Of a stretch of 64,000 bases of DNA, positions 1 through 64,000 are shown one piece after another. The translations under genes and the position numbers were made by a program. The stretch's first letter is position 1. The number at the start of each line of letters is the position of its first letter. The notes below the pieces were generated by a model, which saw nothing but the letters and a program-made list of their open reading frames with translations, made no database searches and was not told the DNA's origin. Source of the stretch: Herminiimonas arsenitoxidans (GTDB lineage: Bacteria > Pseudomonadota > Gammaproteobacteria > Burkholderiales > Burkholderiaceae_D); NCBI RefSeq assembly GCF_900130075.1, contig NZ_LT671418.1, positions 1,054,001 to 1,118,000 of the forward strand, read 5' to 3'.

Positions 1-10
1 GCTTGTACAT
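1..10 (-). CDS. Possible start of mshM (partial, runs off left edge)
   Basis: Nine bases after the mshL stop codon, an ATG on the minus strand reads Met-Tyr-Lys before the window ends. MshM, an AAA ATPase of MSHA pilus biogenesis, commonly follows mshL and often begins Met-Tyr. An AAGAG stretch inside the end of mshL could serve as ribosome binding site. Only three codons are visible, so this is inference from gene order. Confidence 0.3.
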
Positions 11-19
11 TGCGTGCCG

Positions 20-1777
20 TTACTCTTGCGCTCTGCCGCGTGGTGCCATTGTTTGAATACGATCTTGCGCATCCAGAATATCTCGCGACCAGCTACTTTC
101 ATTATGAATAATCGTTGGTTTCAACAAGATAACCAGCTCACGTTTTTGTGTCGCCTGATTTGTATTACGAAACAGATTACCCAACACTGGCACATCACCG
201 GCACCTGGCAATTGGGAACGATCGGATGAGGTTCCTTGTCGCATCAAGCCACCCAGTGCAATGATGTTACCGTCTTGCGCACGAACCACACTATCAGTTT
301 CTGATGTACTGCTTTTCGCCAGAGGCAAAGTCAATACGCCGCCACTGGTACCCAGATTGATGACTTTTTCCGACGTTTGCACATCACTGACTGACGGATG
401 GATGTGTAAGATAATATTTCCTTGATCATCAATCTGCGGTGTCACATCAAGTACGACTCCTGAGAAAAATGGTTGCAAAGTCACGTTTGGTGTCGAGGTT
501 GTTCCTGTTACGGATGTATTGATATTGCTACTGACGTTCGTCACGAAAAACTCATCCGTACCGACCTTGAGAACTGCCTTTTGATTATTCAATGTTGCAA
601 TGCGTGGGCTGGACAACACATGTACATTTCCTTGTGTTTCCAGGAATGAAATCAACCCTGCAAAATTTTTAGTCTGCAATGCGAGACCGAACATGCTACC
701 CAGATTCGATACACCTGAGACCAAATCTTGTCCTGGTACGGCCTGCAATGCCCCTCCTGAATAGGTTCTTCCCGCCGAATCAATGCTGGATACGCCTGTG
801 GCAAGCGAACCGTTAGTTTGCAATACCGTACCAGGGGTAACCGAACCACCAGAGATACGAGTGCTTCCCGTTCTGAAAACAGACCAGTTCACACCAGTTT
901 GAAAACCATCATTCAATTCAACTTCAAGAATCTTTGCTTCCAGAATCACCTGACGATCAACTGACAACTGTGTCGCTTTGAGATACGCAGCAACGCTGCG
1001 CAATTCATCCGGCATCGCCTTGATCACAACGACCCCCGATTGCGGACTAATGACAACGCTGCGCCCATCTTTGCCACTGTCAACGATGGCATCCAGTGCA
1101 AGTTTCAACTCCGCCCAGAAATCGCTGGTAGAAGTTGTACTAATTCTGCTGCTTTCCAGTGCAGCGAGGTTAGTACCTGAATTATTGGCAGGCGCATTAT
1201 TTTGCTGATTCGAGTTGTTCAGGTTGTTATTGTTATTATTGTTTTGTCCATTACCTTGCACACTGACCGAACCAGAAATCACACGTGTAGATGATGTACC
1301 TTTACGATTCCCAGTCAGATAGTTGACTTGAAAAACACTTGTTTGCATCGTCAGCGGTTTAATGATGATGCGAGATCCTTCAACCTTATAGTCGTAACCG
1401 TATAGTTCACGAATCGCATCCAGCGCCTCGAATAAGGTTACATCTTTCAGGTTGGCAGAGATCGTCCCGCTTACATTCGGATGAACCAACATGTTATAGC
1501 GCGTTCCAATCACGATCGAATTGAAGAACTGACTGGCCTGTACATTATTGAAGGCCAGGCTGAAACGCTCTTCAAGTGGCTGCCGTGCTTTCGGCATTTC
1601 GATATTAATTGGTGGCAAAAGTGCAGCGGAAACCGCATCTTGTTTTGCCGGCTGCACGCTTGCCTGAGCTGCTTTGCTCATTTCGGCATTCATCAGATCG
1701 TAGGTCTCCCGTTTGGATGTCGGTGCTGCACATCCAGCGACAGAAATAACCAATATTACTAATAGAAATTTACGCAC
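20..1777 (-). CDS. mshL: MSHA pilus secretin MshL (PilQ/GspD family)
   Basis: This 585-residue outer-membrane secretin forms the ring through which the MSHA pilus leaves the cell. It starts with a lipoprotein signal (VISVAGC, lipid-attachment Cys16). A STN/secretin N-domain follows at about residues 75-140, an Asn/Gln-rich linker at about 178-201, and a C-terminal secretin domain from about 270 with the family's VPVLGNLF and ELVILLKP motifs near the end. It lies last in the visible mshI-N-J-K-L run, 14 bases after mshK. The poly-Asn linker is encoded by a GTT/ATT-rich tract and is unusual in length. MshL is preferred over PilQ because of the msh neighbours. Confidence 0.93.
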   Translation of the reverse strand: MRKFLLVILVISVAGCAAPTSKRETYDLMNAEMSKAAQASVQPAKQDAVSAALLPPINIEMPKARQPLEERFSLAFNNVQASQFFNSIVIGTRYNMLVHPNVSGTISANLKDVTLFEALDAIRELYGYDYKVEGSRIIIKPLTMQTSVFQVNYLTGNRKGTSSTRVISGSVSVQGNGQNNNNNNNLNNSNQQNNAPANNSGTNLAALESSRISTTSTSDFWAELKLALDAIVDSGKDGRSVVISPQSGVVVIKAMPDELRSVAAYLKATQLSVDRQVILEAKILEVELNDGFQTGVNWSVFRTGSTRISGGSVTPGTVLQTNGSLATGVSSIDSAGRTYSGGALQAVPGQDLVSGVSNLGSMFGLALQTKNFAGLISFLETQGNVHVLSSPRIATLNNQKAVLKVGTDEFFVTNVSSNINTSVTGTTSTPNVTLQPFFSGVVLDVTPQIDDQGNIILHIHPSVSDVQTSEKVINLGTSGGVLTLPLAKSSTSETDSVVRAQDGNIIALGGLMRQGTSSDRSQLPGAGDVPVLGNLFRNTNQATQKRELVILLKPTIIHNESSWSRDILDAQDRIQTMAPRGRAQE

Positions 1778-1791
1778 GCTTACCTACCTCT

Positions 1792-2163
1792 TCACTTCCG
1801 GTTATCGGGATTTTTACGATTATGACCAGGCGTTAAGCGTTTCCCTATATTAGGGAATAGCTTTAACGTTTGAAATTCGCTGCCATTGCGCAACATCACT
1901 TCACTTTCAGTAATTTTTACCAAGGTCGCACCATTAAATTTCTCACCTAATTTAACGGTATGATCACTAATGATCGCAACCTTATGGGTTGGTGAAATGA
2001 ATACCGACTGCAAAACAGGCCCACTACCAGCACCGGCCAACGCATCAGGCTGTGTCAAATTACTGGGCGGTCGCGTCGGATCTTGCAACTGTTGTGCCAA
2101 AGCAGGCAAACATACAAGGGCACCAAACAATACAATCAATGGCCGTTTCATAGATTGAGCCAT
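1792..2163 (-). CDS. mshK: MSHA biogenesis protein MshK
   Basis: A 123-residue protein with an N-terminal signal or membrane segment (residues 8-23) followed by a Pro-rich stretch (LQDPTRPPS) typical of MshK/PilP-like pilotin or alignment proteins. The rest is a small beta domain ending in a basic tail. It probably links the inner-membrane MshI/N/J proteins to the MshL secretin in the periplasm. Its start overlaps the end of mshJ by 16 bases, and mshL follows after 14 bases, so the genes are co-translated. Identification rests on position and the DPTRPP motif. Confidence 0.8.
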   Translation of the reverse strand: MAQSMKRPLIVLFGALVCLPALAQQLQDPTRPPSNLTQPDALAGAGSGPVLQSVFISPTHKVAIISDHTVKLGEKFNGATLVKITESEVMLRNGSEFQTLKLFPNIGKRLTPGHNRKNPDNRK

Positions 2164-2852
2164 TTCTTATCCAAGCTTAATGTGAATAACGTCAAGGTCA
2201 GCGTCGCACTCGGATACTCATCCACCACTAACTCTGCACTACCCCAGAATATTTGCCACGGCATACTTTCCAGAGACTTCATATAGTTCAGCATGTCCAT
2301 GTAGTTGCCTTGGACTTTTAGTTCGACCGTATGCTTGTAGACCGTCTTCACGGCATCGGACTCTTCATCTACAGGCAATATCGATGCAATTTCAGTCGCT
2401 TTCTTTTCTTCCGCCTCGGCGACTTCATTCAACTTTTTTACGGGCAATGTTTTCAAAGACAGTAACAACAGCTTGTCATTTTTTTTCAGTACGCTTTCGA
2501 GCAAATCAGCCATCCGGTTCGGCGAAACCAGACCTTTTTGCATATCGCCCAAAGCATCGTTCATTTGCTGTGCACGCTGCTGCAATTCCTGCATACGCTC
2601 GCGGATGTCGCGATTTGGATCGTTTTCCTGCGCCTTTACTCTTTGTTGAATCTGATTTTGGATATCAGCGATCTGAGCCTGTTGCTCTTTGATTTGCTGC
2701 GACAACTTGCTCTGTTTTGCATACTGCGGATCAAGCAAAGCCGCATTAATCAATAGGACGAAAATCAGCACCGCGATTGCAAAAATGATTGCACGCTCGC
2801 GCAAGGTTAAGGCATCAATCCTCAATGCCAGTTTTTGCCATGATTGCTTCAT
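2148..2852 (-). CDS. mshJ: MSHA biogenesis protein MshJ (PilO-like)
   Basis: A 234-residue bitopic inner-membrane protein. A short cytoplasmic N-terminus is followed by one membrane helix (about residues 22-40), a long periplasmic coiled coil rich in Gln/Lys/Glu (about 45-100), and a ferredoxin-like PilO/GspM-type domain. It is expected to pair with the neighbouring MshN-like protein in the inner-membrane alignment complex of the MSHA machine. Its start overlaps the preceding gene by four bases and its end overlaps mshK by 16. Confidence 0.85.
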   Translation of the reverse strand: MKQSWQKLALRIDALTLRERAIIFAIAVLIFVLLINAALLDPQYAKQSKLSQQIKEQQAQIADIQNQIQQRVKAQENDPNRDIRERMQELQQRAQQMNDALGDMQKGLVSPNRMADLLESVLKKNDKLLLLSLKTLPVKKLNEVAEAEEKKATEIASILPVDEESDAVKTVYKHTVELKVQGNYMDMLNYMKSLESMPWQIFWGSAELVVDEYPSATLTLTLFTLSLDKKWLNL

Positions 2853-3577
2853 TTTCCGCCCCCTGCAGCCTTACGCAATTGCTCCTGCAAGCTAAAAGCA
2901 GGCAAGGCTGTATTCGTCGCCTCCTCAACTGAATCTTTTTTCACCTTTACATTGGAAGAATGCAGATTGAAATTGATATAGGCAGCTGATATTGGCTGTT
3001 TCCCGCTTGAGTCCACCGATTTTTCGACTCTCGGCAACTCCATCTCCAGTGAGGAAAAAGATGCCCCTTGCATCACCGGCTCTGACTTCAGACGAGTTAA
3101 ATAAATTGGTACTAGCTCAGGGCGCAAAGTACTGCCCTCTAGAGAAATTGCACTGCCCGCTCCATGGATTGTAAAACTGGTCAGCCATACACCATCGATA
3201 ATCTGTCGTGCAAAAGCACGTAAATATTCTGCATAGCCATCGGTATTACCCAACTCCCCTTTTCGTAAAACATCCGACACTTGCTGTAAAGATCTCACCT
3301 GTGCTTCTGCTCGTTGCAATCGCGCCTCTAGACGCATGTCTTTTTCTTTTGGCACATAATCTGCCGTCACTTTCGCCAATTGGTTCTGCGCCAGTTGCAA
3401 CTGCGCTGTTACCGATTTCTGTTCCGCCTGCAAGGACGATAATTGATAGGCCGTATAAACTGTCAATAAAATAGCCGCCAGCAAGATGGCACCCAATGCC
3501 TGCACCATCGTCAACGCAGAAAAATGCTTTTCCTGCTTAAGGAAAATTGGATTGAAGAGATTAATCTGTTGACTCAT
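2849..3577 (-). CDS. PilN-like MSHA biogenesis protein (MshI2/MshN position)
   Basis: A 242-residue protein with the classic PilN start (QQINLFNPIFL), one membrane helix at about residues 24-45, a coiled coil (about 48-105) and a periplasmic alpha/beta domain. PilN-type proteins bind the actin-like PilM/MshI in the cytoplasm through their INLF motif and PilO/MshJ in the periplasm. The gene overlaps mshI upstream and mshJ downstream by four bases each. In other genomes this gene is called mshI2 or is fused to mshI, so I leave the symbol empty. Confidence 0.82.
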   Translation of the reverse strand: MSQQINLFNPIFLKQEKHFSALTMVQALGAILLAAILLTVYTAYQLSSLQAEQKSVTAQLQLAQNQLAKVTADYVPKEKDMRLEARLQRAEAQVRSLQQVSDVLRKGELGNTDGYAEYLRAFARQIIDGVWLTSFTIHGAGSAISLEGSTLRPELVPIYLTRLKSEPVMQGASFSSLEMELPRVEKSVDSSGKQPISAAYINFNLHSSNVKVKKDSVEEATNTALPAFSLQEQLRKAAGGGK

Positions 3578-4524
3578 AGTGCAACCGTTTCATGCCGTAA
3601 TGCTGCACCCAGCACCATGAAATAGCGTTGCTGCATTTCAAGCGCTCTCAACTCGGAGGCACTTCTAAAATCGAGTATGGCTTCAAGATTCAAGGTTTCA
3701 ATCGGGATATACAAATTTTCAGCCAAGTACGGGACCAAACCTGACGCTTTTTCAGCCAATGGAGCCAGCATCATTTTGGACAAAGTTATAAAGTGATACT
3801 GCCGTTCGAAATGATCCAGCGAACGCTGTAGTTCCAGCGTTACACGCTCATAACAAGATTGTTTTTGCTCATCATCTTCTTGCATCAATTGCTCAGACGT
3901 GACATCGATACGTCTCGACAAATAAAGCTCACCTGCATAAGTCACTGTTAACAAGCCGCCTTCTGCATTAAACGACAATAATGCCAAGCCACGTCCCTCA
4001 GTCTCCAGCAAGGCAGCTATGTTGCGCTGTGCCATTTCTGGAATATCAATAATGCGCAACGACATTTTTGCATCGCTAAAGAGCGTCTGCCTTTGTTCTA
4101 TTAATTGGTTACGCGCAGCAACCGCATACATTAGATGACTGCGATTTCCCGCGTTTTTATCCAGCGGTACATCAAGTACATCGATCGTTGCATCATCAAT
4201 ATGAAAATCCAGCATATCCTTCAAACGCCAGCGAATAGCCGTCTTCAACTCATCAGCAGGAACGTTGGGCGCCTCAACTGACAGTAGTTGATACTCGTTA
4301 GCCGCCATCAGATTGATACAGTGAAAACGCTCAGCGCGTAACTCCTTGCCCAACTTTTCCAACACGAGTGGAATCGTCGATCCAGCCAACGCAAAAAATG
4401 CCGCAAATTCCACCAAAGGCTTGGTAGAAGGCGAACGTTTTATGTGAGATACACTAATGCCATCTGGCTGTATACATACAACCATCCAGTCAGTGATTTT
4501 CCTTTTTTTGCCGAACCAATTCAT
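3574..4524 (-). CDS. mshI: MSHA biogenesis protein MshI (PilM-like)
   Basis: A 316-residue cytoplasmic protein of the actin-like PilM/GspL-cytoplasmic fold, without a membrane segment. It anchors the PilN-like partner encoded next, and so connects the assembly ATPase and platform to the periplasmic alignment complex. It is the first gene of the I-N-J-K-L block. The 146-base gap to mshQ contains a promoter-like sequence (4553-4581), suggesting that this half can be transcribed independently of the pilin half. Confidence 0.85.
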   Translation of the reverse strand: MNWFGKKRKITDWMVVCIQPDGISVSHIKRSPSTKPLVEFAAFFALAGSTIPLVLEKLGKELRAERFHCINLMAANEYQLLSVEAPNVPADELKTAIRWRLKDMLDFHIDDATIDVLDVPLDKNAGNRSHLMYAVAARNQLIEQRQTLFSDAKMSLRIIDIPEMAQRNIAALLETEGRGLALLSFNAEGGLLTVTYAGELYLSRRIDVTSEQLMQEDDEQKQSCYERVTLELQRSLDHFERQYHFITLSKMMLAPLAEKASGLVPYLAENLYIPIETLNLEAILDFRSASELRALEMQQRYFMVLGAALRHETVAL

Positions 4525-4552
4525 ACTGAAATTCTCGTCTAAAACCTGCGTG

Positions 4553-4581
4553 AACTTAGGGGATTAACCCATTGATGTCAA
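4553..4581 (-). promoter_or_regulatory. Candidate sigma-70 promoter for mshI-N-J-K-L
   Basis: On the minus strand there is a perfect -35 box TTGACA (4576-4581), a 17-base spacer and a weak -10 box TAAGTT (4553-4558). It lies about 30 bases before the mshI start codon, in a non-coding gap after mshQ. The -10 matches consensus at only three of six positions. Confidence 0.4.
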
Positions 4582-4670
4582 TCAGTTTTCCGGTTCTTTA
4601 CACCATAAAACAAAAGCCAAAACGATTAACAACGTATTTGTGAACTTTAGTTACTTATTTAGTTAAATCA

Positions 4671-7600
4671 TCAGTAAATCTCGCGCAAGTAAACAACCGG
4701 GCCACTTTTAAACACGCCAAAGGTTGCTCGCGCACTTGGATCGTCGTCATACACAGTACCGCTCCATTTTCCCTGCAACCACGGCATGGTAGTCGGTGTC
4801 GCCGTACACAGCTCCGGATTGTCGATGCCAAGATCGACACAAAGATCTACGCTACCTTTGGCTGTTGGAGTCGTGATCGGCTTTTTCACGACAATAACTG
4901 ATTGACCTCCAGCGAATGAAAGAGGTGAAACGATAAAATTATTGGACGGCATATTGCTCGTGTTAAGGCCGCCTTGAGGGTTTTGTACTTTGATGCTAGA
5001 GCTATCTACAACGGTGCAATTGTCATCCGTATTAGTCACAAAACCAACACCGTTTTTCCAGTACTCCACGCTCGCCTGCACCGACATACTCATCAATTCG
5101 GATCCATTGACGTTTGCCAGCCTAAGACGCCCAAAACGAATCGCAGTGGTATTCGACAGCCCACTATTCGCCACTACAGGTGTACCGTTGATAGAAGTGA
5201 TCTTTACGCCATCCGAATCCGTGATAGTCGTTCTCAACGCAAAATTTTCATATGAACCATCAGTTCCTGCTGCTAAACGGTCAAAACTAAAAATTCCGCT
5301 CACTGCATAACCACCAGCAAGCCATTTATATTGATTTGATGGATTCGCTGCAGTTGCCCCCGTTGAAGCGGGAAAATCAGGTGTAAGTCTGTCGTTTAAC
5401 GAAGCTATTACCGCACCCGAGTTGTCACCAGTAATTGAAAAAATCGAAATAGGAAGATAACCATCGGTATAACGTACTAGTTGGACGCCATTGGCACTCA
5501 TAGCCTGAAGACCGATTTGTGCGCCTAGAGCCGGTTGTCCCATATATGTAAATTTATTGCTGCATGCGGCAGTCAATGTCGCCGTAACATCATAATGATC
5601 TGGCCTGAAACGTCCCTTGGGACCCATTTGCTGACTTGTAATCACACATCCATAACGGCCACTGCTCAATGTATTGCTATTGCTCCCCATCACACAATCC
5701 TGTGTTGTGCCGTGATCTACACCATTCACCACGCCGGTAACCTGATCAACACTGGTAAAAGCAGAATCAGTTACCGCCTTTTCATTAAATGTCAGTGATC
5801 CCACATCTTCATATTGAAAGGTTCCAATCGAGGTAGAACCAGTCGCAGCAGGAAAATCGCCATTCAATGGAACATCTGTAGAAGTCGGATTAGAGACAAC
5901 GAGTGACTTATCCAGAAGCGGCGTCCCGGTATAACCCACAGTCACCCCAGGATCGGCATTAATCGCAAAATCACCGCCTGCAGCAAAATTGTCGACAGGG
6001 AAATTAAGTGCTGGCGTTGTCGATAATGCAAACTGCAAAGGTCGTATCGCAAAATTATCGCTGGAACAGGTAGATACGCCTGCAGCTGTTACACGCACTT
6101 TCGCATTTTTAGCGGCATACGGATAATTGAATGTCAGTGGTCTGCGCCCTCTGGTCGCCGCTGGTGTCGAAGAAAATGTGATATTTCCCAAACTCATCAG
6201 ACCGGCATTCGTATCACTACAATTACCACTAGCTGCCGTCGGATCAACCAAGGAAACCGCTACTGTTCCGGTATAAGCAGTATTGATTGTCCCAGAGCTG
6301 ACTGCCAGCACATCAAGAGAAACACTCGTTCCCGCCAATTTGGTATAGATCGGAGTGGCCAGTGCGGCACCAGTCTCCACTGTATCAAAACAAGCAGCAA
6401 CAAAATTCACTACACAAGTCTCTGCTGTATCACTGAAACAGCGCGTTGCATTCGACGTAGTCGGTGTGGTCGATGTAGCGCCGATAGTGACATTGACAGT
6501 GCCACTTCTGGTTAATGTCGCTGTTGTTTGCCCACCTGTAAAAGTAAGCGAATTAGAAGACCAACTACCACTTGTAGTACTTAAGTTAACGCTGACCGTC
6601 CCTGCATATAAGGCTGTGCAATCTGCATCTGCGCACGCCTTGATCACGACAGCTCCTGAGCCACACGCTCTGCCCGGATGTTCAAGCCGAATATGATGCA
6701 GCGTTAATACTTTTTGCGTGATCGAGCATACTTGCAACGAATCGATCTCATGGATATTGGCATTACTGCCCGTTGCCCCTGTGTAAGAAAGACTCCAGTT
6801 GACAGGAACCGCGGCCTGACCAGGTTCAGCCTTGGCATCAAATACCGGCACGACAAAACCATAGCTGTTACCAGAACCTGTCGTATCCCGCTCAACCGAA
6901 GTCCACGCATGTACACCATCGCTATGGTCTACGATGATGCGGTACTTATGCCCTGGTGCCGCTGCTGCTGATCCTGCGTTATCAACCCCCACCGGCAAAG
7001 TACCTGTTCCTCGCAAATAGGAGTAACCCGTAAAACCGCTGCCCGAACCCCGAATAGCGACAGAATCCGGCATGAATCCTGGCGCATTTCCTCCTGATCG
7101 CCCTTCACTATTGCTTGAGTAATTACCGAATTCATCCAATGCAATACCGAGCCACCCGCCAGAAAAACCTTCATGCGTTACATCCCCACCTTGAGCGATC
7201 TGCTTAGGTGCATAACCAAGTGAGCCACCAAATGCGCCAGCAATAGGGGGTTGCGCAGCATCCGACAACACAATTCCCATGCCATCCGCACCGGAGCCAC
7301 CATACGAATACTGCAGAAACTCGACAATAATCTTGTTACCCGCGCCAGGGAACAACCTTTGCAAGGTGGCATAAGTTGATACTTTTGTAGAGGCATTCGT
7401 CAACCTTAACCTGTTATTTGTAATCGCTGGATTACCGAATGTTCCACCTTCGTTACCAACAAACCAGTTATTGCCGGGCACTCCATTAGCTCGATCAAAA
7501 GTATCAACAAAACAAGATAAGCCACCTAGAGGTGTAATCGCCAACGATTGCACCGCCCCCAGATCCGCATTGGCATTCGCCGTAGCTTGCCGCGTGCCGG

Positions 7601-8918
7601 TAGCACCGACAACTGGTCGTAACTCATAATTCATCTCCATAGAGATGCCGGCATCATTCGATACTGGTTGCGAGGCGATATCTACCATCTCAGTCATGCT
7701 CGCAGGTGGTGACCATGTGCCAGCGCTAGTATACTCATGCACAGTCACCAACATGCTGTTCGCCTTGCTGGTTGTAACACTAGGGGCAACATGCGTTAAT
7801 GCACTGATTGTTGCAGCTCCAGCCTCATCTGCAATTGGCGCCACGATATCTACGCCGCTAAATGAAGCAATACCGCCAACCACACCCACATGCGTACCGC
7901 CCGACAAAGTCCATGCGTAATTCGTTGGTTCGCTGGCAGTCGCAATTCGATAGTAGGTTCGTAATACGCTCGAACTAGTCCCGCTTCGCACTACCTCTCG
8001 CACCAATATCCATCCGCTTGGCGGGGTAGTAACAATCGCACTCGATCGCACAGCGATTGAGGCAATCATAATGTCGTCAAGCAAGGTTCCTGCAGGCTTG
8101 GGAATCGTCAAGACATTACCTCCAGCTGGACGCAGCGCCAGCAATGCCCCAGTACTTTCCGCGTTTGTATTCATCGTGGCAACGACAGGACCGATTGCTT
8201 GCGGTGTCAACGGTCCCGTATCGAACAGTCCGATGCCTGAATCATTGCTATTGGTAGTAGTCGAAAAAATACGACGGATCCACGTGATACCACCGCTAGT
8301 TGTCATGTTTAACGCACTTGGATCGTCAGCCATATGATTAGCAAACAATACCCATGCGCCATTAGTCATTGTAGTAAGCGCACCTGACTCAATAGTGAAG
8401 TCACTAGCTGAATTGGCAACAGCAACAGGAACGTCAAATGGCGTTAGTTGATCCACACCTCTATAAGAAGCACAGCGCCCAATAATGCTATTGCCTCCGG
8501 AATGAGTAATGGTCGGATCATTCAATGATGTATTCGCTGCAATCCGCCAAAACAAAGATGCCCTATGTCCGTTGCCACTCGAAGATGAGTAGAGCGTATT
8601 CCATCCACTTGAAATCGCGTGTGCGACATTGTCATGCGACTCAACCACACACAACAATAAATCACCAGTTTGATAACTAGGCAAGGATGGATTTATATTG
8701 CCAGACCCCGCATTGTCTGTTCCTCCTTGGCCTACATAGCTGATACCAGCACTCCCGACTTGCAGACCAGCGGAACTAGCAGCACGAAACACGACTTGTG
8801 CAGAAACCTCTGGAGCAAACCCCATCAGGAATATGACACAGCATACAAGCGAGAAGAAGCAACAAAGCAAATCTTTGCCGCAATTTATCTGCCCCTGTTT
8901 TTTATCGTATTTCATCAC
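4671..8918 (-). CDS. mshQ: MshQ-like giant pilus-associated adhesin (lectin domain, DUF6701)
   Basis: A 1415-residue secreted protein. A signal peptide (cleavage near Ala40) is followed by two successive, similar Ser/Thr/Gly-rich domains (about 55-264 and 268-465). Each contains a SGW motif and a GVD motif after a Tyr-rich strand. Next comes an L-type lectin/concanavalin-like domain (about 471-710, beginning VDTFDRANG), then a long beta-rich C-terminal half with paired cysteines, the region known as DUF6701 in MshQ proteins. It is last of the pilin-half genes mshE-Q and probably sits at the pilus tip or cell surface, where the lectin fold would bind glycans. Function is inferred from domain type; no ligand can be read from sequence. 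Confidence 0.85.
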   Translation of the reverse strand: MMKYDKKQGQINCGKDLLCCFFSLVCCVIFLMGFAPEVSAQVVFRAASSAGLQVGSAGISYVGQGGTDNAGSGNINPSLPSYQTGDLLLCVVESHDNVAHAISSGWNTLYSSSSGNGHRASLFWRIAANTSLNDPTITHSGGNSIIGRCASYRGVDQLTPFDVPVAVANSASDFTIESGALTTMTNGAWVLFANHMADDPSALNMTTSGGITWIRRIFSTTTNSNDSGIGLFDTGPLTPQAIGPVVATMNTNAESTGALLALRPAGGNVLTIPKPAGTLLDDIMIASIAVRSSAIVTTPPSGWILVREVVRSGTSSSVLRTYYRIATASEPTNYAWTLSGGTHVGVVGGIASFSGVDIVAPIADEAGAATISALTHVAPSVTTSKANSMLVTVHEYTSAGTWSPPASMTEMVDIASQPVSNDAGISMEMNYELRPVVGATGTRQATANANADLGAVQSLAITPLGGLSCFVDTFDRANGVPGNNWFVGNEGGTFGNPAITNNRLRLTNASTKVSTYATLQRLFPGAGNKIIVEFLQYSYGGSGADGMGIVLSDAAQPPIAGAFGGSLGYAPKQIAQGGDVTHEGFSGGWLGIALDEFGNYSSNSEGRSGGNAPGFMPDSVAIRGSGSGFTGYSYLRGTGTLPVGVDNAGSAAAAPGHKYRIIVDHSDGVHAWTSVERDTTGSGNSYGFVVPVFDAKAEPGQAAVPVNWSLSYTGATGSNANIHEIDSLQVCSITQKVLTLHHIRLEHPGRACGSGAVVIKACADADCTALYAGTVSVNLSTTSGSWSSNSLTFTGGQTTATLTRSGTVNVTIGATSTTPTTSNATRCFSDTAETCVVNFVAACFDTVETGAALATPIYTKLAGTSVSLDVLAVSSGTINTAYTGTVAVSLVDPTAASGNCSDTNAGLMSLGNITFSSTPAATRGRRPLTFNYPYAAKNAKVRVTAAGVSTCSSDNFAIRPLQFALSTTPALNFPVDNFAAGGDFAINADPGVTVGYTGTPLLDKSLVVSNPTSTDVPLNGDFPAATGSTSIGTFQYEDVGSLTFNEKAVTDSAFTSVDQVTGVVNGVDHGTTQDCVMGSNSNTLSSGRYGCVITSQQMGPKGRFRPDHYDVTATLTAACSNKFTYMGQPALGAQIGLQAMSANGVQLVRYTDGYLPISIFSITGDNSGAVIASLNDRLTPDFPASTGATAANPSNQYKWLAGGYAVSGIFSFDRLAAGTDGSYENFALRTTITDSDGVKITSINGTPVVANSGLSNTTAIRFGRLRLANVNGSELMSMSVQASVEYWKNGVGFVTNTDDNCTVVDSSSIKVQNPQGGLNTSNMPSNNFIVSPLSFAGGQSVIVVKKPITTPTAKGSVDLCVDLGIDNPELCTATPTTMPWLQGKWSGTVYDDDPSARATFGVFKSGPVVYLREIY

Positions 8919-8977
8919 TTTTATTTTTTTAATAGCTAGATAAAATCTTCAGAAACACCCATCCCTATCAAGCGCAA

Positions 8978-9442
8978 TCACAATCGCACCTGCACTACTC
9001 TTTGCACGTAATCGCTACTATTTGGTGCTGCATTGGGACATGTCCCACCCGCCGGTATATTGCATGCTGTCGCTTCAATGACAGCGCTATTGATATTGAG
9101 TCCCAAACCGTTATCCGGCGTACATACAACCGTTACAGTAAAACCGTTCAAGGATGTTCCTGCGGGCAGCGCGATATTATTGGCAACAGCAGCACCGCAA
9201 TAAGCTGGTACTTGCATTCTTTGATATATCCCCCACTCGGCACCTGCACGCGCGGCTTGATAAGCACGCGTTCCTTGCACGTCCAGTCCAGAACTTTGAT
9301 GCTGCACCGTAGAAATCGTGACCATTGCAACGCCCAATGCAGCCAACACAACCAAGAGAAAGATGGCGCTGACCAGACTGAATCCGCCGGCCTTGCACAT
9401 ACGAACACCACGTATGTCATATCCAGATCGTTGAAAAATCAT
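8978..9442 (-). CDS. mshP: MSHA minor pilin-like protein MshP
   Basis: A 154-residue protein with a prepilin-like N-terminus (AGGFSLVSAIFLLVVLAALG) but no Glu at position +5 of the mature chain, where type IV pilins normally carry one. This pattern is seen in MshP/PilX/GspK-type tip subunits. The remainder is a small domain with four cysteines (PAYCGAA, VVCTPD, ATACNIP, GGTCPN). It overlaps mshO by four bases. Confidence 0.82.
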   Translation of the reverse strand: MIFQRSGYDIRGVRMCKAGGFSLVSAIFLLVVLAALGVAMVTISTVQHQSSGLDVQGTRAYQAARAGAEWGIYQRMQVPAYCGAAVANNIALPAGTSLNGFTVTVVCTPDNGLGLNINSAVIEATACNIPAGGTCPNAAPNSSDYVQRVVQVRL

Positions 9443-10326
9443 GGCGTGTTATCCACATGAAGTTGATGAAACAAGGTGATGTTTCCGCTGCCCGCGCGTT
9501 GCGTAGTCAGCGTAATACCAACCAGCGCACTTCTTACATTGGCCAACGTCGTGTAATTAAATGCACAGGCCGTAATGCCGCTGGCCAGCAAACCTCTCGC
9601 AGCGCCAGCCACAGGTTCTGTATTCGGCTGATTTGCCTGAATGATGTAATTGGAATAACGCGTCAAGGTGCCAACAGCCGGATTGCAGGCGTAGGTTACT
9701 GGCGTACTGACTACCTGAAAACGATGGCCTGGCGAACGCATAATGACCGGCACCTGTTGCGCGAATGGATTCGCTGCCAATGTAATCGTACGTGTAGCTA
9801 GGTTGACGGCCGTAATCGCAGCCCGGTTATTACATGAACCGCCATTGCAGTAGGCATCGGCCGGTGCCTGTCCAAGGTTATAAATCACGATCTGATCACC
9901 AGCTTGAATCTGTTGCGATGCAGCTACCGGCAAAGGGCCTACCGTTCTGAAAGACGTATCTGCAGGATTCGAGAAATCGAGAATATCCCCGCCTGCCACC
10001 TCATCTTCTTCATCCAGATAACGACCACCGGTACGCGTCAACAATAATTCAAGGAAGGTCGTGCCACCTACCGTCGTCGTACGTATGCTATTCGGCAATG
10101 CCAAGCGCAAATCACGCGACATACGTCGCACCGCAGTATCCGCCTCATCCGCCAGTTCGGCGCGCGCAACCATATCGACATAACCTTGCACTGGACTGCG
10201 AAGGAAGACTGCAACCACTGCACCGACAATGCCAGTGATGACAATCACAATGACCATCTCTACCAGCGTAAATCCATCTTGCTTTCCGCAAGATGGCGAT
10301 GAGAAATAGAAAGGTAGTTTTCTCAT
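9439..10326 (-). CDS. mshO: MSHA minor pilin MshO
   Basis: A 295-residue prepilin with a class III signal (QDGFTLVEMVIVIVITGIVG, Glu5 present) preceded by an 18-residue basic leader, then a globular head with one clear Cys pair around AYCNGGSCNN. MshO is one of the minor pilins thought to prime pilus assembly and build the tip complex. It overlaps both neighbours (mshP and mshD) by four bases, showing tight coupling of the minor-pilin set. Confidence 0.85.
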   Translation of the reverse strand: MRKLPFYFSSPSCGKQDGFTLVEMVIVIVITGIVGAVVAVFLRSPVQGYVDMVARAELADEADTAVRRMSRDLRLALPNSIRTTTVGGTTFLELLLTRTGGRYLDEEDEVAGGDILDFSNPADTSFRTVGPLPVAASQQIQAGDQIVIYNLGQAPADAYCNGGSCNNRAAITAVNLATRTITLAANPFAQQVPVIMRSPGHRFQVVSTPVTYACNPAVGTLTRYSNYIIQANQPNTEPVAGAARGLLASGITACAFNYTTLANVRSALVGITLTTQRAGSGNITLFHQLHVDNTP

Positions 10327-10883
10327 GGCATCAGATTCGGTGCATAACGAGTGCGATAGCCATCCAGCGTGATGGTCTCCGCACCGTAAGCCACACTCAC
10401 CGTAATCAACAGCGAATCTGTGGCTGGGATGCCATTGAATGCCTGTTGTACGATCTTGATCGTCGCGGCATAGTTGGCAAGATTAGGAATGCCAATGGCA
10501 TTTACATCCGCAATGGCAATGGGTTGCGCCACACCATACGCTGCAACATAATCATTCACGTTATCAAACGGACGCACATTCCCATTTTCCGGACCGACAC
10601 CTTCCGGTACTGCACAGGCCGCTGCATTAGCTGCCGTTTCTGCATTCGGATCAGCAGGATCACAAAAAGTAAAACGCGCCAGCGACACTTCTTCTAGCAA
10701 AGCCTCAGCAATCGACAAGGCCTGCTTACGCAACTGTGGGTCTGCGCTATTTTTTGTTGTTACGTTCATGACTTGCAATATGCCTATCACGGCAATACTG
10801 ACAATGACAATGAACATCACCAGTTCTATCAATGTGAAGCCCGAGCGTACCGCTCTGGAATGGAAACCGTTCTTAATGAACAT
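10323..10883 (-). CDS. mshD: MSHA minor pilin MshD
   Basis: A 186-residue prepilin with the motif RSGFTLIELVMFIVIVSIAV after a 14-residue leader, Glu5 present. The head carries a Cys pair (FCDPAD, ACAVPEG). It is assigned MshD by its position between mshC and mshO and by the MshD/PilV-like phrase ALLEEV. It overlaps mshC by 11 bases and mshO by four. Confidence 0.85.
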   Translation of the reverse strand: MFIKNGFHSRAVRSGFTLIELVMFIVIVSIAVIGILQVMNVTTKNSADPQLRKQALSIAEALLEEVSLARFTFCDPADPNAETAANAAACAVPEGVGPENGNVRPFDNVNDYVAAYGVAQPIAIADVNAIGIPNLANYAATIKIVQQAFNGIPATDSLLITVSVAYGAETITLDGYRTRYAPNLMP

Positions 10884-11388
10884 AGCCGGTTTCCGGTTCT
10901 ATCGTGATCGTGCTGTTCATGCCACCACCAGTCAGAGTGATGGTCAGCAATGCAAATGTGGAGGTAGGTTCCACATTGCCAATATTGAATGGGCGTCCCA
11001 ATGCATTGAAAAAGAAACGCGGACTCGCCGGATTGGTCACAACATTAGCGGGCAAAGCCTCACACATCCATGTTGTACTGTTTGCACAAACGGCATTGGC
11101 TTTTTTAGTGGAAGGTGAATTGACAGGACTGGTACAGGCAGCATCGAAACAAAGTGCAATGCGGCCACTACTGAAATCGACAAAAACGGGGCGATTCTGT
11201 GCAATCGCAATTTTTTGTGCGTAACGCACAGTTGCTCGTGCTTTGTCACCAAAGGCACGCGTATCGAATGTGTCTTTATTAAAGAAACGCGGCAAAACAT
11301 AGAGTGAAAGAATACCAATCAAAATCAAAACCAAAATAAGTTCGATCAGGGTAAAACCGGCATCGAACGAACAGGGTTCATCTCTCAC
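10873..11388 (-). CDS. mshC: MSHA minor pilin MshC
   Basis: A 171-residue prepilin with the motif DAGFTLIELILVLILIGILS, followed by the PRFF sequence common in MshA/MshC pilins. The head has a GspH/FimT-like arrangement and four cysteines. The gene sits 71 bases downstream of the major pilin gene, behind a hairpin that would lower its expression relative to mshA. Confidence 0.85.
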   Translation of the reverse strand: MRDEPCSFDAGFTLIELILVLILIGILSLYVLPRFFNKDTFDTRAFGDKARATVRYAQKIAIAQNRPVFVDFSSGRIALCFDAACTSPVNSPSTKKANAVCANSTTWMCEALPANVVTNPASPRFFFNALGRPFNIGNVEPTSTFALLTITLTGGGMNSTITIEPETGYVH

Positions 11389-11403
11389 AGCATCTCCGCG
11401 TCT

Positions 11404-11441
11404 ACATAAAATAAATCCGCACCTGCTGTCAGGTACGGATT
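11404..11441 (-). terminator. Hairpin between mshA and mshC (partial terminator)
   Basis: A 12-base-pair inverted repeat (11404-... stem 11414-11425 with 11430-11441, loop of four bases, one G-U wobble). On the minus strand it is followed by a T-rich run (TTTATTTTA). It lies directly after the major pilin stop codon. Such a structure would end most mshA transcripts and let only some read into the minor-pilin genes. Confidence 0.7.
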
Positions 11442-11459
11442 CAGTTCAAACATCAACGA

Positions 11460-11906
11460 TTAGCAACCAGTTGTGACGCTACTAATCGTTGGAGAACCAT
11501 TCAAGGCAGCAGGCTGTGCATAAGTTACCGCGCAGCTAGCCGGAGTAGGTGCACCGGTCAATGTAAATGATCCAGCAGTTCCACCAAATCCAGTCGATGT
11601 CAGTGCTAAACGAATGCCCGTCGCAGTGCTTGGATAGCCGTTAACCAAATCAACCGTCTGGCCTTCCATCGTAATGGTGCCAGTCGCAGCGTTCTGATTA
11701 CTCACCAACGCCTGAGCATGTGCGATCGACGATGCAGATTGAACCGTGCCCAACATACCGTTAACAGCGGCAATCCTTGCATCCTTCGACATATCAGTAA
11801 AACGTGGAATTGCAGTTACAGCCAAGATACCCAGAATCACAATCACGACGACCAATTCGATCAGCGTGAAACCAGCTTGTTGTTTGGAAAAAGACTTCAC
11901 TTTCAT
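11460..11906 (-). CDS. mshA: MSHA major pilin MshA
   Basis: A 148-residue type IVa pilin with leader MKVKSFSKQQAG and mature sequence beginning FTLIELVVVIVILGILAVTA, then PRFTDMSKDA, which is characteristic of MshA. A C-terminal disulfide loop is formed by Cys in PASCAVTY and the last residue Cys (TTGC). The start at 11906 is chosen because AAGGAG lies just upstream and gives a normal leader length; a longer in-frame extension to 11951 would overlap the upstream gene and lacks a binding site. It is the main structural subunit of the pilus. The strong ribosome binding site and following hairpin fit high expression. Confidence 0.9.
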   Translation of the reverse strand: MKVKSFSKQQAGFTLIELVVVIVILGILAVTAIPRFTDMSKDARIAAVNGMLGTVQSASSIAHAQALVSNQNAATGTITMEGQTVDLVNGYPSTATGIRLALTSTGFGGTAGSFTLTGAPTPASCAVTYAQPAALNGSPTISSVTTGC

Positions 11907-11941
11907 TTTGAAACTCCTTGAATAAAAAACTGCAAATTTGC

Positions 11942-12499
11942 TCAATCCCACGCATATGGAATGATCTGTTCCAGCACCACACCTTCAACTATTTTTCCAG
12001 AAACCGATCGCTCAGCCACTGGATAATTTTCTACTGCCAACACCAAACTCGTCTTGAAACGTAATTGAGGTAACACTGCATCTGCACTTTTTGAAGCCGC
12101 GCGATTATGCACGAAATACACCAAGCTACGTTCCTTCAAATCGAAATACCATTGCCCCGACACATCTCCATCCGGCACTTGATCAAAATATTCACCTGCA
12201 TAATTGGCGGGCTTTTGCGCCAACCACTGCATAGGATTTTGTTTTACAAGCCCTTCTACTTCACCAAGCCGATTACTCGCGATCAACGAAGTAAAACGCA
12301 ACTGCAAAGCACTTTGCAATATCCCTACCGTTTGCTCCGTGGCTGTTTTTTCCGCCATTCGCTGATAAAAAAGCACACGATTAAGCAGCACCGCCCCCAA
12401 CACCGCAATAATGCAAGCAACAACCATCAACTCCAGCAAAGTAAAACCTGATTGCCCACCTTTATTTTTTTGCCTGAAGCCCAACGTATTCCGCATCAA
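11942..12499 (-). CDS. Prepilin-like MSHA protein in the mshF/mshB position
   Basis: A 185-residue protein with a prepilin signature (QSGFTLLELMVVACIIAVLG, Glu5 present) after a 17-residue leader. The C-terminal half has a WYFDLKERSLVYFVHN segment that recalls MshF. Its place between mshG and mshA is that of mshF and mshB in gammaproteobacterial clusters, and it may represent either. It probably acts as a minor pilin or assembly factor. It overlaps the mshG stop by four bases. Confidence 0.7.
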   Translation of the reverse strand: MMRNTLGFRQKNKGGQSGFTLLELMVVACIIAVLGAVLLNRVLFYQRMAEKTATEQTVGILQSALQLRFTSLIASNRLGEVEGLVKQNPMQWLAQKPANYAGEYFDQVPDGDVSGQWYFDLKERSLVYFVHNRAASKSADAVLPQLRFKTSLVLAVENYPVAERSVSGKIVEGVVLEQIIPYAWD

Positions 12500-13725
12500 T
12501 GCCCCATCGCCGCTTTGCCCAAATCCCAGACTGGTAAGAACACACCCAAGGCCAGAACCAGCGTCATAATTCCCAAGCCCACAATCAAAATCGGTTCAAT
12601 CTGTGCAGATAATGTTTTAAGCTCATAGTCAACTTCACGCTCATACATTTCTGCAATTTCATCCATTAAACTGTCCAATTCGCCAGACTCTTCGCCGACC
12701 GCAATCATTTGTACAACTACCGGCGTAAACACACCTGTAGTGACTGCTGTACGCAAAATACTTTCACCGCGTTCCACACCGTCACGCATTTGTTCGATGC
12801 GGCTGGAGATATAACTGTTATCCACCGTCTGAGCCATAACGTTCAAGCCCTGGACGATCGGCACACCGCTTTTGCTCGACAGTGCAAAGCTGCGTGCAAA
12901 ACGTGCAAGCGTTCCCTTCAAGATGATTTTTCCAGCGATTGGAATACGCAGCTTCGTTTTATCCCATTGATACTTACCGCCCGGTGTAGCGGTATACATC
13001 TTGAAACTGATTACAACGCCCACGAGTATCGCCAATAGCAACGGCCAATACTGCACAGAAAAATTAGAAGTGCCGATCAAAATTTTCGTCATGAATGGCA
13101 GCTCTACCTTGAATCCGGCATAGACCTTGGCAAAGGTCGGAATAACGAACAGATTAATCACAACCATCGCTACCACCAATGCCGTCACCACGAAGGTCGG
13201 ATAACGCAGTGCTGTCTTGATGCGTTGACGCATATCCCGATCGAACTCAAGATAATCAAACAAACGCAGAAACACTTCATCCAAACGACCAGTCATTTCC
13301 CCGACACGCACCATACTGGTATAAAAAGAAGTGAATACCTTGGGATGGCGACGCATTGCAGCGGATAGCTCACGCCCTGCGTCCAGCGATTCGCGTAAAT
13401 CTTTAATCACAGATGCAAACGATTTGTTGATTGCTGATTCCTGCAAGCCAGCCAGACCACGCATGATAGGCACACCAGCCTTCAACAAGGTATATAGCTG
13501 TCTACTAAACAATTGCACATCCATCGGGCGTATTTTTGGCTCAAACAGCTTGCTCCACCAATTGTTCGCATCATTGCCACCAGGTTTTTCCGTTACAACG
13601 ATTTCGATCGGTGTAATGCCAGTGCTAAAAAGTTGGTCGGCGATTCCTCCGCTATCCGGTCCCTCCAAAACACCTTGCAGCAACTCTCCACGAGCATTAC
13701 GAGCTTTATATGCAAAAAATGGCAC
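12496..13725 (-). CDS. mshG: MSHA platform protein MshG (GspF/PilC family)
   Basis: A 409-residue polytopic inner-membrane protein with two T2SSF domains, about residues 70-195 and 275-400. Membrane helices lie near 172-195, 222-242 and 378-400. It is the platform on which the MshE ATPase drives pilin insertion. Family phrases FSRQLYTLLKAGVPI and VGEESGELD are present. Unlike most genes of the locus, it is separated from the upstream mshE by 370 non-coding bases. Confidence 0.92.
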   Translation of the reverse strand: MPFFAYKARNARGELLQGVLEGPDSGGIADQLFSTGITPIEIVVTEKPGGNDANNWWSKLFEPKIRPMDVQLFSRQLYTLLKAGVPIMRGLAGLQESAINKSFASVIKDLRESLDAGRELSAAMRRHPKVFTSFYTSMVRVGEMTGRLDEVFLRLFDYLEFDRDMRQRIKTALRYPTFVVTALVVAMVVINLFVIPTFAKVYAGFKVELPFMTKILIGTSNFSVQYWPLLLAILVGVVISFKMYTATPGGKYQWDKTKLRIPIAGKIILKGTLARFARSFALSSKSGVPIVQGLNVMAQTVDNSYISSRIEQMRDGVERGESILRTAVTTGVFTPVVVQMIAVGEESGELDSLMDEIAEMYEREVDYELKTLSAQIEPILIVGLGIMTLVLALGVFLPVWDLGKAAMGH

Positions 13726-14095
13726 GCTATATTCCTTGAATGCAACTAGGCGCGAGAGTAAGGGAAAGCGATCTTTTCAACTAGAAAAAAAATTCCATTT
13801 AACAAAAATTAACAATAATTAGTGGAATGTGTTGGAACTTTGTGCACGTAAATTTCCACATGGAAACATGCCGTGTTTTTTATATGATTTTTAAACAAAA
13901 TCACTACGCAGTTTTTTCGAGAAAATCGCAATAGTATCCAACTCAAGTGCTGCTTAACGCACTTAAATTGGAAGCCCAAATGGGGGCTGATAAAAGTAAA
14001 AGAAGGCCTGACAACACTTTTAATACTAGGTCGCCACAGAAAAAATTTCCATAAGGAAACTTTATAATGAAGGAACCGAAATTGCGTATTTAGTT
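13726..14095 (-). other. 370-base AT-rich non-coding gap between mshE and mshG
   Basis: No credible coding sequence is present. The stretch is markedly AT-rich and contains two similar 14-base dyad sequences, TTTCCACATGGAAA (13853-13866) and TTTCCATAAGGAAA (14047-14060), plus several single TTCCA/TGGAA half sites near 13793 and 13823. A small inverted repeat (AGCCC/GGGCT) lies near 13973-13988. It probably holds a promoter and regulator sites for the mshG-onward genes, but I see no confident -35/-10 pair. Confidence 0.5.
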
Positions 14096-15799
14096 TCAAT
14101 CCTCAAACTGATTGGTAATCCTCATTGCTTCACTTACAGTCGTCTTGCCCGTGATAATCAACTCAACTGCATGATGTCGCAAAGTTCTTCCCGCCATTTG
14201 CTCTTGGGCAACTTTAATGAAGTGATTGGGGTCATGACTGTTGGCAGCATGCGCGACAGCACTGGTCATTTCCAGCATTTCATAAACACCGGTACGCCCG
14301 CGATAACCAGTGCCATTGCAATGCGAACAGCCACGTCCATGTTTGTAACTATGCGTATGGACAGCATCGCCCAACTCCGTTTGCAGCCATTCGCGCTCAG
14401 CCGGCAACAATACATAATCCGTCACACAGCTTTCACAAATAACACGCACAAGACGCTGCGCAATAACGACCTGCAATGAGGTCGCAACCATATACCTTGG
14501 CACACCCATATCAAGAAGACGAATCGGCGTAGTGATTGCATCATTCGTATGCAAAGTCGATAGCACCAAGTGGCCAGTAAGTGCTGCACGCATACCAATC
14601 TGTGCTGTTTCTTGATCGCGCATTTCACCGACGAGAACTACGTCCGGATCCTGCCGTAATGCGGAGCGCAGAACACGTGAGAAACTTAATTCAATTTTTT
14701 CATTGACCTGTACTTGATTCACACCCGGCAAACGATACTCAACCGGATCTTCCACCGTAATCAATTTACGCTCCGAAGTATTCAGCTCAGTTAAAGCCCC
14801 ATACAGAGTCGTCGTTTTACCACTACCAGTAGGGCCGGTTACCAGCACTAAACCATTCGGGCGGCGGATGATCTTGCGCAAACGCGTCATCATTTCAACC
14901 GGCATACCGATTGAATCCAGCATCAGCGAGCCGCCACTCTGATTGAGCAAACGCATGACAACCGATTCGCCATATTGCGTTGGCATGGTTGAGATACGCA
15001 CGTCGATATTCTGGTTGCGAACCTTGATAGCAAAACGCCCATCTTGCGGCAAACGTTTTTCCGAAATATCAAGCTCGGACATCAATTTCAGACGCAGTGC
15101 CAGTGAGGCGGCAATTTTAATATCTGCTTCGGTTTGCAAATGTAATACGCCATCGATACGGAAGCGTATCTGCAAACGCCCTTCCTGTGGTTCGATATGA
15201 ATATCGGATGCGCGTACCTGTGTCGCATCATCGAACACCGATTGCAATAACTTGACAATAGGAGCTTCTTCCAGACCCGGCGTCATTCCTATCGCACCGA
15301 AATCAACGTGGCCTTCGCCCAAATCCTGCTCTAGCTCCCGTGCGAAATCGGTGATTTCTTCAGTGCGGCGGTAAATACGGTCAATCGCATGAAGTAACTC
15401 GCTCTCGTTAATGACAGCGAGTTCGATATCTCTTTTTACCGCACGGGAAATCTCATCGTAGGCAAATAGATCCGTAGGATCGGCCATGCCTATCAACAAC
15501 GTCTTACGCCTATCTTCCAACACCATCGCACGGAAACGCCGCGCTTGCGTCTCTGGCAAGAGACGTACCGTCTCTGGAAGTACGTTGAAAAACTTGATAT
15601 TGATGTAAGGAATATCCAACTGTTTGGCCAGCGCAGTCGATATCTGCTCTTCTGTCACCAAACCGTTTTCGACAAAAACGCGACCGAGCTTTCTCCCTGT
15701 ACGCTTTTGTTCAGCGAGAGAAAATTGAAGCTGTTCCTCAGAAATCAGTTTCTGCTGAACCAGGATTTCACCTAAGCGAACCTTTTCGGGCCGTGCCAT
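14096..15799 (-). CDS. mshE: MSHA assembly ATPase MshE (GspE/PilB family)
   Basis: A 567-residue hexameric ATPase that powers pilus extension. Its N-terminal MshEN domain has two 24-residue motifs (residues 8-31 and 37-60, each with LG near the start and ending in Gln) separated by five residues. This is the arrangement known to bind cyclic di-GMP in MshE proteins. The ATPase domain has Walker A GPTGSGKTT (322-330), Walker B DPDVVLVGEMRD (384-395) and a His box (TGHLVLSTLHT). A four-Cys zinc site follows (CESC then CSHC). AAAGGATG lies just before the start codon. It is the first gene of the locus, divergent from the gene at 16042. Confidence 0.94.
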   Translation of the reverse strand: MARPEKVRLGEILVQQKLISEEQLQFSLAEQKRTGRKLGRVFVENGLVTEEQISTALAKQLDIPYINIKFFNVLPETVRLLPETQARRFRAMVLEDRRKTLLIGMADPTDLFAYDEISRAVKRDIELAVINESELLHAIDRIYRRTEEITDFARELEQDLGEGHVDFGAIGMTPGLEEAPIVKLLQSVFDDATQVRASDIHIEPQEGRLQIRFRIDGVLHLQTEADIKIAASLALRLKLMSELDISEKRLPQDGRFAIKVRNQNIDVRISTMPTQYGESVVMRLLNQSGGSLMLDSIGMPVEMMTRLRKIIRRPNGLVLVTGPTGSGKTTTLYGALTELNTSERKLITVEDPVEYRLPGVNQVQVNEKIELSFSRVLRSALRQDPDVVLVGEMRDQETAQIGMRAALTGHLVLSTLHTNDAITTPIRLLDMGVPRYMVATSLQVVIAQRLVRVICESCVTDYVLLPAEREWLQTELGDAVHTHSYKHGRGCSHCNGTGYRGRTGVYEMLEMTSAVAHAANSHDPNHFIKVAQEQMAGRTLRHHAVELIITGKTTVSEAMRITNQFED

Positions 15800-15979
15800 A
15801 TCATCCTTTAAATTGAAAAATACGTGCGTATTCTATTCTGGAACAACACGTTTATTGTTTGATTTATCGTGAATTAACAAATTGATCGGCGTTAATGAAA
15901 CACTTTATGACTTACCACTCAAGTTCATGCGTACGCGATACAGCACAAGGTGGGCTTAGCTCCTTTCGACTGTATGCAC

Positions 15980-16008
15980 CTGTCAAATATAAAAGCTTGC
16001 TGTATATT
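15980..16008 (+). promoter_or_regulatory. Candidate sigma-70 promoter for the enoyl-CoA hydratase operon
   Basis: The -35 box CTGTCA (15980-15985) is separated by 17 bases from the -10 box TATATT (16003-16008), with four and five matches to consensus. It lies about 34 bases before the start codon at 16042, within the 242-base divergent gap after mshE. The rest of that gap shows no other feature I can support. Confidence 0.45.
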
Positions 16009-16041
16009 CTTAGACAATTCCACCTACCCTAACGGCCCACC

Positions 16042-16821
16042 ATGTCTGCAGAAATCCAAGCATCCCGCCACGAAGCGACCTTGATCTTGACTCTCTCCAA
16101 TCCTGGTGCGAAGAATGCACTGCACCCGGATATGTTCGCCGCCGCTGTGGAAGCGCTGTCGACGGCGGAGCGCGATGATTCCATCCGCGCAGTGATTCTG
16201 ACTGGCGCAGACAACTTCTTCTGTGCCGGCGGCAATCTCAATCATCTGCTGGAACATCGTGCCATGAGCAAGGTCGACCAAGGTGATGCAGTCGATAGCT
16301 TGCGTAGCTGGATAGATGCGATACGCGATTGTCCTAAACCTGTGATTGCTGCCATCGAAGGTGCCGCTGCCGGCGCGGGATTCTCTCTGGCTTTGGCTTG
16401 CGATTTGATCGTTGCCGGTAACTATGCAAAATTTGCCATGTCTTACGTCAGAGTGGGTTTAACTCCTGATGGCGGCGCATCCTGGTTCTTGACGCAGAGC
16501 CTGCCGCGCCAATTGGCGACCGAGATATTGATTGAAGGCAAAGCGATTCCGGCTCAACGTTTGTACGATCTGGGTCTGATCAACAAGATGGTTCCCGATG
16601 GCACGACACTGGATGTAGCACTGAAGTGGGCCGATGAATTGGCTGAGTTATCAAGCAATGCCGTCGAGCGTACCAAGTCATTGATACGCGATGCCAAAGA
16701 TCATTCACTCTCCCAGCATTTCGAGCTGGAGAAATTCAACTTTGTTGAAAGCCTCAATCATCGTGATGCGCAAGAAGGTATCCACGCATTCCTGGAAAAA
16801 AGAAAACCACATTACAAATGA
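16042..16821 (+). CDS. Enoyl-CoA hydratase/isomerase family protein
   Basis: A 259-residue crotonase-fold protein. The oxyanion-hole sequences are present: FCAGGNLNHL near residue 60 and EGAAAGAGFSLALACD near 105-120. The second catalytic region (VGLTPDGGASW, about 139) has Asp where classical hydratases have Glu, a pattern found in PaaG/PaaB-like isomerases and in proteins annotated as alternative oxepin-CoA hydrolases. It probably acts on an acyl-CoA or aromatic-derived CoA ester, but no other pathway genes are adjacent. It overlaps the next gene by four bases. Confidence 0.85.
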   Translation: MSAEIQASRHEATLILTLSNPGAKNALHPDMFAAAVEALSTAERDDSIRAVILTGADNFFCAGGNLNHLLEHRAMSKVDQGDAVDSLRSWIDAIRDCPKPVIAAIEGAAAGAGFSLALACDLIVAGNYAKFAMSYVRVGLTPDGGASWFLTQSLPRQLATEILIEGKAIPAQRLYDLGLINKMVPDGTTLDVALKWADELAELSSNAVERTKSLIRDAKDHSLSQHFELEKFNFVESLNHRDAQEGIHAFLEKRKPHYK

Positions 16822-17525
16822 CATTAGCGAAAAGAAGACGCGTCTATCTGATGCGTCACGGCAGCGTGACTTACTTCGATGACGAAGGGAAACCATACGC
16901 GCATGATGAAGTACCGCTGAACGAAAAAGGCCGCATGCAAACCAGCGAAGCAGGCAAAATCTTCGCGCAACAAGGCATACAATTCGACCGCGTCATCACT
17001 TCCAATCTACCGCGCACGGTGGAATCCGCTACACGTGTACTGGTAGAAACCGGCCAGCAAATCACGCTGGAACAATGGCAGGACTTGCAGGAAGTACGTG
17101 GTTGCCACTCACTGGAAGATATTGCCGACGACCATCTTGAGCATGCCTTTACCAGTGCCTTTACGTGCATGGCAGCGGAAGATAAAAAATTTCTGGAAGG
17201 CGAAAGCGTCGGTCAATTAATGGATCGCATCCACACAGCAATTGATCGCCTGCGCGCAGATCCTTCCTGGGATACTGTGTTGCTCGTCTTGCACGGCGGC
17301 GTCAATCGCGCCGTCTTGTCTTATGCGATTACCAATCAACGCCTGTTCCTCGGCAATATCGAACAGGCGCCTGGCTGCATCAATATTTTGGATGTGGGCG
17401 ATCGCGCAGATGATTGGGTCATCCAAGCCATCAACTACGCACCACCACTGCCGCTACATACAGCATCACGCCTCACCACGATGGAAGAAGTATTGCTGCA
17501 TTACCGCAGATCGCGTGGCCTGTAA
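16818..17525 (+). CDS. Histidine phosphatase family protein
   Basis: A 235-residue member of the phosphoglycerate mutase-like branch-1 phosphatases. The catalytic RHG motif (YLMRHGSV) is near residue 13, an Arg in the PRTVESA segment near 67, a Glu in LEDI near 97, and the second His in VLLVLHGGVNRAVL near 158. The substrate is not readable from sequence. It is translationally coupled to the upstream enoyl-CoA hydratase-like gene, so a role linked to phospho or CoA metabolites is possible. Confidence 0.85.
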   Translation: MTLAKRRRVYLMRHGSVTYFDDEGKPYAHDEVPLNEKGRMQTSEAGKIFAQQGIQFDRVITSNLPRTVESATRVLVETGQQITLEQWQDLQEVRGCHSLEDIADDHLEHAFTSAFTCMAAEDKKFLEGESVGQLMDRIHTAIDRLRADPSWDTVLLVLHGGVNRAVLSYAITNQRLFLGNIEQAPGCINILDVGDRADDWVIQAINYAPPLPLHTASRLTTMEEVLLHYRRSRGL

Positions 17526-17662
17526 GTAAGGCTACCGCAACCCTCCGCCATTTCTCGCGTGTAGAGCAAGGAATCCTGAATTTCTGCATAATCTCGCCCA
17601 AGATTCGGATTTATGCGCTCTGTCGCAAGTGCTTTGCAGCACGATTACTCACAGGAGAAAAA

Positions 17663-18355
17663 ATGATAGACCTTTATTCCACCGCCACGCCCAACGGCCA
17701 CAAAGTCCACATCATGCTGGAAGAATGCGGCCTGGCTTACAACATGCATCACATTGATATCGGCGCGGGCGATCAATTCACACCCGATTTCCTCGCCATC
17801 TCGCCGAACAACAAGATTCCGGCAATTATCGATAGCGACGGCCCTGACGGCAAACCTATGTCCTTGTTCGAGTCCGGTGCCATTCTGGTTTATCTCGCCA
17901 GCAAGGTTGGCAAATTTCTCGGTACTACTGATCGTGAAAAATTCACGACCTTGCAATGGCTGATGTTTCAAATGGGCGGCGTCGGTCCTATGCTCGGCCA
18001 AGCGCATCACTTCCGCATGTACGCACCGGAAAAAATCGACTACGCAGTCAATCGCTACACCAATGAAGCAAAGCGTTTGTACGGCGTCATCGAAAAGCGT
18101 CTAGCTGAAAGTAAATACCTCGCCGGCGATAACTACACCGTGGCCGATATCGCGACTTTCCCTTGGCTGCGCTCGTGGGAAAAACAGGGAATTGAATTGT
18201 CCGACTACCCTCACCTGCAAAACTGGTTCAACGAAATCAGCGCACGCCCGGCAGTAAAGAAAGGCGTCACGCTGTTTGCCGATTTGCGCAAACCTATCGC
18301 GGATGAAAAATCGAAGGAAATATTGTTTGGCGCAACGCAGTACGCGAAGCACTAA
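17663..18355 (+). CDS. yfcG: Glutathione S-transferase family disulfide-bond oxidoreductase, YfcG-like
   Basis: A 230-residue GST-fold protein closely following E. coli YfcG: the N-terminus IDLYSTATPNGHKV, the thioredoxin-fold cis-Pro region ISPNNKIPAI, FESGAILVYLA for glutathione binding, and GGVGPMLGQAHHF at the start of the helical domain. YfcG-type enzymes reduce disulfides using glutathione and lack a catalytic Cys, as here. The start at 17663 is chosen because AGGAG lies eight bases upstream; the open frame extends to 17414 inside the preceding gene, but that part is out-of-frame shadow. Confidence 0.88.
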   Translation: MIDLYSTATPNGHKVHIMLEECGLAYNMHHIDIGAGDQFTPDFLAISPNNKIPAIIDSDGPDGKPMSLFESGAILVYLASKVGKFLGTTDREKFTTLQWLMFQMGGVGPMLGQAHHFRMYAPEKIDYAVNRYTNEAKRLYGVIEKRLAESKYLAGDNYTVADIATFPWLRSWEKQGIELSDYPHLQNWFNEISARPAVKKGVTLFADLRKPIADEKSKEILFGATQYAKH

Positions 18356-18370
18356 TCAGAGAGTGAACCA

Positions 18371-18405
18371 GCGATTATTCCTGCAGCAATGTGAGGAATA
18401 GTCGC
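18371..18405. terminator. Bidirectional hairpin between convergent GST and MaoC genes
   Basis: A 12-base-pair inverted repeat (18371-18382 with 18394-18405, one G-U wobble, 11-base loop) lies in the 64-base gap where two convergent genes end. It lacks a long T tract, so termination in either direction may be partial. Confidence 0.55.
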
Positions 18406-18419
18406 TCGTGTATTGAGAT

Positions 18420-18875
18420 TTAGATGTAATGCCGCAGTATCAATTCGGCGACACAGACGGGCTTGTCACTGCCCTCGCATTCAACCGTCACTTGCCACAC
18501 CATCTGCATTCCGCCTGTGACTTCTTCGACTGACTGCAACAGCATACGACCACGTACGCGATGATCAACCGGCACCGGAGCCGGAAAACGCACTCGATTC
18601 AAACCGTAATTCACCGCCAGTTTGCACGGCGGGAATGCAATTGATGCCTGCAACATAGTCGGCAATAAAGAGAGTGTCAGAAATCCGTGTGCAATCGGCG
18701 TACCGTAGGGCGACTCTTTGCGGCAACGTTCTGGATCGACGTGTATCCATTGGTGATCGCCACTAGCTTGCGCAAACAGATTGATGCGCTCCTGCTTGAT
18801 CTCCAGCCAATCGGATACGGCCACTTCTTGTCCAACCAACTCTTTTAATTCAGCCAGCGATACAATTTGACGCAT
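18420..18875 (-). CDS. MaoC family dehydratase
   Basis: A 151-residue single-hotdog (R)-enoyl-CoA hydratase-like protein. The hydratase motif is present: FAQASGDHQWIHVDPERC near residues 29-46 with catalytic Asp and His, then GTPIAHGFLTLSL near 53-65. It probably hydrates a trans-2-enoyl-CoA. The start at 18875 is chosen because the family's conserved region begins soon after it. The open frame continues upstream into the structured repeat, where a second Met (18911) lies inside the repeat's terminal inverted repeat. Confidence 0.87.
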   Translation of the reverse strand: MRQIVSLAELKELVGQEVAVSDWLEIKQERINLFAQASGDHQWIHVDPERCRKESPYGTPIAHGFLTLSLLPTMLQASIAFPPCKLAVNYGLNRVRFPAPVPVDHRVRGRMLLQSVEEVTGGMQMVWQVTVECEGSDKPVCVAELILRHYI

Positions 18876-18901
18876 ATCGTTTCCGATCGATTTATTGAAG
18901 T

Positions 18902-19170
18902 TAGAACTCATTTCACAAATAGCCGCGAGTGCGAACGCGGCTATTGGGGAGGTAATGCAAGACGTGTCGCGCAGCCAAGGGTGGTTCCCTTGGTAAGCGG
19001 CGCAACGCAGCAGTACGCCCCAATAGCCCGTTCCCTTCGGGTTCTTGTCAGAAACGGCGCTGGCCGCGTTGCGCTCCTTGCGCATAGCTCGCTATGCGAC
19101 GCGTCGCACGCCTTGCCAGCACCGTTTCTGACAAGAACGCATCTCACGGATATTTGTGAAATGAGTTCTA
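18902..19170. repeat. Structured dispersed repeat, copy 1 (269 bp, long terminal inverted repeats)
   Basis: This copy begins TAGAACTCATTTCAC and ends with the exact reverse complement. The perfect 20-bp terminal inverted repeat is 18902-18921 with 19151-19170. Internal perfect stems are 18939-18949 with 19018-19028 (11 bp), 19042-19057 with 19122-19137 (16 bp), and 19081-19088 with 19091-19098 (8 bp, 2-base loop). A CCAAGGG/CCCTTGG hairpin is also present. No transposase is encoded. The last three bases read, on the minus strand, as the TAG stop of the DUF1178 gene. The flanking TA on each side would fit a TA target duplication if the element proper is GAACTC...GAGTTC. Copy 2 is at 39586-39853. 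Confidence 0.92.
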
Positions 19171-19581
19171 ATGTTTCAATACATCGGGAATAGGCAAAGT
19201 CATGACATCGACTCCCTCTTCTGCCAACGCAGAACGTTCGTCAGCCGTCGCAGTACCACGTATGCCGTGTTCCGGTACTTCCTTGTAATGAATGCGACGT
19301 GCTTCTTCGGCAAATTGATTGCCGACGTCTTCCGTATTGGCAATCACCTTGCGCGCAAAATCCATTAACTGATCTTGCTTACGTGCGCTGTCGTCGTTCA
19401 CACGCGCAGTGGCACCGGACAAATTTAAACGAGGGGATGATGGTAAACGTTTGATCTCTTGATTGCCGCATAAAGGGCATTCAATCAAATGTTGGGAGGA
19501 TTGTGTGAGGAAGTCATCTTCGGAGGAAAACCATCCCTCAAAGCGATGATCGTGTTCACAACAAAGGTTATAGACTTTCAT
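19168..19581 (-). CDS. DUF1178 family protein
   Basis: A 137-residue protein beginning MKVYNLCCEHDHRFEGWFSS, with a likely zinc-ribbon built from Cys7/Cys8 and CPLCGNQ near residue 36, followed by a charged helical tail. It belongs to the widespread proteobacterial DUF1178 family, whose function is unknown. Its stop codon TAG (19168-19170) is the end of repeat copy 1, so the insertion may have reset the C-terminus, which ends in LKH. It lies six bases downstream of the mature end of tRNA-Leu. Confidence 0.85.
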   Translation of the reverse strand: MKVYNLCCEHDHRFEGWFSSEDDFLTQSSQHLIECPLCGNQEIKRLPSSPRLNLSGATARVNDDSARKQDQLMDFARKVIANTEDVGNQFAEEARRIHYKEVPEHGIRGTATADERSALAEEGVDVMTLPIPDVLKH

Positions 19582-19586
19582 GAGTT

Positions 19587-19673
19587 TGGTGCCCGGGGCC
19601 GGACTTGAACCGGCACGCCTATTAGAGCGAGGGATTTTAAGTCCCTTGTGTCTACCGATTTCACCACCCGGGC
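19587..19673 (-). tRNA. tRNA-Leu (anticodon UAA)
   Basis: An 87-base tRNA on the minus strand: acceptor stem GCCCGGG/CCCGGGC, discriminator A, encoded CCA (19587-19589), long variable arm and TTCAAGT T-loop. The anticodon loop CTTAAAA gives UAA. It matches the last member (leuZ) of the glyW-cysT-leuZ order known in E. coli. Confidence 0.96.
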
Positions 19674-19711
19674 ATAATCACGATTTTAAACCACGATTCT
19701 AGGACAAAATA

Positions 19712-19730
19712 AAAGCGCTCGCGGCGCTTT
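19712..19730 (-). terminator. Hairpin between tRNA-Cys and tRNA-Leu
   Basis: A 7-bp stem AAAGCGC/GCGCTTT with a five-base loop, followed on the minus strand by TATTTTG. It may be a processing signal or weak terminator within the tRNA transcript. Confidence 0.5.
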
Positions 19731-19739
19731 CAGAAAAAT

Positions 19740-19813
19740 TGGAGGCGGGGGTCGGGATCGAACCGGCGTAAACGGCTTTGCAGGCCGCTGCATAACCACT
19801 TTGCTACCCCGCC
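19740..19813 (-). tRNA. tRNA-Cys (anticodon GCA)
   Basis: A 74-base tRNA on the minus strand: acceptor stem GGCGGGG/CCCCGCC, discriminator U (diagnostic for Cys), encoded CCA (19740-19742). The anticodon loop CTGCAAA gives GCA. A -10-like TACAAT lies about 10 bases upstream (19824-19829) without a clear -35 box. Confidence 0.96.
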
Positions 19814-20173
19814 ATGGGGCCGTATTGTACCGCGCATACTATGTTGCCGCATGTGCATAACAAAACGAAAACGAAATCTCAAACCTTCAGCGAATAAAAA
19901 AGGAAGCTGACGAACGAGCTCCCTTTTGGAAATCCGAATCGGAAAGATTTTCCGGTAGCGCGTATTATGCCCTAGTATGCTGCAGCTTTGCAAGATGTAC
20001 TGGCACGCAAATGCCTAGTAACGTTCCATGCACGGCATTAACGCGCCTGTCTCCGCAGTTACCATCCCCTGCTGATACAAAATCTGAGCGTCGGGAGCTA
20101 CGCTGGTCATGTGATGACTCTTTGCATAGAATGCTGTTTTTTATCATCGCGACAGAATCGGAATTGTTTATCC
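19814..20173. other. 360-base gap between tRNA-Cys and the two-component system
   Basis: No gene is seen. It contains a terminator-like hairpin on the minus strand (stem 19900-19908 with 19917-19925, followed by six T and TATTC). Its 16 bases AATAAAAAAGGAAGCT (19893-19908) recur exactly at 33771-33786 between the two tRNA-Gly genes. No tRNA precedes it here, so it looks like a remnant of the tRNA operon. A second hairpin GGAAATC/GATTTTCC lies at about 19928-19952. The right part should hold the promoter of the regulator gene, but I see no confident boxes. Confidence 0.6.
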
Positions 20174-20896
20174 ATGAATAGAACGAATACGGCGACTACC
20201 CCGCTCGTACTGGTCGTCGAAGACGAAACCGAACTGTCCGACATCCTGCTGGCCTACCTGCAACGCGACAACTTGCGTACCTTGCATGCAGCGACCGGCC
20301 CAGATGCCTTGCGACTCTTCCGCGAACATCAACCTTCTATCGTACTGCTCGATATCCGCCTGCCTGGCAAAGATGGCGTAGATGTCTTGAAGGAAATTCG
20401 TCAGGAAAGTGATACGCCTGTCATCATGACAACAGCATTGGCAGACGATCTGGACAAAATGCTCAGTCTGCGATTGGGTGCCGACGACTATGTTGTCAAA
20501 CCCTACAATCCGGCCGAAATCATAGAACGCGTGCGCGCCGTGCTACGTCGCACATTCCGTGCGCCAGAGCCGCGCAACGATGCTCCTCTGCGCATCGGCC
20601 AACTCGAAATCGACCAACAGGCTTACACCGCGCGCGCTTTCGATGAGCAGGAACGTCCTGTTGTGCTGCCACTGACACTGACTGAATTCCGCATTCTGGT
20701 CTGTCTTGCAAAACGCCCCAAGCGTTGCTTCTCACGCGCAGAACTGATCGAGGCATGCTTGCCGGAAAGCGATGCACTCGATCGCGTGATCGATTCCCAT
20801 CTGAGCAAATTGCGGAAAAAATTGCAGGACGCAGGTTGCAACGATTTGATTGAAACCGTACGTGGCATCGGATACCGACTATGGCGCGATACCTAG
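20174..20896 (+). CDS. OmpR-family response regulator (BaeR-like)
   Basis: A 240-residue regulator. The receiver domain has the acidic pair VVEDETE (residues 14-20), phospho-acceptor Asp in IVLLDIRLPG near residue 60, and Lys in VVKPY near 109. The winged-helix DNA-binding domain follows from about 140 (LTLTEFRIL, then IDSHLSKLRKKL and RGIGYRL). It overlaps the histidine kinase gene by 16 bases and precedes an exporter, so it probably controls the following operon. The start at 20174 is chosen because the receiver begins directly after; a longer frame from 20111 has no support. Confidence 0.92.
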   Translation: MNRTNTATTPLVLVVEDETELSDILLAYLQRDNLRTLHAATGPDALRLFREHQPSIVLLDIRLPGKDGVDVLKEIRQESDTPVIMTTALADDLDKMLSLRLGADDYVVKPYNPAEIIERVRAVLRRTFRAPEPRNDAPLRIGQLEIDQQAYTARAFDEQERPVVLPLTLTEFRILVCLAKRPKRCFSRAELIEACLPESDALDRVIDSHLSKLRKKLQDAGCNDLIETVRGIGYRLWRDT

Positions 20897-22032
20897 ACCG
20901 CATCTGGGTCCGCTTCGGACTCGGCATCGCGGCAACAGTGCTGGTCACCATGGTCGTCATGGGCGCGACCAGCTATGTGTATGGACAAGTGGAATTCGAG
21001 CGTTTTCGCGAAAGCCTTCCCGAACAAGTGCGAGTGGAATTCGATCTGCTCAATGCACGTGATCTGGATGACAGCCCGCGCGCGATGGAAATCTACCAGC
21101 AGTACTGGCTAGGTAATCGCTGGGATACAGATACCTTCGCGATTATCATCGATCTGCTGGTATGCCTACCATTTGGCTTGGTCGCCGGCTTATGGACTTC
21201 ACGTATGGTCACGCAACCGGTGCAATCGATAGCCGAGGCTGCACGCCGGGTCGCTGTGGGTGATTTCAGTGTGCGCGCGCATGCCCGTAGTCAGGGTGGA
21301 GAAATGACCAGCCTGGTCAACGATTTCAATCACATGACCGATGCGCTGGAAACGCTGGAGCGCGAGCGCAAATCGACGATGGCAGCGATTTCGCACGAAT
21401 TACGTACACCGTTGGCAGTGCTACAGGCCAGACTGCATGCGATATATGACGGCGTGATCCCGGCCGATCCGAAAGAGTTTTCGCGGCTGCTGGAACAAGT
21501 GCGTCATCTGACACGCCTGGTGAGCGATTTGCATACTCTTTCCGTGGCAGATGCGGGACGCTTGTCTTTGCATCGCAAAGAGCTTGATCTGGTCGCATTG
21601 GTACGTGATGTTCTCGCCAAATACGCCAGCCGCCTTGAAGCGCACGGCATGCAGGCCGAATTGACGATACAGGGCAAGATTCCGCTGATACAGGCGGACG
21701 AAGATCGCTTGCATCAGATGTTGAACAACCTGATTGAAAATGCACTGCAATACGCCCAGAGCGGTGGCTGGCTGGGTATCGATCTGCAATCCAAGGATAG
21801 CGATGTTGTCATTTCAGTCAGCGATGCGGGCGAAGGACTTTCGGCAGATATGCATGAACAGGTATTCCAGCGCTTTCACCGTCTGGATCCGTCGCGCAAT
21901 CGCGCCACTGGCGGTAGCGGATTAGGTCTGTCGATAGTGCGTACATTAGTAGAATTGCAAGGTGGCCATGTTTCCATCGACAAGGCTGAACGTGGTGGCG
22001 TGCGTTTTGTCATTCAGTTGCCACGTAGCTAA
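20881..22032 (+). CDS. Sensor histidine kinase (BaeS-like)
   Basis: A 383-residue membrane kinase. TM1 is at about residues 13-33, a short extracytoplasmic loop of about 55 residues follows, then TM2 (about 82-102), HAMP (about 103-155), the HisKA domain with the phosphorylated His in AISHELRTPLAVL (about 168), and an ATPase domain with the N box NLIENALQYA, G1 DAGEGLS and G2 GGSGLGLS. The small sensor loop favours detection of membrane stress or membrane-inserted compounds, as in BaeS and related kinases; this is inference. Partner of the regulator upstream. Confidence 0.92.
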   Translation: MARYLDRIWVRFGLGIAATVLVTMVVMGATSYVYGQVEFERFRESLPEQVRVEFDLLNARDLDDSPRAMEIYQQYWLGNRWDTDTFAIIIDLLVCLPFGLVAGLWTSRMVTQPVQSIAEAARRVAVGDFSVRAHARSQGGEMTSLVNDFNHMTDALETLERERKSTMAAISHELRTPLAVLQARLHAIYDGVIPADPKEFSRLLEQVRHLTRLVSDLHTLSVADAGRLSLHRKELDLVALVRDVLAKYASRLEAHGMQAELTIQGKIPLIQADEDRLHQMLNNLIENALQYAQSGGWLGIDLQSKDSDVVISVSDAGEGLSADMHEQVFQRFHRLDPSRNRATGGSGLGLSIVRTLVELQGGHVSIDKAERGGVRFVIQLPRS

Positions 22033-22077
22033 CTCGCGCCGCCCTCCCTATCTCCATCATTTCTCCACAATATCTGC

Positions 22078-23574
22078 ATGGCGGCGCAATCTTGCGCGGC
22101 CAGAATCGGGTTTTCGGCAATAACGGGCTATTTCGCCTCTTGCCGCCCCTTTCAAGCGGATACCCATTTGCTGCGATTTCCTCTCTCCAGATTTGCTGTT
22201 TCATGCGTATCGCTCATGCTGGTGTCGGGCTGCGCGCAAGTGGACATGCCCAAGCTGCCCAACCTCCTGCCGTCACACTGGACGCAGACACCGGCCGTAT
22301 CTGCTCCCAATAAAAATATCCCGCCTGTTGATCTGACTGGCTGGTGGAAGCGTTTCGGTGATGCCGAGTTAGATGCGCTGGTCGAACGTGCCTTGAGCTC
22401 GAATATGTCACTGCTGCAAGCCAAGCTCAGACTGCAAGCTGCACGTGCATTGGCAGGCAATGTCAGCAAAAGCTATTTGCCGCGCTTGGACTTTAGCTCG
22501 TATGGAACAGAAGATGCATCGGCAGTGGACTCTTATTATCAATTGAGTCTGGGCGCAGTCTGGAAACTAGGCTTGTTCGGCGCGCAAGAAGGTGCTGAGC
22601 GACAAGCTGGTGCCAGCGTAGAACGTGCTGCAGCGGCCGAGCAAGAAGCAAGAGTGGCATTGGTAGCTGAAGTCGTGCGCAATTATCTGGAACTACGTGC
22701 CGCACAACAACAAATCGCTACCGCAGAAGAACTGGTCACGTTAGACAAACGCACTCTGGAATTGACAGAAGTACGCATCACCAACCGCCTTGCCGGCCCC
22801 GAGCAACGCTTGCAGTTGCAAGCACGACTGGCGCGCACGCAAGCAGCACTCAGCCAGCCTAAACAGGCCGAAGCGCGCGCGTTATACGCATTGGCAGCAT
22901 TGGTAGGACAAACCCAGCCGGACAGCAATTGGTCCCAGCCTCATCCATTACCGGCTTTACAGACAGTAGCCATTACACAAGTTCCAAGTGACCTGTTACG
23001 TAGTCGTCCCGACATGCGCATCGCTGAGGCAGAAGTATTGCAAGCGGTTGGCGAACTTGGCATTGCCAAATCCGCGCTGTATCCGCGTATCGCAATTGGT
23101 GCGTCCTATCTGTATTCCTACAATGTGACCCAGAACAGAAGAGTGACTGAGAGTGGCGTACCGACCATAGGACCGCTGATCGATCTCCCGTTATTTGACT
23201 GGGGACAACGTCAAACCATCGCAGCAGCACGCAAGCATGAAGTAGATGCGTCACTTGCAGGTTACCGACAAGTATTGCTGGACAGCGTTGCGCAGGTAGA
23301 AACCGGCATTGCATTGCTGACGCAAGCACAACAACGCGTGCAATATCTGCGCGATGCGCTTGCAGCAACGCAAACCATGGCAGATAAAGACCGCTCCTTG
23401 ACGCGACTGGGATTATCCAGCGAATGGAACGGCCTCGAATACAAACAGAATGTGCTGCAGGCGAAGCAATCGCTGACTGCGGCTGAAACTGATTACGGCA
23501 TTGCCTACGCCACCTTGTTCCGCGCTCTCGGTGGCGCGCCTATGCCACCAGCTGATAACGAGCCGCAATCATGA
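22078..23574 (+). CDS. Outer-membrane efflux lipoprotein (NodT/OprM-type, TolC family)
   Basis: A 498-residue outer-membrane factor with two OEP repeats and a lipobox (LMLVSGC). As drawn, about 50 residues precede the Cys, too long for a lipoprotein signal. An in-frame TTG at 22168 behind AAGCGGA would give a normal 22-residue signal and may be the true start. Motifs GWWKRFGDAELDALVERAL and SDLLRSRPDMRIAEAEVLQA are typical of the family. It forms the trimeric channel for the ABC exporter encoded next. It overlaps the permease gene by four bases. Confidence 0.9.
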   Translation: MAAQSCAARIGFSAITGYFASCRPFQADTHLLRFPLSRFAVSCVSLMLVSGCAQVDMPKLPNLLPSHWTQTPAVSAPNKNIPPVDLTGWWKRFGDAELDALVERALSSNMSLLQAKLRLQAARALAGNVSKSYLPRLDFSSYGTEDASAVDSYYQLSLGAVWKLGLFGAQEGAERQAGASVERAAAAEQEARVALVAEVVRNYLELRAAQQQIATAEELVTLDKRTLELTEVRITNRLAGPEQRLQLQARLARTQAALSQPKQAEARALYALAALVGQTQPDSNWSQPHPLPALQTVAITQVPSDLLRSRPDMRIAEAEVLQAVGELGIAKSALYPRIAIGASYLYSYNVTQNRRVTESGVPTIGPLIDLPLFDWGQRQTIAAARKHEVDASLAGYRQVLLDSVAQVETGIALLTQAQQRVQYLRDALAATQTMADKDRSLTRLGLSSEWNGLEYKQNVLQAKQSLTAAETDYGIAYATLFRALGGAPMPPADNEPQS

Positions 23575-24695
23575 TTCCACTGGCTCGCAAAACACTGCTG
23601 TACGAATGGTTCCGCTTCATGCCGGCCGTGATGGCCGTCGGCTTTGCCGGTGTTCTGCTCGCCGTACAGGCAGCGCTGGTGATGGGTATTTTCGGTAGCG
23701 CTGCGGTGTATGTCACCGCTTCTTCCGCTGATTTATGGGCTGGCTATCCAGGCACGCAAAGTGTCAATTTCGGCCGTCCGATAGGACAGGATGTAGAAAT
23801 GCGCTTGCGTATGGATCCAGACGTGACCGCGGTAGAGCCATACATTTGGGTTGATGGCGACTGGCGCGGTAGTGCCGGTGCCAGCGGCGTCTCGGTTTAT
23901 GTATCCGGTATAGACACACAGGGCAGCATGATGTTTTCGCGCATACTCTCGCCCGGTATGCGCCAGCTATTGCAAGAACCGGGCGCCGTCATCATCGATC
24001 GTGCCGAGCGTGATCAATTACGCGCTGGAGCTGATGACACTGCCTGGATCAATGGCCAGCGTGTCCATATTGTTGCAGCTCTCAATGGCTTGCGTGGCCT
24101 CGGTGGCGTCAACGTGATCACATCGTTGGATACCGCACGCATGCTGCAAACAGATGGCGCGCAAGGTCCTAGCTATTACGTCGCAAAGCTGCGCCGTGAC
24201 GCGAAACCAGCAACGGTTGCAGCGCGCTTCGAACCTGATCCACGCTTTGGCCCGTTCTCGGTATGGACCGCACGCTCCTTTGCCAAACGTTCCCAACTGT
24301 ACTGGCTGCTCGATACCGGTGCCGGTGTAGCAGTCCTGTTCATGGCCGCAATTGTGTTGCTGGTAGGTGCAGTCATCACCAGTCAGTCGCTACTCGGTGT
24401 GGTCGCATCTTCAGCACGTGAATACGCCATGCTGAATGCGCTCGGCGTCAGTCACCGTTCGCTCAGTCGTGTCGTCATCTCGCAATCCGGCTGGATAGGT
24501 GGAGCCGGATTGATCATCGCGACACTGGCTTCTGCTGCACTGCTGATGATCGCTGCCGCGTATGGCGTGCCCATCAACATGAGCATATCGGTCGCGCTCA
24601 TTTGCATGGCCTTGGTTTTAATACTGGCGCTCGTTTCCGGCCTGTTTGCATTGCGCGGATTGATGCGTGCAGACCCTACCCTGTTGTTAAGGTAA
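23571..24695 (+). CDS. ABC transporter permease (FtsX/MacB-DevC type)
   Basis: A 374-residue permease with an N-terminal TM helix (about 18-42), a large periplasmic domain of about 220 residues, and three C-terminal TM helices (about 262-282, 306-333, 341-360) in the FtsX fold. Length and layout match DevC, the permease of the DevBCA-TolC glycolipid exporter of cyanobacteria, better than full-length MacB, which carries its ATPase on the same chain. Together with the adaptor and outer-membrane factor it should form a tripartite exporter. Substrate unknown. Only three bases separate it from the ATPase gene. Confidence 0.88.
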   Translation: MIPLARKTLLYEWFRFMPAVMAVGFAGVLLAVQAALVMGIFGSAAVYVTASSADLWAGYPGTQSVNFGRPIGQDVEMRLRMDPDVTAVEPYIWVDGDWRGSAGASGVSVYVSGIDTQGSMMFSRILSPGMRQLLQEPGAVIIDRAERDQLRAGADDTAWINGQRVHIVAALNGLRGLGGVNVITSLDTARMLQTDGAQGPSYYVAKLRRDAKPATVAARFEPDPRFGPFSVWTARSFAKRSQLYWLLDTGAGVAVLFMAAIVLLVGAVITSQSLLGVVASSAREYAMLNALGVSHRSLSRVVISQSGWIGGAGLIIATLASAALLMIAAAYGVPINMSISVALICMALVLILALVSGLFALRGLMRADPTLLLR

Positions 24696-24698
24696 ATC

Positions 24699-25448
24699 AT
24701 GCCGCTCGACATTAACAACTCTCCACCTAGTCTGGCCGCCGAGCGCGTCAGCAAGTCTTTTCTTTCCGGCTTGGTACGCATCCACGTTCTGCAACGGCTG
24801 TCCGTATCGATTTATCCAGGCGAGCTGACATTAATCTCCGGACCATCTGGTTGCGGCAAAAGCACTCTGCTATCGCTGCTCAGTGGACTGCAGGCACCAG
24901 ATGAAGGCAGTGTGACAGCACTGGACGAAGAGCTGAGCAATATTAATCGGCATCAACTGGAACGCTTCCGTCTCAAGCACACAGGATTCGTGTTTCAAGG
25001 TTTCAATCTTTTCCCCGCTCTCACTGCTTGCGAACAGGTGCAATTGCCGCTTGGTTATATGGGCATGAACGACAACGACTCGCGCAAAAGTGCGATGGCG
25101 GCATTGGAAGAAGTCGGCATGTCGCATCGCGCCGATGAACGTCCGGCAAAACTGTCCGGCGGCGAACGTCAACGCGTTGCGATTGCACGCGCTATCGCCA
25201 AGCAACCGCAACTGTTATTTGCAGATGAACCGACCAGTTCTCTCGATGCCGACAATGGTCAGAACGTGATCGACATACTGCATCGCATCGCCCACACGCA
25301 CCAAGCCACAGTGCTGTGCGTCAGCCATGATCCACGCCTGATCCGGCACGCTGACCGCGTACTGGAAATGGAAGATGGCGTAATTCGCAATGATTGGCGC
25401 CCTGAACGTAACCGGCCCACGTCACTTTATAAAGAAGGACAACAATGA
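24699..25448 (+). CDS. ABC transporter ATP-binding protein (LolD/DevA type)
   Basis: A 249-residue ATPase: Walker A SGPSGCGKSTLL (about 48-59), Q-loop GFVFQGFNLFP, signature LSGGERQRV (about 152), Walker B LLFADEPTSSLD (about 171) and switch His in VSHD (about 208). It is of the MacB/LolD/DevA subgroup that drives mechanotransmission-type FtsX permeases. It overlaps the adaptor gene by four bases. Confidence 0.93.
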   Translation: MPLDINNSPPSLAAERVSKSFLSGLVRIHVLQRLSVSIYPGELTLISGPSGCGKSTLLSLLSGLQAPDEGSVTALDEELSNINRHQLERFRLKHTGFVFQGFNLFPALTACEQVQLPLGYMGMNDNDSRKSAMAALEEVGMSHRADERPAKLSGGERQRVAIARAIAKQPQLLFADEPTSSLDADNGQNVIDILHRIAHTHQATVLCVSHDPRLIRHADRVLEMEDGVIRNDWRPERNRPTSLYKEGQQ

Positions 25449-26353
25449 TGAATGCCCACCGGCATATTTGCAGCCTGCTGACACTGAGCGCCTGCATCGG
25501 CCTGACTGCCTGCTCCGATGACAAACCGGCCGCAGCACCCAAAGCTGCTGGAAACGATCATGCCTACGTTGCCATCGCACGCGGCAAGATTGAAGCACAA
25601 GGCGGCCTGGTTGCTATCCAACCTGCGCAAGATGGTCGTGTCGTACGTTTGCCAGTCAGCGAGGGACAACAAGTTGCGTCCGGTGCTGTGCTCGCAGAAC
25701 TCGACAGTCGCAATGAACAAATCGAATTGAGTGAATCCGAAGCACGTCTGCGTCAGGCACAAGCACAGGCGCAAGCAGCGAACTTGCCATTGTCCGGTGC
25801 ACGCGATCTGGCACAACGACTGCATCAGGCTGCCGAAGCCGGTGCCAGCGACGTACAACGTGCGGATGAAGCCAATCAACGCGTGCAACAGCTGCAAGCT
25901 GCTGCCACGATCTCCGGTAACGATGTCGCGATTGCACGTGAACGAGTAGAAGCTGCCAAGCAACGTCTTGCTGCACGCACTTTGCATGCGCCACAAGCTG
26001 GCACCATCATCATGCTCGACGCCACCATAGGCACACAAACTCTGGCACAAGGTGGCAAGCCGCTGATGACCTTGTTGCCAGCGCGCCCACCGCAAATCCG
26101 CGCCGAGTTGAATGAGAGTTTTGTATCGCAAGTCAAACCCGGCATGCATGCCGACATCAGCATCGAAGCCGACCCGCAACGCAAACCTTTGCGCGCACGT
26201 GTAGTACGCATCGGGCAGGTATTCGCTAATAGCCGTCTCAGCGACGATGGCAATCCACGCAGCAATTTACGTGTGGTCGATTGTGTACTGGCCTTCGACG
26301 AAGTGCCGGATGTACGTATCGGACAAAATGTGAGAGTGAGCTTCCATGAATAA
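25445..26353 (+). CDS. Periplasmic adaptor lipoprotein (HlyD/DevB-type membrane fusion protein)
   Basis: A 302-residue adaptor with a lipobox (CIGLTAC, Cys near residue 23), a split biotinyl/lipoyl domain (GRVVRLPVSEGQQV and APQAGTIIML), an Ala/Gln-rich coiled-coil hairpin (about 95-180) and a beta-barrel domain. It bridges the ABC permease and the outer-membrane channel. AAGGA lies upstream; either of the two adjacent ATG codons could start it. It overlaps the HAD phosphatase gene by eight bases, tying export to the enzymes that follow. Confidence 0.9.
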   Translation: MMNAHRHICSLLTLSACIGLTACSDDKPAAAPKAAGNDHAYVAIARGKIEAQGGLVAIQPAQDGRVVRLPVSEGQQVASGAVLAELDSRNEQIELSESEARLRQAQAQAQAANLPLSGARDLAQRLHQAAEAGASDVQRADEANQRVQQLQAAATISGNDVAIARERVEAAKQRLAARTLHAPQAGTIIMLDATIGTQTLAQGGKPLMTLLPARPPQIRAELNESFVSQVKPGMHADISIEADPQRKPLRARVVRIGQVFANSRLSDDGNPRSNLRVVDCVLAFDEVPDVRIGQNVRVSFHE

Positions 26354-27071
26354 GAACCTGAACTTCCGTCCTGTCACGGCATCCAGACAGACACCGTCCG
26401 AAATGTCGGAATGGGCAATTCAATGTGATTTCGACGGCACGATCAGTACCGTTGACGTAACTGATTCTCTGCTTAATCGCTTTGCCCGTGACGGCTACGA
26501 AGAATTGGAAGAAGCGTGGGTACGTGGTGAAATCGGCTCGCGTGTGTGTATGCAAAAACAAATCGCCTTGCTCGATATGAGCATGGACGACTTGCACGCG
26601 CATCTGGATCTGATTGAAATCGACCCAGCTTTCCCAGCCTTCGTACAAGCCGCATCGGCACGCGGACTGCCGCTGCAAATCGTCAGTGATGGCATGGACT
26701 ATGTCATCACCTATGTATTAAAACGCCATGGCCTCGGCCATCTGCCGGTCCTGGCCAATCACTTGGTACAAACCGGACCACGTAGCTGGCAATTGCAATC
26801 ACCACACGCCAGTGCAGCTTGCGGCCGTAACAGTGGCACCTGCAAATGCGCTCTACTGGAAACACAACGCGCCAAGCATCCGCGCGTACTTTTCATCGGC
26901 GATGGCACATCCGATTTCTGCGTATCTGGTCAAGCCGATTTCGTATTGGCCACCAGCCGCTTGCTCGAACATTGCCGCAAACACGATTACTCGCACGCCG
27001 CTTTCGCCGACTTTGATGAAGCTATTACTCTGCTGTCGCAGGTAGTCGCAAGAGAGGAAATGCAGGCATGA
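26346..27071 (+). CDS. HAD-IB family phosphatase (MtnX/phosphoserine phosphatase-like)
   Basis: A 241-residue HAD hydrolase. The nucleophile motif is CDFDGTIS near residue 27, motif II IVSDGM near 115 and motif III FIGDGTSDFC near 180, with a small alpha-helical C1 cap between. It is similar in build to MtnX and PSP-type phosphatases that act on small phosphorylated metabolites. A CGRNSGTCKCAL segment adds four clustered Cys before motif III, perhaps a metal site or structural feature. There are no methionine-salvage genes nearby, so a biosynthetic dephosphorylation in this cluster is more likely. It overlaps both neighbours. Confidence 0.85.
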   Translation: MNKNLNFRPVTASRQTPSEMSEWAIQCDFDGTISTVDVTDSLLNRFARDGYEELEEAWVRGEIGSRVCMQKQIALLDMSMDDLHAHLDLIEIDPAFPAFVQAASARGLPLQIVSDGMDYVITYVLKRHGLGHLPVLANHLVQTGPRSWQLQSPHASAACGRNSGTCKCALLETQRAKHPRVLFIGDGTSDFCVSGQADFVLATSRLLEHCRKHDYSHAAFADFDEAITLLSQVVAREEMQA

Positions 27072-27940
27072 CCGAACATGAATTTCTGTTCGAAGGTGGA
27101 CGTACTGGTGTGCTGCTGATACACGGACTGACCGGCACACCAAATGAAATGCGCCTGCTCGGTAAAGGTCTGCATCGCGCTGGCCATACCGTGTATGGCA
27201 TGCAACTAGCTGGCCATTGCGGTACTGCTGATGATTTAATTGCCACGAGCTGGCAGGATTGGTACGACAGCGTATGCGTTGCTGCCGATCATTTGCGCAC
27301 ACGCATGGGTGTGGATCGCATCTTCGTCATGGGTTTATCGATGGGTGCACTGCTGTCCTTGAAGCTCGCTGCCGATCAGCCAGAAAAAGTAGCTGGCGTA
27401 GGCGCATTGGCCACCATGTTCCAACATGATGGCTGGAGCATGCCGCGTTACACGCGCCTTAGTTTTCTGCTGCGTATTTTCAAAGCATTGCGCATAGGCC
27501 GTAATAGCAGCTTTACCGAACAACCACCGTATGGCATCAAGGATGCTGCCCTGCGCAAACGTATCGTGGCGCAGATGAATTCCGGCGATAGTGCGGAAGC
27601 CGGCTTGCCTGGCAATCCATGGTGGTCGGTAGCGGAACTGTATGGTTTAGCTGCGGAAGTACGCCGTCAACTGCCTGCAATCACCGCTCCCTGCCTGCTG
27701 GTTCACGCCACCGAGGACGATGTCGCGAGTTTGCAAAAGAACGCCCTACTGGTACAGAACAGCGTCCAAGGTCCAGTACAAACACTGTGGCTACAAGACA
27801 GCTATCACATGATTACCATCGACCGCGAACGTCGTTTAGTGATCGAAAAGGCCTGCGACTTCATCGCACAGACCTTGGGCGTGAACTCCTCGACAAACAA
27901 GCACGTCAACTCCACGTCATCCCATCTGGCCGCAGCATGA
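27068..27940 (+). CDS. Alpha/beta hydrolase (carboxylesterase/monoacylglycerol lipase-like)
   Basis: A 290-residue serine hydrolase. The oxyanion region is LIHGLTGTPNEM (about 17-28), nucleophile elbow GLSMGAL with Ser near 93, acid Asp in ATEDDVASL near 220 and His in DSYHMITID near 250. It resembles Est30-type carboxylesterases, which cleave acyl chains or act as thioesterases. Overlaps of four bases at both ends place it in the export/biosynthesis operon; the true substrate is not readable. Confidence 0.87.
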   Translation: MTEHEFLFEGGRTGVLLIHGLTGTPNEMRLLGKGLHRAGHTVYGMQLAGHCGTADDLIATSWQDWYDSVCVAADHLRTRMGVDRIFVMGLSMGALLSLKLAADQPEKVAGVGALATMFQHDGWSMPRYTRLSFLLRIFKALRIGRNSSFTEQPPYGIKDAALRKRIVAQMNSGDSAEAGLPGNPWWSVAELYGLAAEVRRQLPAITAPCLLVHATEDDVASLQKNALLVQNSVQGPVQTLWLQDSYHMITIDRERRLVIEKACDFIAQTLGVNSSTNKHVNSTSSHLAAA

Positions 27941-28311
27941 TAGGTGAAACACTGCCGTGGCTGGCAATAGTCCTATGGGCAGCCAATGTAATAGTGGATA
28001 GTGCCGGCCAACTCGCATTCAAAGCGGCTGCCATCAATGATGCAGATGCAGAAGGTTTGGCACGCTGGTATCGGATGGCGCAGCAACCGTGGTTGTGGTT
28101 GGGCATAGGCTGCTACGTACTGGAATTCGTACTGTGGTTGGCTTTTCTGTCGCTGGTACCACTATCGCAAGGCGTGCTGATGGGATCGATCAATATCGTC
28201 GCCATTATGCTGGCTGGTCGCTGGCTGTTCCGTGAAAAGCTCACACGCTTACGCGTGATCGGTATTCTGCTGGTGTCCTTGGGCGTCGCGATTGTGGGAT
28301 TGCCAGCATGA
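27937..28311 (+). CDS. Small four-TM EamA/SMR-like transporter subunit, first of a pair
   Basis: A 124-residue protein with four predicted membrane helices and the EamA/DMT-type phrases LVPLSQGVLMGSINIVAIMLAGRWLF and RVIGILLVSLGVAIVG. Size and pairing with the next gene resemble the ArnE/ArnF flippase halves. The start at 27937 gives the ATGA overlap with the upstream stop; the longer frame from 27619 is shadow of the hydrolase gene. It probably moves an amphipathic or lipid-linked intermediate across the inner membrane. Confidence 0.8.
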   Translation: MIGETLPWLAIVLWAANVIVDSAGQLAFKAAAINDADAEGLARWYRMAQQPWLWLGIGCYVLEFVLWLAFLSLVPLSQGVLMGSINIVAIMLAGRWLFREKLTRLRVIGILLVSLGVAIVGLPA

Positions 28312-28721
28312 AGAAAAGTTTCTACATCATCGGCTTCATGGCCTTGCTCGCCTTCGACACCTTGGCGCAGCTAAGCTTCAAATACGCAGCCATTCACGCG
28401 CTACCATTGCAAGCCAATACAGAGTGGCTATTACGGGTATTCAGCATGCCGTGGATCTATGGTGCCTTTATCGGTTACATAGGCGCATTTTTTAGCTGGA
28501 TGACGCTGCTGAAACACGCGCCTATCGGTCCGGCTTTTGCAGCCTCGCATCTGGAAATTCTCTCCGTCATGTTGCTGTCAGTCTGGCTATTTGACGAAAA
28601 AATCGGATGGCCGCAGATACTCGCTGCTATTCTGATCGTTGCCGGTGTCATCTGCCTCGCCTTCAGTGAAAACGAACTCCATCCCGAAGCCGCCAGCGGT
28701 GAGGAACATGCAGTTCGCTGA
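28308..28721 (+). CDS. Small four-TM EamA/SMR-like transporter subunit, second of a pair
   Basis: A 137-residue protein with four membrane helices. The core APIGPAFAASHLEILSVMLL and LAAILIVAGVICLAF matches EamA half-transporters. It is translationally coupled (ATGA) to the first small subunit, so the two likely form a heterodimer, and overlaps the aminotransferase gene by 14 bases. The C-terminus after the last helix is short, acidic and His/Glu rich. Confidence 0.8.
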   Translation: MKKSFYIIGFMALLAFDTLAQLSFKYAAIHALPLQANTEWLLRVFSMPWIYGAFIGYIGAFFSWMTLLKHAPIGPAFAASHLEILSVMLLSVWLFDEKIGWPQILAAILIVAGVICLAFSENELHPEAASGEEHAVR

Positions 28722-29949
28722 AAGTAAAAATAGCAGGTACGAGGTACCGCCGACCGCCGGCCTACCCTTGTACCTAAGCGATCTGCGGCCTGGCAGCGCC
28801 GATCTGGCAGCCGCCATCGCACAGTTCCTGAACGTAGAATATGCGCAACTGGAAAGCTCAGGCACTGCTGCACTGGTCATTGCTTTGCATGCACTGCACG
28901 ACCTCGCGCCAACACGTCATGTCGTCATTGTCCCCGCCTACACTTGCCCACTAGTTGCATTGGCCGTCGCACAATGCGGCTTGAACTTACGCATTTGCGA
29001 TCTACTGCCTGACAGCCTGAGCATGGACCCGATCATGTTGGCAAGCCTGTGCGATAAAAACACACTCGCCATCCTGCCCACGCATTTATGCGGAAGAATC
29101 AGCGTAGTCGCGCCCATACAAGCATGCGCACGCGCCTGTGGTGCATGGGTGATAGAAGATGCCGCGCAAGCACTGGGGGCGCATGTGAATGGCCACAGTG
29201 TTGGCACCGATAGTGACATCACCATTTTCAGTATGGCGGTCGGTAAGGGTTTAACTATCTACGAAGGCGGCATTCTGATCGCACGTGATGCGACAGCGCG
29301 CGCTGCCTGTGCCAAGGCCAGTGCACGTCTTGCGCCAGTGCGTCCTCTGGTCGAATGCCAGCGTTCAATGGAGCTGGCGGCCTATGCAGCGCTGTATCGT
29401 CCTTCACTGTTGCCACTGGCCTATGGCAAACCATTACGTCGTGCGCTACAAGTCAACGATTGGCTGGATGCCGCAGGCGATCGCTTCCCTGCTCGTACCG
29501 TATTGCATCGTCCTGGCAAATGGCGGCAGGCCGTGGGCGTACGTGCGCTAAAAAGATTAGCCGCATTTCAAACAAGCATCCGTGAACAAGCATTACGTCG
29601 TCTCCCGCAATTGCGTGCCATCGAGGGAGTCATGCCGTTTGAAGATGAAGAAGGCAGCGGCACATGGCCGGTGCTCAGCTTGCTCATGCCGGATCGCGCG
29701 CGTCGCGATGCGGTATTGCAGGCTTTATGGGGAATGGGATGCGGTGTGAGCCTGCCTTTTGTGCATGCTCTACCCGACTACACGAATTTGAATGAAGTAA
29801 TACCGGCAGCCGCGCAAGAACAACATGCTTTGCCAAATGCACGCATGCTGGCTACACGCGTACTAACGATCAGCAATAGCCCATGGTTGGATGACGCAAC
29901 ATTTGCATCTATCTGCAGCACGCTGGCCCGTATCTGCAAACAAGCATAA
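28708..29949 (+). CDS. DegT/DnrJ/EryC1/StrS-family aminotransferase
   Basis: A 413-residue PLP enzyme of the sugar-aminotransferase-type family. Substrate/PLP-phosphate segments SSGTAALVIALHAL (about 50-63) and VPAYTCPLVALAV, the PLP-ring-stacking/Asp region VIEDAAQALGA, and a Lys in SMAVGKGLTIYEGG (the Schiff-base Lys position) are visible. Such enzymes aminate keto-sugars or other keto metabolites. The start at 28708 is supported by GTGAGGA upstream. It is the last gene of the plus-strand operon and its stop directly abuts the stop of the convergent gene. Confidence 0.86.
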   Translation: MQFAESKNSRYEVPPTAGLPLYLSDLRPGSADLAAAIAQFLNVEYAQLESSGTAALVIALHALHDLAPTRHVVIVPAYTCPLVALAVAQCGLNLRICDLLPDSLSMDPIMLASLCDKNTLAILPTHLCGRISVVAPIQACARACGAWVIEDAAQALGAHVNGHSVGTDSDITIFSMAVGKGLTIYEGGILIARDATARAACAKASARLAPVRPLVECQRSMELAAYAALYRPSLLPLAYGKPLRRALQVNDWLDAAGDRFPARTVLHRPGKWRQAVGVRALKRLAAFQTSIREQALRRLPQLRAIEGVMPFEDEEGSGTWPVLSLLMPDRARRDAVLQALWGMGCGVSLPFVHALPDYTNLNEVIPAAAQEQHALPNARMLATRVLTISNSPWLDDATFASICSTLARICKQA

Positions 29950-30837
29950 TTAATCCGTGCTCATCGCCTGCTGCAAACGCGTCACCAAACGCTGATTCAA
30001 AGCTTGTTGATCAAGCTGCCAAGCTTGTAGCGTAGCAGGAGGAATCGCCAAAGTTTGTTCATCACCCGCACTCAACCAACGCTTCCACGCACTGGCATGA
30101 CGATATTCTGAAACGTCACCAGTGATATCGCTGGCGATCATTTGACCATCGAGCGTAGCGATCATGCGCATCAACTGCTCTTCCAGCAATTGCCCTTGAT
30201 CCCAGTTGGTACGTACCACGTCCGGACTGAACGCATCTTTGTCGATGGATAGATACGTATCTTCTTTGTTCTCAGCCAGCATTGCACACACTGCATCTGT
30301 CAGCGTTGCTGCATTATCGAAGTTGTGAAAAGCACGGTTCAACCGCAAGAAACGCGACCAACTCGTATCTACACCAACGCTCCAATAACTGAGCTTGCCT
30401 GCCAGCAGCGGCGTCAGATAATTTTCCCACGCATGACCACTACCGATATCGGATGAAGTAATTCCAACTACATGCACATGACTGACTTGCGGCAGCATCG
30501 CCACACGTCGTACCCACGAGCCGCAATGCACACCAAACAGATAACGCATATTGTCTGGATGATTGTCGATCACCACCAAGCGTAGCGGACGTTGCCGCTT
30601 TTCTGCCAAGCGTTTTACCAAAGGCAAGCTGAGATGATGGAAATCGCCACTGCCCATCAACACAGGCCCATATTCCGCTGGCAACTGCGTATCCAAATAA
30701 CGATCAAATGCATCCAATACGCTACGACGGCAACCAAAGCGCAAACGCTCCTGCCAATCCTGTAGCGGCACATGCAATGCGCCATCCGGCACACCGGTAG
30801 AACCATCGAGGTCCAGCACTATCGGCTGTTTATGCAT
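29950..30837 (-). CDS. Arginase-fold (ureohydrolase-like) protein, unassigned
   Basis: A 295-residue protein with the metal-ligand pattern of the arginase/deacetylase fold: GSGDFHH (62-68), DNHPD (Asp91, His93, Asp95) and SIDKDAFSP (Asp199, Asp201). The usual ureohydrolase substrate motifs are not recognisable and DP in the DxDxxDP box is changed, so arginase or agmatinase activity should not be assumed. It could remove a guanidine or acyl group from the cluster's product. The start at 30837 is preferred for GGAGCGAG upstream and an eight-base overlap with the acyltransferase gene; an earlier ATG at 30870 exists. Confidence 0.75.
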   Translation of the reverse strand: MHKQPIVLDLDGSTGVPDGALHVPLQDWQERLRFGCRRSVLDAFDRYLDTQLPAEYGPVLMGSGDFHHLSLPLVKRLAEKRQRPLRLVVIDNHPDNMRYLFGVHCGSWVRRVAMLPQVSHVHVVGITSSDIGSGHAWENYLTPLLAGKLSYWSVGVDTSWSRFLRLNRAFHNFDNAATLTDAVCAMLAENKEDTYLSIDKDAFSPDVVRTNWDQGQLLEEQLMRMIATLDGQMIASDITGDVSEYRHASAWKRWLSAGDEQTLAIPPATLQAWQLDQQALNQRLVTRLQQAMSTD

Positions 30838-31915
30838 GATGCTGCTCGCTCCATTGTCTATCGCTTTCAAAGCTGCCTACGAACCGTCGCGCCAATGCAC
30901 GCAACACTCGATTACGCACATACACCGCATGCCGCGTATAGGTGAAAGACGCACCCAAGTCAGCCTTGACCTGCGGATCGGTCCAACCCGCTACGTAGTG
31001 CGTCAGCCCACGCTCCAAGGCGTACTCAAGATTCACGAACCAGCTAATGAAATACAAATTATTCTCGCGCGCTTGCGGATAACGCAAACCGATATATTTA
31101 TCGATCAAGCGTCCATCGTGCTCAAAGCAAAGGTTGTAGCCTATCAGCTCGCCTGCGTGTCTATATTCGAAACTGATGCCGCCATTATTGCCATCGCGCA
31201 GCATAGCCGCAAAGAAATCGCGCGTGAGTAAATCAAAGTGTATTTCACTCTGCTTATACACATCCAGATACAAGGCGTAATAGATATCGACGACAGCATT
31301 GTCGTCAAAAAGTGGATTGCCTGTATGTACGCGATCTATCTGCAAACCATCACGCTTGCGTAATTTTCGGCGCAGGTTCTTGCGACGGCTGTTGGAGAGT
31401 CGTTCAAGATAAGCATCGATATTATCGAAATCGATCGTCACATAAGCCAGTGCCTGTCCCTCGACCAACACGAATCCCTGCTCCGCACACGCGAGCGAAA
31501 ATTGTTCTGCACGTGTATTGGCATGCGCATCAAGTAAAGGAGATTGTTGCGGAATGTCTTTTACGATGACGAGACGATAATCGCGCCCCGGCACACGGCG
31601 CAAGCTGTCAGCGAAGCTCGCAGGCTCGGTATCCGGCAGCAAGGTGTATTCAGTGACGGTAGTACCGACAAACGCGGTACGCACGCGTAACCACGGCAGC
31701 CAGCGGCTGGCCCAAGGTAAGGCATGCACACGTCGCCGCAACGCATCGTCCGCTGTCGTCAATAAATCAAAAGACGCGACGAAGCCAAGTGTGCCGTGCA
31801 ACAGTGAAAGAGGCGCAAACCCTTGCGGAGGATGCGCCTCAAACAGTGTGACCAGCGCATCCGGCTCGAGCTGATTCAGGCGTGTCGCCGACACGCCATC
31901 CTGCACATCAGGCAC
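30830..31915 (-). CDS. GNAT/FemAB-like N-acyltransferase
   Basis: A 361-residue protein with a C-terminal GNAT domain of the FemAB/BioF2-like type (about 165-335). A basic NSRRKNLRRKLRKRD segment is followed by YRHAGELIGYNLCFEHDG and YFISWFVNLEYALERG. The N-terminal third looks like a substrate-binding domain of the COG3146-type predicted N-acyltransferases. It probably acylates an amine generated by the neighbouring aminotransferases. Eight-base overlaps with both neighbours show a tightly coupled three-gene operon. Confidence 0.78.
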   Translation of the reverse strand: MPDVQDGVSATRLNQLEPDALVTLFEAHPPQGFAPLSLLHGTLGFVASFDLLTTADDALRRRVHALPWASRWLPWLRVRTAFVGTTVTEYTLLPDTEPASFADSLRRVPGRDYRLVIVKDIPQQSPLLDAHANTRAEQFSLACAEQGFVLVEGQALAYVTIDFDNIDAYLERLSNSRRKNLRRKLRKRDGLQIDRVHTGNPLFDDNAVVDIYYALYLDVYKQSEIHFDLLTRDFFAAMLRDGNNGGISFEYRHAGELIGYNLCFEHDGRLIDKYIGLRYPQARENNLYFISWFVNLEYALERGLTHYVAGWTDPQVKADLGASFTYTRHAVYVRNRVLRALARRFVGSFESDRQWSEQHHA

Positions 31916-33275
31916 GCTTGGCGCGTGTCAGCAGTTGATCCAGCAAGACCATCGCTTCATCGATCTCGTCACGACTGATCATCAACGACGGTGCGAAGGT
32001 GATCACGTTTTTGTAGTAACCACCTACGTCCAGCACCAAGCCACGTTTCTGACCTTTGTACTCGAGTGTACCTTCCAGACCCATGTCGACCATCTTGTCG
32101 AGCAAGGCACGGTTAGGTGTAAAGCCGTCGTCCGTGCAAATCTCTGCGCGCAAAGCCAGACCCAAACCATCGACATCGCCGATTTCCTTGTGACGTTTTT
32201 GCAGATCACGCAAACCTTCGAGGAAGTACGCGCCGCTATCGCAGACTTGTTTTCCAAAGTCCACTTCGTGCGTCATCTTCAACACTTCCAGACCGATGGC
32301 AGTGCCCAGCGGATTGGATGCGAAAGTCGAGTGTGTCGAACCTGGAGGGAAGATCGTAGGATTGATCAACTCTTCGCGCGCCCACAGACCGCTCAGTGCA
32401 TTCAAACCATTCGTCAACGCTTTGGCAAAAACCAATACGTCAGGTTGCACGCCAAAGTTTTCGATCGACCAGAGCTTACCGGTACGCCAGAAGCCCATCT
32501 GGATTTCATCGACCACCAGCAGCACGCCGTGATCGTCCAATACCTTCTTCATACCTTTGAAGTAGTTCGGTGGTGGGATAACGTAACCACCCGTGCCTTG
32601 AATCGGCTCAATGTAGAAAGCAGCGTATTCGCATTGATTAGCCTTTGGATCCCACACTGCGTGATATTCGTTTTCGAACTTGCGCGCAAATTCCTTGACC
32701 AGCGACTCACCGTATTCTTCAGCCGTCATGCCTTTAGGACGACGGAATGGATAAGGGAAAGGCAGGAAATGCGCACGGTCGCCGAAATGACCGTAGCGAC
32801 GACGATAGCGGTAGCTGGAAGTAATGCTCGATGCGCCCAAGGTACGGCCGTGATAACCACCTTCGAAAGCGAACATCAGGCTCTTGCCATTGCTGGCATT
32901 ACGCACAATTTTCAATGAGTCTTCAATCGCCTGCGCGCCACCGACGTTGAAATGTACGCGACCTTCACGGCCCCATTTTTTTTCTGCATCCTGAGCGATC
33001 CATTTTGCCAATTCAATCTTGGTTGGATGCAAGTACTGGCTGGCAATCTGTGGCAACACGTCGAGCTGCTTCTTCATCGCATCTTCAAGACGCTTGTTCT
33101 TGTAACCGAAGTTAACGGCCGAATACCACATCTGTAAATCAAGGTAACGCGTATCCTCAGCGTCGATCATATAGCTGCCTTCGCAGCCGGCGAAAATCTT
33201 AGGCGGGTTAACGTAATGGACGGTATCGCCGAAGGAACAGTATTTCGCTTCGTCAGCCAACAGGTTTGCGCTCAT
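31908..33275 (-). CDS. Class III (omega) aminotransferase
   Basis: A 455-residue PLP enzyme of fold type I, subgroup II. Motifs are FNVGGAQAIEDSLKIVR (PLP phosphate site, about 110-126), EGGYHGRTLGASSIT, VVDEIQMGFWRTGKLW (PLP ring Asp) and FAKALTNGLNALSG (Schiff-base Lys near residue 285). It transfers an amino group to an aldehyde or keto end of an unknown substrate. The gene starts the minus-strand operon with the acyltransferase and arginase-fold genes. It is too divergent to call ArgD, BioA or GabT. Confidence 0.87.
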   Translation of the reverse strand: MSANLLADEAKYCSFGDTVHYVNPPKIFAGCEGSYMIDAEDTRYLDLQMWYSAVNFGYKNKRLEDAMKKQLDVLPQIASQYLHPTKIELAKWIAQDAEKKWGREGRVHFNVGGAQAIEDSLKIVRNASNGKSLMFAFEGGYHGRTLGASSITSSYRYRRRYGHFGDRAHFLPFPYPFRRPKGMTAEEYGESLVKEFARKFENEYHAVWDPKANQCEYAAFYIEPIQGTGGYVIPPPNYFKGMKKVLDDHGVLLVVDEIQMGFWRTGKLWSIENFGVQPDVLVFAKALTNGLNALSGLWAREELINPTIFPPGSTHSTFASNPLGTAIGLEVLKMTHEVDFGKQVCDSGAYFLEGLRDLQKRHKEIGDVDGLGLALRAEICTDDGFTPNRALLDKMVDMGLEGTLEYKGQKRGLVLDVGGYYKNVITFAPSLMISRDEIDEAMVLLDQLLTRAKRA

Positions 33276-33641
33276 GCATACTCCAGATTGTGCGTTGAAA
33301 AGTCATTGCTAGCCCTTAGGCGCAAAGACGACTGGCGTCATTCTGGAATGGCAATCTTTCGCAACTGTCGAGGAATTGTGTGGAATTTGTGGAGGGAAAA
33401 GCTGGAAGACCAGAACATCTCACAAACATCATGACGATGACAGAATTGAAAGCTCATAAACAGCCCGCTGATGACAAAACGAAAATGCAACAGCATCCCA
33501 TTTTGCATAGGCAAGACTGCATAACAGCGTATGCGTCATGCAAATAACAGCGGAAGAATATGAAAGTGAAGCGGAAATGAAAAAAGGAGCTATAAGCTCC
33601 TTTTTTAACACCTGATGTCTGCAAATTATTGCAGTTAAATC
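33276..33641. other. Gap between the class III aminotransferase and tRNA-Gly
   Basis: No gene is supported; short open frames here are low-quality. The only clear structure is the terminator hairpin at 33580-33606. The promoter of the aminotransferase operon must lie in 33276-33580, but I see no confident -35/-10 pair. Confidence 0.5.
33580..33606. terminator. Terminator after the tRNA-Gly genes
   Basis: A perfect 12-bp stem AAAAAAGGAGCT/AGCTCCTTTTTT with a three-base loop, about 35 bases downstream of the second tRNA-Gly on the minus strand. It is symmetrical, so it can work in both directions. Confidence 0.85.
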
Positions 33642-33717
33642 TGGAGCGGGAGAAGAGTCTCGAACTCTCGACCTCAACCTTGGCAAGGTTGCGCTCTACC
33701 AACTGAGCTACTCCCGC
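33642..33717 (-). tRNA. tRNA-Gly (anticodon GCC), second copy
   Basis: A 76-base tRNA on the minus strand: acceptor GCGGGAG/CTCCCGC, discriminator U, encoded CCA (33642-33644). The anticodon loop TTGCCAA gives GCC. Identical to the copy at 33811-33886. Confidence 0.97.
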
Positions 33718-33770
33718 ATGTACTTCTTACTACATCAAACCGTTTTGAATGATCATGTCGCACATCATTC

Positions 33771-33801
33771 AATAAAAAAGGAAGCTTGTTCAGCTCCCCT
33801 T
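33771..33801 (-). terminator. Hairpin between the two tRNA-Gly genes
   Basis: An imperfect hairpin (AAGGAAGCT with AGCTCCCCTT) followed on the minus strand by six T and ATT. It begins with the 16-mer AATAAAAAAGGAAGCT that also occurs upstream of tRNA-Cys at 19893-19908, suggesting a duplicated inter-tRNA element. Confidence 0.6.
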
Positions 33802-33810
33802 TAAAATATT

Positions 33811-33886
33811 TGGAGCGGGAGAAGAGTCTCGAACTCTCGACCTCAACCTTGGCAAGGTTGCGCTCTACCAACTGAGCTACTCCCGC
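33811..33886 (-). tRNA. tRNA-Gly (anticodon GCC), first copy
   Basis: A 76-base tRNA, identical in sequence to the copy at 33642-33717, with encoded CCA (33811-33813). It lies directly behind a consensus promoter and downstream of pgsA, like glyW in E. coli. Confidence 0.97.
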
Positions 33887-33900
33887 ATCGACAGGTGCAC

Positions 33901-33928
33901 ATTATAGAGGAATGACTTTGCTTGTCAA
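33901..33928 (-). promoter_or_regulatory. Consensus sigma-70 promoter for the tRNA-Gly genes
   Basis: On the minus strand TTGACA (33923-33928) and TATAAT (33901-33906) are separated by 16 bases, both perfect matches. The predicted start point is just before the first tRNA-Gly. Confidence 0.85.
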
Positions 33929-33947
33929 GCACTCCACACAGCAAAAC

Positions 33948-34535
33948 TTACAATAAATGCCCTGCACTTTCTTTAATCAGTGGCCATGCCTTGCGTAAAT
34001 AATAAAACATTGACCACACCGTCAATACTGCTGCGACCCACAACAGAATATCGCCCCAGAATTTAAGGTTGATGCCCCAAATAGTGTCGTAATAAAGCAG
34101 CATCGGAATCGCTACCATTTGTGCAATCGTCTTGATCTTGCCGAGTGAACTAACAGCAACCGATTTCGATGCACCGATCTGCGCCATCCATTCGCGCAAA
34201 GCGGAAATCGTAATCTCGCGACCGATAATGATGAAGGCGATCACCGCATTCACCCGCTCAAGCTCGATCAACACAAGCAAGGCACCAGCGACCATCAGTT
34301 TGTCAGCTACCGGATCAAGGAAGGCACCGAAGGCAGAAGTCTGATTCCAGCGGCGTGCGAGAAAACCGTCTATCCAGTCTGTCAGCGCCGCGACGATGAA
34401 AATCAGCGTGGCCGCAAGACCCTGCGTTTTATTGAAGGAACCCAGCCATGCATCCGGGATATACAACACGCCGACCATCAATGGAATCAGCGCGACTCGT
34501 AGCCATGTAAGAAGAATAGGAATATTGAAGGGCAT
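33948..34535 (-). CDS. pgsA: CDP-diacylglycerol-glycerol-3-phosphate 3-phosphatidyltransferase PgsA
   Basis: A 195-residue inner-membrane enzyme that makes phosphatidylglycerol phosphate. It has the CDP-alcohol phosphotransferase motif DWIDGFLARRWNQTSAFGAFLDPVADK (DGxxAR-x8-GxxxDxxxD, about residues 52-78). Several TM helices and the family phrase GREITISALREWMA are present. The start at 34535 fits the conserved N-terminus MPFNIPILLTWLR; upstream codons belong to the uvrC-side gap. uvrC-pgsA-tRNA-Gly order is conserved in proteobacteria. Confidence 0.95.
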   Translation of the reverse strand: MPFNIPILLTWLRVALIPLMVGVLYIPDAWLGSFNKTQGLAATLIFIVAALTDWIDGFLARRWNQTSAFGAFLDPVADKLMVAGALLVLIELERVNAVIAFIIIGREITISALREWMAQIGASKSVAVSSLGKIKTIAQMVAIPMLLYYDTIWGINLKFWGDILLWVAAVLTVWSMFYYLRKAWPLIKESAGHLL

Positions 34536-34593
34536 ATCAAACTTTACGTTTCCATGAAGGGCGCAGGACAAGCATTGCCTGCGCACCCGTAAT

Positions 34594-36450
34594 CTAATGC
34601 AATTGCTTGTAAATGTCTTCTGCCAATTGCCGAGAAATGCCTTCCACCGACGATAAATCCTCGATACTGGCATCCACCACACCACGCAAGCCACCAAAAC
34701 GTGCCAATAGCTTCTGTCTACGCTTGGCACCTATACCTTCAATTTCCTCCAAACGCGAGGTCTGGCGTGCCTTGGCACGCTTGGCACGCATGCCGGTAAT
34801 GGCAAAACGATGCGCTTCATCGCGTATCTGTGCAATCAGCATCAAAGCGCCCGATTCCTTGCCCAGTTCCTGCGCGGCACGACCATCGACGAAAACTAAT
34901 GTTTCCAAGCCAACTTTACGGCCCTCGCCTTTAGATACGCCAACGATCAGACTGATATCCAGTCCAAGTTCGACAAATACCTGACGCGCTACTTCAACCT
35001 GCCCTTTGCCACCGTCGATCAAAACGACATCCGGCATCACGCCATCGCCATTGGCAACCTTCTCATAGCGACGCAACAAGACCTGACGCATCGCAGCGTA
35101 ATCATCGCCCGGCGTGATGTCGTTGATATTGTAGCGACGGTATTCGCCATTCTGCATAGCATGATGATGGAACACGACGCACGATGCCTGCGTTGCTTCA
35201 CCTTGTGTATGACTGATGTCGAAACACTCCACACGAAATGCTTCGATATCGGCTACGTCTATGCCCAAAGCATCAACCAGCATGCGAGTACGTGTTTGTT
35301 GCGAACCTTGCTCCGACAAAAGACGCGCGAGCGAAATTTCTGCGCCCTTGTGCGCCATCTCCAGCCACTGACGACGCTGCCCTTGTGGCTGGAACACCAG
35401 ATTGATGCGATGACCGCATTGCTCCATCAACGCCAGCATCAATTCAGGCTCATCAAATTCCGTATTCAAAATCAGCGTGCTCGGAATGAATTTATCGATG
35501 TAATGCTGCGCAAGGAAAGCCTTCATCACTTCAGCCGCGATCGACTCTTCTGCATTCGTCAGCGCATTATCGACATGTGTTGGGAAGTAGGCGCGATCAC
35601 CCAGATGCCTGCCGCCGCGCACCATCGCCAGGTTGACGCAGGCGCGACCACCCTGCACGATCACCGCGATGATGTCGATATCGGCATCGCCACCGGTTTC
35701 CATGCTTTGCTGATGTAGTACGCGCGACAAGGCATTGATCTGATTGCGTACAACTGCGGCTTGCTCGAACTTCAACTCTTCCGCATAGGCCAGCATTTTC
35801 GCCTGCAATACTTCCAACACTTCGCTCTGGCGACCACGCAAAAATTTGGCTGCATTCTCTACATCCAGCGCGTAGTCTTCCTTGCTAATGTAATTGACGC
35901 AAGGTCCGCTGCAACGATGAATCTGATGCAACAAACAAGGTCGCGTACGATTGGCAAAAACTGAATCTTCACAGGTACGCAGCAGGAAGACCTTTTGCAA
36001 AATCTGCATCGATTCCTTCACTGCCCAGCCGCTGGGGAAAGGACCGAAATACTGATTCTTCTTATCCACCGCGCCGCGGTAGTAAGCCATACGCGGGAAT
36101 TCTTGCCCGGTAATTTTCAGGTAAGGATACGACTTGTCATCGCGAAACAAAATGTTGTATCGCGGCTGCAAAGTCTTGATCAGATTGTTTTCAAGCAGCA
36201 GCGCTTCTGCTTCGCTACGCGTAACCGTAGTCTCCAGGCGCGCGATGCGCTCTACCATCATCGCAGTGCGCGGGCTGGCCAGATTCTTCAGAAAGTAACT
36301 GGAGACGCGCTTCTTCAGATCACGTGCCTTGCCAACGTACAAGAGCTTGTCATCGGCATCGAAATAGCGATACACGCCAGGCAAATGCGGCAACTTCGCA
36401 ACCGTTTCCAGCACGATTGCACGCGGATCTGGAGGCTCTATTTCAGACAT
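34594..36450 (-). CDS. uvrC: Excinuclease ABC subunit C (UvrC)
   Basis: A 618-residue nucleotide-excision-repair nuclease. The GIY-YIG domain (LPGVYRYFD ... [13 protein letters not shown]) is at the N-terminus, a Cys cluster [13 protein letters not shown] near 175, a UVR domain near 205-240, an RNase H-like C-terminal nuclease region ([20 protein letters not shown]) and terminal helix-hairpin-helix motifs. Full length for the family. Confidence 0.97.
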
Positions 36451-36474
36451 TACACGCTCATCTAAATGTCAGGT

Positions 36475-37548
36475 TCAAGCAGCAGCGAGAGCTTGCGCAG
36501 CTTTCTTCGCAGCGATATAACGTGCGTCCTTCTGCAAGGCATCCCATGTCAATGCAGGTGATTGCGGCGTCAATGCGGCGATACGCGCAGCGGATTCTTG
36601 CATCGCCTTGTTATCTTTGACCTTCAAGTCATTCAATAACTGATCCGCCTTGTCTGGCGAATTGCAAATCAGCACCATGTCGCAACCTGCATTCAATGCA
36701 GCATGCGCACCATCAATCACCGTACCTGCAACGCTGGCGCCTTCCATGCTCAGATCGTCACTGAAGATCAAACCTTCAAAACCAAAATCCTTGCGCAACA
36801 TGGTCAGCCACTTACGCGAAAAACCTGCAGGATGCTTATCCACTTTAGGATAAATCACATGCGCAGGCATCACACCGGCAAGACTTAAACCGAGCCAGTC
36901 ATACGGCGCAGCATCTTCTGCCAGTATTTGCTCCAGCTCGCGCTCATCGACTGGAATCTCCAGATGCGAATCCGCTTTGACAAAACCGTGCCCTGGGAAG
37001 TGCTTGCCACAGTTCAACATACCCGCCAGCATCAAGCCATGATTCAAGCTCTTGGCCAGCATCGTCACAACGCGTGCGTCGCGATGGAAAGCACGATCGC
37101 CGATCACACCCGATTCGCCGTAATCCAAATCGAGTACAGGTGTGAATGACAAATCAACGCCACAGGCACGCAATTCTGCTGCGAGCACGTAACCAACATC
37201 GGTCGCTGCTTTAGTCGCAGCCAACACATCTTTATCCCACAAGGCACCTAACTTGCGCATTGCTGGCAGATGCGTAAAACCATCTGTCTTAAAACGTTGT
37301 ACACGTCCGCCCTCATGATCAACTGCGATTACTATGCCTGGTCGTGCAGCATGGATGGCAGCCGTCAAAGCTGTCAATTGCGCGCGATCTGTGTAATTGC
37401 GCGCGAACAGAATCACACCACCGGTCAGTGGATGTTGGATGCGACGAATATCCTCTGCACTTAAAGTTGTACCCACTACGTCCAACATGACCGGGCCAAA
37501 TTTTTCTGCCGAATTTGAAGCTGCTGAATTTAAAACTACTGCGCTCAT
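36475..37548 (-). CDS. nagZ: Beta-N-acetylhexosaminidase NagZ
   Basis: A 357-residue glycoside hydrolase family 3 enzyme of cytoplasmic peptidoglycan recycling. Motifs are [30 protein letters not shown] (the NagZ KH(F/S)PGHG-x4-DSH signature with the acid/base His) and [10 protein letters not shown] (nucleophile Asp). It overlaps acpS by four bases. Confidence 0.96.
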
Positions 37549-37937
37549 TTTTTCTCCACAATTACAAAAGCGACCGCATACTCGACTTCATCCGTAATCG
37601 AAACCTGTGCGGTCAGTCCGTTTTCCTGCATGAATTCTTCCAGCTTGCCGCTAGTGACAACGATAGGTTTGCCACTAGGCGCATTCAATATCTGCGCAGC
37701 ACGCCATGTCATCGGCATGTGTATGCCCAAACCTATCGCTTTGGAAAATGCTTCCTTCGCCGCAAAGCGCGTCGCTAGAAAACGCAAGCCGCGCGCCTCT
37801 ACCTTGGCTTTGCGTCTATGGTATTTTTCCAGCTCTTCCTTGCCCAATATACGTTCGGCAAAACGATCACCATGCCGGCCCAGCGCCGCAGCTATGCGAT
37901 CTATCTTGATAATATCGGTGCCTACGCCGTATATCAT
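37545..37937 (-). CDS. acpS: Holo-[acyl-carrier-protein] synthase AcpS
   Basis: A 130-residue phosphopantetheinyl transferase that activates ACP (acpP is in this window at 51039). It has [16 protein letters not shown] at the N-terminus and [11 protein letters not shown] near residue 58. The start at 37937 gives an ATGA overlap with pdxJ and matches the family N-terminus; the longer frame to 38003 is shadow. Confidence 0.96.
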
Positions 37938-38701
37938 TTCTTCATTCCAGCCAGACGCGCAGCGATCATGATCGCCTTCATTTCGCGCACGGCATTTTGC
38001 CAACCGACAAATACGGCGTGCGCAACGATGGCATGGCCGATATTGAGTTCAGCGATATCCGGGATCGCGGCAATCGCCTGCACGTTGGTGTAATGCAAAC
38101 CGTGACCGGCATTGACTTTTAAACCGCGCGCCATGCCTTCTGCTACACCACGCTGAACGCGCTGTAATTCAGCTTGCTGTTGCGTAGCATCGTGTGCGTC
38201 GGCATAACGTCCTGTATGCAATTCAATCACTGGTGCACCGGCTTCAGCTGCAGCTTGAATTTGCGCAGCATCGGCATCGATGAACAAACTTACGCGTATA
38301 CCTTCAGCCTGTAATTGTTTGACCGCTGCGGAGACCACGTCAAAGTATTTAACGACATCCAGCCCACCTTCGGTCGTCACTTCTTCACGACGCTCAGGCA
38401 CCAGACAAACATCTTGTGGCTTGATGCGGCAGGCGAAATCGACCATCTCGTTCGTCACCGCAGATTCCAGATTCATGCGCGTCAACAACTTCGGGCGTAT
38501 CAACTCAACGTCAGCATCCTTGATGTGACGACGGTCTTCGCGCAAATGCAGCGTGATCGCATCAGCACCAGCCTCTTCTGCCAACAAGGCAGCTTGCAGC
38601 GGATCGGGATACACAGTACCGCGCGCATTACGCAAGGTCGCGACGTGATCGATGTTGATACCGAGGTCGATGATGGTTGAACTAGGTTGAAGAAAGCTCA
38701 T
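37934..38701 (-). CDS. pdxJ: Pyridoxine 5'-phosphate synthase PdxJ
   Basis: A 255-residue TIM-barrel enzyme that closes the pyridoxine ring in vitamin B6 synthesis. Family motifs [39 protein letters not shown] and [10 protein letters not shown] are present. The pdxJ-acpS pair is conserved in proteobacteria. Its product PLP serves, among others, the two aminotransferases of the 20-33 kb block. Confidence 0.97.
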
Positions 38702-38714
38702 GAATGTTATTCCG

Positions 38715-39581
38715 TTAAAGCTGCAGCAAATCGATCAATATTTGACGGGTATTCAGCGGTGCTCCGCTGAGATGATGCGCCAGCAAGAAGCGCATCAGGA
38801 ATTTACTTTGCGTTTGCGTCAGCGCATCTGCGTAATCTTCGTTCTCCATATCCAGCAAAGTCTTGCCGGATACGCGCGGCCATACATCTGCAGGACGGGC
38901 CGGACGCGGCCCACGCTCAGGATCGACTACATAGATTTGTTCGAGGATGATGGCATTGCGAGTCATGGTGCAAGTACGCCAATCACTGGCAACACCCGTC
39001 TCCTTCAGCAAGGCACGCTCGAATTTGCGCAGCACGATAGGTGCCGGCTCGTCATGCGCCAGTTGATTCAGGGCGCTGACGTAATGATCAAACAAGGCTG
39101 GATGAGGATCATCACGCGCCAGTAATTTAACCAGTAATTCATTCAGGTAGAAACCGCACAGCAAGGCCGATTTTTCCAAAGGCAGCAAACCACCGACCCA
39201 CTCCGCCGCAGTCAGCGTACGCACTTCAGCCTTGCCGCTCCAACCCACGGACAAAGGCTGAAAAGTCTGCAAGACACCGCGCAGTTTGGAATGTGGACGC
39301 TTGGCGCCTTTGGCAACCAGCGCAATACGGCCGTGATCGCGCGAGAATACATCGACGATCAGACTGGTTTCTTTATAGGGATAGCTGTGCAGCACAAAGC
39401 CGGGCTGATCGGCGATGCGTGTGTCTTTTTCGGGAGAGCGTACGCGGCGTGGCGCCGCTTTGGCTGTTGTTACAGGCTTGACAGGCAGTGATACGGAACC
39501 GACATCTTCTCCACGCACCGCCGTTTTTTCCTCGGAGGAAGAAGTTGTTTGTGTATTGATGTCGGCGATGAGTACGGCCAT
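38715..39581 (-). CDS. recO: DNA repair protein RecO
   Basis: A 288-residue recombination mediator with an OB-fold N-domain ([35 protein letters not shown], from about residue 61). About 58 residues precede the OB fold, longer than usual and Ser/Thr/Lys-rich. The start codon lies five bases from repeat copy 2, so its ribosome-binding region is repeat sequence with no clear Shine-Dalgarno. A later start is conceivable, or the element reshaped the 5' end. Confidence 0.92.
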
Positions 39582-39585
39582 CTTT

Positions 39586-39853
39586 TAGAACTCATTTCAT
39601 GAATATTCGCGAGTGCGAACGCGACTATTTGGGAGGTAGTGCAAGACGTGTCGCGCAGCCAAGGGTGGTCCCTTGGCAAGCGGCGCAACGCAGCAATACG
39701 CCCAAATAGTCCGTTCCCTCCGGGTTCTTAGCAAAAGAGGCGCTGGCCGCGTTGCGCTCCTTGCGCATAGTTCACTATGCGACGCGTCGCACGCCTTGCC
39801 AGCACCTCTTTTGCTAAGAACGCATCTCACGGATATTCATGAAATGAGTTCTA
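39586..39853. repeat. Structured dispersed repeat, copy 2 (268 bp)
   Basis: The partner of 18902-19170, same orientation. The perfect 21-bp terminal inverted repeat is 39586-39606 with 39833-39853. Internal stems are 39623-39633 with 39701-39711, 39725-39740 with 39805-39820, and 39764-39771 with 39774-39781; all remain perfectly paired despite sequence differences from copy 1. One base is missing in the loop of the CCAAGGG hairpin. It fills the space between the era stop (five bases away) and the recO start, inside what should be one transcript. Confidence 0.92.
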
Positions 39854-39857
39854 GATA

Positions 39858-40760
39858 TTATTCGTATCCGTATGCGCGCAGGCCAGCTTCGTTATCGGCC
39901 CAGCCTGATTTGACCTTGACCCAGACTTCCAGATACACCGGGCCGCCGAACAGGCGTTCCATATCGAGTCGTGCTTGTGTGGAGATATCTTTCAGACGTT
40001 CGCCCTTGTTACCGATGACCATGGATTTGTGCGTATCACGCTCAACCAGAATCGCGGCAAAAACGCGGCGCAGATTACCCTCCACTTCAAATTTCTCGAT
40101 CAACACGGTGCTGGTGTAAGGCAATTCGTCACCGACGAAACGGAATAATTTTTCGCGCACGATTTCTGCGGCAAGAAATTTTTCGCTGCGATCCGTAATG
40201 TCGTCTTCACCGAAAACCGGTGGGTTCTCCGGCAGATATTTTTTGATCTCGCCTTGCAGACCGTCGAGCTGAAAACGCAATTTAGCCGATACCGGCACGA
40301 CTGCAGCGAAGTCATGCTTGGCAGCGATTTGCTGCGCAAACGGCAGCAACACTGCCTTGTCCTTGACGCGATCCGACTTGTTGATCACGAGTATGCAAGG
40401 CACGTTTTTCGGTATCAAATCCAACACTTGCTGATCTGCCTGACCGAAAGTACCTGCCTCGATCACGTAAAGAATCACGTCTGCCGCTGTGAGCGTATTC
40501 GTCACAGTACGGTTCAGCGTTTTATTCAGCGCATTCGAATGACGCGTCTGGAAACCAGGCGTGTCGACATACACAAACTGTGCGTCTTCAACAGTTTGTA
40601 TGCCAGTGATGCGATGGCGCGTGGTTTGCGCCTTGCGCGATGTAATGCTGACCTTGGCGCCGATCAATTCATTCATCAACGTCGATTTTCCGACGTTAGG
40701 GCGACCGACGATCGCGATATAACCGCATCGAAAGTGAGACAGTGCGGTAGATTCAGTCAT
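39858..40760 (-). CDS. era: GTPase Era
   Basis: A 300-residue ribosome-assembly GTPase. G1 GRPNVGKST, switch/G3 DTPGFQ and G4 NKSD lie in the N-terminal domain, and a KH RNA-binding domain near 205-285 contains [12 protein letters not shown]. It overlaps rnc by four bases, the standard rnc-era pairing. Repeat copy 2 separates it from recO, which usually follows immediately. Confidence 0.97.
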
Positions 40761-41731
40761 GCAATTTTGGAATGGGAAGTGGTAGAAGGTTTTGTTGCTA
40801 CATCATCGGATGCGACATCAGCAGTTTTCACCGCATCATGCTCGGCGATCAGACTCTTTTGTCCATCAGGTATTTCGTTTTGTTCGGTGACCGCTTCAGT
40901 CGATGCTTGCGCGTCAGCCTTGGCAGTTTTTAATTCCGCTTTAGTAGGTGCTTTGGCAGCGGGTTTATCCGCTTCATCCAATTGCACTGTTGCGATACCA
41001 GCCAGTTTCAATTGTGCAGTACGCGGTTTGGCTTTACGGCTAGCGCCCGGCGTTTTCACGAAGGCAGCCAGCGCAGCTTCCAATGCCAGTTTGGCGGCAG
41101 CTTGTTCACCAGCGCGACGGCTACCGCCGGTGCCAAATACCTGGATATCCAGCTTAGGTACCAGGCATTCAATTTCAAATTCTTGATTGTGAGCTGCACC
41201 ATGCGTAGCCACTACGTTGTACTGCGGCAGTGCAATCTTTTTGCCTTGCAGGTATTCCTGCAACAAGGTCTTGGCATCCTTGCCCAGGGTCTTCGGATCG
41301 ACGCTATCCAGAATCGGAATGTAAAGCGCACGAATCACATCGCGTGCAGCATTAAAACCAGCATCGAGGAAGATGGCGCCAAACAAGGCTTCCAGCGTAT
41401 CAGCCAAAATCGAAGGACGACGAAAACCGCCCGACTTCAACTCGCCCTCACCCAGACGCAAAAAATGCGACAGTTCAAGGCGCTGCGCAATTTCATACAA
41501 GGATTGCTGCTTGACCAGATTGGCGCGCAGACGCGACAAATCGCCTTCATCTATCTTGCTGTAACGATCGAACAGCAGCGAGGCGACTACGCAATTCAAA
41601 ATGGAATCGCCAAGAAACTCTAGACGTTCGTTATGCACGCTGCCGTGGCTACGATGTGTCAAGGCCTGCTGCAATAAGACAGCATCCTTGAAAGTGTGGC
41701 CCAGCCGATTTTGCAATAACGTCACATCCAT
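40757..41731 (-). CDS. rnc: Ribonuclease III with extended C-terminus
   Basis: A 324-residue dsRNA endonuclease. The catalytic signature [12 protein letters not shown] (about 37-48) and a dsRNA-binding domain (about 150-220, ending in [20 protein letters not shown]) are intact. About 90 further residues, rich in Ala, Lys, Thr and Asp, extend beyond the usual length of roughly 225. Such tails are known in some Burkholderiales. Cleaves rRNA precursors and structured mRNAs; the stems in this window's repeats would be candidate substrates. Confidence 0.95.
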
Positions 41732-41751
41732 TTTTCTATCGCTTTATCACC

Positions 41752-42141
41752 TTAAGGTGCTGCTTTTTTCTGTACACGGTTACTGGTCGAGCCTGCGTAA
41801 TCGATCAACAAACTGACCGGGCCAACCAGCGGAATCGTCTTTTGATATGCAAAGCTGATTTCTGCATCATCGCCATTCTTGGTGATGTCCAAATCCGTAC
41901 CGCTGATCGCATCGATATAGCCGACTTCGGCTTGTCGATTAAACGCCGCACGCATCTCCGGGATCGAGCCGCCGCTTGTCTTCACGCTGGCTATGGCCTT
42001 CTTGATCGAAAAATACTCGGTAACAGTCGGCGTCACCTTGAGCGCCAATACGGCAATCGCACCAATCACAGCCAAAACCAGAATCAGGCTCACCAGCGTG
42101 ATGCCCTGTTGATGACGACTACTATGCAACCGGTATGCCAT
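41752..42141 (-). CDS. DUF4845 domain-containing membrane protein
   Basis: A 129-residue protein with one N-terminal membrane helix that looks prepilin-like (RHQQGITLVSLILVLAVIGAIAVLALKV) followed by a small periplasmic DUF4845 domain. It is found between lepB and rnc in many beta- and gammaproteobacteria. Function unknown. Gaps of 20 bases on both sides fit one operon. Confidence 0.85.
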   Translation of the reverse strand: MAYRLHSSRHQQGITLVSLILVLAVIGAIAVLALKVTPTVTEYFSIKKAIASVKTSGGSIPEMRAAFNRQAEVGYIDAISGTDLDITKNGDDAEISFAYQKTIPLVGPVSLLIDYAGSTSNRVQKKAAP

Positions 42142-42161
42142 GTATTCGCTCCCGACGAGAA

Positions 42162-43085
42162 TTATTGAAAATTACCGATACGACCAAGGTTACTCGGGAA
42201 ATTGTTCAAGTTCAGCCAAATAAAGAATGCTTTTCCGACAATGTTTTTATCTGGCACAAAACCCCAGTAACGACTATCCAGACTGTTATCTCGATTATCG
42301 CCCATCATGAAGTATTGTCCAGCCGGGACTTTACAAGTAAATCCTTCTACGTCGTAAGTACACAAATCCCGATTCGGGAAATCGTGCGGATTCGATACAT
42401 AGGACGGCGCGCGCGGATTAGTCAAGATTTGGTGCGCTACACCATTCAGATCTTCACTCAGATGCTTGGAGTAACTTAGTGTCTCCTCATCCAGATAATC
42501 AGGCAATGGTTTGTAGGAAACTTCCTTGCCATTAATAATCAAACGCTTGTTCTTGTAGGTCACCGTATCGCCTGGAACGCCCACCACACGCTTGATGTAG
42601 TCCAGTGCCATGTTTTCCGGATATTTGAAAACCATGACATCGCCACGTTGCGGATTGCCAACTTCAATGATCTTTTTGTTAATAATTGGCAAACGAACAC
42701 CATATTGGTATTTATTTACCAAGATCAAATCGCCGACTTGCAGGGTAGGCACCATCGAGGTCGATGGAATCTTGAATGGTTCGTACAGGAAAGAACGCAG
42801 CACAAATACCAGCAAGATCACCGGGAAAAAGCTGCCCGAATATTCAATCCAGGCCGGTTGACGCAACATGCTGGCTTCCAGCTCGGCGCGACCAGTATTG
42901 TCCGGTTTGATGCCATCGCCAGCCAATTTGGCATTGCGCGCATCAAATTCAGCCAAGACCGCATTCGCTTTGGCGCGACGCTGCTTTTTCAAATAAAACA
43001 CGTCGAGGAACCAGACCACGCCGGTTCCTATCGTCAAGATGAAAAGAATCAGCGAAAAATTACCTAAGATGTCTTGCAGTGTCAT
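42162..43085 (-). CDS. lepB: Signal peptidase I (LepB)
   Basis: A 307-residue inner-membrane protease that removes Sec and Tat signal peptides. Two N-terminal TM helices, catalytic Ser in PSTSMVPTL (about residue 110) and general-base Lys in [18 protein letters not shown] (about 163), plus the [14 protein letters not shown] box. It overlaps lepA by four bases. Confidence 0.97.
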
Positions 43086-44875
43086 TTATCGTCCACTTGT
43101 AGAATTGCCAGGAACGCTTCCTGTGGAATCTCAACCGAGCCCACTTGTTTCATGCGTTTTTTACCGGCTTTTTGTTTTTCCAGCAGCTTTTTCTTACGGC
43201 TGATATCGCCGCCATAACACTTTGCCAGCACGTTCTTGCGCAGTGCCTTGACGTTTTCACGCGAGATAATGTTGGCACCAATAGTGGCTTGGATAGCGAC
43301 GTCGAACATTTGACGCGGAATCAATTCACGCATCTTGGACGCCACTTGACGGCCGCGATACTGACTGTTCGAGCGATGCACGATGATGGCGAGCGCATCG
43401 ACTTTTTCGCTATTGATCAGCATGTCGACTTTGACCACATCAGAGGCACGATATTCCTTGAACTCGTAATCCATCGATGCGTAACCGCGCGAGGTCGATT
43501 TCAATTTATCAAAGAAGTCGAGCACGATTTCAGCCATCGGCATTTCGTACACCAGTTTTACCTGACGACCGTGATAGCTCATGTCCATCTGCACACCGCG
43601 CTTGGCGATACACAGCGTAATGACAGAACCGACATATTCCTGCGGCATGTACAGATTGACGGTGACGATAGGCTCGCGTATTTCTTCAATCTTCGAAGGC
43701 TCAGGCATCTTGGATGGGTTATCAACCTTGATCAGACTGCCATCGCCCATGATGACTTCATATACAACGGTCGGTGCCGTCGTGATGAGGTCCATGTCGA
43801 ATTCGCGCTCAAGACGTTCCTGCACGATTTCCATGTGCAGCAAACCAAGAAAGCCGCAGCGGAAGCCGAAGCCCAGCGCTTGCGAGACTTCAGGCTCGTA
43901 CATCAGCGCAGCATCATTGAGCTTCAATTTTTCCAGCGAGTCGCGCAGAGCGTCGTACTGATTCGCCTCGACCGGGAACAGGCCGGCGAACACTTGCGGT
44001 TGTACTTCCTTGAAGCCAGGCAAAGCTGCGGCGGCAGGACGACTGGCCAGCGTGACAGTATCGCCAACCTTGGCAGCCTTCAGCTCCTTGATACCAGCGA
44101 TGATAAAGCCCACTTGTCCGGCAGACAGTGTCGGCAGCGATACCGAGCGCGGCGCAAAGACGCCGATGTTTTCGACCAGATTGACCGAACCGCTCGCCAT
44201 CAGCAGAATTTTTTCTTTTGGTTTCAAAGTGCCGTTGATCACACGCACCAACATCACCACGCCGACGTAGTTATCGAACCATGAATCGACGATCAGCGCT
44301 TGCAGCGGCGCATCAGGATCACCTTTTGGCGGCGGCACTTTGGCAATCAGTGACTCAAGCACATCAGCCACACCAAAACCGGTTTTTGCCGAGCAATGCA
44401 CAGCATCACCCGCATCAATTCCGATGACGTCTTCGATCTCGGCAATAGCGGCTGGCGGATCAGCATTCGGCAAGTCGATCTTGTTGAGTACAGGAACAAC
44501 CTCAACACCCAAGTCCAGCGCCATATAGCAGTTAGCTACTGTCTGCGCTTCCACGCCCTGAGACGCATCGACTACTAGCAGCGCACCTTCGCAGGCGGAC
44601 AGCGAGCGGCTGACTTCATAGCTGAAATCGACGTGACCCGGCGTATCGATCAGGTTCAGGTTGTACACCTTGCCGTCGCGCGCTTTGTACGACAGTGCTG
44701 CGGTCTGGGCTTTGATCGTGATGCCGCGCTCGCGCTCTAGATCCATAGAATCAAGAACTTGCGCCTCCATTTCGCGATCGGACAAGCCGCCGCACAATTG
44801 AATGATGCGATCGGCGAGCGTCGACTTACCGTGATCGATATGGGCGATGATGGAGAAATTGCGAATGTTGTTCAT
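43082..44875 (-). CDS. lepA: Elongation factor 4 (LepA)
   Basis: A 597-residue translational GTPase: G1 [10 protein letters not shown]2 RGITIKA, G3 DTPGH, G4 NKIDLP, and the LepA-specific C-terminal domain. The length is exactly that usual for LepA when started at 44875 ([19 protein letters not shown]); eleven codons upstream to 44908 are probably not translated. A terminator at 44893-44939 separates it from the glutaredoxin gene. Confidence 0.97.
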
Positions 44876-44892
44876 TAACCAAGTGACAATTA

Positions 44893-44939
44893 CAAAAAAA
44901 GCGCTCAACGCTGGGATGTTTTCCCTAGGCGAGCGCCTT
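44893..44939 (-). terminator. Rho-independent terminator between the glutaredoxin gene and lepA
   Basis: On the minus strand an outer stem GGCGCTC/GAGCGCT encloses a smaller GGGA/TCCC hairpin and is followed by seven T. It ends the transcript of the glutaredoxin gene. Confidence 0.75.
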
Positions 44940-45071
44940 GTTACAGAGGGATGACGGCACCGGCATTTTACCGGATTTCAGAGGGGAAATCCCGGAAATT
45001 CCCCTAGCCTGCATTTGTAGCCAAAATATTAAGTGAAATAGCATTTCCCGGCCTGCACAACGGACTAGCGT

Positions 45072-45344
45072 TTAGGAGCCGGCAATAAATGCCCGCACAG
45101 CCGCCTCGTCCAAAAAATAGTGGCAAAGTCGCTGCGCAGCCGCGCCATCCTTGCTGGCCAGCAGCACCGGCACCAACTCATCATATTGCGCCACCAAAGC
45201 CTCATCAGCGTCCACATCAAGTACCGTGATAGCAAACTCATCAGAGATCGCCAGCGCCTGCAATGCAGTCAGCATGTCGTCGCACAAATGACAATAAGTA
45301 CGCGAATAAAGAGTGAACTGAATCAAGATAACCTTCGCTGACAA
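45072..45344 (-). CDS. Glutaredoxin family protein
   Basis: A 90-residue thioredoxin-fold protein with the redox motif CHLCDD near residue 18 and a cis-Pro in ELVPVLL near 60, typical of the short DUF836-like glutaredoxins. It lies downstream of mucD and ahead of lepA, a place where such a gene is often found in Burkholderiales. Confidence 0.88.
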   Translation of the reverse strand: MSAKVILIQFTLYSRTYCHLCDDMLTALQALAISDEFAITVLDVDADEALVAQYDELVPVLLASKDGAAAQRLCHYFLDEAAVRAFIAGS

Positions 45345-45349
45345 AAGAA

Positions 45350-45379
45350 AAGGCTGCGCGCTTTTCAGCAGGCAGCCTT
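45350..45379 (-). terminator. Terminator after mucD
   Basis: An 8-bp stem AAGGCTGC/GCAGCCTT with a 14-base loop, followed on the minus strand by TTCTTTT. It sits 17 bases after the mucD stop and ends just before the glutaredoxin start at 45344. Confidence 0.7.
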
Positions 45380-45395
45380 GTTCTGCGTTGTGACT

Positions 45396-46889
45396 TTATT
45401 GGGCCAGTGGTTTGACTATCACGAATTGTGAAGAGTCGCCGCGTCGCACCAACAACAATACTATTTTCTTCGTATCGAGCTTGGCGACCAAGCCATTGAA
45501 TTGACGCGCATCTTTGATGTCGGTGTTATTCAATCGCAAAATGATGTCACCGGCACGCAAACCAGCGCGTGCAGAAGCACCGTCTGTTGATTCAACCAAG
45601 ATCCCGCCATCAATTTTCAAATCCTTGACTTGTGCTGGCGTGAGATCACTAACAACCAAGCCTAGTGCATTCGGTGCTTGCTCAGCTTTTGGTTTCTTCT
45701 CATCTTTTTTCGCGACTTTCTCTGGTTCCAGCTCCGTGACCATCATGCTCAGATCACGCGTCGCGCCTTTGCGCCATACCGTCACGGTAGAACGCGTACC
45801 TGGTTTGGTACCACCAACCAAACGCGGCAAATCACTGGTGCGCTCAATGCCGACTCCGTTGAATTTCAGAATCACGTCCCCTGCTTCCACGCCGGCTTTT
45901 TCTGCAGGGCCGCCTGGCTCAACTCGTTGCACCAATGCACCTTGTGCGCGCGCAAGACCCAAGGATTCAGCAACGTCTTTTGTTACTTCACCGATCTGTA
46001 CGCCGATACGACCACGCGTTACTTTACCGCTCGCACGCAATTGATCCGAAACACGCATAGCTTCATCGATAGGCACCGCAAATGAAATGCCCATATAGCC
46101 GCCGGAACGGCTGTAAATCTGTGAGTTGATACCGACAACTTCACCACGCATATTGATCAGTGGACCGCCGGAATTACCAGGATTAACCGCAACGTCGGTT
46201 TGAATCAAAGGCAAGTAATCACCAGTATCACGCGCCTTGGCCGAAACGATCCCGGCAGTTACCGAGTTCTCTAGTCCGAATGGTGATCCAATTGCAATCA
46301 CCCACTCGCCGACGCGTATTTTGTTCGAATCACCCATGGCCAGACGCGGTAAATTATTACCTTCAATCTTGACCACAGCGACATCAGTACGCTTATCCGC
46401 GCCGATGATTTTCGCTTTGAATTCACGCTTGTCGGTCAAGGTGACATAGACCTCATCTGCGCCATCAACCACATGCGCATTCGTCATCACATAACCGTCA
46501 GGAGAAATAATGAAACCTGAGCCAACGCCACGCGGCACTTCTTCTTCCGCATCAGGAGCGGCCTTGCCACGTCCACGCGGTGCTGGTTGCTGCTGACGCG
46601 GAGGAACAGGTGCACCGAAGAAGCGGCGGAAAAATTCCTGCATCTCTTCATCGTCGGTAGCAGCATTACCTTGCTGACTCACTTTGGCTTTTTCAGTCGT
46701 ACGAATATTCACGACTGCCGGACCGGTTTTTTCAACCAGATCGGCAAAGTCCGGCAAGTTCACGATGGCCGCTGTAGGTGCAGCCATCGCCGCTGGCGCC
46801 ATTCCTGTCGCAATCGGAATGAAAAACACGCTCGCTACAGAGAGCAAGACAGTCGACAGTTTTTTCTGAGCAGGCATGATCATTTTCAT
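45396..46889 (-). CDS. mucD: DegP/MucD-type periplasmic serine protease
   Basis: A 497-residue HtrA protease with a signal peptide (to about residue 36). The catalytic triad is seen in TNAHVVDGAD (His), RTDVAVVKIE (Asp) and NPGNSGGPL (Ser), followed by two PDZ domains (about 285-375 and 400-490). An Arg/Gln/Pro-rich linker lies near residues 93-115. It degrades or refolds damaged envelope proteins and restrains the sigma-E response. Last gene of the rpoE-rseA-rseB-mucD operon. Confidence 0.95.
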   Translation of the reverse strand: MKMIMPAQKKLSTVLLSVASVFFIPIATGMAPAAMAAPTAAIVNLPDFADLVEKTGPAVVNIRTTEKAKVSQQGNAATDDEEMQEFFRRFFGAPVPPRQQQPAPRGRGKAAPDAEEEVPRGVGSGFIISPDGYVMTNAHVVDGADEVYVTLTDKREFKAKIIGADKRTDVAVVKIEGNNLPRLAMGDSNKIRVGEWVIAIGSPFGLENSVTAGIVSAKARDTGDYLPLIQTDVAVNPGNSGGPLINMRGEVVGINSQIYSRSGGYMGISFAVPIDEAMRVSDQLRASGKVTRGRIGVQIGEVTKDVAESLGLARAQGALVQRVEPGGPAEKAGVEAGDVILKFNGVGIERTSDLPRLVGGTKPGTRSTVTVWRKGATRDLSMMVTELEPEKVAKKDEKKPKAEQAPNALGLVVSDLTPAQVKDLKIDGGILVESTDGASARAGLRAGDIILRLNNTDIKDARQFNGLVAKLDTKKIVLLLVRRGDSSQFVIVKPLAQ

Positions 46890-46908
46890 AAGCGCACCGA
46901 TATTTTAA

Positions 46909-47919
46909 TTATTTAGGTTTGAACTCAATGGAATTCGAGACTTGCTTGATCGCAGTCGCCGGAACTTCCCCAACAACTGTCAACCAGTAATCGCCCTGAC
47001 GCTTGCCGACGATATTCATCGCGCCTTGCTGCATAGAACCTTCTGTCCGGCTTTGTGTGCCTGACTCTATGAATACGGAGATCGCGGCCAGCCCATCAGA
47101 ATAAACAATTTGCGACACTTCACGCTGCGTTGGCGCTGCATTATCCGTAGCAGGCGCAGTATCTGTAATCAAGCGCTTCATTTCACGTATTTTTTTGAAA
47201 CCTGCCGGTATCTCTTTAACCGACCAGCCGGAGAGATTTGCATCACTCATCACAGCATTTTCTACGCGCCAACCATGCGTATTAGGGAAGCTAGGTTTTA
47301 CACGACTAGGATCGATATGACCGATGGACAGTTGCGTAAAAGCGATCTGTTCAACGACTTCATTCTTTTCGTTCAGCGTTTGCGCTTTCAACAACAACCC
47401 GGTCGACTTCTCCGCCCATAGCTTGTAGCCATAGCGAAGATTGTCTTTAGGTTCCAGGATAATTGCCTGACAGTCGAAACCAGCGACACGGCCAGTCTCA
47501 CCTTTTTTCAGGTTGTAGTGCTCAGCCAAATCGGTTGGATTCGCGCCCAAAATGGCTGGGAACACATCCTTCGTAATGCGTTTTTCTACACGTATCGATT
47601 TGTTTTCCGGCACATAGCAAGCAATCTCTTCATTGTTGCGTATGTATTCGCGCGGTTTACCGTCGAGGATTTCAAGTTTTTCCAGCTCGTTTTTGCCATT
47701 GAAAATATGCGTGATACGAGAAGTACGCACCTGGCTGCCTTGCTGATAAACAAAGGTGCCTGAGTAATTCAGCTTTTGAGCAGATGACTGAATTTTCTTC
47801 AGCAAAACTTGCGTATCGTGCTGTCCACTATTTGTGCCAACGTTTTCTGCATGGGCTGTAAACGCAATGACGCTAGAAAAAAGAACAACGAATCTGAGAA
47901 ATCCTAATGTTTGCCGCAT
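46909..47919 (-). CDS. rseB: Sigma-E factor regulatory protein RseB/MucB
   Basis: A 336-residue periplasmic protein with a signal peptide (to about 24). The MucB/RseB N-domain (NYSGTFVYQQGSQVRTSRITH) resembles lipoprotein carriers, and a smaller C-terminal domain follows. It protects the anti-sigma factor from cleavage and senses envelope stress such as off-pathway LPS. Only five bases separate it from rseA. Confidence 0.93.
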   Translation of the reverse strand: MRQTLGFLRFVVLFSSVIAFTAHAENVGTNSGQHDTQVLLKKIQSSAQKLNYSGTFVYQQGSQVRTSRITHIFNGKNELEKLEILDGKPREYIRNNEEIACYVPENKSIRVEKRITKDVFPAILGANPTDLAEHYNLKKGETGRVAGFDCQAIILEPKDNLRYGYKLWAEKSTGLLLKAQTLNEKNEVVEQIAFTQLSIGHIDPSRVKPSFPNTHGWRVENAVMSDANLSGWSVKEIPAGFKKIREMKRLITDTAPATDNAAPTQREVSQIVYSDGLAAISVFIESGTQSRTEGSMQQGAMNIVGKRQGDYWLTVVGEVPATAIKQVSNSIEFKPK

Positions 47920-47924
47920 ATCAG

Positions 47925-48470
47925 TTATTTGTCCGAATCAACAGCAAACGTAGCTGCGCGCGCATATTGTGCGCTGCTGTACACAGAAGGTGAAAAACGT
48001 TGATGTGCCAACAGATAGTCGTCGATGCGCGGATCGCGCAATACATCGCCGTCCTTGCTTGCAACCATAATTGTTTCTGGCGCAGCCGCTGCTGTGACAG
48101 CCGGAGCATTCGGCGTCATCATCTGTGGCACAGTCAGGAATGCGGCAACCGCGACCGCAGCCGCCATGCCAGGCATCGCGAAGCGTCTAATCGACACTTC
48201 CTTTGCCACGCTCACGCGCTTGTCTGCCGGCACCATGATGGTTGCTTCCGCATCCAAACGGGCAAACATCCGCGCAGTAAAATCAGCACTGAGTTGCGTA
48301 TTCAAATCGTCGGAACGCAAAGCGTCGCCGATTTGATGATACAGATTCCACGTATCACGCCCATCTTGCTGACGCAGCGCAGCCAAAGCGATATCTGCAT
48401 GTCCATCAGACAATTCGTTATCGGCAAAAGCAGATATTTGTTCTCGCGTCATATTCGTCGTATTCATCAC
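47925..48470 (-). CDS. rseA: Anti-sigma-E factor RseA/MucA
   Basis: A 181-residue single-pass inner-membrane protein. The cytoplasmic RseA N-domain (ISAFADNELSDGHADIALAALRQQD ... WNLYHQIGDALR) binds sigma-E. One TM helix lies near 103-121, then a short periplasmic part. Either of two adjacent ATG codons may be the start. Confidence 0.92.
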   Translation of the reverse strand: MMNTTNMTREQISAFADNELSDGHADIALAALRQQDGRDTWNLYHQIGDALRSDDLNTQLSADFTARMFARLDAEATIMVPADKRVSVAKEVSIRRFAMPGMAAAVAVAAFLTVPQMMTPNAPAVTAAAAPETIMVASKDGDVLRDPRIDDYLLAHQRFSPSVYSSAQYARAATFAVDSDK

Positions 48471-48533
48471 TACCTCGAAAAAATTAAGGCTACCCCTATA
48501 ACTTGCAGCAAAAAGCGCTTCTTTATTTATTTT

Positions 48534-49136
48534 TCACCAACGTTTATCGAGTGCCGTATCCAGCAACGGCCTTAATTTTTCAGAGATGGCTTCGCGCGCC
48601 CGGAATATCCGGCTGCGCACCGTGCCGATAGGGCAACCCATCGACTCAGCTATCTCGTCGTAACTCAATCCTTCGATCTCTCGCAACGTAATCGCCATAC
48701 GTAACTCTTCAGGCAACTCTTCCATCGCAACATTCAAAGTCTGCGCGATTTGCTTTGTTGCCAACAACGATTCCGGTGTGTTGATATCTCTTAGGTGGTC
48801 TCCGTCGTCAAAAGTTTCTGCTTCTTCGACATCTGCTTCAGTTGATGTCGGCGCACGACGGCCTTGGGTGACCAAATAATTTTTTGCGGTGTTGATACCG
48901 ATGCGATATAGCCAGGTATAAAACGCAGAATCGCCGCGAAACTGCGGCAAGGCACGATACGCTTTGATAAATGCTTCCTGTACAACATCTTCAGCCTCAG
49001 CCTGGTCGCGGACAAGCCGCGAGACCAGTCGCATCAGTTTCCGTTGGTACTTGATCACTAGCAGCTCGAAAGCTTTTTTGTCACCGCGTTGTACACGCTC
49101 GACAAGTAGCTGATCAATATCGCGTTCTGTCGTCAA
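48534..49136 (-). CDS. rpoE: Extracytoplasmic-function sigma factor RpoE/AlgU
   Basis: A 200-residue ECF sigma factor with region 2 (QAEAEDVVQEAFIKAYRALPQF) and region 4 (LPEELRMAITLREIEGLSYDEIAESMGCPIGTVRSRIFRAR). It directs the envelope stress response and heads the rseA-rseB-mucD operon. A possible sigma-E type promoter lies upstream (49178-49206). Confidence 0.96.
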   Translation of the reverse strand: MTTERDIDQLLVERVQRGDKKAFELLVIKYQRKLMRLVSRLVRDQAEAEDVVQEAFIKAYRALPQFRGDSAFYTWLYRIGINTAKNYLVTQGRRAPTSTEADVEEAETFDDGDHLRDINTPESLLATKQIAQTLNVAMEELPEELRMAITLREIEGLSYDEIAESMGCPIGTVRSRIFRAREAISEKLRPLLDTALDKRW

Positions 49137-49177
49137 TCCATTCCCTTGTTATTTTGCAACACGCACGCGGTTCGCAT

Positions 49178-49206
49178 TATTGACTAAGCGAAACTTGGTT
49201 TGGTTC
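49178..49206 (-). promoter_or_regulatory. Possible sigma-E-type autoregulated promoter of rpoE
   Basis: On the minus strand a GAACCA box (49201-49206), 17 bases, then TCAATA (49178-49183). This is close to, but not a full match for, the GAACTT/TCTRA sigma-E consensus. It is placed about 42 bases before the start codon. Confidence 0.3.
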
Positions 49207-49219
49207 AAAATTTTCAAAA

Positions 49220-49714
49220 TTAATTCTCGTCGATATACCGATTATCGACATCTGCATGACGCATGACTATCCAGCGACACGCTACCAATAATGCCCTGAA
49301 ACTTTCTTTTGTTACTGAGTCCGGCAAAATCACCACCGAGTGAATTTGCTGTTTTTCGTTTTGTAGACGTAAGAGTAACAAACTTGACCACAATGTGGAG
49401 TCTGCCAGCAAATACACTAGCTCGCCCTGCCCTACACCAACCGGATCATTCTTCTGCAAAACAACAAGCCGAATCTGCCCAGTGCCAGATATGTGCACCT
49501 CATATGCGCCTCTGCTCTTCAAGGTGCGCAAGAATACATAAGCCCCAACCACCACGCATACAGAGGCGACAACAGCTCTTGCTGCGCTAGAGATATCCCC
49601 AACGCCACCCAAAAGCACAATACCGGCAATAACGAATAAAGCGACACACATGCCACCTATCAGCCAAGATAATAATCTGGACTGATTGATAACGGTAGAA
49701 ACCGCAATAGACAT
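49220..49714 (-). CDS. YgfX-like membrane protein
   Basis: A 164-residue protein with two membrane helices (about 15-37 and 43-62) followed by a cytoplasmic beta-rich domain with a WSSLLLLRLQ segment and a C-terminal WIVMRH motif. These features recall YgfX/CptA. The gene lies between fabF and rpoE, where a YgfX-like gene is common in Burkholderiales. Function not established here. Confidence 0.65.
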   Translation of the reverse strand: MSIAVSTVINQSRLLSWLIGGMCVALFVIAGIVLLGGVGDISSAARAVVASVCVVVGAYVFLRTLKSRGAYEVHISGTGQIRLVVLQKNDPVGVGQGELVYLLADSTLWSSLLLLRLQNEKQQIHSVVILPDSVTKESFRALLVACRWIVMRHADVDNRYIDEN

Positions 49715-49730
49715 CTGGGGGAATAAGTAA

Positions 49731-49765
49731 AAAATCCGATTACCCTTACGGGATAATCGGATTTT
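49731..49765. terminator. Terminator after fabF
   Basis: A 12-bp stem AAAATCCGATTA/TAATCGGATTTT with an 11-base loop, followed on the minus strand by further T. It lies just after the fabF stop and marks the end of the fatty-acid operon. Confidence 0.85.
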
Positions 49766-49767
49766 GA

Positions 49768-51009
49768 TCAGACTTTAGCAAAAATCAAGGTACCGTTCGT
49801 ACCGCCAAAACCGAAGTTATTTTTCATGGCGTACTGAATCGGAATCTCGCGCGCCGTATTGGCACAGTAATCGAGATCGCATTCCGGATCCTGATTGATG
49901 ATGTTAATCGTCGGCGGAGAAATCTGGTGATGTATAGCGAGAACGGTGAATACCGACTCAAGTCCACCAGCACCTCCAAGCAAATGCCCTGTCATCGATT
50001 TGGTCGAGTTGACAGTCAATTTCTTCGCATGCGCACCAAATGCAGCTTTCACTGCCTCTGTTTCGTTTTTATCGCCTAATGGCGTCGATGTGCCGTGTGC
50101 ATTCAGATATTGCACTTGATCAGGAGCGATTTCCGCGCTCTTCAATGCGTTAGCCATACTGCGACGTGGACCGTCCATGTTTGGCGCAGTGATATGGTAG
50201 GCATCGCCACTCATACCAAAACCGACCAACTCAGCATAGATTTTCGCACCGCGTGCTTTCGCATGCTCGTACTCTTCCAGCACCATCACGCCAGCGCCTT
50301 CACCCAAGACAAAGCCATCGCGGTCTTTATCCCAAGGACGTGAAGCCGTTGCCGGATCATCGTTACGGGAAGACAACGCGCGCGCCGAGGCGAAACCGCC
50401 CAAGCCCAATGGCGAAATCGTGGACTCTGCACCACCGGCAATCATGACGTCTGCATCACCGTATTCGATCATGCGACCGGCAGCGCCGATCGAATGCAAA
50501 CCAGTGGTACATGCCGTTACGATCGCCAAGTTCGGACCCTTCAGACCATAAATGATCGAAAGATGGCCGGAAATCATATTGATAATCGACGCAGGTACAA
50601 AGAATGGGCTGATACGACGCGGGCCGCGGTTAACCAGTTCGGCGTGTGTATCTTCGATCAGCGGCAAGCCACCGATACCCGAACCGACGATCACACCGAT
50701 ACGCTCAGCATTTTCTTCGGTCACAACCAAACCACTGTCGCGCATTGCCTGCATGCCAGCTGCCACGCCGTAATGGATAAAGGTATCCATGTGACGGGCT
50801 TCTTTACCGGGGATGTAATCCTCGATATTGAAGTTTTTTACTTCTCCAGCAAAATGCGTGCTGAAGGGCGTCGCATCAAACTTAGTGATGGTCGCAATTC
50901 CGGATTGCCCTGCAAGTACGGCACTCCATGCGTCCGCAACAGAGTTGCCAACGGGGGAAATACAACCAAGACCAGTGACGACGACACGACGTTTACTCGA
51001 GCGGCTCAA
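49768..51009 (-). CDS. fabF: Beta-ketoacyl-ACP synthase II (FabF)
   Basis: A 413-residue condensing enzyme that elongates acyl-ACP. The catalytic Cys is in [13 protein letters not shown] (about 164), His in [11 protein letters not shown] (about 304) and His in [11 protein letters not shown] (about 341). It follows acpP after 29 bases and ends the fab operon. Confidence 0.97.
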
Positions 51010-51038
51010 GCAATTCTCCTAGAGTCGTTCAAAACAAC

Positions 51039-51281
51039 TTACGCTGCTTTTACGTGTGCCTTGGCGTAATCAATCGCCTGCTGCACTGTTGTGATTTTTT
51101 CTGCTTGTTCGTCAGGGATTTCCATTTCGAATTCGTCTTCGAGTGCCATCACCAATTCGACTGTGTCGAGGGAATCAGCACCCAGATCGTCAACGAACGA
51201 CGATTCGATTTTGATGTCTGCTTCGGCGACGCCCAATTGTTCAGCGACGATTTTCTTAACGCGTTGTTCGATATCCGACAT
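51039..51281 (-). CDS. acpP: Acyl carrier protein AcpP
   Basis: An 80-residue acidic four-helix carrier. The phosphopantetheine-bearing Ser is in [20 protein letters not shown] (about residue 37). It is modified by AcpS (37545-37937) and carries growing fatty acids between the neighbouring Fab enzymes. Confidence 0.97.
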
Positions 51282-51407
51282 GTTTTAACTCCAATGGGTG
51301 GTTACAGAAAGTGCGCGCATTTTAGCAGGTTTGCGCACTGAAAATTCATTTTTAGCTTTTGTCATCAAGAAAGCTGAAACTTCGGCTAAAAGTGACTAAT
51401 TACAAAC

Positions 51408-52151
51408 TTAGTTCATGTACATACCGCCGTTGACATGCAACGTGGTACCAGTAATGTAACTCGCTTGAGGCGAAGCAAGGAAGCTAACCGCCGAAGCGAT
51501 GTCTTCCGGCAAGCCCAAACGTCCTAACGGAACTTGTTGCAGCAAGGCAGCAATTTGCTGCTCGCTCAAGGTTTTGGTCATATCTGTATCAATAAAACCG
51601 GGAGCCACGCAATTAACAGTAATGTTGCGACTACCGATCTCACGAGCAAGAGCACGACTCATGCCAGCGACGCCCGCTTTTGCTGCAGCATAATTCATTT
51701 GACCTGCATTGCCGGACGAACCGACAACCGATGTAATGTTGATAATACGACCGGTTTTAGCCTTCATCATGCCGCGCAATACCGCACGGGACAAGCGCGC
51801 AACTGAAGTCAGATTCGTCGCAATGACGCTATCCCACTCCTCGTCCTTCATGCGCATCGCCAGTTGATCCTGGGTAATACCGGCATTATTGACGAGAATG
51901 CTGACTGCGCCAAATTCCTTCTGGATTTCATCGATCAGTGCAACCGAGCGTGCTGCGTCATTGACGTCCAGCACTACACCTTTGCCACCGCTACCCAAGT
52001 ACTCGGAAATCGCACTGGCGCCGGATTCCGACGTCGCAGTGCCGATGACCTTGGCACCCAGCTTTGCCAGTTCTTGTGCAATTGCACGACCGATACCGCG
52101 CGAGGCGCCGGTTACCAGAGCTATTTGGCCTGTCAAATCAACTGTAGTCAT
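51408..52151 (-). CDS. fabG: 3-oxoacyl-ACP reductase FabG
   Basis: A 247-residue short-chain dehydrogenase with the NADPH motif TGASRGIGRAIA, NNAGITQDQL, catalytic Ser in NITSVVGSSGNAGQ, and YAAAK with Tyr and Lys. It shares one base with the end of fabD (TAATG-type coupling). Confidence 0.97.
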   Translation of the reverse strand: MTTVDLTGQIALVTGASRGIGRAIAQELAKLGAKVIGTATSESGASAISEYLGSGGKGVVLDVNDAARSVALIDEIQKEFGAVSILVNNAGITQDQLAMRMKDEEWDSVIATNLTSVARLSRAVLRGMMKAKTGRIINITSVVGSSGNAGQMNYAAAKAGVAGMSRALAREIGSRNITVNCVAPGFIDTDMTKTLSEQQIAALLQQVPLGRLGLPEDIASAVSFLASPQASYITGTTLHVNGGMYMN

Positions 52152-53083
52152 TATTTCAAGAGCTCCAAAACAGCGTCCAACGACGCTTGATCAACAATCG
52201 CGTGACCGGTCAATTCACCGTTAATACGCTTGGTCAAACCTGCCAGCACTTTACCAGGGCCGCACTCCACGACATCCGTGACACCTTCTGCTGCCATTTT
52301 TTGCACAGATTCAACCCAGCGCACCGGATTGGCGGCCTGACGTACCAGCGCATCTTTGATGCCATTCACATCGCTGACAATCGCGACATCAACGTTATTG
52401 ATCAATGGAATCTGCGGCGTATTGAAAGCAAGTGTTGCCATGTGTTCACGCAAACGATCCGATGCCGGCTTCAACAATGAAGAATGGAACGGCGCAGAAA
52501 CAGGCAAGATCAAGGCACGTTTAGCACCTTTGGCTTTCGCTATTTCACAAGCACGCTCAATCGCAGCTTTATGGCCGGCAATCACGACTTGCGCTGGCGC
52601 ATTGAAGTTAACTGCTTCGACGATATCGCCCTGAGCCGCTTCTACGCATACTGCGAGCACGTCTGCATCAGACAAGCCCAGAATAGCCGCCATACCGCCC
52701 TGACCGACAGGAACCGCTTCCTGCATGGCTTTGGCGCGAAAACGCACCAGCGGCACAGCGTCCTTGAATGGAATCACGCCTGCAGCAACCAACGCCGAAT
52801 ATTCACCCAGGCTATGACCTGCAACGAGTGCAGGAATCTTGCCGCCTGCAGCTATCCATGCGCGATACATCGCGACGGCGGCAGTCAGCATGACAGGTTG
52901 AGTATTGGTAGTCAGGTCCAGCTCTTCCTTCGGGCCTTCGGAAATTAATTTGGCGAGATCGAACTGCAATGCGTCTGATGCTTCAGCCAACGTTTGCTGC
53001 ACAACTGCGTTGTCAGCGAAACCGTTGAGCATGCCGATCGCTTGCGACCCTTGCCCTGGAAAAACGAATGCGAATTTGCTCAT
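52151..53083 (-). CDS. fabD: Malonyl-CoA:ACP transacylase FabD
   Basis: A 310-residue acyltransferase with FPGQGSQAIGM at the N-terminus, nucleophile Ser in GHSLGEYSALVAAG (about 92) and His in PVSAPFHSSLL (about 201). It supplies malonyl-ACP to FabH and FabF. Confidence 0.97.
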   Translation of the reverse strand: MSKFAFVFPGQGSQAIGMLNGFADNAVVQQTLAEASDALQFDLAKLISEGPKEELDLTTNTQPVMLTAAVAMYRAWIAAGGKIPALVAGHSLGEYSALVAAGVIPFKDAVPLVRFRAKAMQEAVPVGQGGMAAILGLSDADVLAVCVEAAQGDIVEAVNFNAPAQVVIAGHKAAIERACEIAKAKGAKRALILPVSAPFHSSLLKPASDRLREHMATLAFNTPQIPLINNVDVAIVSDVNGIKDALVRQAANPVRWVESVQKMAAEGVTDVVECGPGKVLAGLTKRINGELTGHAIVDQASLDAVLELLK

Positions 53084-53134
53084 GCTTGTTTTCTAGTTTT
53101 AATTAAAAAATGATTTGCATCCCTGTCTCGGGGA

Positions 53135-54121
53135 TTACATCCGTGCCAGCACCGCGCCCCAAGTGAAGCCGCCGCCAACACCTTCCATCATGACATTCTG
53201 GCCTGGCTTGATACGACCATCGCGCACACCGACATCCAGCGCCAATGGAATCGATGCAGCAGATGTATTGCCATGCTGATCAACCGTCACAATCATCTTG
53301 TCCATGCTGAGACCGAGTTTTTTGGCCGTCCCCTGCATGATGCGGATATTGGCTTGGTGCGGCACGATCCAATCCACTTCGGATGCATCCATTTTCGCCA
53401 GTTGTAAGGCTTCGTTGGCAACTCTGTCCAGCAATCCGATCGCCAGCTTGAATACCGCCTGACCATCCATATACATAAAGGCGCTGCCTTCCAGCACGCC
53501 ATTACTGATTCTTCCAGGTCCGCAGAGAATATCGCCATAGCTGCCGTTTGCATGCAAGCTGGTCGCCAGCACGCCAGGCTCCTCGGATGCACTCAAGACG
53601 ACCGCACCGGAACCGTCGCCGAACAAGACGCAAGTCGTTCTATCCTTGAAATCGATGATGCGCGAAAATACCTCAGCACCGATCACCAGCACTTTTTTAT
53701 GTGAGCCAGACTTGATGAACTTGTCAGCAGTCGACAACGCGTAGACAAAACCGCTGCACACCGCTTGCACATCGACAGCAGCACATTCATTCGTGATGCC
53801 CAACTTGCGTTGCACCACGCATGCAGTACTCGGAAAACCACCAAAAAAGTCAGGCGTCGAAGTCGCCAAAATAATCAGGTCGATATCATTCGGTGCCAAT
53901 TGCGCCATATCCAGCGCACGTTTTGCCGCTTCAACCGCCAGGTCACTCGACTGCATATCCGCATCGGCGTAATGACGTGCAGCAATCCCGCTGCGAGAAA
54001 CGATCCATTCGTCGGATGTTTCTATGCCATCACGAGCAAGACGCTCTATTAAATCCTGATTGGTGACACGTTGTGGCGGCAGATAACTGCCGGTACCGAT
54101 AATTTTGCTATAGAGAGTCAT
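53135..54121 (-). CDS. fabH: Beta-ketoacyl-ACP synthase III (FabH)
   Basis: A 328-residue enzyme that starts fatty-acid chains. The catalytic Cys is in [12 protein letters not shown] (about 122), His in [10 protein letters not shown] (about 255) and Asn in [11 protein letters not shown] (about 285). The start at 54121 matches the family N-terminus [13 protein letters not shown]; a longer frame to 54208 overlaps plsX and is unlikely. Confidence 0.97.
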
Positions 54122-54134
54122 GCGATTTTCTATT

Positions 54135-55211
54135 CTATTGTTCTGTTGTGGCACTAACCGAGTCTTCAGAAGACGAGGCCAAAGTTGATTGCGGCATGAG
54201 ATCGGCAATTTTTGTCGAAATACGCGTCAGCACATCATATTTGGCAGCATCGAATGCGCGTTTTATGGCCCACTGATAACCGTAGGCATCAGCACCGCCA
54301 TGGCTTTTGAATACCAAGCCGCGCAGACCCAGCAAACTGCCGCCATTGTAGCGAGAAGGATTCATTCGTTGTGAAATTGCTTTCAATGCACCGCGTGCAA
54401 TCAAAGCACCCAACATGGTCAAAGGAGTACGCTTGAATTCGGTCGTCAGCACGCTTTTGACAAAGCGACCCAAGCCTTCCGATGCCTTCAAGGTGACATT
54501 GCCGACAAAGCCATCGCACACGACGATATCCGTCGTACCTTTAAAGATATCGTTGCCTTCGACATTGCCGTAGAAATTCAACGTCCCTTTTTCATGATCA
54601 GCACGCAGCAAGACAGCTGTCTGCTTGACGACGTCATTACCTTTGATATCTTCTTCGCCGACATTGAGCAAACCGACCGTTGGTCTTGGCTTGCCTTCCA
54701 TCGCCGATACCAGCGCAGAACCCATCAATGCAAATTGATGCAAATGCTGCGGCTCGCAATCGACGTTGGCGCCGAGATCGAGCATATAGGTAGGACCGTC
54801 TTTTTGATTGGGGAGTATGCTGCAAATGGCCGGACGATTAACACCAGGGATCGTCTTGAGCACGTAACGCGAGATCGCCATCAAGGCACCCGTGTTACCG
54901 GCAGAGACGCATGCGTCCGCCTGCCCTTGCTTGACCAGATTGATGGCGACACGCATAGAAGAATCCTTCTTGCGGCGCAATGCAACTTCCAGAGGATCGT
55001 CCATAGTCACGACTTCGGTCGCGTTCACGATCGATAGACGTGGATGCCCACTTGCCTTGTGTTTTTTCAGTTCGGCCAAAAGCTGATCTTCCAGCCCGAC
55101 TAAAATCAGCTCGGCATCTGGCTCGCTTTTGACAAACGAAATAGCAGCAGGAATGGTGACTGAGGGGCCGTGATCGCCACCCATACAGTCGATAGATATT
55201 TTAATTGTCAT
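54135..55211 (-). CDS. plsX: Phosphate acyltransferase PlsX
   Basis: A 358-residue enzyme that converts acyl-ACP to acyl-phosphate for phospholipid synthesis. Family motifs are [12 protein letters not shown] at the start and [33 protein letters not shown] further on. It links fatty-acid to phospholipid synthesis ahead of fabH. Confidence 0.97.
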
Positions 55212-55298
55212 TGGATTGACTCAGGGCCTCACTCTAACCGCATTATGGGCCAGATTCAGCTTGATTCAAAATGACGGAATGTGCTGGATTAGCATATT

Positions 55299-55333
55299 AA
55301 AAAACGGCGCAAAGTCATGAACTTACCGCGCCG
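55299..55333 (-). terminator. Terminator-like hairpin after rpmF
   Basis: On the minus strand CGGCGC pairs with GCGCCG around a 17-base loop and is followed by TTTTTTAAT. It probably lowers read-through from the ribosomal protein gene into plsX-fab. Confidence 0.7.
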
Positions 55334-55358
55334 CTTTCTGTGCCTGAAAGACGAATGA

Positions 55359-55541
55359 TTATTCGTCGTTTTTGGTTTTCAGGACTTTACGACCACGATA
55401 AAAGCCGTTAGGGCTGATATGGTGACGCATGTGTGTTTCACCGGTGGTTTGCTCAACGCTCAGTTGCGGAGCAACCAGGAAGTCGTGCGAACGGTGCATA
55501 CCGCGTTTCGACGGTGTCTTTTTGTTTTGTTGAACAGCCAT
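55359..55541 (-). CDS. rpmF: 50S ribosomal protein L32 (RpmF)
   Basis: A 60-residue basic protein beginning [19 protein letters not shown], typical of L32, without the zinc-binding Cys set seen in some homologues. It follows the DUF177 gene as in most proteobacteria. Confidence 0.97.
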
Positions 55542-55665
55542 GATAACTCCTAAACCTTAAGTTCTAAAATTCTAACACATCCGTTTTGCAAACTCACGGC
55601 AAAACCGATAATCCTTACTACAAAATCTCAATATGCCCGCTTAAGGCCTCACAGCTGCAGCGAAT

Positions 55666-56163
55666 CTATTGCTTCATACCTTTCAGCACATCAAAAGGCG
55701 ATGGTTTTCTTGCATTCATCGCACTCTCAACTGCTGCATTGTCTGGACACACATCGTGCTTAGGCGCCAGAGGAATCGCTAACAAAGCCTCATCCTCAAT
55801 CAGATCACTGACATTTAAAGTCTTTGAACCAACAATCACGTCTATGGTGTCGTCTGCCAGCAACGCGTCAATTTCATCAGCGTGCTCATCGTTTTTTGCA
55901 AGAATCAGCACTGATTCCGATGCAATATCGAGTTTCAGTGGCGTCATGCAACGCTGACACATCAAATGAATTGAGCCGGATACCGACATAATCAATTGCG
56001 GATGACCAAGTCCATCTGAACCACCCAACAAAGACCAATGCAGCGATGCAGGCATATTTACGGATTCTGCAGCAAGCCGCGGCAAATCAGCGATAGCAAC
56101 GTCGCCTTCACGCTGCTCTCTAAGCCGACTGAACTCGAAGGCATCAATTACAAAAGCATTCAT
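55666..56163 (-). CDS. yceD: DUF177/YceD family protein
   Basis: A 165-residue protein of the YceD family, linked to 23S rRNA accumulation. It has CQRCMTPLKLDI near residue 90 and the C-terminal CPDNAAVESAMNARKPSPFDVLKGMK typical of the family, which directly precedes rpmF. Its promoter is the strong candidate at 56192-56221. Confidence 0.9.
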   Translation of the reverse strand: MNAFVIDAFEFSRLREQREGDVAIADLPRLAAESVNMPASLHWSLLGGSDGLGHPQLIMSVSGSIHLMCQRCMTPLKLDIASESVLILAKNDEHADEIDALLADDTIDVIVGSKTLNVSDLIEDEALLAIPLAPKHDVCPDNAAVESAMNARKPSPFDVLKGMKQ

Positions 56164-56191
56164 AGGCTAAGCCGAACCCGGAAAACCTGCG

Positions 56192-56221
56192 ATAATAACA
56201 GGCTTTTCCTTTATTCGTCAA
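56192..56221 (-). promoter_or_regulatory. Sigma-70 promoter of the yceD-rpmF-plsX-fab genes
   Basis: On the minus strand TTGACG (56216-56221), an 18-base spacer, and TATTAT (56192-56197), five of six matches in each box. It lies about 30 bases before the yceD start, in the divergent gap facing the Maf gene. Confidence 0.6.
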
Positions 56222-56269
56222 AGTGTTAGCGCACTTTTATTGAGCGGTCATTCAAATAAACATCAAATA

Positions 56270-56884
56270 ATGCCTTCTCCATCCATCCAAGCACGATTAA
56301 TACTGGGTTCAAGCTCGGTTTACCGCAAAGAATTGCTATCTCGACTACACCTGCCCTTCGAAGTCATGGTGCCGAATATCGATGAAACCGCTCTTCCTCA
56401 CGAATCACCCGACACAACGGCATTACGACTGGCACAGCAAAAAGCAGCTGCCATCGCCACCCAAGCACCGAATTCTTTGATTATTGGGTCAGATCAAGTC
56501 GCCACGCTGGACGACGAGCAGATAGGCAAGCCAGGTACGCATGAAAATGCATTGAAACAACTGCAAAAAATGCGCGGTCGCAAAGTAGTCTTCCATACAG
56601 CACTCTGCCTGTTCGATGGCCGCGCCGGTATTTCATCACCACGCATTCAGCTGGAAAACATCCAAACCTTCGTCACCTTCCGTGATTTGCCGGATGCTGA
56701 CCTCGATGCATATTTACGTATAGAGCAGCCATACGATTGCGCAGGCAGTGCAAAAAATGAAGGTTTAGGCATCACCATTATCGAAAAAATAGAAAGTAAC
56801 GATCCGACTGCGCTCACTGGCTTACCGCTCATCGCTCTAACGACCATGCTGCGCCGTGCCAATATCGGCTTTTTCGGCAACTAG
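56270..56884 (+). CDS. yceF: Maf/YceF-type nucleoside triphosphate pyrophosphatase
   Basis: A 204-residue house-cleaning pyrophosphatase. It has LILGSSSVYRKELL at the start, VPNIDETALPHESP with the substrate-binding residues, and GSDQVATLDD near 70. The YceF branch hydrolyses m7GTP. The start at 56270 matches the family; ten codons further upstream begin with TTG and are unlikely. Divergent from yceD, as in many proteobacteria. Confidence 0.92.
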   Translation: MPSPSIQARLILGSSSVYRKELLSRLHLPFEVMVPNIDETALPHESPDTTALRLAQQKAAAIATQAPNSLIIGSDQVATLDDEQIGKPGTHENALKQLQKMRGRKVVFHTALCLFDGRAGISSPRIQLENIQTFVTFRDLPDADLDAYLRIEQPYDCAGSAKNEGLGITIIEKIESNDPTALTGLPLIALTTMLRRANIGFFGN

Positions 56885-56949
56885 ACAACTAATATAAGCA
56901 GCGTGCTTGATTAATCGCGCGCAACACATACCCTACTCAATACTCCAAC

Positions 56950-57705
56950 ATGCCCGGCATTCTCTATCTCATCCCCAATACATTAGGTCAGGCAGAAGTT
57001 AGTGCCACCGATCCGCTCGCACACATCATCCCGTTGGAAGTACAAACGACGACAGCCAAGCTCGATTACTTCATTGCGGAAAATGCCAAAACGACGCGCG
57101 CCTTTCTCAAGTTAATAGGTACGCACAACACACTGGCAAAGCCGATACAGGAAATACGCATTGCCGAGCTCAACGTCAACACCGACGCCAAAGCATTACC
57201 TGCGTTATTAGAGCCGCTGTTGTCTGGGCAAGATGCCGGCTTGATTTCAGAAGCCGGTGTACCGGCTGTAGCTGATCCTGGCGCAAATTTGGTGCGACTG
57301 GCACATGCGCACGGCATTCAGGTCAAACCTTTGGTTGGCCCGTCTTCACTACTGCTCGCTGTTATGGCCAGTGGCTTGAGTGGGCAAAATTTCGCCTTCA
57401 ACGGTTACTTGCCTATCGATGCTGCAGCACGAGCGAAACGCATCAAGCAATTGGAAGATCGCTCCCGCGCTGAAAAACAAACGCAGTTTTTTATCGAGAC
57501 GCCTTACCGCAATGCTGGACTGCTGGAAACATTAGCAACGACTTGCAATCCCAACACGCTTATTTGCATTGCGACCGATCTCACGCTGCCGTCCGAAGCG
57601 ATCAAAACACAAACAGCCGCAAAATGGAAAGCGGATATTGCATCCGGGAAAACACCCGACTTCCACAAGAAGCCGACTGTATTTTTACTCTTGGCTGACG
57701 GCTGA
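56950..57705 (+). CDS. RsmI-like tetrapyrrole-methylase-family methyltransferase
   Basis: A 251-residue SAM-dependent methylase of the same fold as RsmI. It has LYLIPNTLGQ at the start, LISEAGVPAVADPGANLV near 97-114 (the SAM site and family motif), VGPSSLLLAVMASGL near 127 and FIETPYRN near 178. It is a paralogue of RsmI (16S rRNA C1402 methylase) found next to yceF in this group; whether it methylates rRNA is not shown. Confidence 0.85.
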   Translation: MPGILYLIPNTLGQAEVSATDPLAHIIPLEVQTTTAKLDYFIAENAKTTRAFLKLIGTHNTLAKPIQEIRIAELNVNTDAKALPALLEPLLSGQDAGLISEAGVPAVADPGANLVRLAHAHGIQVKPLVGPSSLLLAVMASGLSGQNFAFNGYLPIDAAARAKRIKQLEDRSRAEKQTQFFIETPYRNAGLLETLATTCNPNTLICIATDLTLPSEAIKTQTAAKWKADIASGKTPDFHKKPTVFLLLADG

Positions 57706-57713
57706 ATGTAAAC

Positions 57714-57744
57714 GCAAAACGGCGATGTTTCATCGCCGTTTTGC
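57714..57744 (+). terminator. Terminator after the RsmI-like gene
   Basis: A perfect 14-bp stem GCAAAACGGCGATG/CATCGCCGTTTTGC with a TTT loop, eight bases after the stop codon. The remaining bases to the sppA stop at 57975 hold nothing I can identify. Confidence 0.8.
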
Positions 57745-57974
57745 CTGCCTCATAACGAGGCATTTGGAGAGGTCGGAGACCTTCAATTTTCCATCGTAGA
57801 CGCGTCACCAAAATGCGAGCGGATGCTCCTTAGCAGTTGCAGACGTTGTTGCATTCACATCTTCAGATGCCGATAACGCACTTCCACTATAGCCAAGCAC
57901 AAACGGATTACAAGCTCGGTTACATTCCTGCTCCGGAATTTTTTTCACATCGCTGACAATGTAGATGAAAAAAA

Positions 57975-58979
57975 TTATTTCAAACTTGGAGCAAGCTGTT
58001 CCGTCATTGATTTGATTGCAGAAGCACCTGCTGCTGCGCCAAACTTCCGCAGTACACGATCGGATAAACCTTCGCGTTGCGTGTAATCAACGATGTTGGT
58101 GGACTTGAATTCTTCACGCGCCACACTCTCGACAGTACCGATACCATCTGCCAAGCCGAGCTCCACCGATTTTTCACCAGTCCAAACCAGACCAGAAAAG
58201 GTGTCCGGTGTTTCTTTCAAGCGCTTGCCGCGGCCTTTACGCACAACGTCGATGAATTGCTGATGGATTTCATTGAGCATGTCTTGCGCGTAGTGCTTTT
58301 GCGTTTCGGTTTGTGGGCTGAATGGATCCATGAATCCTTTGTTCACACCGGCAGTCAACAAGCGTCGCTCAACGCCCAATTTTTCCATCGTGCCAGTGAA
58401 ACCAAAGCCATCCATCAACACGCCGATCGAACCAACGATACTCGCCTTGTTCACGTAAATACGATCAGCAGCAGCGGCGATGTAATAACCACCGGATGCG
58501 CAAATTTCAGTCACCACGACGTACAAAGGTTTTTGCGGATACTTCTTGCGCAGGCGCGTGATCTCATCGTTGATCATGCCAGCTTGCACTGGACTACCAC
58601 CCGGACTATTGATTTGCAAAATCAGGCCGACAGAACCAGGATCTGCATACGCTTTAGTCAGCGCAGAAATAACCGTGTCGGCATCGCCGGCACCTTTTGC
58701 CTCTATCGTGCCGTCTATCTTGATCAAGGCGGTATGTGGCCCGACATTTTCCATGTCGCCAACGGCAGGACCAAAACTCATCCACAAGGCAAATCCAACC
58801 AAGGCCACTGTGACGAATTTGAAGAAAATACCCCAACGTCGACGCGCGCGCTGTTCCTTGAGCGTTGCGAATGCGAGTTTTTCCAGAACTTCGCGCTCCC
58901 AGCCATCTTTTTTAGGCGCAGGTGCTGCCGATGCTTGCCATGATTGAGGCTGATTCAATTCGTCGTTGTCGTTGCTCAT
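57975..58979 (-). CDS. S49 family signal peptide peptidase (SppA-like)
   Basis: A 334-residue membrane serine protease. One TM helix lies near 48-66. The oxyanion region is LQINSPGGSPVQAG (about 123-136), the nucleophile Ser is in EICASGGYYIAAAAD (about 160) and the catalytic Lys candidate is in YVNKASIVGSIGVLMDGFG. It is the short single-domain type that degrades cleaved signal peptides and membrane fragments. Confidence 0.92.
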   Translation of the reverse strand: MSNDNDELNQPQSWQASAAPAPKKDGWEREVLEKLAFATLKEQRARRRWGIFFKFVTVALVGFALWMSFGPAVGDMENVGPHTALIKIDGTIEAKGAGDADTVISALTKAYADPGSVGLILQINSPGGSPVQAGMINDEITRLRKKYPQKPLYVVVTEICASGGYYIAAAADRIYVNKASIVGSIGVLMDGFGFTGTMEKLGVERRLLTAGVNKGFMDPFSPQTETQKHYAQDMLNEIHQQFIDVVRKGRGKRLKETPDTFSGLVWTGEKSVELGLADGIGTVESVAREEFKSTNIVDYTQREGLSDRVLRKFGAAAGASAIKSMTEQLAPSLK

Positions 58980-59006
58980 GTTGTCGTGTGTTTTGTTCCG
59001 CGTTGC

Positions 59007-59381
59007 TTATGCGCGCGCGGGTCTTACGTATTCATCTGCCTGCCAGAATACCTGATTATCTTTTTCGATGATGACAATTGTACGCAAGCGGCGGCCACGG
59101 CATGGGCCGCCCTCGCAACGACCTGTTTCCGGCGCATAAATCGCACCATGTGTGGCGCAGATCAAATACCGCCCATCAGACTCGAAAAACTCGCCTTCAT
59201 TCCAATCCAGTTCCATCGGAATATGCGCGCAACGATTCAGGTAACCGTAAGCAACACCGTTGTAGCGAATCACAAAACCGTTTGCATCCTCACCGCCTGC
59301 CGTCAGAGGAAAACGTATCCCCTTGCCGCTTTCTTCAAGAGCGGCAGAATCACAGACAGGAATCAGAATGGCATCAGTCAA
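59007..59381 (-). CDS. Rieske [2Fe-2S] domain protein
   Basis: A 124-residue soluble ferredoxin with the Rieske ligands Cys-x-His in NRCAHIPMELDW (about 51-53) and Cys-x2-His in LICATHGAIY (about 75-78). No membrane anchor is seen. It lies between the Gph-like phosphatase and sppA, a conserved trio in Burkholderiales; its redox partner is unknown. Confidence 0.9.
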   Translation of the reverse strand: MTDAILIPVCDSAALEESGKGIRFPLTAGGEDANGFVIRYNGVAYGYLNRCAHIPMELDWNEGEFFESDGRYLICATHGAIYAPETGRCEGGPCRGRRLRTIVIIEKDNQVFWQADEYVRPARA

Positions 59382-59386
59382 TGTGC

Positions 59387-60046
59387 TTATCCGTTTTCGT
59401 TCAGCCAGGTATGCAGCTCAGCTACAGACGTTGCTGCGTACAGGGGATTGAGCGCCTGCAATTCAGCAGGTGTATGCGCGCCATAGTGTACGGCGACGCC
59501 AGCCGCACCTGCGTTCTGCGCCAGCAACAAATCGTGCGTGGTATCACCCACCATCACGGTACGTTTCATGTCCTGCCCCAATTCACGCGTCAGTTCCTGC
59601 AACATCGCCGGATGCGGCTTGGAGAAGGTTTCATCGGCGCAACGCGTTGCATCAAATAATGACAACAACTTGGACACATCCAGCGCACGGTTCAGGCCGA
59701 CACGGCTTTTACCAGTTGCAACCGCGAGGAAATAGCCTTGCTGCGACAAGTCTTCCAGCATCTCGCGCACACCCTTGAACAGCGTCAAGCCGCCATCCTG
59801 ATTCAAATAATGGTAGCGGTAACGTTCCACCATGCGTGGATAGTATTTAGGATCAACACCGGGCAACGCAGCTTCCATTGCCTTTTGTAGACTCAGGCCA
59901 ATGACATACGAAGCGGCTTTTTCATCCGGTATCGGTAAGCCGAGGTCTTTGGCTGCTGCTTGTATACAGTTGACGATAACTGCAGTGCTATCCATCAAGG
60001 TGCCATCCCAATCGAAAACGATGAGATCAAATTGCTTTCTTGCCAT
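59387..60046 (-). CDS. HAD-IA hydrolase, phosphoglycolate phosphatase-like
   Basis: A 219-residue HAD phosphatase. Nucleophile motif FDWDGTLMDS (about 10-19), motif II VATGKS near 115, Lys in FSKPHP near 146 and motif III VMVGDTTHDLL near 166. It is located between rluC and the Rieske gene, as in related genomes. The substrate could be phosphoglycolate or a related small phosphate ester. Confidence 0.88.
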   Translation of the reverse strand: MARKQFDLIVFDWDGTLMDSTAVIVNCIQAAAKDLGLPIPDEKAASYVIGLSLQKAMEAALPGVDPKYYPRMVERYRYHYLNQDGGLTLFKGVREMLEDLSQQGYFLAVATGKSRVGLNRALDVSKLLSLFDATRCADETFSKPHPAMLQELTRELGQDMKRTVMVGDTTHDLLLAQNAGAAGVAVHYGAHTPAELQALNPLYAATSVAELHTWLNENG

Positions 60047-60130
60047 GTAACCTGACAGCGCGCTGCCAGCTCCTTTAACTATATAAATAGGTTATTGCTC
60101 AAATTCCACTTAGGGGCAATGAGCAATAAA

Positions 60131-61150
60131 TCAATTAGGGGTCTTTTTCAAACTCTTGAGGAAGCGCTCGCATTCCGGCGGAAGCGGCGCATTCAATGTC
60201 ACTGGCTTGCCAGTCTCAGGATGGATAAATGTAATTTGATGCGCATGCAGGAACATGCGTTTCAATGCGACACGCTCACCATCTGCTTTCTGCAAATCAC
60301 GATTCAATGCGAAATCGCCATACTTGTCATCGCCCGCAATCGCAAAACCGCTAGATGCCAGATGCACGCGTATCTGATGGGTACGCCCGGTTTTTAGTTC
60401 CGCTTCCAATAAGGCGAACGGGCCGTAACGCTGGATCAGGTTGAAAATCGTATGTGACTCCATCCCATCCGCCTGCACGCGTACACGTCGCTCACCTTCC
60501 GGCGTGGAATACTTATGTAATGGCAATCTAATATGTTGGCGCGCATTCTTCCAATCGCCATGCACTAATACTAGATAACGCTTATCCGGCTCGCCGCCAC
60601 GAATTTGTTCATGCAAATTTGTCAATGCCGAACGTTTCTTGGCCAAAACCAGAACGCCAGAGGTGTCACGATCAAGCCTGTGCACTAACTCAAGGAACTT
60701 TGCATCCGGTCTGGCCGCACGCAATTGTTCGATCACGCCATAACTGACGCCGGAACCACCATGCACTGCAACGCCGGCCGGCTTGTCGATGACAAGCAAG
60801 TGATTATCTTCAAGCAATATTTTGAATTCTGCACCAGGTGCCGTCGATGGCGCTTTTTCCGCAATGCGTATGGGTGGAATACGGACGATATCACCTTCGA
60901 CTAAACGATAGGTTTGATCAATCCGCCCTTTATTAACGCGCACCTCTCCGGAGCGCAGCACACGGTAGATATGGCTTTTCGGTACGCCTTTACAAATACG
61001 TATCAAAAAATTATCAATCCGCTGCCCGGCTTCCTCATCAGTAATCGTGACAAGCTGCACTTGTGCCGGAACTTGAGAAGAGACCTGTGACGATCGGGAG
61101 GGTGATAGGGTTTGAGCCTCTTTCCCAGAAAATATCGCTAAGTCCTTCAT
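60131..61150 (-). CDS. rluC: 23S rRNA pseudouridine synthase RluC
   Basis: A 339-residue enzyme with an S4 RNA-binding domain (about 40-95) and the RluA-type catalytic motif ELVHRLDRDTSGVLVLAKK with catalytic Asp (about 166). It converts uridines 955, 2504 and 2580 of 23S rRNA. The start is taken as the ATG at 61150; an in-frame TTG at 61174 lies inside a palindrome and is less likely. It is divergent from rne, as in E. coli. Confidence 0.93.
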   Translation of the reverse strand: MKDLAIFSGKEAQTLSPSRSSQVSSQVPAQVQLVTITDEEAGQRIDNFLIRICKGVPKSHIYRVLRSGEVRVNKGRIDQTYRLVEGDIVRIPPIRIAEKAPSTAPGAEFKILLEDNHLLVIDKPAGVAVHGGSGVSYGVIEQLRAARPDAKFLELVHRLDRDTSGVLVLAKKRSALTNLHEQIRGGEPDKRYLVLVHGDWKNARQHIRLPLHKYSTPEGERRVRVQADGMESHTIFNLIQRYGPFALLEAELKTGRTHQIRVHLASSGFAIAGDDKYGDFALNRDLQKADGERVALKRMFLHAHQITFIHPETGKPVTLNAPLPPECERFLKSLKKTPN

Positions 61151-61170
61151 TTTGAATATATAATCAATTC

Positions 61171-61192
61171 GCAATGGTTACCAAACCATTGC
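61171..61192. promoter_or_regulatory. Perfect 9-bp palindrome upstream of rluC
   Basis: GCAATGGTT (61171-61179) and AACCATTGC (61184-61192) flank four bases. It lies 20 bases before the rluC ATG and at the far end of the rne leader. It could be a regulator site or an RNA hairpin. Confidence 0.5.
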
Positions 61193-61856
61193 TGGTGTAA
61201 GAATAAAAAACACATTCTACACAGGGGCGTCTCCATCGGCCTCGCCAATTTGCAAATTCGATGGAAAAGATGTGTATGCACCGCCCCTGTGCGAGTCAAG
61301 GTTGCACCGTTGTTGTAATCGGATAACGCGCAAGGGTGTTGGTCAAGAATGTTTGGATTGTTAGGATAAGTCCGGCAAGCTCACTATATTTAATAGCAAG
61401 CTTGCTGGTTGATAAAGTTGAAACTGTTTGCCGATTCTGCCCATGCTTTGTATGGCTCAACCAATTTGCTCACCACTCGCGATTGTGTTCGTTGCGCTCG
61501 ATCTATTCGATGCGCACGATGCGGATCAAGTGCGCATTCGGCAACCGCTTCACTTTATCCGCGCCCCGTTGTGACTACAGCGCGTTTGCGCTAAGTACCA
61601 CACACCAAGGCAATTCCCTCCCCAAACGTTCCTGCCCCGCGTACATCCCTGTACTGTTGCTGTAGATGGCGCATGTCGCCATTGATGTCACATAGAAACA
61701 CGCTGTTGACCACAGATTGCTGCGAATTTCCCCGATAGCCACGCTATCGCCGCTATTCGCTTCACGCAGGTCAACCGGCCGATTCGCTTGTGCATCAATG
61801 CTGATATGTAGCGCTACTGCATTAAAAAAACGGCCCTAGAGCCACGGAGCACTTAC
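61193..61856 (+). promoter_or_regulatory. Long structured leader of rne
   Basis: About 660 non-coding bases precede rne. They hold several inverted repeats: CACAGGGGCG/CGCCCCTGTG (61220-61229 with 61282-61291), GCAAGCT/AGCTTGC near 61374-61404, ATGCGCAC/GTGCGCAT near 61509-61536, and CGATAGC/GCTATCG (61733-61749), among others. In E. coli the rne 5' UTR is long and structured and lets RNase E cleave and limit its own mRNA. A similar role here is inference. No confident promoter is seen. Confidence 0.55.
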
Positions 61857-64000
61857 ATGAAACGCATGTTATTTAACGCAACGCAGCAAGAAGAATTGCG
61901 TGTTGCCATTGTCAATGGGCAAAAACTCATAGACATCGATATCGAAACAACCGGACGCGAACAACGCAAGTCCAACATATATAAAGGCGTCATCACCCGT
62001 ATCGAGCCTTCGCTCGAAGCTTGCTTTGTCAGCTACGGTGAAGATCGTCACGGTTTCCTGCCATTCAAGGAAGTCGCCCGCACCTACTTCAAGGAAGGCG
62101 TCGATGTCCGTAGCGCCTCCATTAAAGATGCGTTGCGCGAAGGCCAGGAAATCATGGTCCAGGTCGAAAAGGAAGAGCGCGGCAATAAAGGCGCTGCGCT
62201 GACATCCTTCATTTCGCTGGCTGGCCGCTATCTGGTCTTGATGCCTAACAACCCACGCGGTGGCGGTGTATCGCGTCGTGTCGAAGGTGAAGATCGCCAA
62301 GAACTGCGCGAAACGATGGACAAACTGGACTTGCCGCAAGGCATGTCGGTGATCGCTCGTACCGCTGGTATCGGCCGTAACGTTGACGAACTGCAATGGG
62401 ATTTGAACTACCTGATGCAATTGTGGCGTGCGATCGAAGGCGCAGGCCAATCCGGCGGCGGCGCATTCCTGATTTATCAAGAATCCTCACTCGTCATCCG
62501 TGCCATCCGTGATTACTTCCAACCGGATATCGGCGAGATCCTGATCGACACCGACGACATCTACGAACAAGCTCAGCAATTCATGAGCCACGTGATGCCG
62601 GACATGGTCCATCGCGTCAAACGTTATAACGACGACGTACCGCTGTTTTCGCGCTTCCAGATCGAACATCAGATCGAAACCGCGTACTCACGTACCGTAC
62701 CGTTGCCATCCGGCGGCGCGATCGTTATCGATCACACCGAAGCCTTGGTTTCCGTCGACGTCAACTCGGCACGCGCTACCCGCGGCAGCGATATCGAAAC
62801 AACCGCATTCCATACCAACTGTGAAGCTGCTGAAGAAGTCGCTCGCCAATTGCGCTTGCGCGATTTGGGCGGCCTGATCGTCATCGATTTCATCGATATG
62901 GAAAACGCGAAGAACCAGCGCGAAGTCGAAACCCGTCTGAAAGACGCGTTGCACTTTGACCGCGCTCGCGTACAAATGGGCAAGATTTCACGCTTCGGCC
63001 TGATGGAATTGTCGCGTCAACGCCTGCGTCCATCCTTGTCCGAAGGCAGCCATGTAACCTGCCCACGTTGTAACGGCACCGGCCACATCCGCGATACAGA
63101 ATCGTCCGCATTGCAAGTCCTGCGCATCATCCAGGAAGAAGCAATGAAGGAAAATTCAGCTTCTATCCACGTTCAAGCACCAGTCGACGTCGCAGCCTTC
63201 CTGCTGAACGAAAAACGCGGCGAAATCCTGAAGATCGAAACGCGTCATCGCGTCTCTGTCATCCTGATCCCAAACAAGCATCTGGAAACACCTCATTACA
63301 AACTGGAACGTATCAAACACGACGATCCACGTTTGGAAGAAACACAAGCCAGCTATGCAATGACTGAAGAAGCAGATACCGACATCAGCTACGGCAAGCG
63401 TCAGAAAGAAGAAAGCAAGCCACGTCAGGAAGCCATGGTCAAAGGCATTACGCCAGATCAACCTGCTCCTATCGTGGAACGCAAACCAGTTGAAGCAGCA
63501 AAAGTAGCGCCAGCTGAAGCAAAAGGTTTCTTCCAGAAACTCTTCGCCTTCCTGAGCGGTACGCCTGAACAGCCAAAAGTTGCTGCTCAACCTACAGCAG
63601 AAGAGAAACAGCAACGTAACCGCGAACGCGGCGAGCGCAATTCTGGTGGTCGTAACCAACGCAACCGCAGCCGCGGTGGTCGTGGTCGTGATCGTGAAGA
63701 ACGCGACGAAACAGCCAAGCCAGCGCAAGCACCAGCAGCCGAAGCACAACAAACAGCGCGCCCTCCTCGCCCACCTCGTGAGCCGCGTGAACCACGTGAA
63801 GGCAATGAAGCTCGCCGTGAACGTCAGCCACGTGCTCCACGCGAAGAACGCAAGGAAGTCGTTGCAGAAGATCCTGTCTTGTTGCAAGGCGCAGCAATCG
63901 CTGCCAGCGTCGCTCCAACCCGTAATGCGGCTCCGGCCAGCGAAGCAGGCGAAGCGGTTGTGGTATTGGATGCAAACGGTATTCCAGTTCCAGCTGTAGA
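61857..64000 (+). CDS. rne: Ribonuclease E (N-terminal part, runs off right edge)
   Basis: About 714 codons are visible without a stop. MKRMLFNATQQEELRVAIV begins the protein; an S1 RNA-binding domain (about 37-120), the RNase H-like and DNase I-like regions with VDVNSARATRG (metal-binding Asp residues near 300-350) and the zinc-link Cys pair CPRCNGTGH (about 402-409) follow. After about residue 510 the chain becomes Ala/Pro/Arg/Glu-rich (NRSRGGRGRDREERDE, PPRPPREPRE), the disordered scaffold that binds RNA and degradosome partners. CGGAG lies upstream of the start codon. Confidence 0.95.
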   Translation, partial: MKRMLFNATQQEELRVAIVNGQKLIDIDIETTGREQRKSNIYKGVITRIEPSLEACFVSYGEDRHGFLPFKEVARTYFKEGVDVRSASIKDALREGQEIMVQVEKEERGNKGAALTSFISLAGRYLVLMPNNPRGGGVSRRVEGEDRQELRETMDKLDLPQGMSVIARTAGIGRNVDELQWDLNYLMQLWRAIEGAGQSGGGAFLIYQESSLVIRAIRDYFQPDIGEILIDTDDIYEQAQQFMSHVMPDMVHRVKRYNDDVPLFSRFQIEHQIETAYSRTVPLPSGGAIVIDHTEALVSVDVNSARATRGSDIETTAFHTNCEAAEEVARQLRLRDLGGLIVIDFIDMENAKNQREVETRLKDALHFDRARVQMGKISRFGLMELSRQRLRPSLSEGSHVTCPRCNGTGHIRDTESSALQVLRIIQEEAMKENSASIHVQAPVDVAAFLLNEKRGEILKIETRHRVSVILIPNKHLETPHYKLERIKHDDPRLEETQASYAMTEEADTDISYGKRQKEESKPRQEAMVKGITPDQPAPIVERKPVEAAKVAPAEAKGFFQKLFAFLSGTPEQPKVAAQPTAEEKQQRNRERGERNSGGRNQRNRSRGGRGRDREERDETAKPAQAPAAEAQQTARPPRPPREPREPREGNEARRERQPRAPREERKEVVAEDPVLLQGAAIAASVAPTRNAAPASEAGEAVVVLDANGIPVPAV

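Follow-up and report, generated by a model that had tools for sequence, protein, structure and literature searches.

The two copies of a palindromic element in our window, a 64,000-nucleotide stretch of the Herminiimonas arsenitoxidans genome, belong to a non-autonomous MITE with IS5-family-type ends, and this element consists of two homologous hairpin arms, inverted with respect to each other around a CCC-N3-GGG centre. Covariation is commonly taken as near-proof of a functional RNA, yet in this large, multi-class family with textbook covariation the pattern of mispairs indicates DNA. We therefore consider it probable that the fold of this IS5-type-ended MITE is conserved at the DNA level, by template switching combined with selection, and the absence of a G-U preference among the mispairs is the reason why this reading is favoured.

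Copy 1 (18902..19170, plus strand, 269 bp) is flanked by DUF1178 and MaoC-type dehydratase genes, and copy 2 (39586..39853, plus strand, 268 bp) by era and recO, with all four genes on the minus strand; both positions agree with those first proposed. Since both copies sit between co-directional genes, co-transcription is possible. The left terminal inverted repeat of copy 1 (18902..18921, plus strand) starts with TA and is shared with insertion sequences in three genomes (G035, G247, G061), and the right one (19151..19170, minus strand) has TA at its end; those of copy 2 are at 39586..39605 (plus strand) and 39834..39853 (minus strand). Arm 1 of copy 1 (18933..19033, plus strand) is a hairpin with conserved internal loops and carries two conserved boxes, GCAAGRCG (18957..18964, plus strand, reading GCAAGACG in copy 1) and GCAACGC (19002..19008, plus strand). 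The central CCC-TTC-GGG mini-palindrome (19033..19041) forms the dyad centre, and arm 2 (19041..19138, minus strand) is the inverted homologue of arm 1. It contains GCGTTGC (19066..19072, minus strand), the reverse complement of the GCAACGC box, and CGCCTTGC (19109..19116, minus strand), the reverse complement of the GCAAGGCG box. In addition, the arm-1 model R1 matches arm 2 on the minus strand in both copies, with 55.6 bits in copy 1 and 57.4 bits in copy 2. Within the genus, the element is 268-270 bp long and is present in many copies.

The two copies differ by a single indel of one base (at 18985), as previously noted, and by 26 substitutions, one fewer than the approximate number first given. 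Copy 1 has a minimum-energy fold of -164.3 kcal/mol (z -14.56). Relative to this fold, nine pairs are altered on both sides between the copies, of which two belong to the terminal repeat, two to the 11-bp stem, and five to the 16-bp stem, and all nine new pairs are Watson-Crick. The preliminary description counted ten such pairs; the tenth, C..G to T..A at 19088/19091, is located in the CGCATAGC hairpin at its apical loop, where this fold shows no pairing. It also reported no unpaired change in four stems, which is true inside the stem limits that it drew, whereas the fold includes two one-sided changes: C-G to T-G at 18923/19149, immediately interior to the 20-bp terminal repeat, and G.T to G-C at 18974/18994 in the arm 1 hairpin. 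The G.A mismatch at 18922 in copy 1 is T-A in copy 2. Chance resemblance is ruled out, as random placement of 26 substitutions in 20,000 trials gave a mean of 0.33 compensated pairs and a maximum of 4. A coding role is likewise ruled out: the ORFs that overlap the element traverse stems that vary freely, and therefore no conserved protein is encoded, as had been stated.

Covariation over many copies confirms that the folded form is kept, which had been proposed from the two copies. Among 34 copies, both sides had changed at 63 of 89 pairs, with 96.1% of 2,985 cells paired, and a value of 63/89 was reached in none of 500 shuffles. An absence of further copies and independent variation of stem positions would both speak against conserved pairing, and neither was found. 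Several sets of sequences were used, including a 28-copy set that omits the partial rows L096 and L103, alignment A2 with 36 of 39 non-redundant arms (without L094, L099, and L195), and alignment A3 with 34 arms, from which L197 and L200 were not recovered after an added base.

The stems keep strict Watson-Crick pairing, with no preference for either strand among their mispairs. In 81 copies (a set that leaves out 9 of the 65 family loci L138-L202 and 3 identical copies), G-T mispairs numbered 64 and A-C mispairs 98 of 3,997 cells, so that G-T is no commoner; this count uses 50 pairs with Watson-Crick covariation, a few of which are not nested and probably spurious. Similar numbers were obtained from 30 copies below 90% identity (G-T 36, A-C 44 of 1,467 cells), and one-sided differences between nearest neighbours (n=122) comprised 36 G-U, 46 A-C, and 40 others. 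As a yardstick for the G-U share we took published values for RNA genes, where, in the part of the source that we draw on, 78.5% of two-step changes pass via G-U (PMC8794818). By the same source, transitions make up 61.0% of compensated pairs in RNA genes, which is the same share as found here (47/75), and therefore this measure does not discriminate between RNA and DNA readings. The transversion share (28/75) was for this reason dropped as an argument against RNA, since RNA genes show a similar one.

The counts above bear directly on the suggestion that the element is a structured intercistronic RNA, which is disfavoured by mispairs without G-U preference, in the 81 copies as among nearest neighbours, and by the two arms being inverted homologues. 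In such an explanation, a non-coding RNA of one strand, perhaps serving as an RNase III substrate or intercistronic regulator, would be under selection for its fold, this selection would drive the compensation, and the MITE ends would only spread the RNA. The highly stable fold, the strong covariation, and the conserved unpaired bases are what would be expected of an RNA, as is the possible co-transcription of both window copies with their co-directional neighbours. Certain pairs are specific to the plus-strand fold; of these, two are T-G throughout the 81 copies and others in 33 and 42 copies, and such T-G pairs would be tolerable for a plus-strand RNA. When distant arms were oriented by their motif and realigned without structure, G-T (87) exceeded A-C (46); however, because arm 2 is inverted, these counts become 74 and 59 once placed on a single strand. 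Two further counts carry a bias of their own: the structure-fitted alignment A4 gave 87 G-U and 18 A-C, where the fitting leans to G-U, and the pairs common to both folds gave 120 G-T and 192 A-C, where the choice of pairs itself favours symmetry. Against an RNA, the folding energies of the alignment are nearly equal on the two strands (-270.7 and -271.9), and the element's orientation relative to co-directional neighbours was the same in 11 cases and opposite in 8, a crude count of little weight that misjudged both window copies and left 5 of 53 places, at contig edges, unclassed. Known RNA families were rejected at the Rfam 15 cut-off: the window yielded 4 tRNAs only at gathering score, and the 10 element loci tested scored 31.5 bits at best, where the cut-off is 96. 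Altogether, we regard a selected RNA as improbable.

Template switching between the arms during replication had been raised as an alternative without selection, and it accounts for the stems but leaves the conserved unpaired motif unexplained. Neutral switching alone would make the copies MITE relics whose stems are re-perfected by replication errors while the core fold is unselected. Strict pairing and clustered multi-base compensation are expected from this process, which, by the account in PMC8794818 as far as we draw on it, is able to create and maintain perfect hairpins, and Herbaspirillum-type copies do have a long perfect arm 1 apex altered on both sides. The unpaired positions argue otherwise. 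Some unpaired bases are invariant or nearly so, and in the 81 copies an entropy below 0.3 is seen in 26 of the 69 columns between the ends that are unpaired or depend on the fold. A point against our reading is that the average conservation of unpaired columns does not exceed that of paired ones (mean entropy 0.80 vs 0.72); conservation is concentrated in the motif. In addition, the G.A mismatch is retained in most copies next to variable pairs, and the motif and two-arm layout persist across families and classes, which would not be expected of neutral relics. We thus give purely neutral switching little credence. Because of the conserved unpaired bases, we also considered the integron attC site, a folded-strand recombination site found beside cassettes and an integrase; the boundaries of our element are transposon ends.

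In the DNA-level explanation that we favour, the conserved unit would be the folded DNA itself. An IS5-family transposase, supplied in trans, is predicted to insert the MITE at TA. Arm-to-arm template switching during replication would restore perfect stems and make compensated pairs out of single mutations. Copies that lose the extrudable twin-arm structure may be eliminated by selection, and the unpaired motif in each arm may be read by a putative protein. The family is a natural test set for distinguishing RNA selection from either template switching or cruciform selection.

The preliminary description had also suggested a lineage-specific MITE. The MITE part is borne out by the IS5-family ends, TA at both ends, relatives free of the element, and many copies; lineage specificity is not, given that the arm occurs order-wide and in other classes. 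The element is short, multicopy, and without a transposase gene, and it has 18-bp ends in common with IS5-family insertion sequences of 856-859 bp in three other genera (G035, G247, and G061). In G061, the MITE ends TAGAACCCATTTCA are identical to one end of the resident insertion sequence. The partner has an IS5-family DDE transposase (NCBIfam transpos_IS5_3), with matches to PF01609 (48.4 bits) and NF033580 (116.8 bits, cut-off 110). It is putatively two-frame and probably belongs to the IS427 group. Two minus-strand frames carry the IS5 matches, and the G061 copies have an in-frame TGA, seen in 12/12 of the G061 matches in the part queried. This insertion sequence was not found in the four Herminiimonas genomes tested. 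At the era-recO site the element is missing from 11/11 other genomes of the genus where the site was found, and at the DUF1178 site from 7 of 9 relatives, the remaining 2 being insufficiently syntenic to judge. TA stands at either end of each copy, and the element is missing in relatives; the divergence of the spacers allows no base-exact proof of a target-site duplication.

Several known elements resemble this one in part. IS5-family insertion sequences of the IS427 group have a two-frame transposase and insert at TA, the latter being described for ISPsp10 (PMC4133298, as far as this source is used here), and in three genera the insertion sequence has the same ends as the MITE. The MITE itself has no transposase, and in what was seen of it the interior of the insertion sequence bears no relation to the twin-arm core. 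Correia/NEMIS, ERIC, and RUP resemble our element in being small MITEs that end in TA, occur in many copies, and form stable stem-loops; however, their stem-loops are described as formed from the two ends, unlike two homologous inverted arms (PMC2229807, from the passages relevant here). The element is further set apart from them, by description and by Rfam, through its own end sequence and a core that occurs with many ends. Caulobacter CIR likewise has two arms and a linker, but in the description given in the same source its GANTC motif is exposed at the loop, whereas GCAAGGCG/GCAAC lies in internal loops. The Tn3-derived TIMEs of Pseudomonas are also non-autonomous, about 262 bp long, and have conserved core stretches, yet as summarised in PMC4133298 they have Tn3-type 38-bp ends and 5-6-bp target duplications rather than IS5-type ends and TA. 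Pseudomonas fluorescens has intergenic repeats that are described as similar in size, namely R6 (177 bp) and R200 (320 bp), and some such repeats have been proposed as MITEs in the portion of PMC2718517 that we cite. REP/BIME sequences are described in the part of PMC3733652 used here as RAYT-borne palindromes of 20-40 bp with a GTAG or CGTC tag, and membership was rejected for an element of 270 bp with IS5-type ends. Perfect stems with multi-base compensation have been attributed to DNA replication in template-switch-maintained hairpins; those treated in the relevant part of PMC8794818 are RNA genes, whereas ours is transposable and has a conserved motif. No description of the element was found in the open-access papers that were searched.

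The arm family reaches beyond the genus. The one-arm model R1 matched 133 of 399 genomes from the order and 49 of 398 from the phylum, and the motif and two-arm layout are retained in other families and classes. Searches of other collections gave no match to window copy 1 or to a stretch with one L254 arm in plasmids, to arm 1 of copy 1 in E. coli, to the L187 element in phages, or to an exact pattern in viral contigs; a stretch with one L287 arm matched 5 plasmid records (Azotobacter, Pseudomonas, Halomonas), none spanning 80% of the query. Among 56 elements (without L240, L249, L251, and L270), about 20 end types are present, the 23 crude clusters including splits of L197/L200 and probably L198/L202 that come from end trimming. 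Terminal repeats were found in 51 of 54 elements, with none for L240, L251, and L270, and 29 of 56 passed a crude TA test. More tentatively, we propose an undescribed superfamily of Pseudomonadota elements, in which the same DNA cruciform of two arms, each with an invariable unpaired motif, would have joined with IS-type ends of about 20 sorts. The core itself may be selfish, a structure in DNA that a host replication or recombination factor, or the transposases, would recognise and that would raise its chance of being copied, and the RNA-like covariation would arise at the DNA level. The finding of a non-coding core conserved across many transposon ends makes the role of the core in a MITE testable, and the covariance model is usable for annotation of many proteobacterial genomes.

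It could be instead that the core has always had the same ends, which diverged gradually alongside the transposases reading them. The TAG(A/G)(A/G) start common to many ends and the length of 262-287 bp in 52 of 56 elements are in keeping with this. However, cores and ends differ sharply in their identity: L200 and L202 are 94% identical in the core and 39% in the ends, L197 and L097 88% and 43%, and window copy 1 and L097, conversely, 89% in the ends and 67% in the core (L198, out of register, was excluded). Gradual divergence thus seems unlikely to us, and we infer that cores and terminal repeats are modules in part independent of each other. Even within the genome of Herminiimonas arsenitoxidans itself, two end types are present.

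The two copies of the element in the window lie in the same orientation, copy 1 at 18902-19170 and copy 2 at 39586-39853, and differ by one 1-base indel, as first described, and by 26 substitutions rather than about 27. The compensated pairs reported for them were confirmed: both-sided changes occur at nine pairs of the copy 1 fold (-164.3 kcal/mol, z -14.56), all nine new pairs are Watson-Crick, and a tenth complementary change is found at an apical loop, while random placement gave a mean of 0.33 compensated pairs and a maximum of 4 (20,000 trials). The preliminary description also claimed that its four stems hold no unpaired change, which is true only within the stem boundaries it drew; the copy 1 fold includes one-sided changes at 18923/19149 and 18974/18994. 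The DUF1178 frame now stops at a TAG made by the end of copy 1 (19168-19170), and since the frames of relatives stop a few codons later, the insertion shortened the DUF1178 C-terminus. Genes for RNase III (40757-41731) and era lie upstream of copy 2 (within 39586-41731); a transcript of copy 2, if one is made, would offer natural RNase III substrates in its stems.

Pairing of the stems is conserved. In an alignment of 34 copies, 96.1% of 2,985 cells are paired, 63 of the 89 pairs show both-sided change, and the covariation score is 0.414; none of 500 shuffles, a control that ignores the relatedness of the copies, reached any of the five measures used. A slid-structure control gave 36.9-42.1% paired, a comparison that favours the fold because it was derived from these same sequences. 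Across a larger set of 81 copies, one stem pair occurs as GC (31), CG (21), AT (16), and TA (13). The parts follow in the order end, arm, CCC-N3-GGG, inverted arm, end, and in both arms GCWAGGCG and GCAAC lie on opposite sides of an asymmetric loop. R1, a model of arm 1 plus the centre (114 positions), matches arm 2 on the opposite strand in both window copies, scoring 57.4 bits for copy 2 and 55.6 bits for copy 1. Among 53 distant loci found by R1, 35 have an inverted second arm with overlap at the CCC-GGG centre, and in 18 a second arm at E <= 0.001 is missing. In G035, a genome of another genus, loci L099-L102 and L104 have an extra block, CTCGGCGGCCCC, within arm 1, and these insertions pair between the arms in L102 and L104, as both carry its reverse complement in arm 2. 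At L178-L180 and L190 the apex of arm 1 is a long perfect hairpin; its sequence varies between copies, with pairing kept and the loop motif below unchanged.

Strict pairing and multi-base compensation are what template switching from arm to arm would give, and this process, proposed earlier as an alternative without selection, explains the pairing of the stems. It leaves unexplained that 26 of the 69 columns that are unpaired or fold-dependent have low entropy (<0.3), that a G.A mismatch is kept beside variable pairs (G in 79/81 copies, A in 75/81), and that the core is so widely distributed. Taken together, unpaired columns show no higher conservation than paired ones (mean entropy 0.80 vs. 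0.72); the motif does. We favour correction of the stems by template switching combined with selection that would act on the folded DNA.

The initial claim that the folded form is kept, as RNA or as extruded DNA, stands for the pairing, and a DNA structure is more likely than an RNA structure as the conserved feature. With pairs picked by Watson-Crick covariation alone, G-T mispairs number 64 and A-C mispairs 98 in 3,997 cells of the 81 copies (36 and 44 in 1,467 cells for the 30 copies below 90% identity), and alignment folding energy is nearly equal on the two strands (-270.7 and -271.9). Since any model would give symmetric mispairs in dead copies, the argument for DNA depends on the lack of an extra G-U class. 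Between 46 nearest-neighbour copy pairs, which are not independent, 75 pairs were compensated and 122 had changed on one side (G-U 36, A-C 46, other 40); for RNA genes, PMC8794818 gives G-U or U-G as affected in 78.5% of two-step compensations. Transitions (47/75 compensated pairs) are near the 61.0% given there for RNA genes and are uninformative either way. In favour of RNA, some pairs of the plus fold are T-G in all 81 copies, and distant arms, motif-oriented and realigned without structure, have 87 G-T against 46 A-C (better arm 56 vs. 28, second arm 31 vs. 18); yet, because the second arm is inverted, the count on one strand becomes 74 vs. 59.

The element is mobile, and the suggestion that it is a MITE was borne out by IS5-family ends, sites without the element in relatives, and many copies. 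Three copies are present in its own genome (one contig, 3.78 Mb), and in the third the left end is damaged. Matches were found in five of 13 genus genomes, as full copies in four (G000, its own, and G001, G004, G011) and as one weak short match in G012. With a G035 copy as query, 93/392 genomes and 16/44 genera of the family have matches; because only two candidates were scored per genome, copies may be more numerous than counted. In named genomes, a pattern scan picked up 36 stretches, from Herminiimonas, Herbaspirillum, Undibacterium, Collimonas, and a betaproteobacterial MAG. Between era and recO, the element is absent in 11/11 other genus genomes where era was found; the G011 spacer contains a short inverted repeat of another kind, ATTCATTTCG...CGAAATGAAT (L326:1440-1500). 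At the DUF1178 site, 7/9 other genomes are without it, and the remaining two are too divergent to judge. TA stands at the start and end of each window copy and once at the corresponding place in the G004 era-recO spacer, which may reflect an exact TA target duplication. Palindromes of 38-60 bp with little beyond two facing MITE ends (G011:C10:154664-154701, L126:301-338; G004:C10:101057-101116; G001:C1:2280187-2280246) are probably core-deleted derivatives.

As a MITE, the element belongs to an IS5-family insertion sequence. At G035:C13:4411-5266 lies an 856-bp element with ends TAGAACTCATTTCATAAA (18 bp identical) and an IS5-family transposase encoded in two frames, and similar IS with such ends occur in G247 (857-858 bp) and G061 (859 bp). 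G061 gave 12 protein matches, and a single in-frame TGA interrupts each of them; one end of the G061 IS, TAGAACCCATTTCATAAA, is also that of the G061 MITE copies L187 and L188, and the other is TAGAATTC or TAGAACTC. With its two frames and TA insertion, the partner fits the IS427 group as PMC4133298 describes it for ISPsp10. Transposase protein matches (E <= 1e-10) occur in 5/12 genomes searched, two of them (G034, G158) with only fragments or broken copies, and are absent in G000, G001, G004, and G011, where the element looks orphaned.

The core reaches well beyond the lineage-specific family first suggested. At E <= 1e-4, with E-values from a short calibration and a search of its own order and phylum, R1 matches 133/399 genomes (63/159 genera) in the order and 49/398 (35/213 genera) in the phylum; top scores beyond the order are 71.0 bits inside the class (G964) and 86.9 bits outside it (G812). 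In 56 chosen elements, terminal repeats have a median of 31 bp, length is 262-287 bp in 52 (range 257-373), and a crude clustering of the ends yields 23 types, or about 20 allowing for splits. The ends differ independently of the cores in some pairs: L200 and L202 are 94% identical in core and 39% in ends, L197 and L097 88% and 43%, and window copy 1 and L097 67% and 89%. One more element of the own genome (G000:C1:3511010-3511276, L004:1476-1742) has both arms in the same layout and a different 28-bp end, TAGGGCCTGTTAAGCATTAATTTG (TAGGGCCTGTTAAGC...). We found no earlier description of this element in the open-access literature searched, and within those limits we consider one twin-arm core behind many ends to be the new part. 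For another, related end pattern, matches in G757 number 93 and 86 vs. 13 and 12 with the reversed control, and G482 shows no excess over that control. The ~180 occurrences in G757:C1 (4.6-Mb genome) suggest a large MITE expansion; G590, of the same genus, has an ~848-bp IS5-family element with ends AGAGCCTGTTTACGATCTT, near the MITE ends GAACGTGTTCACGATCTC.
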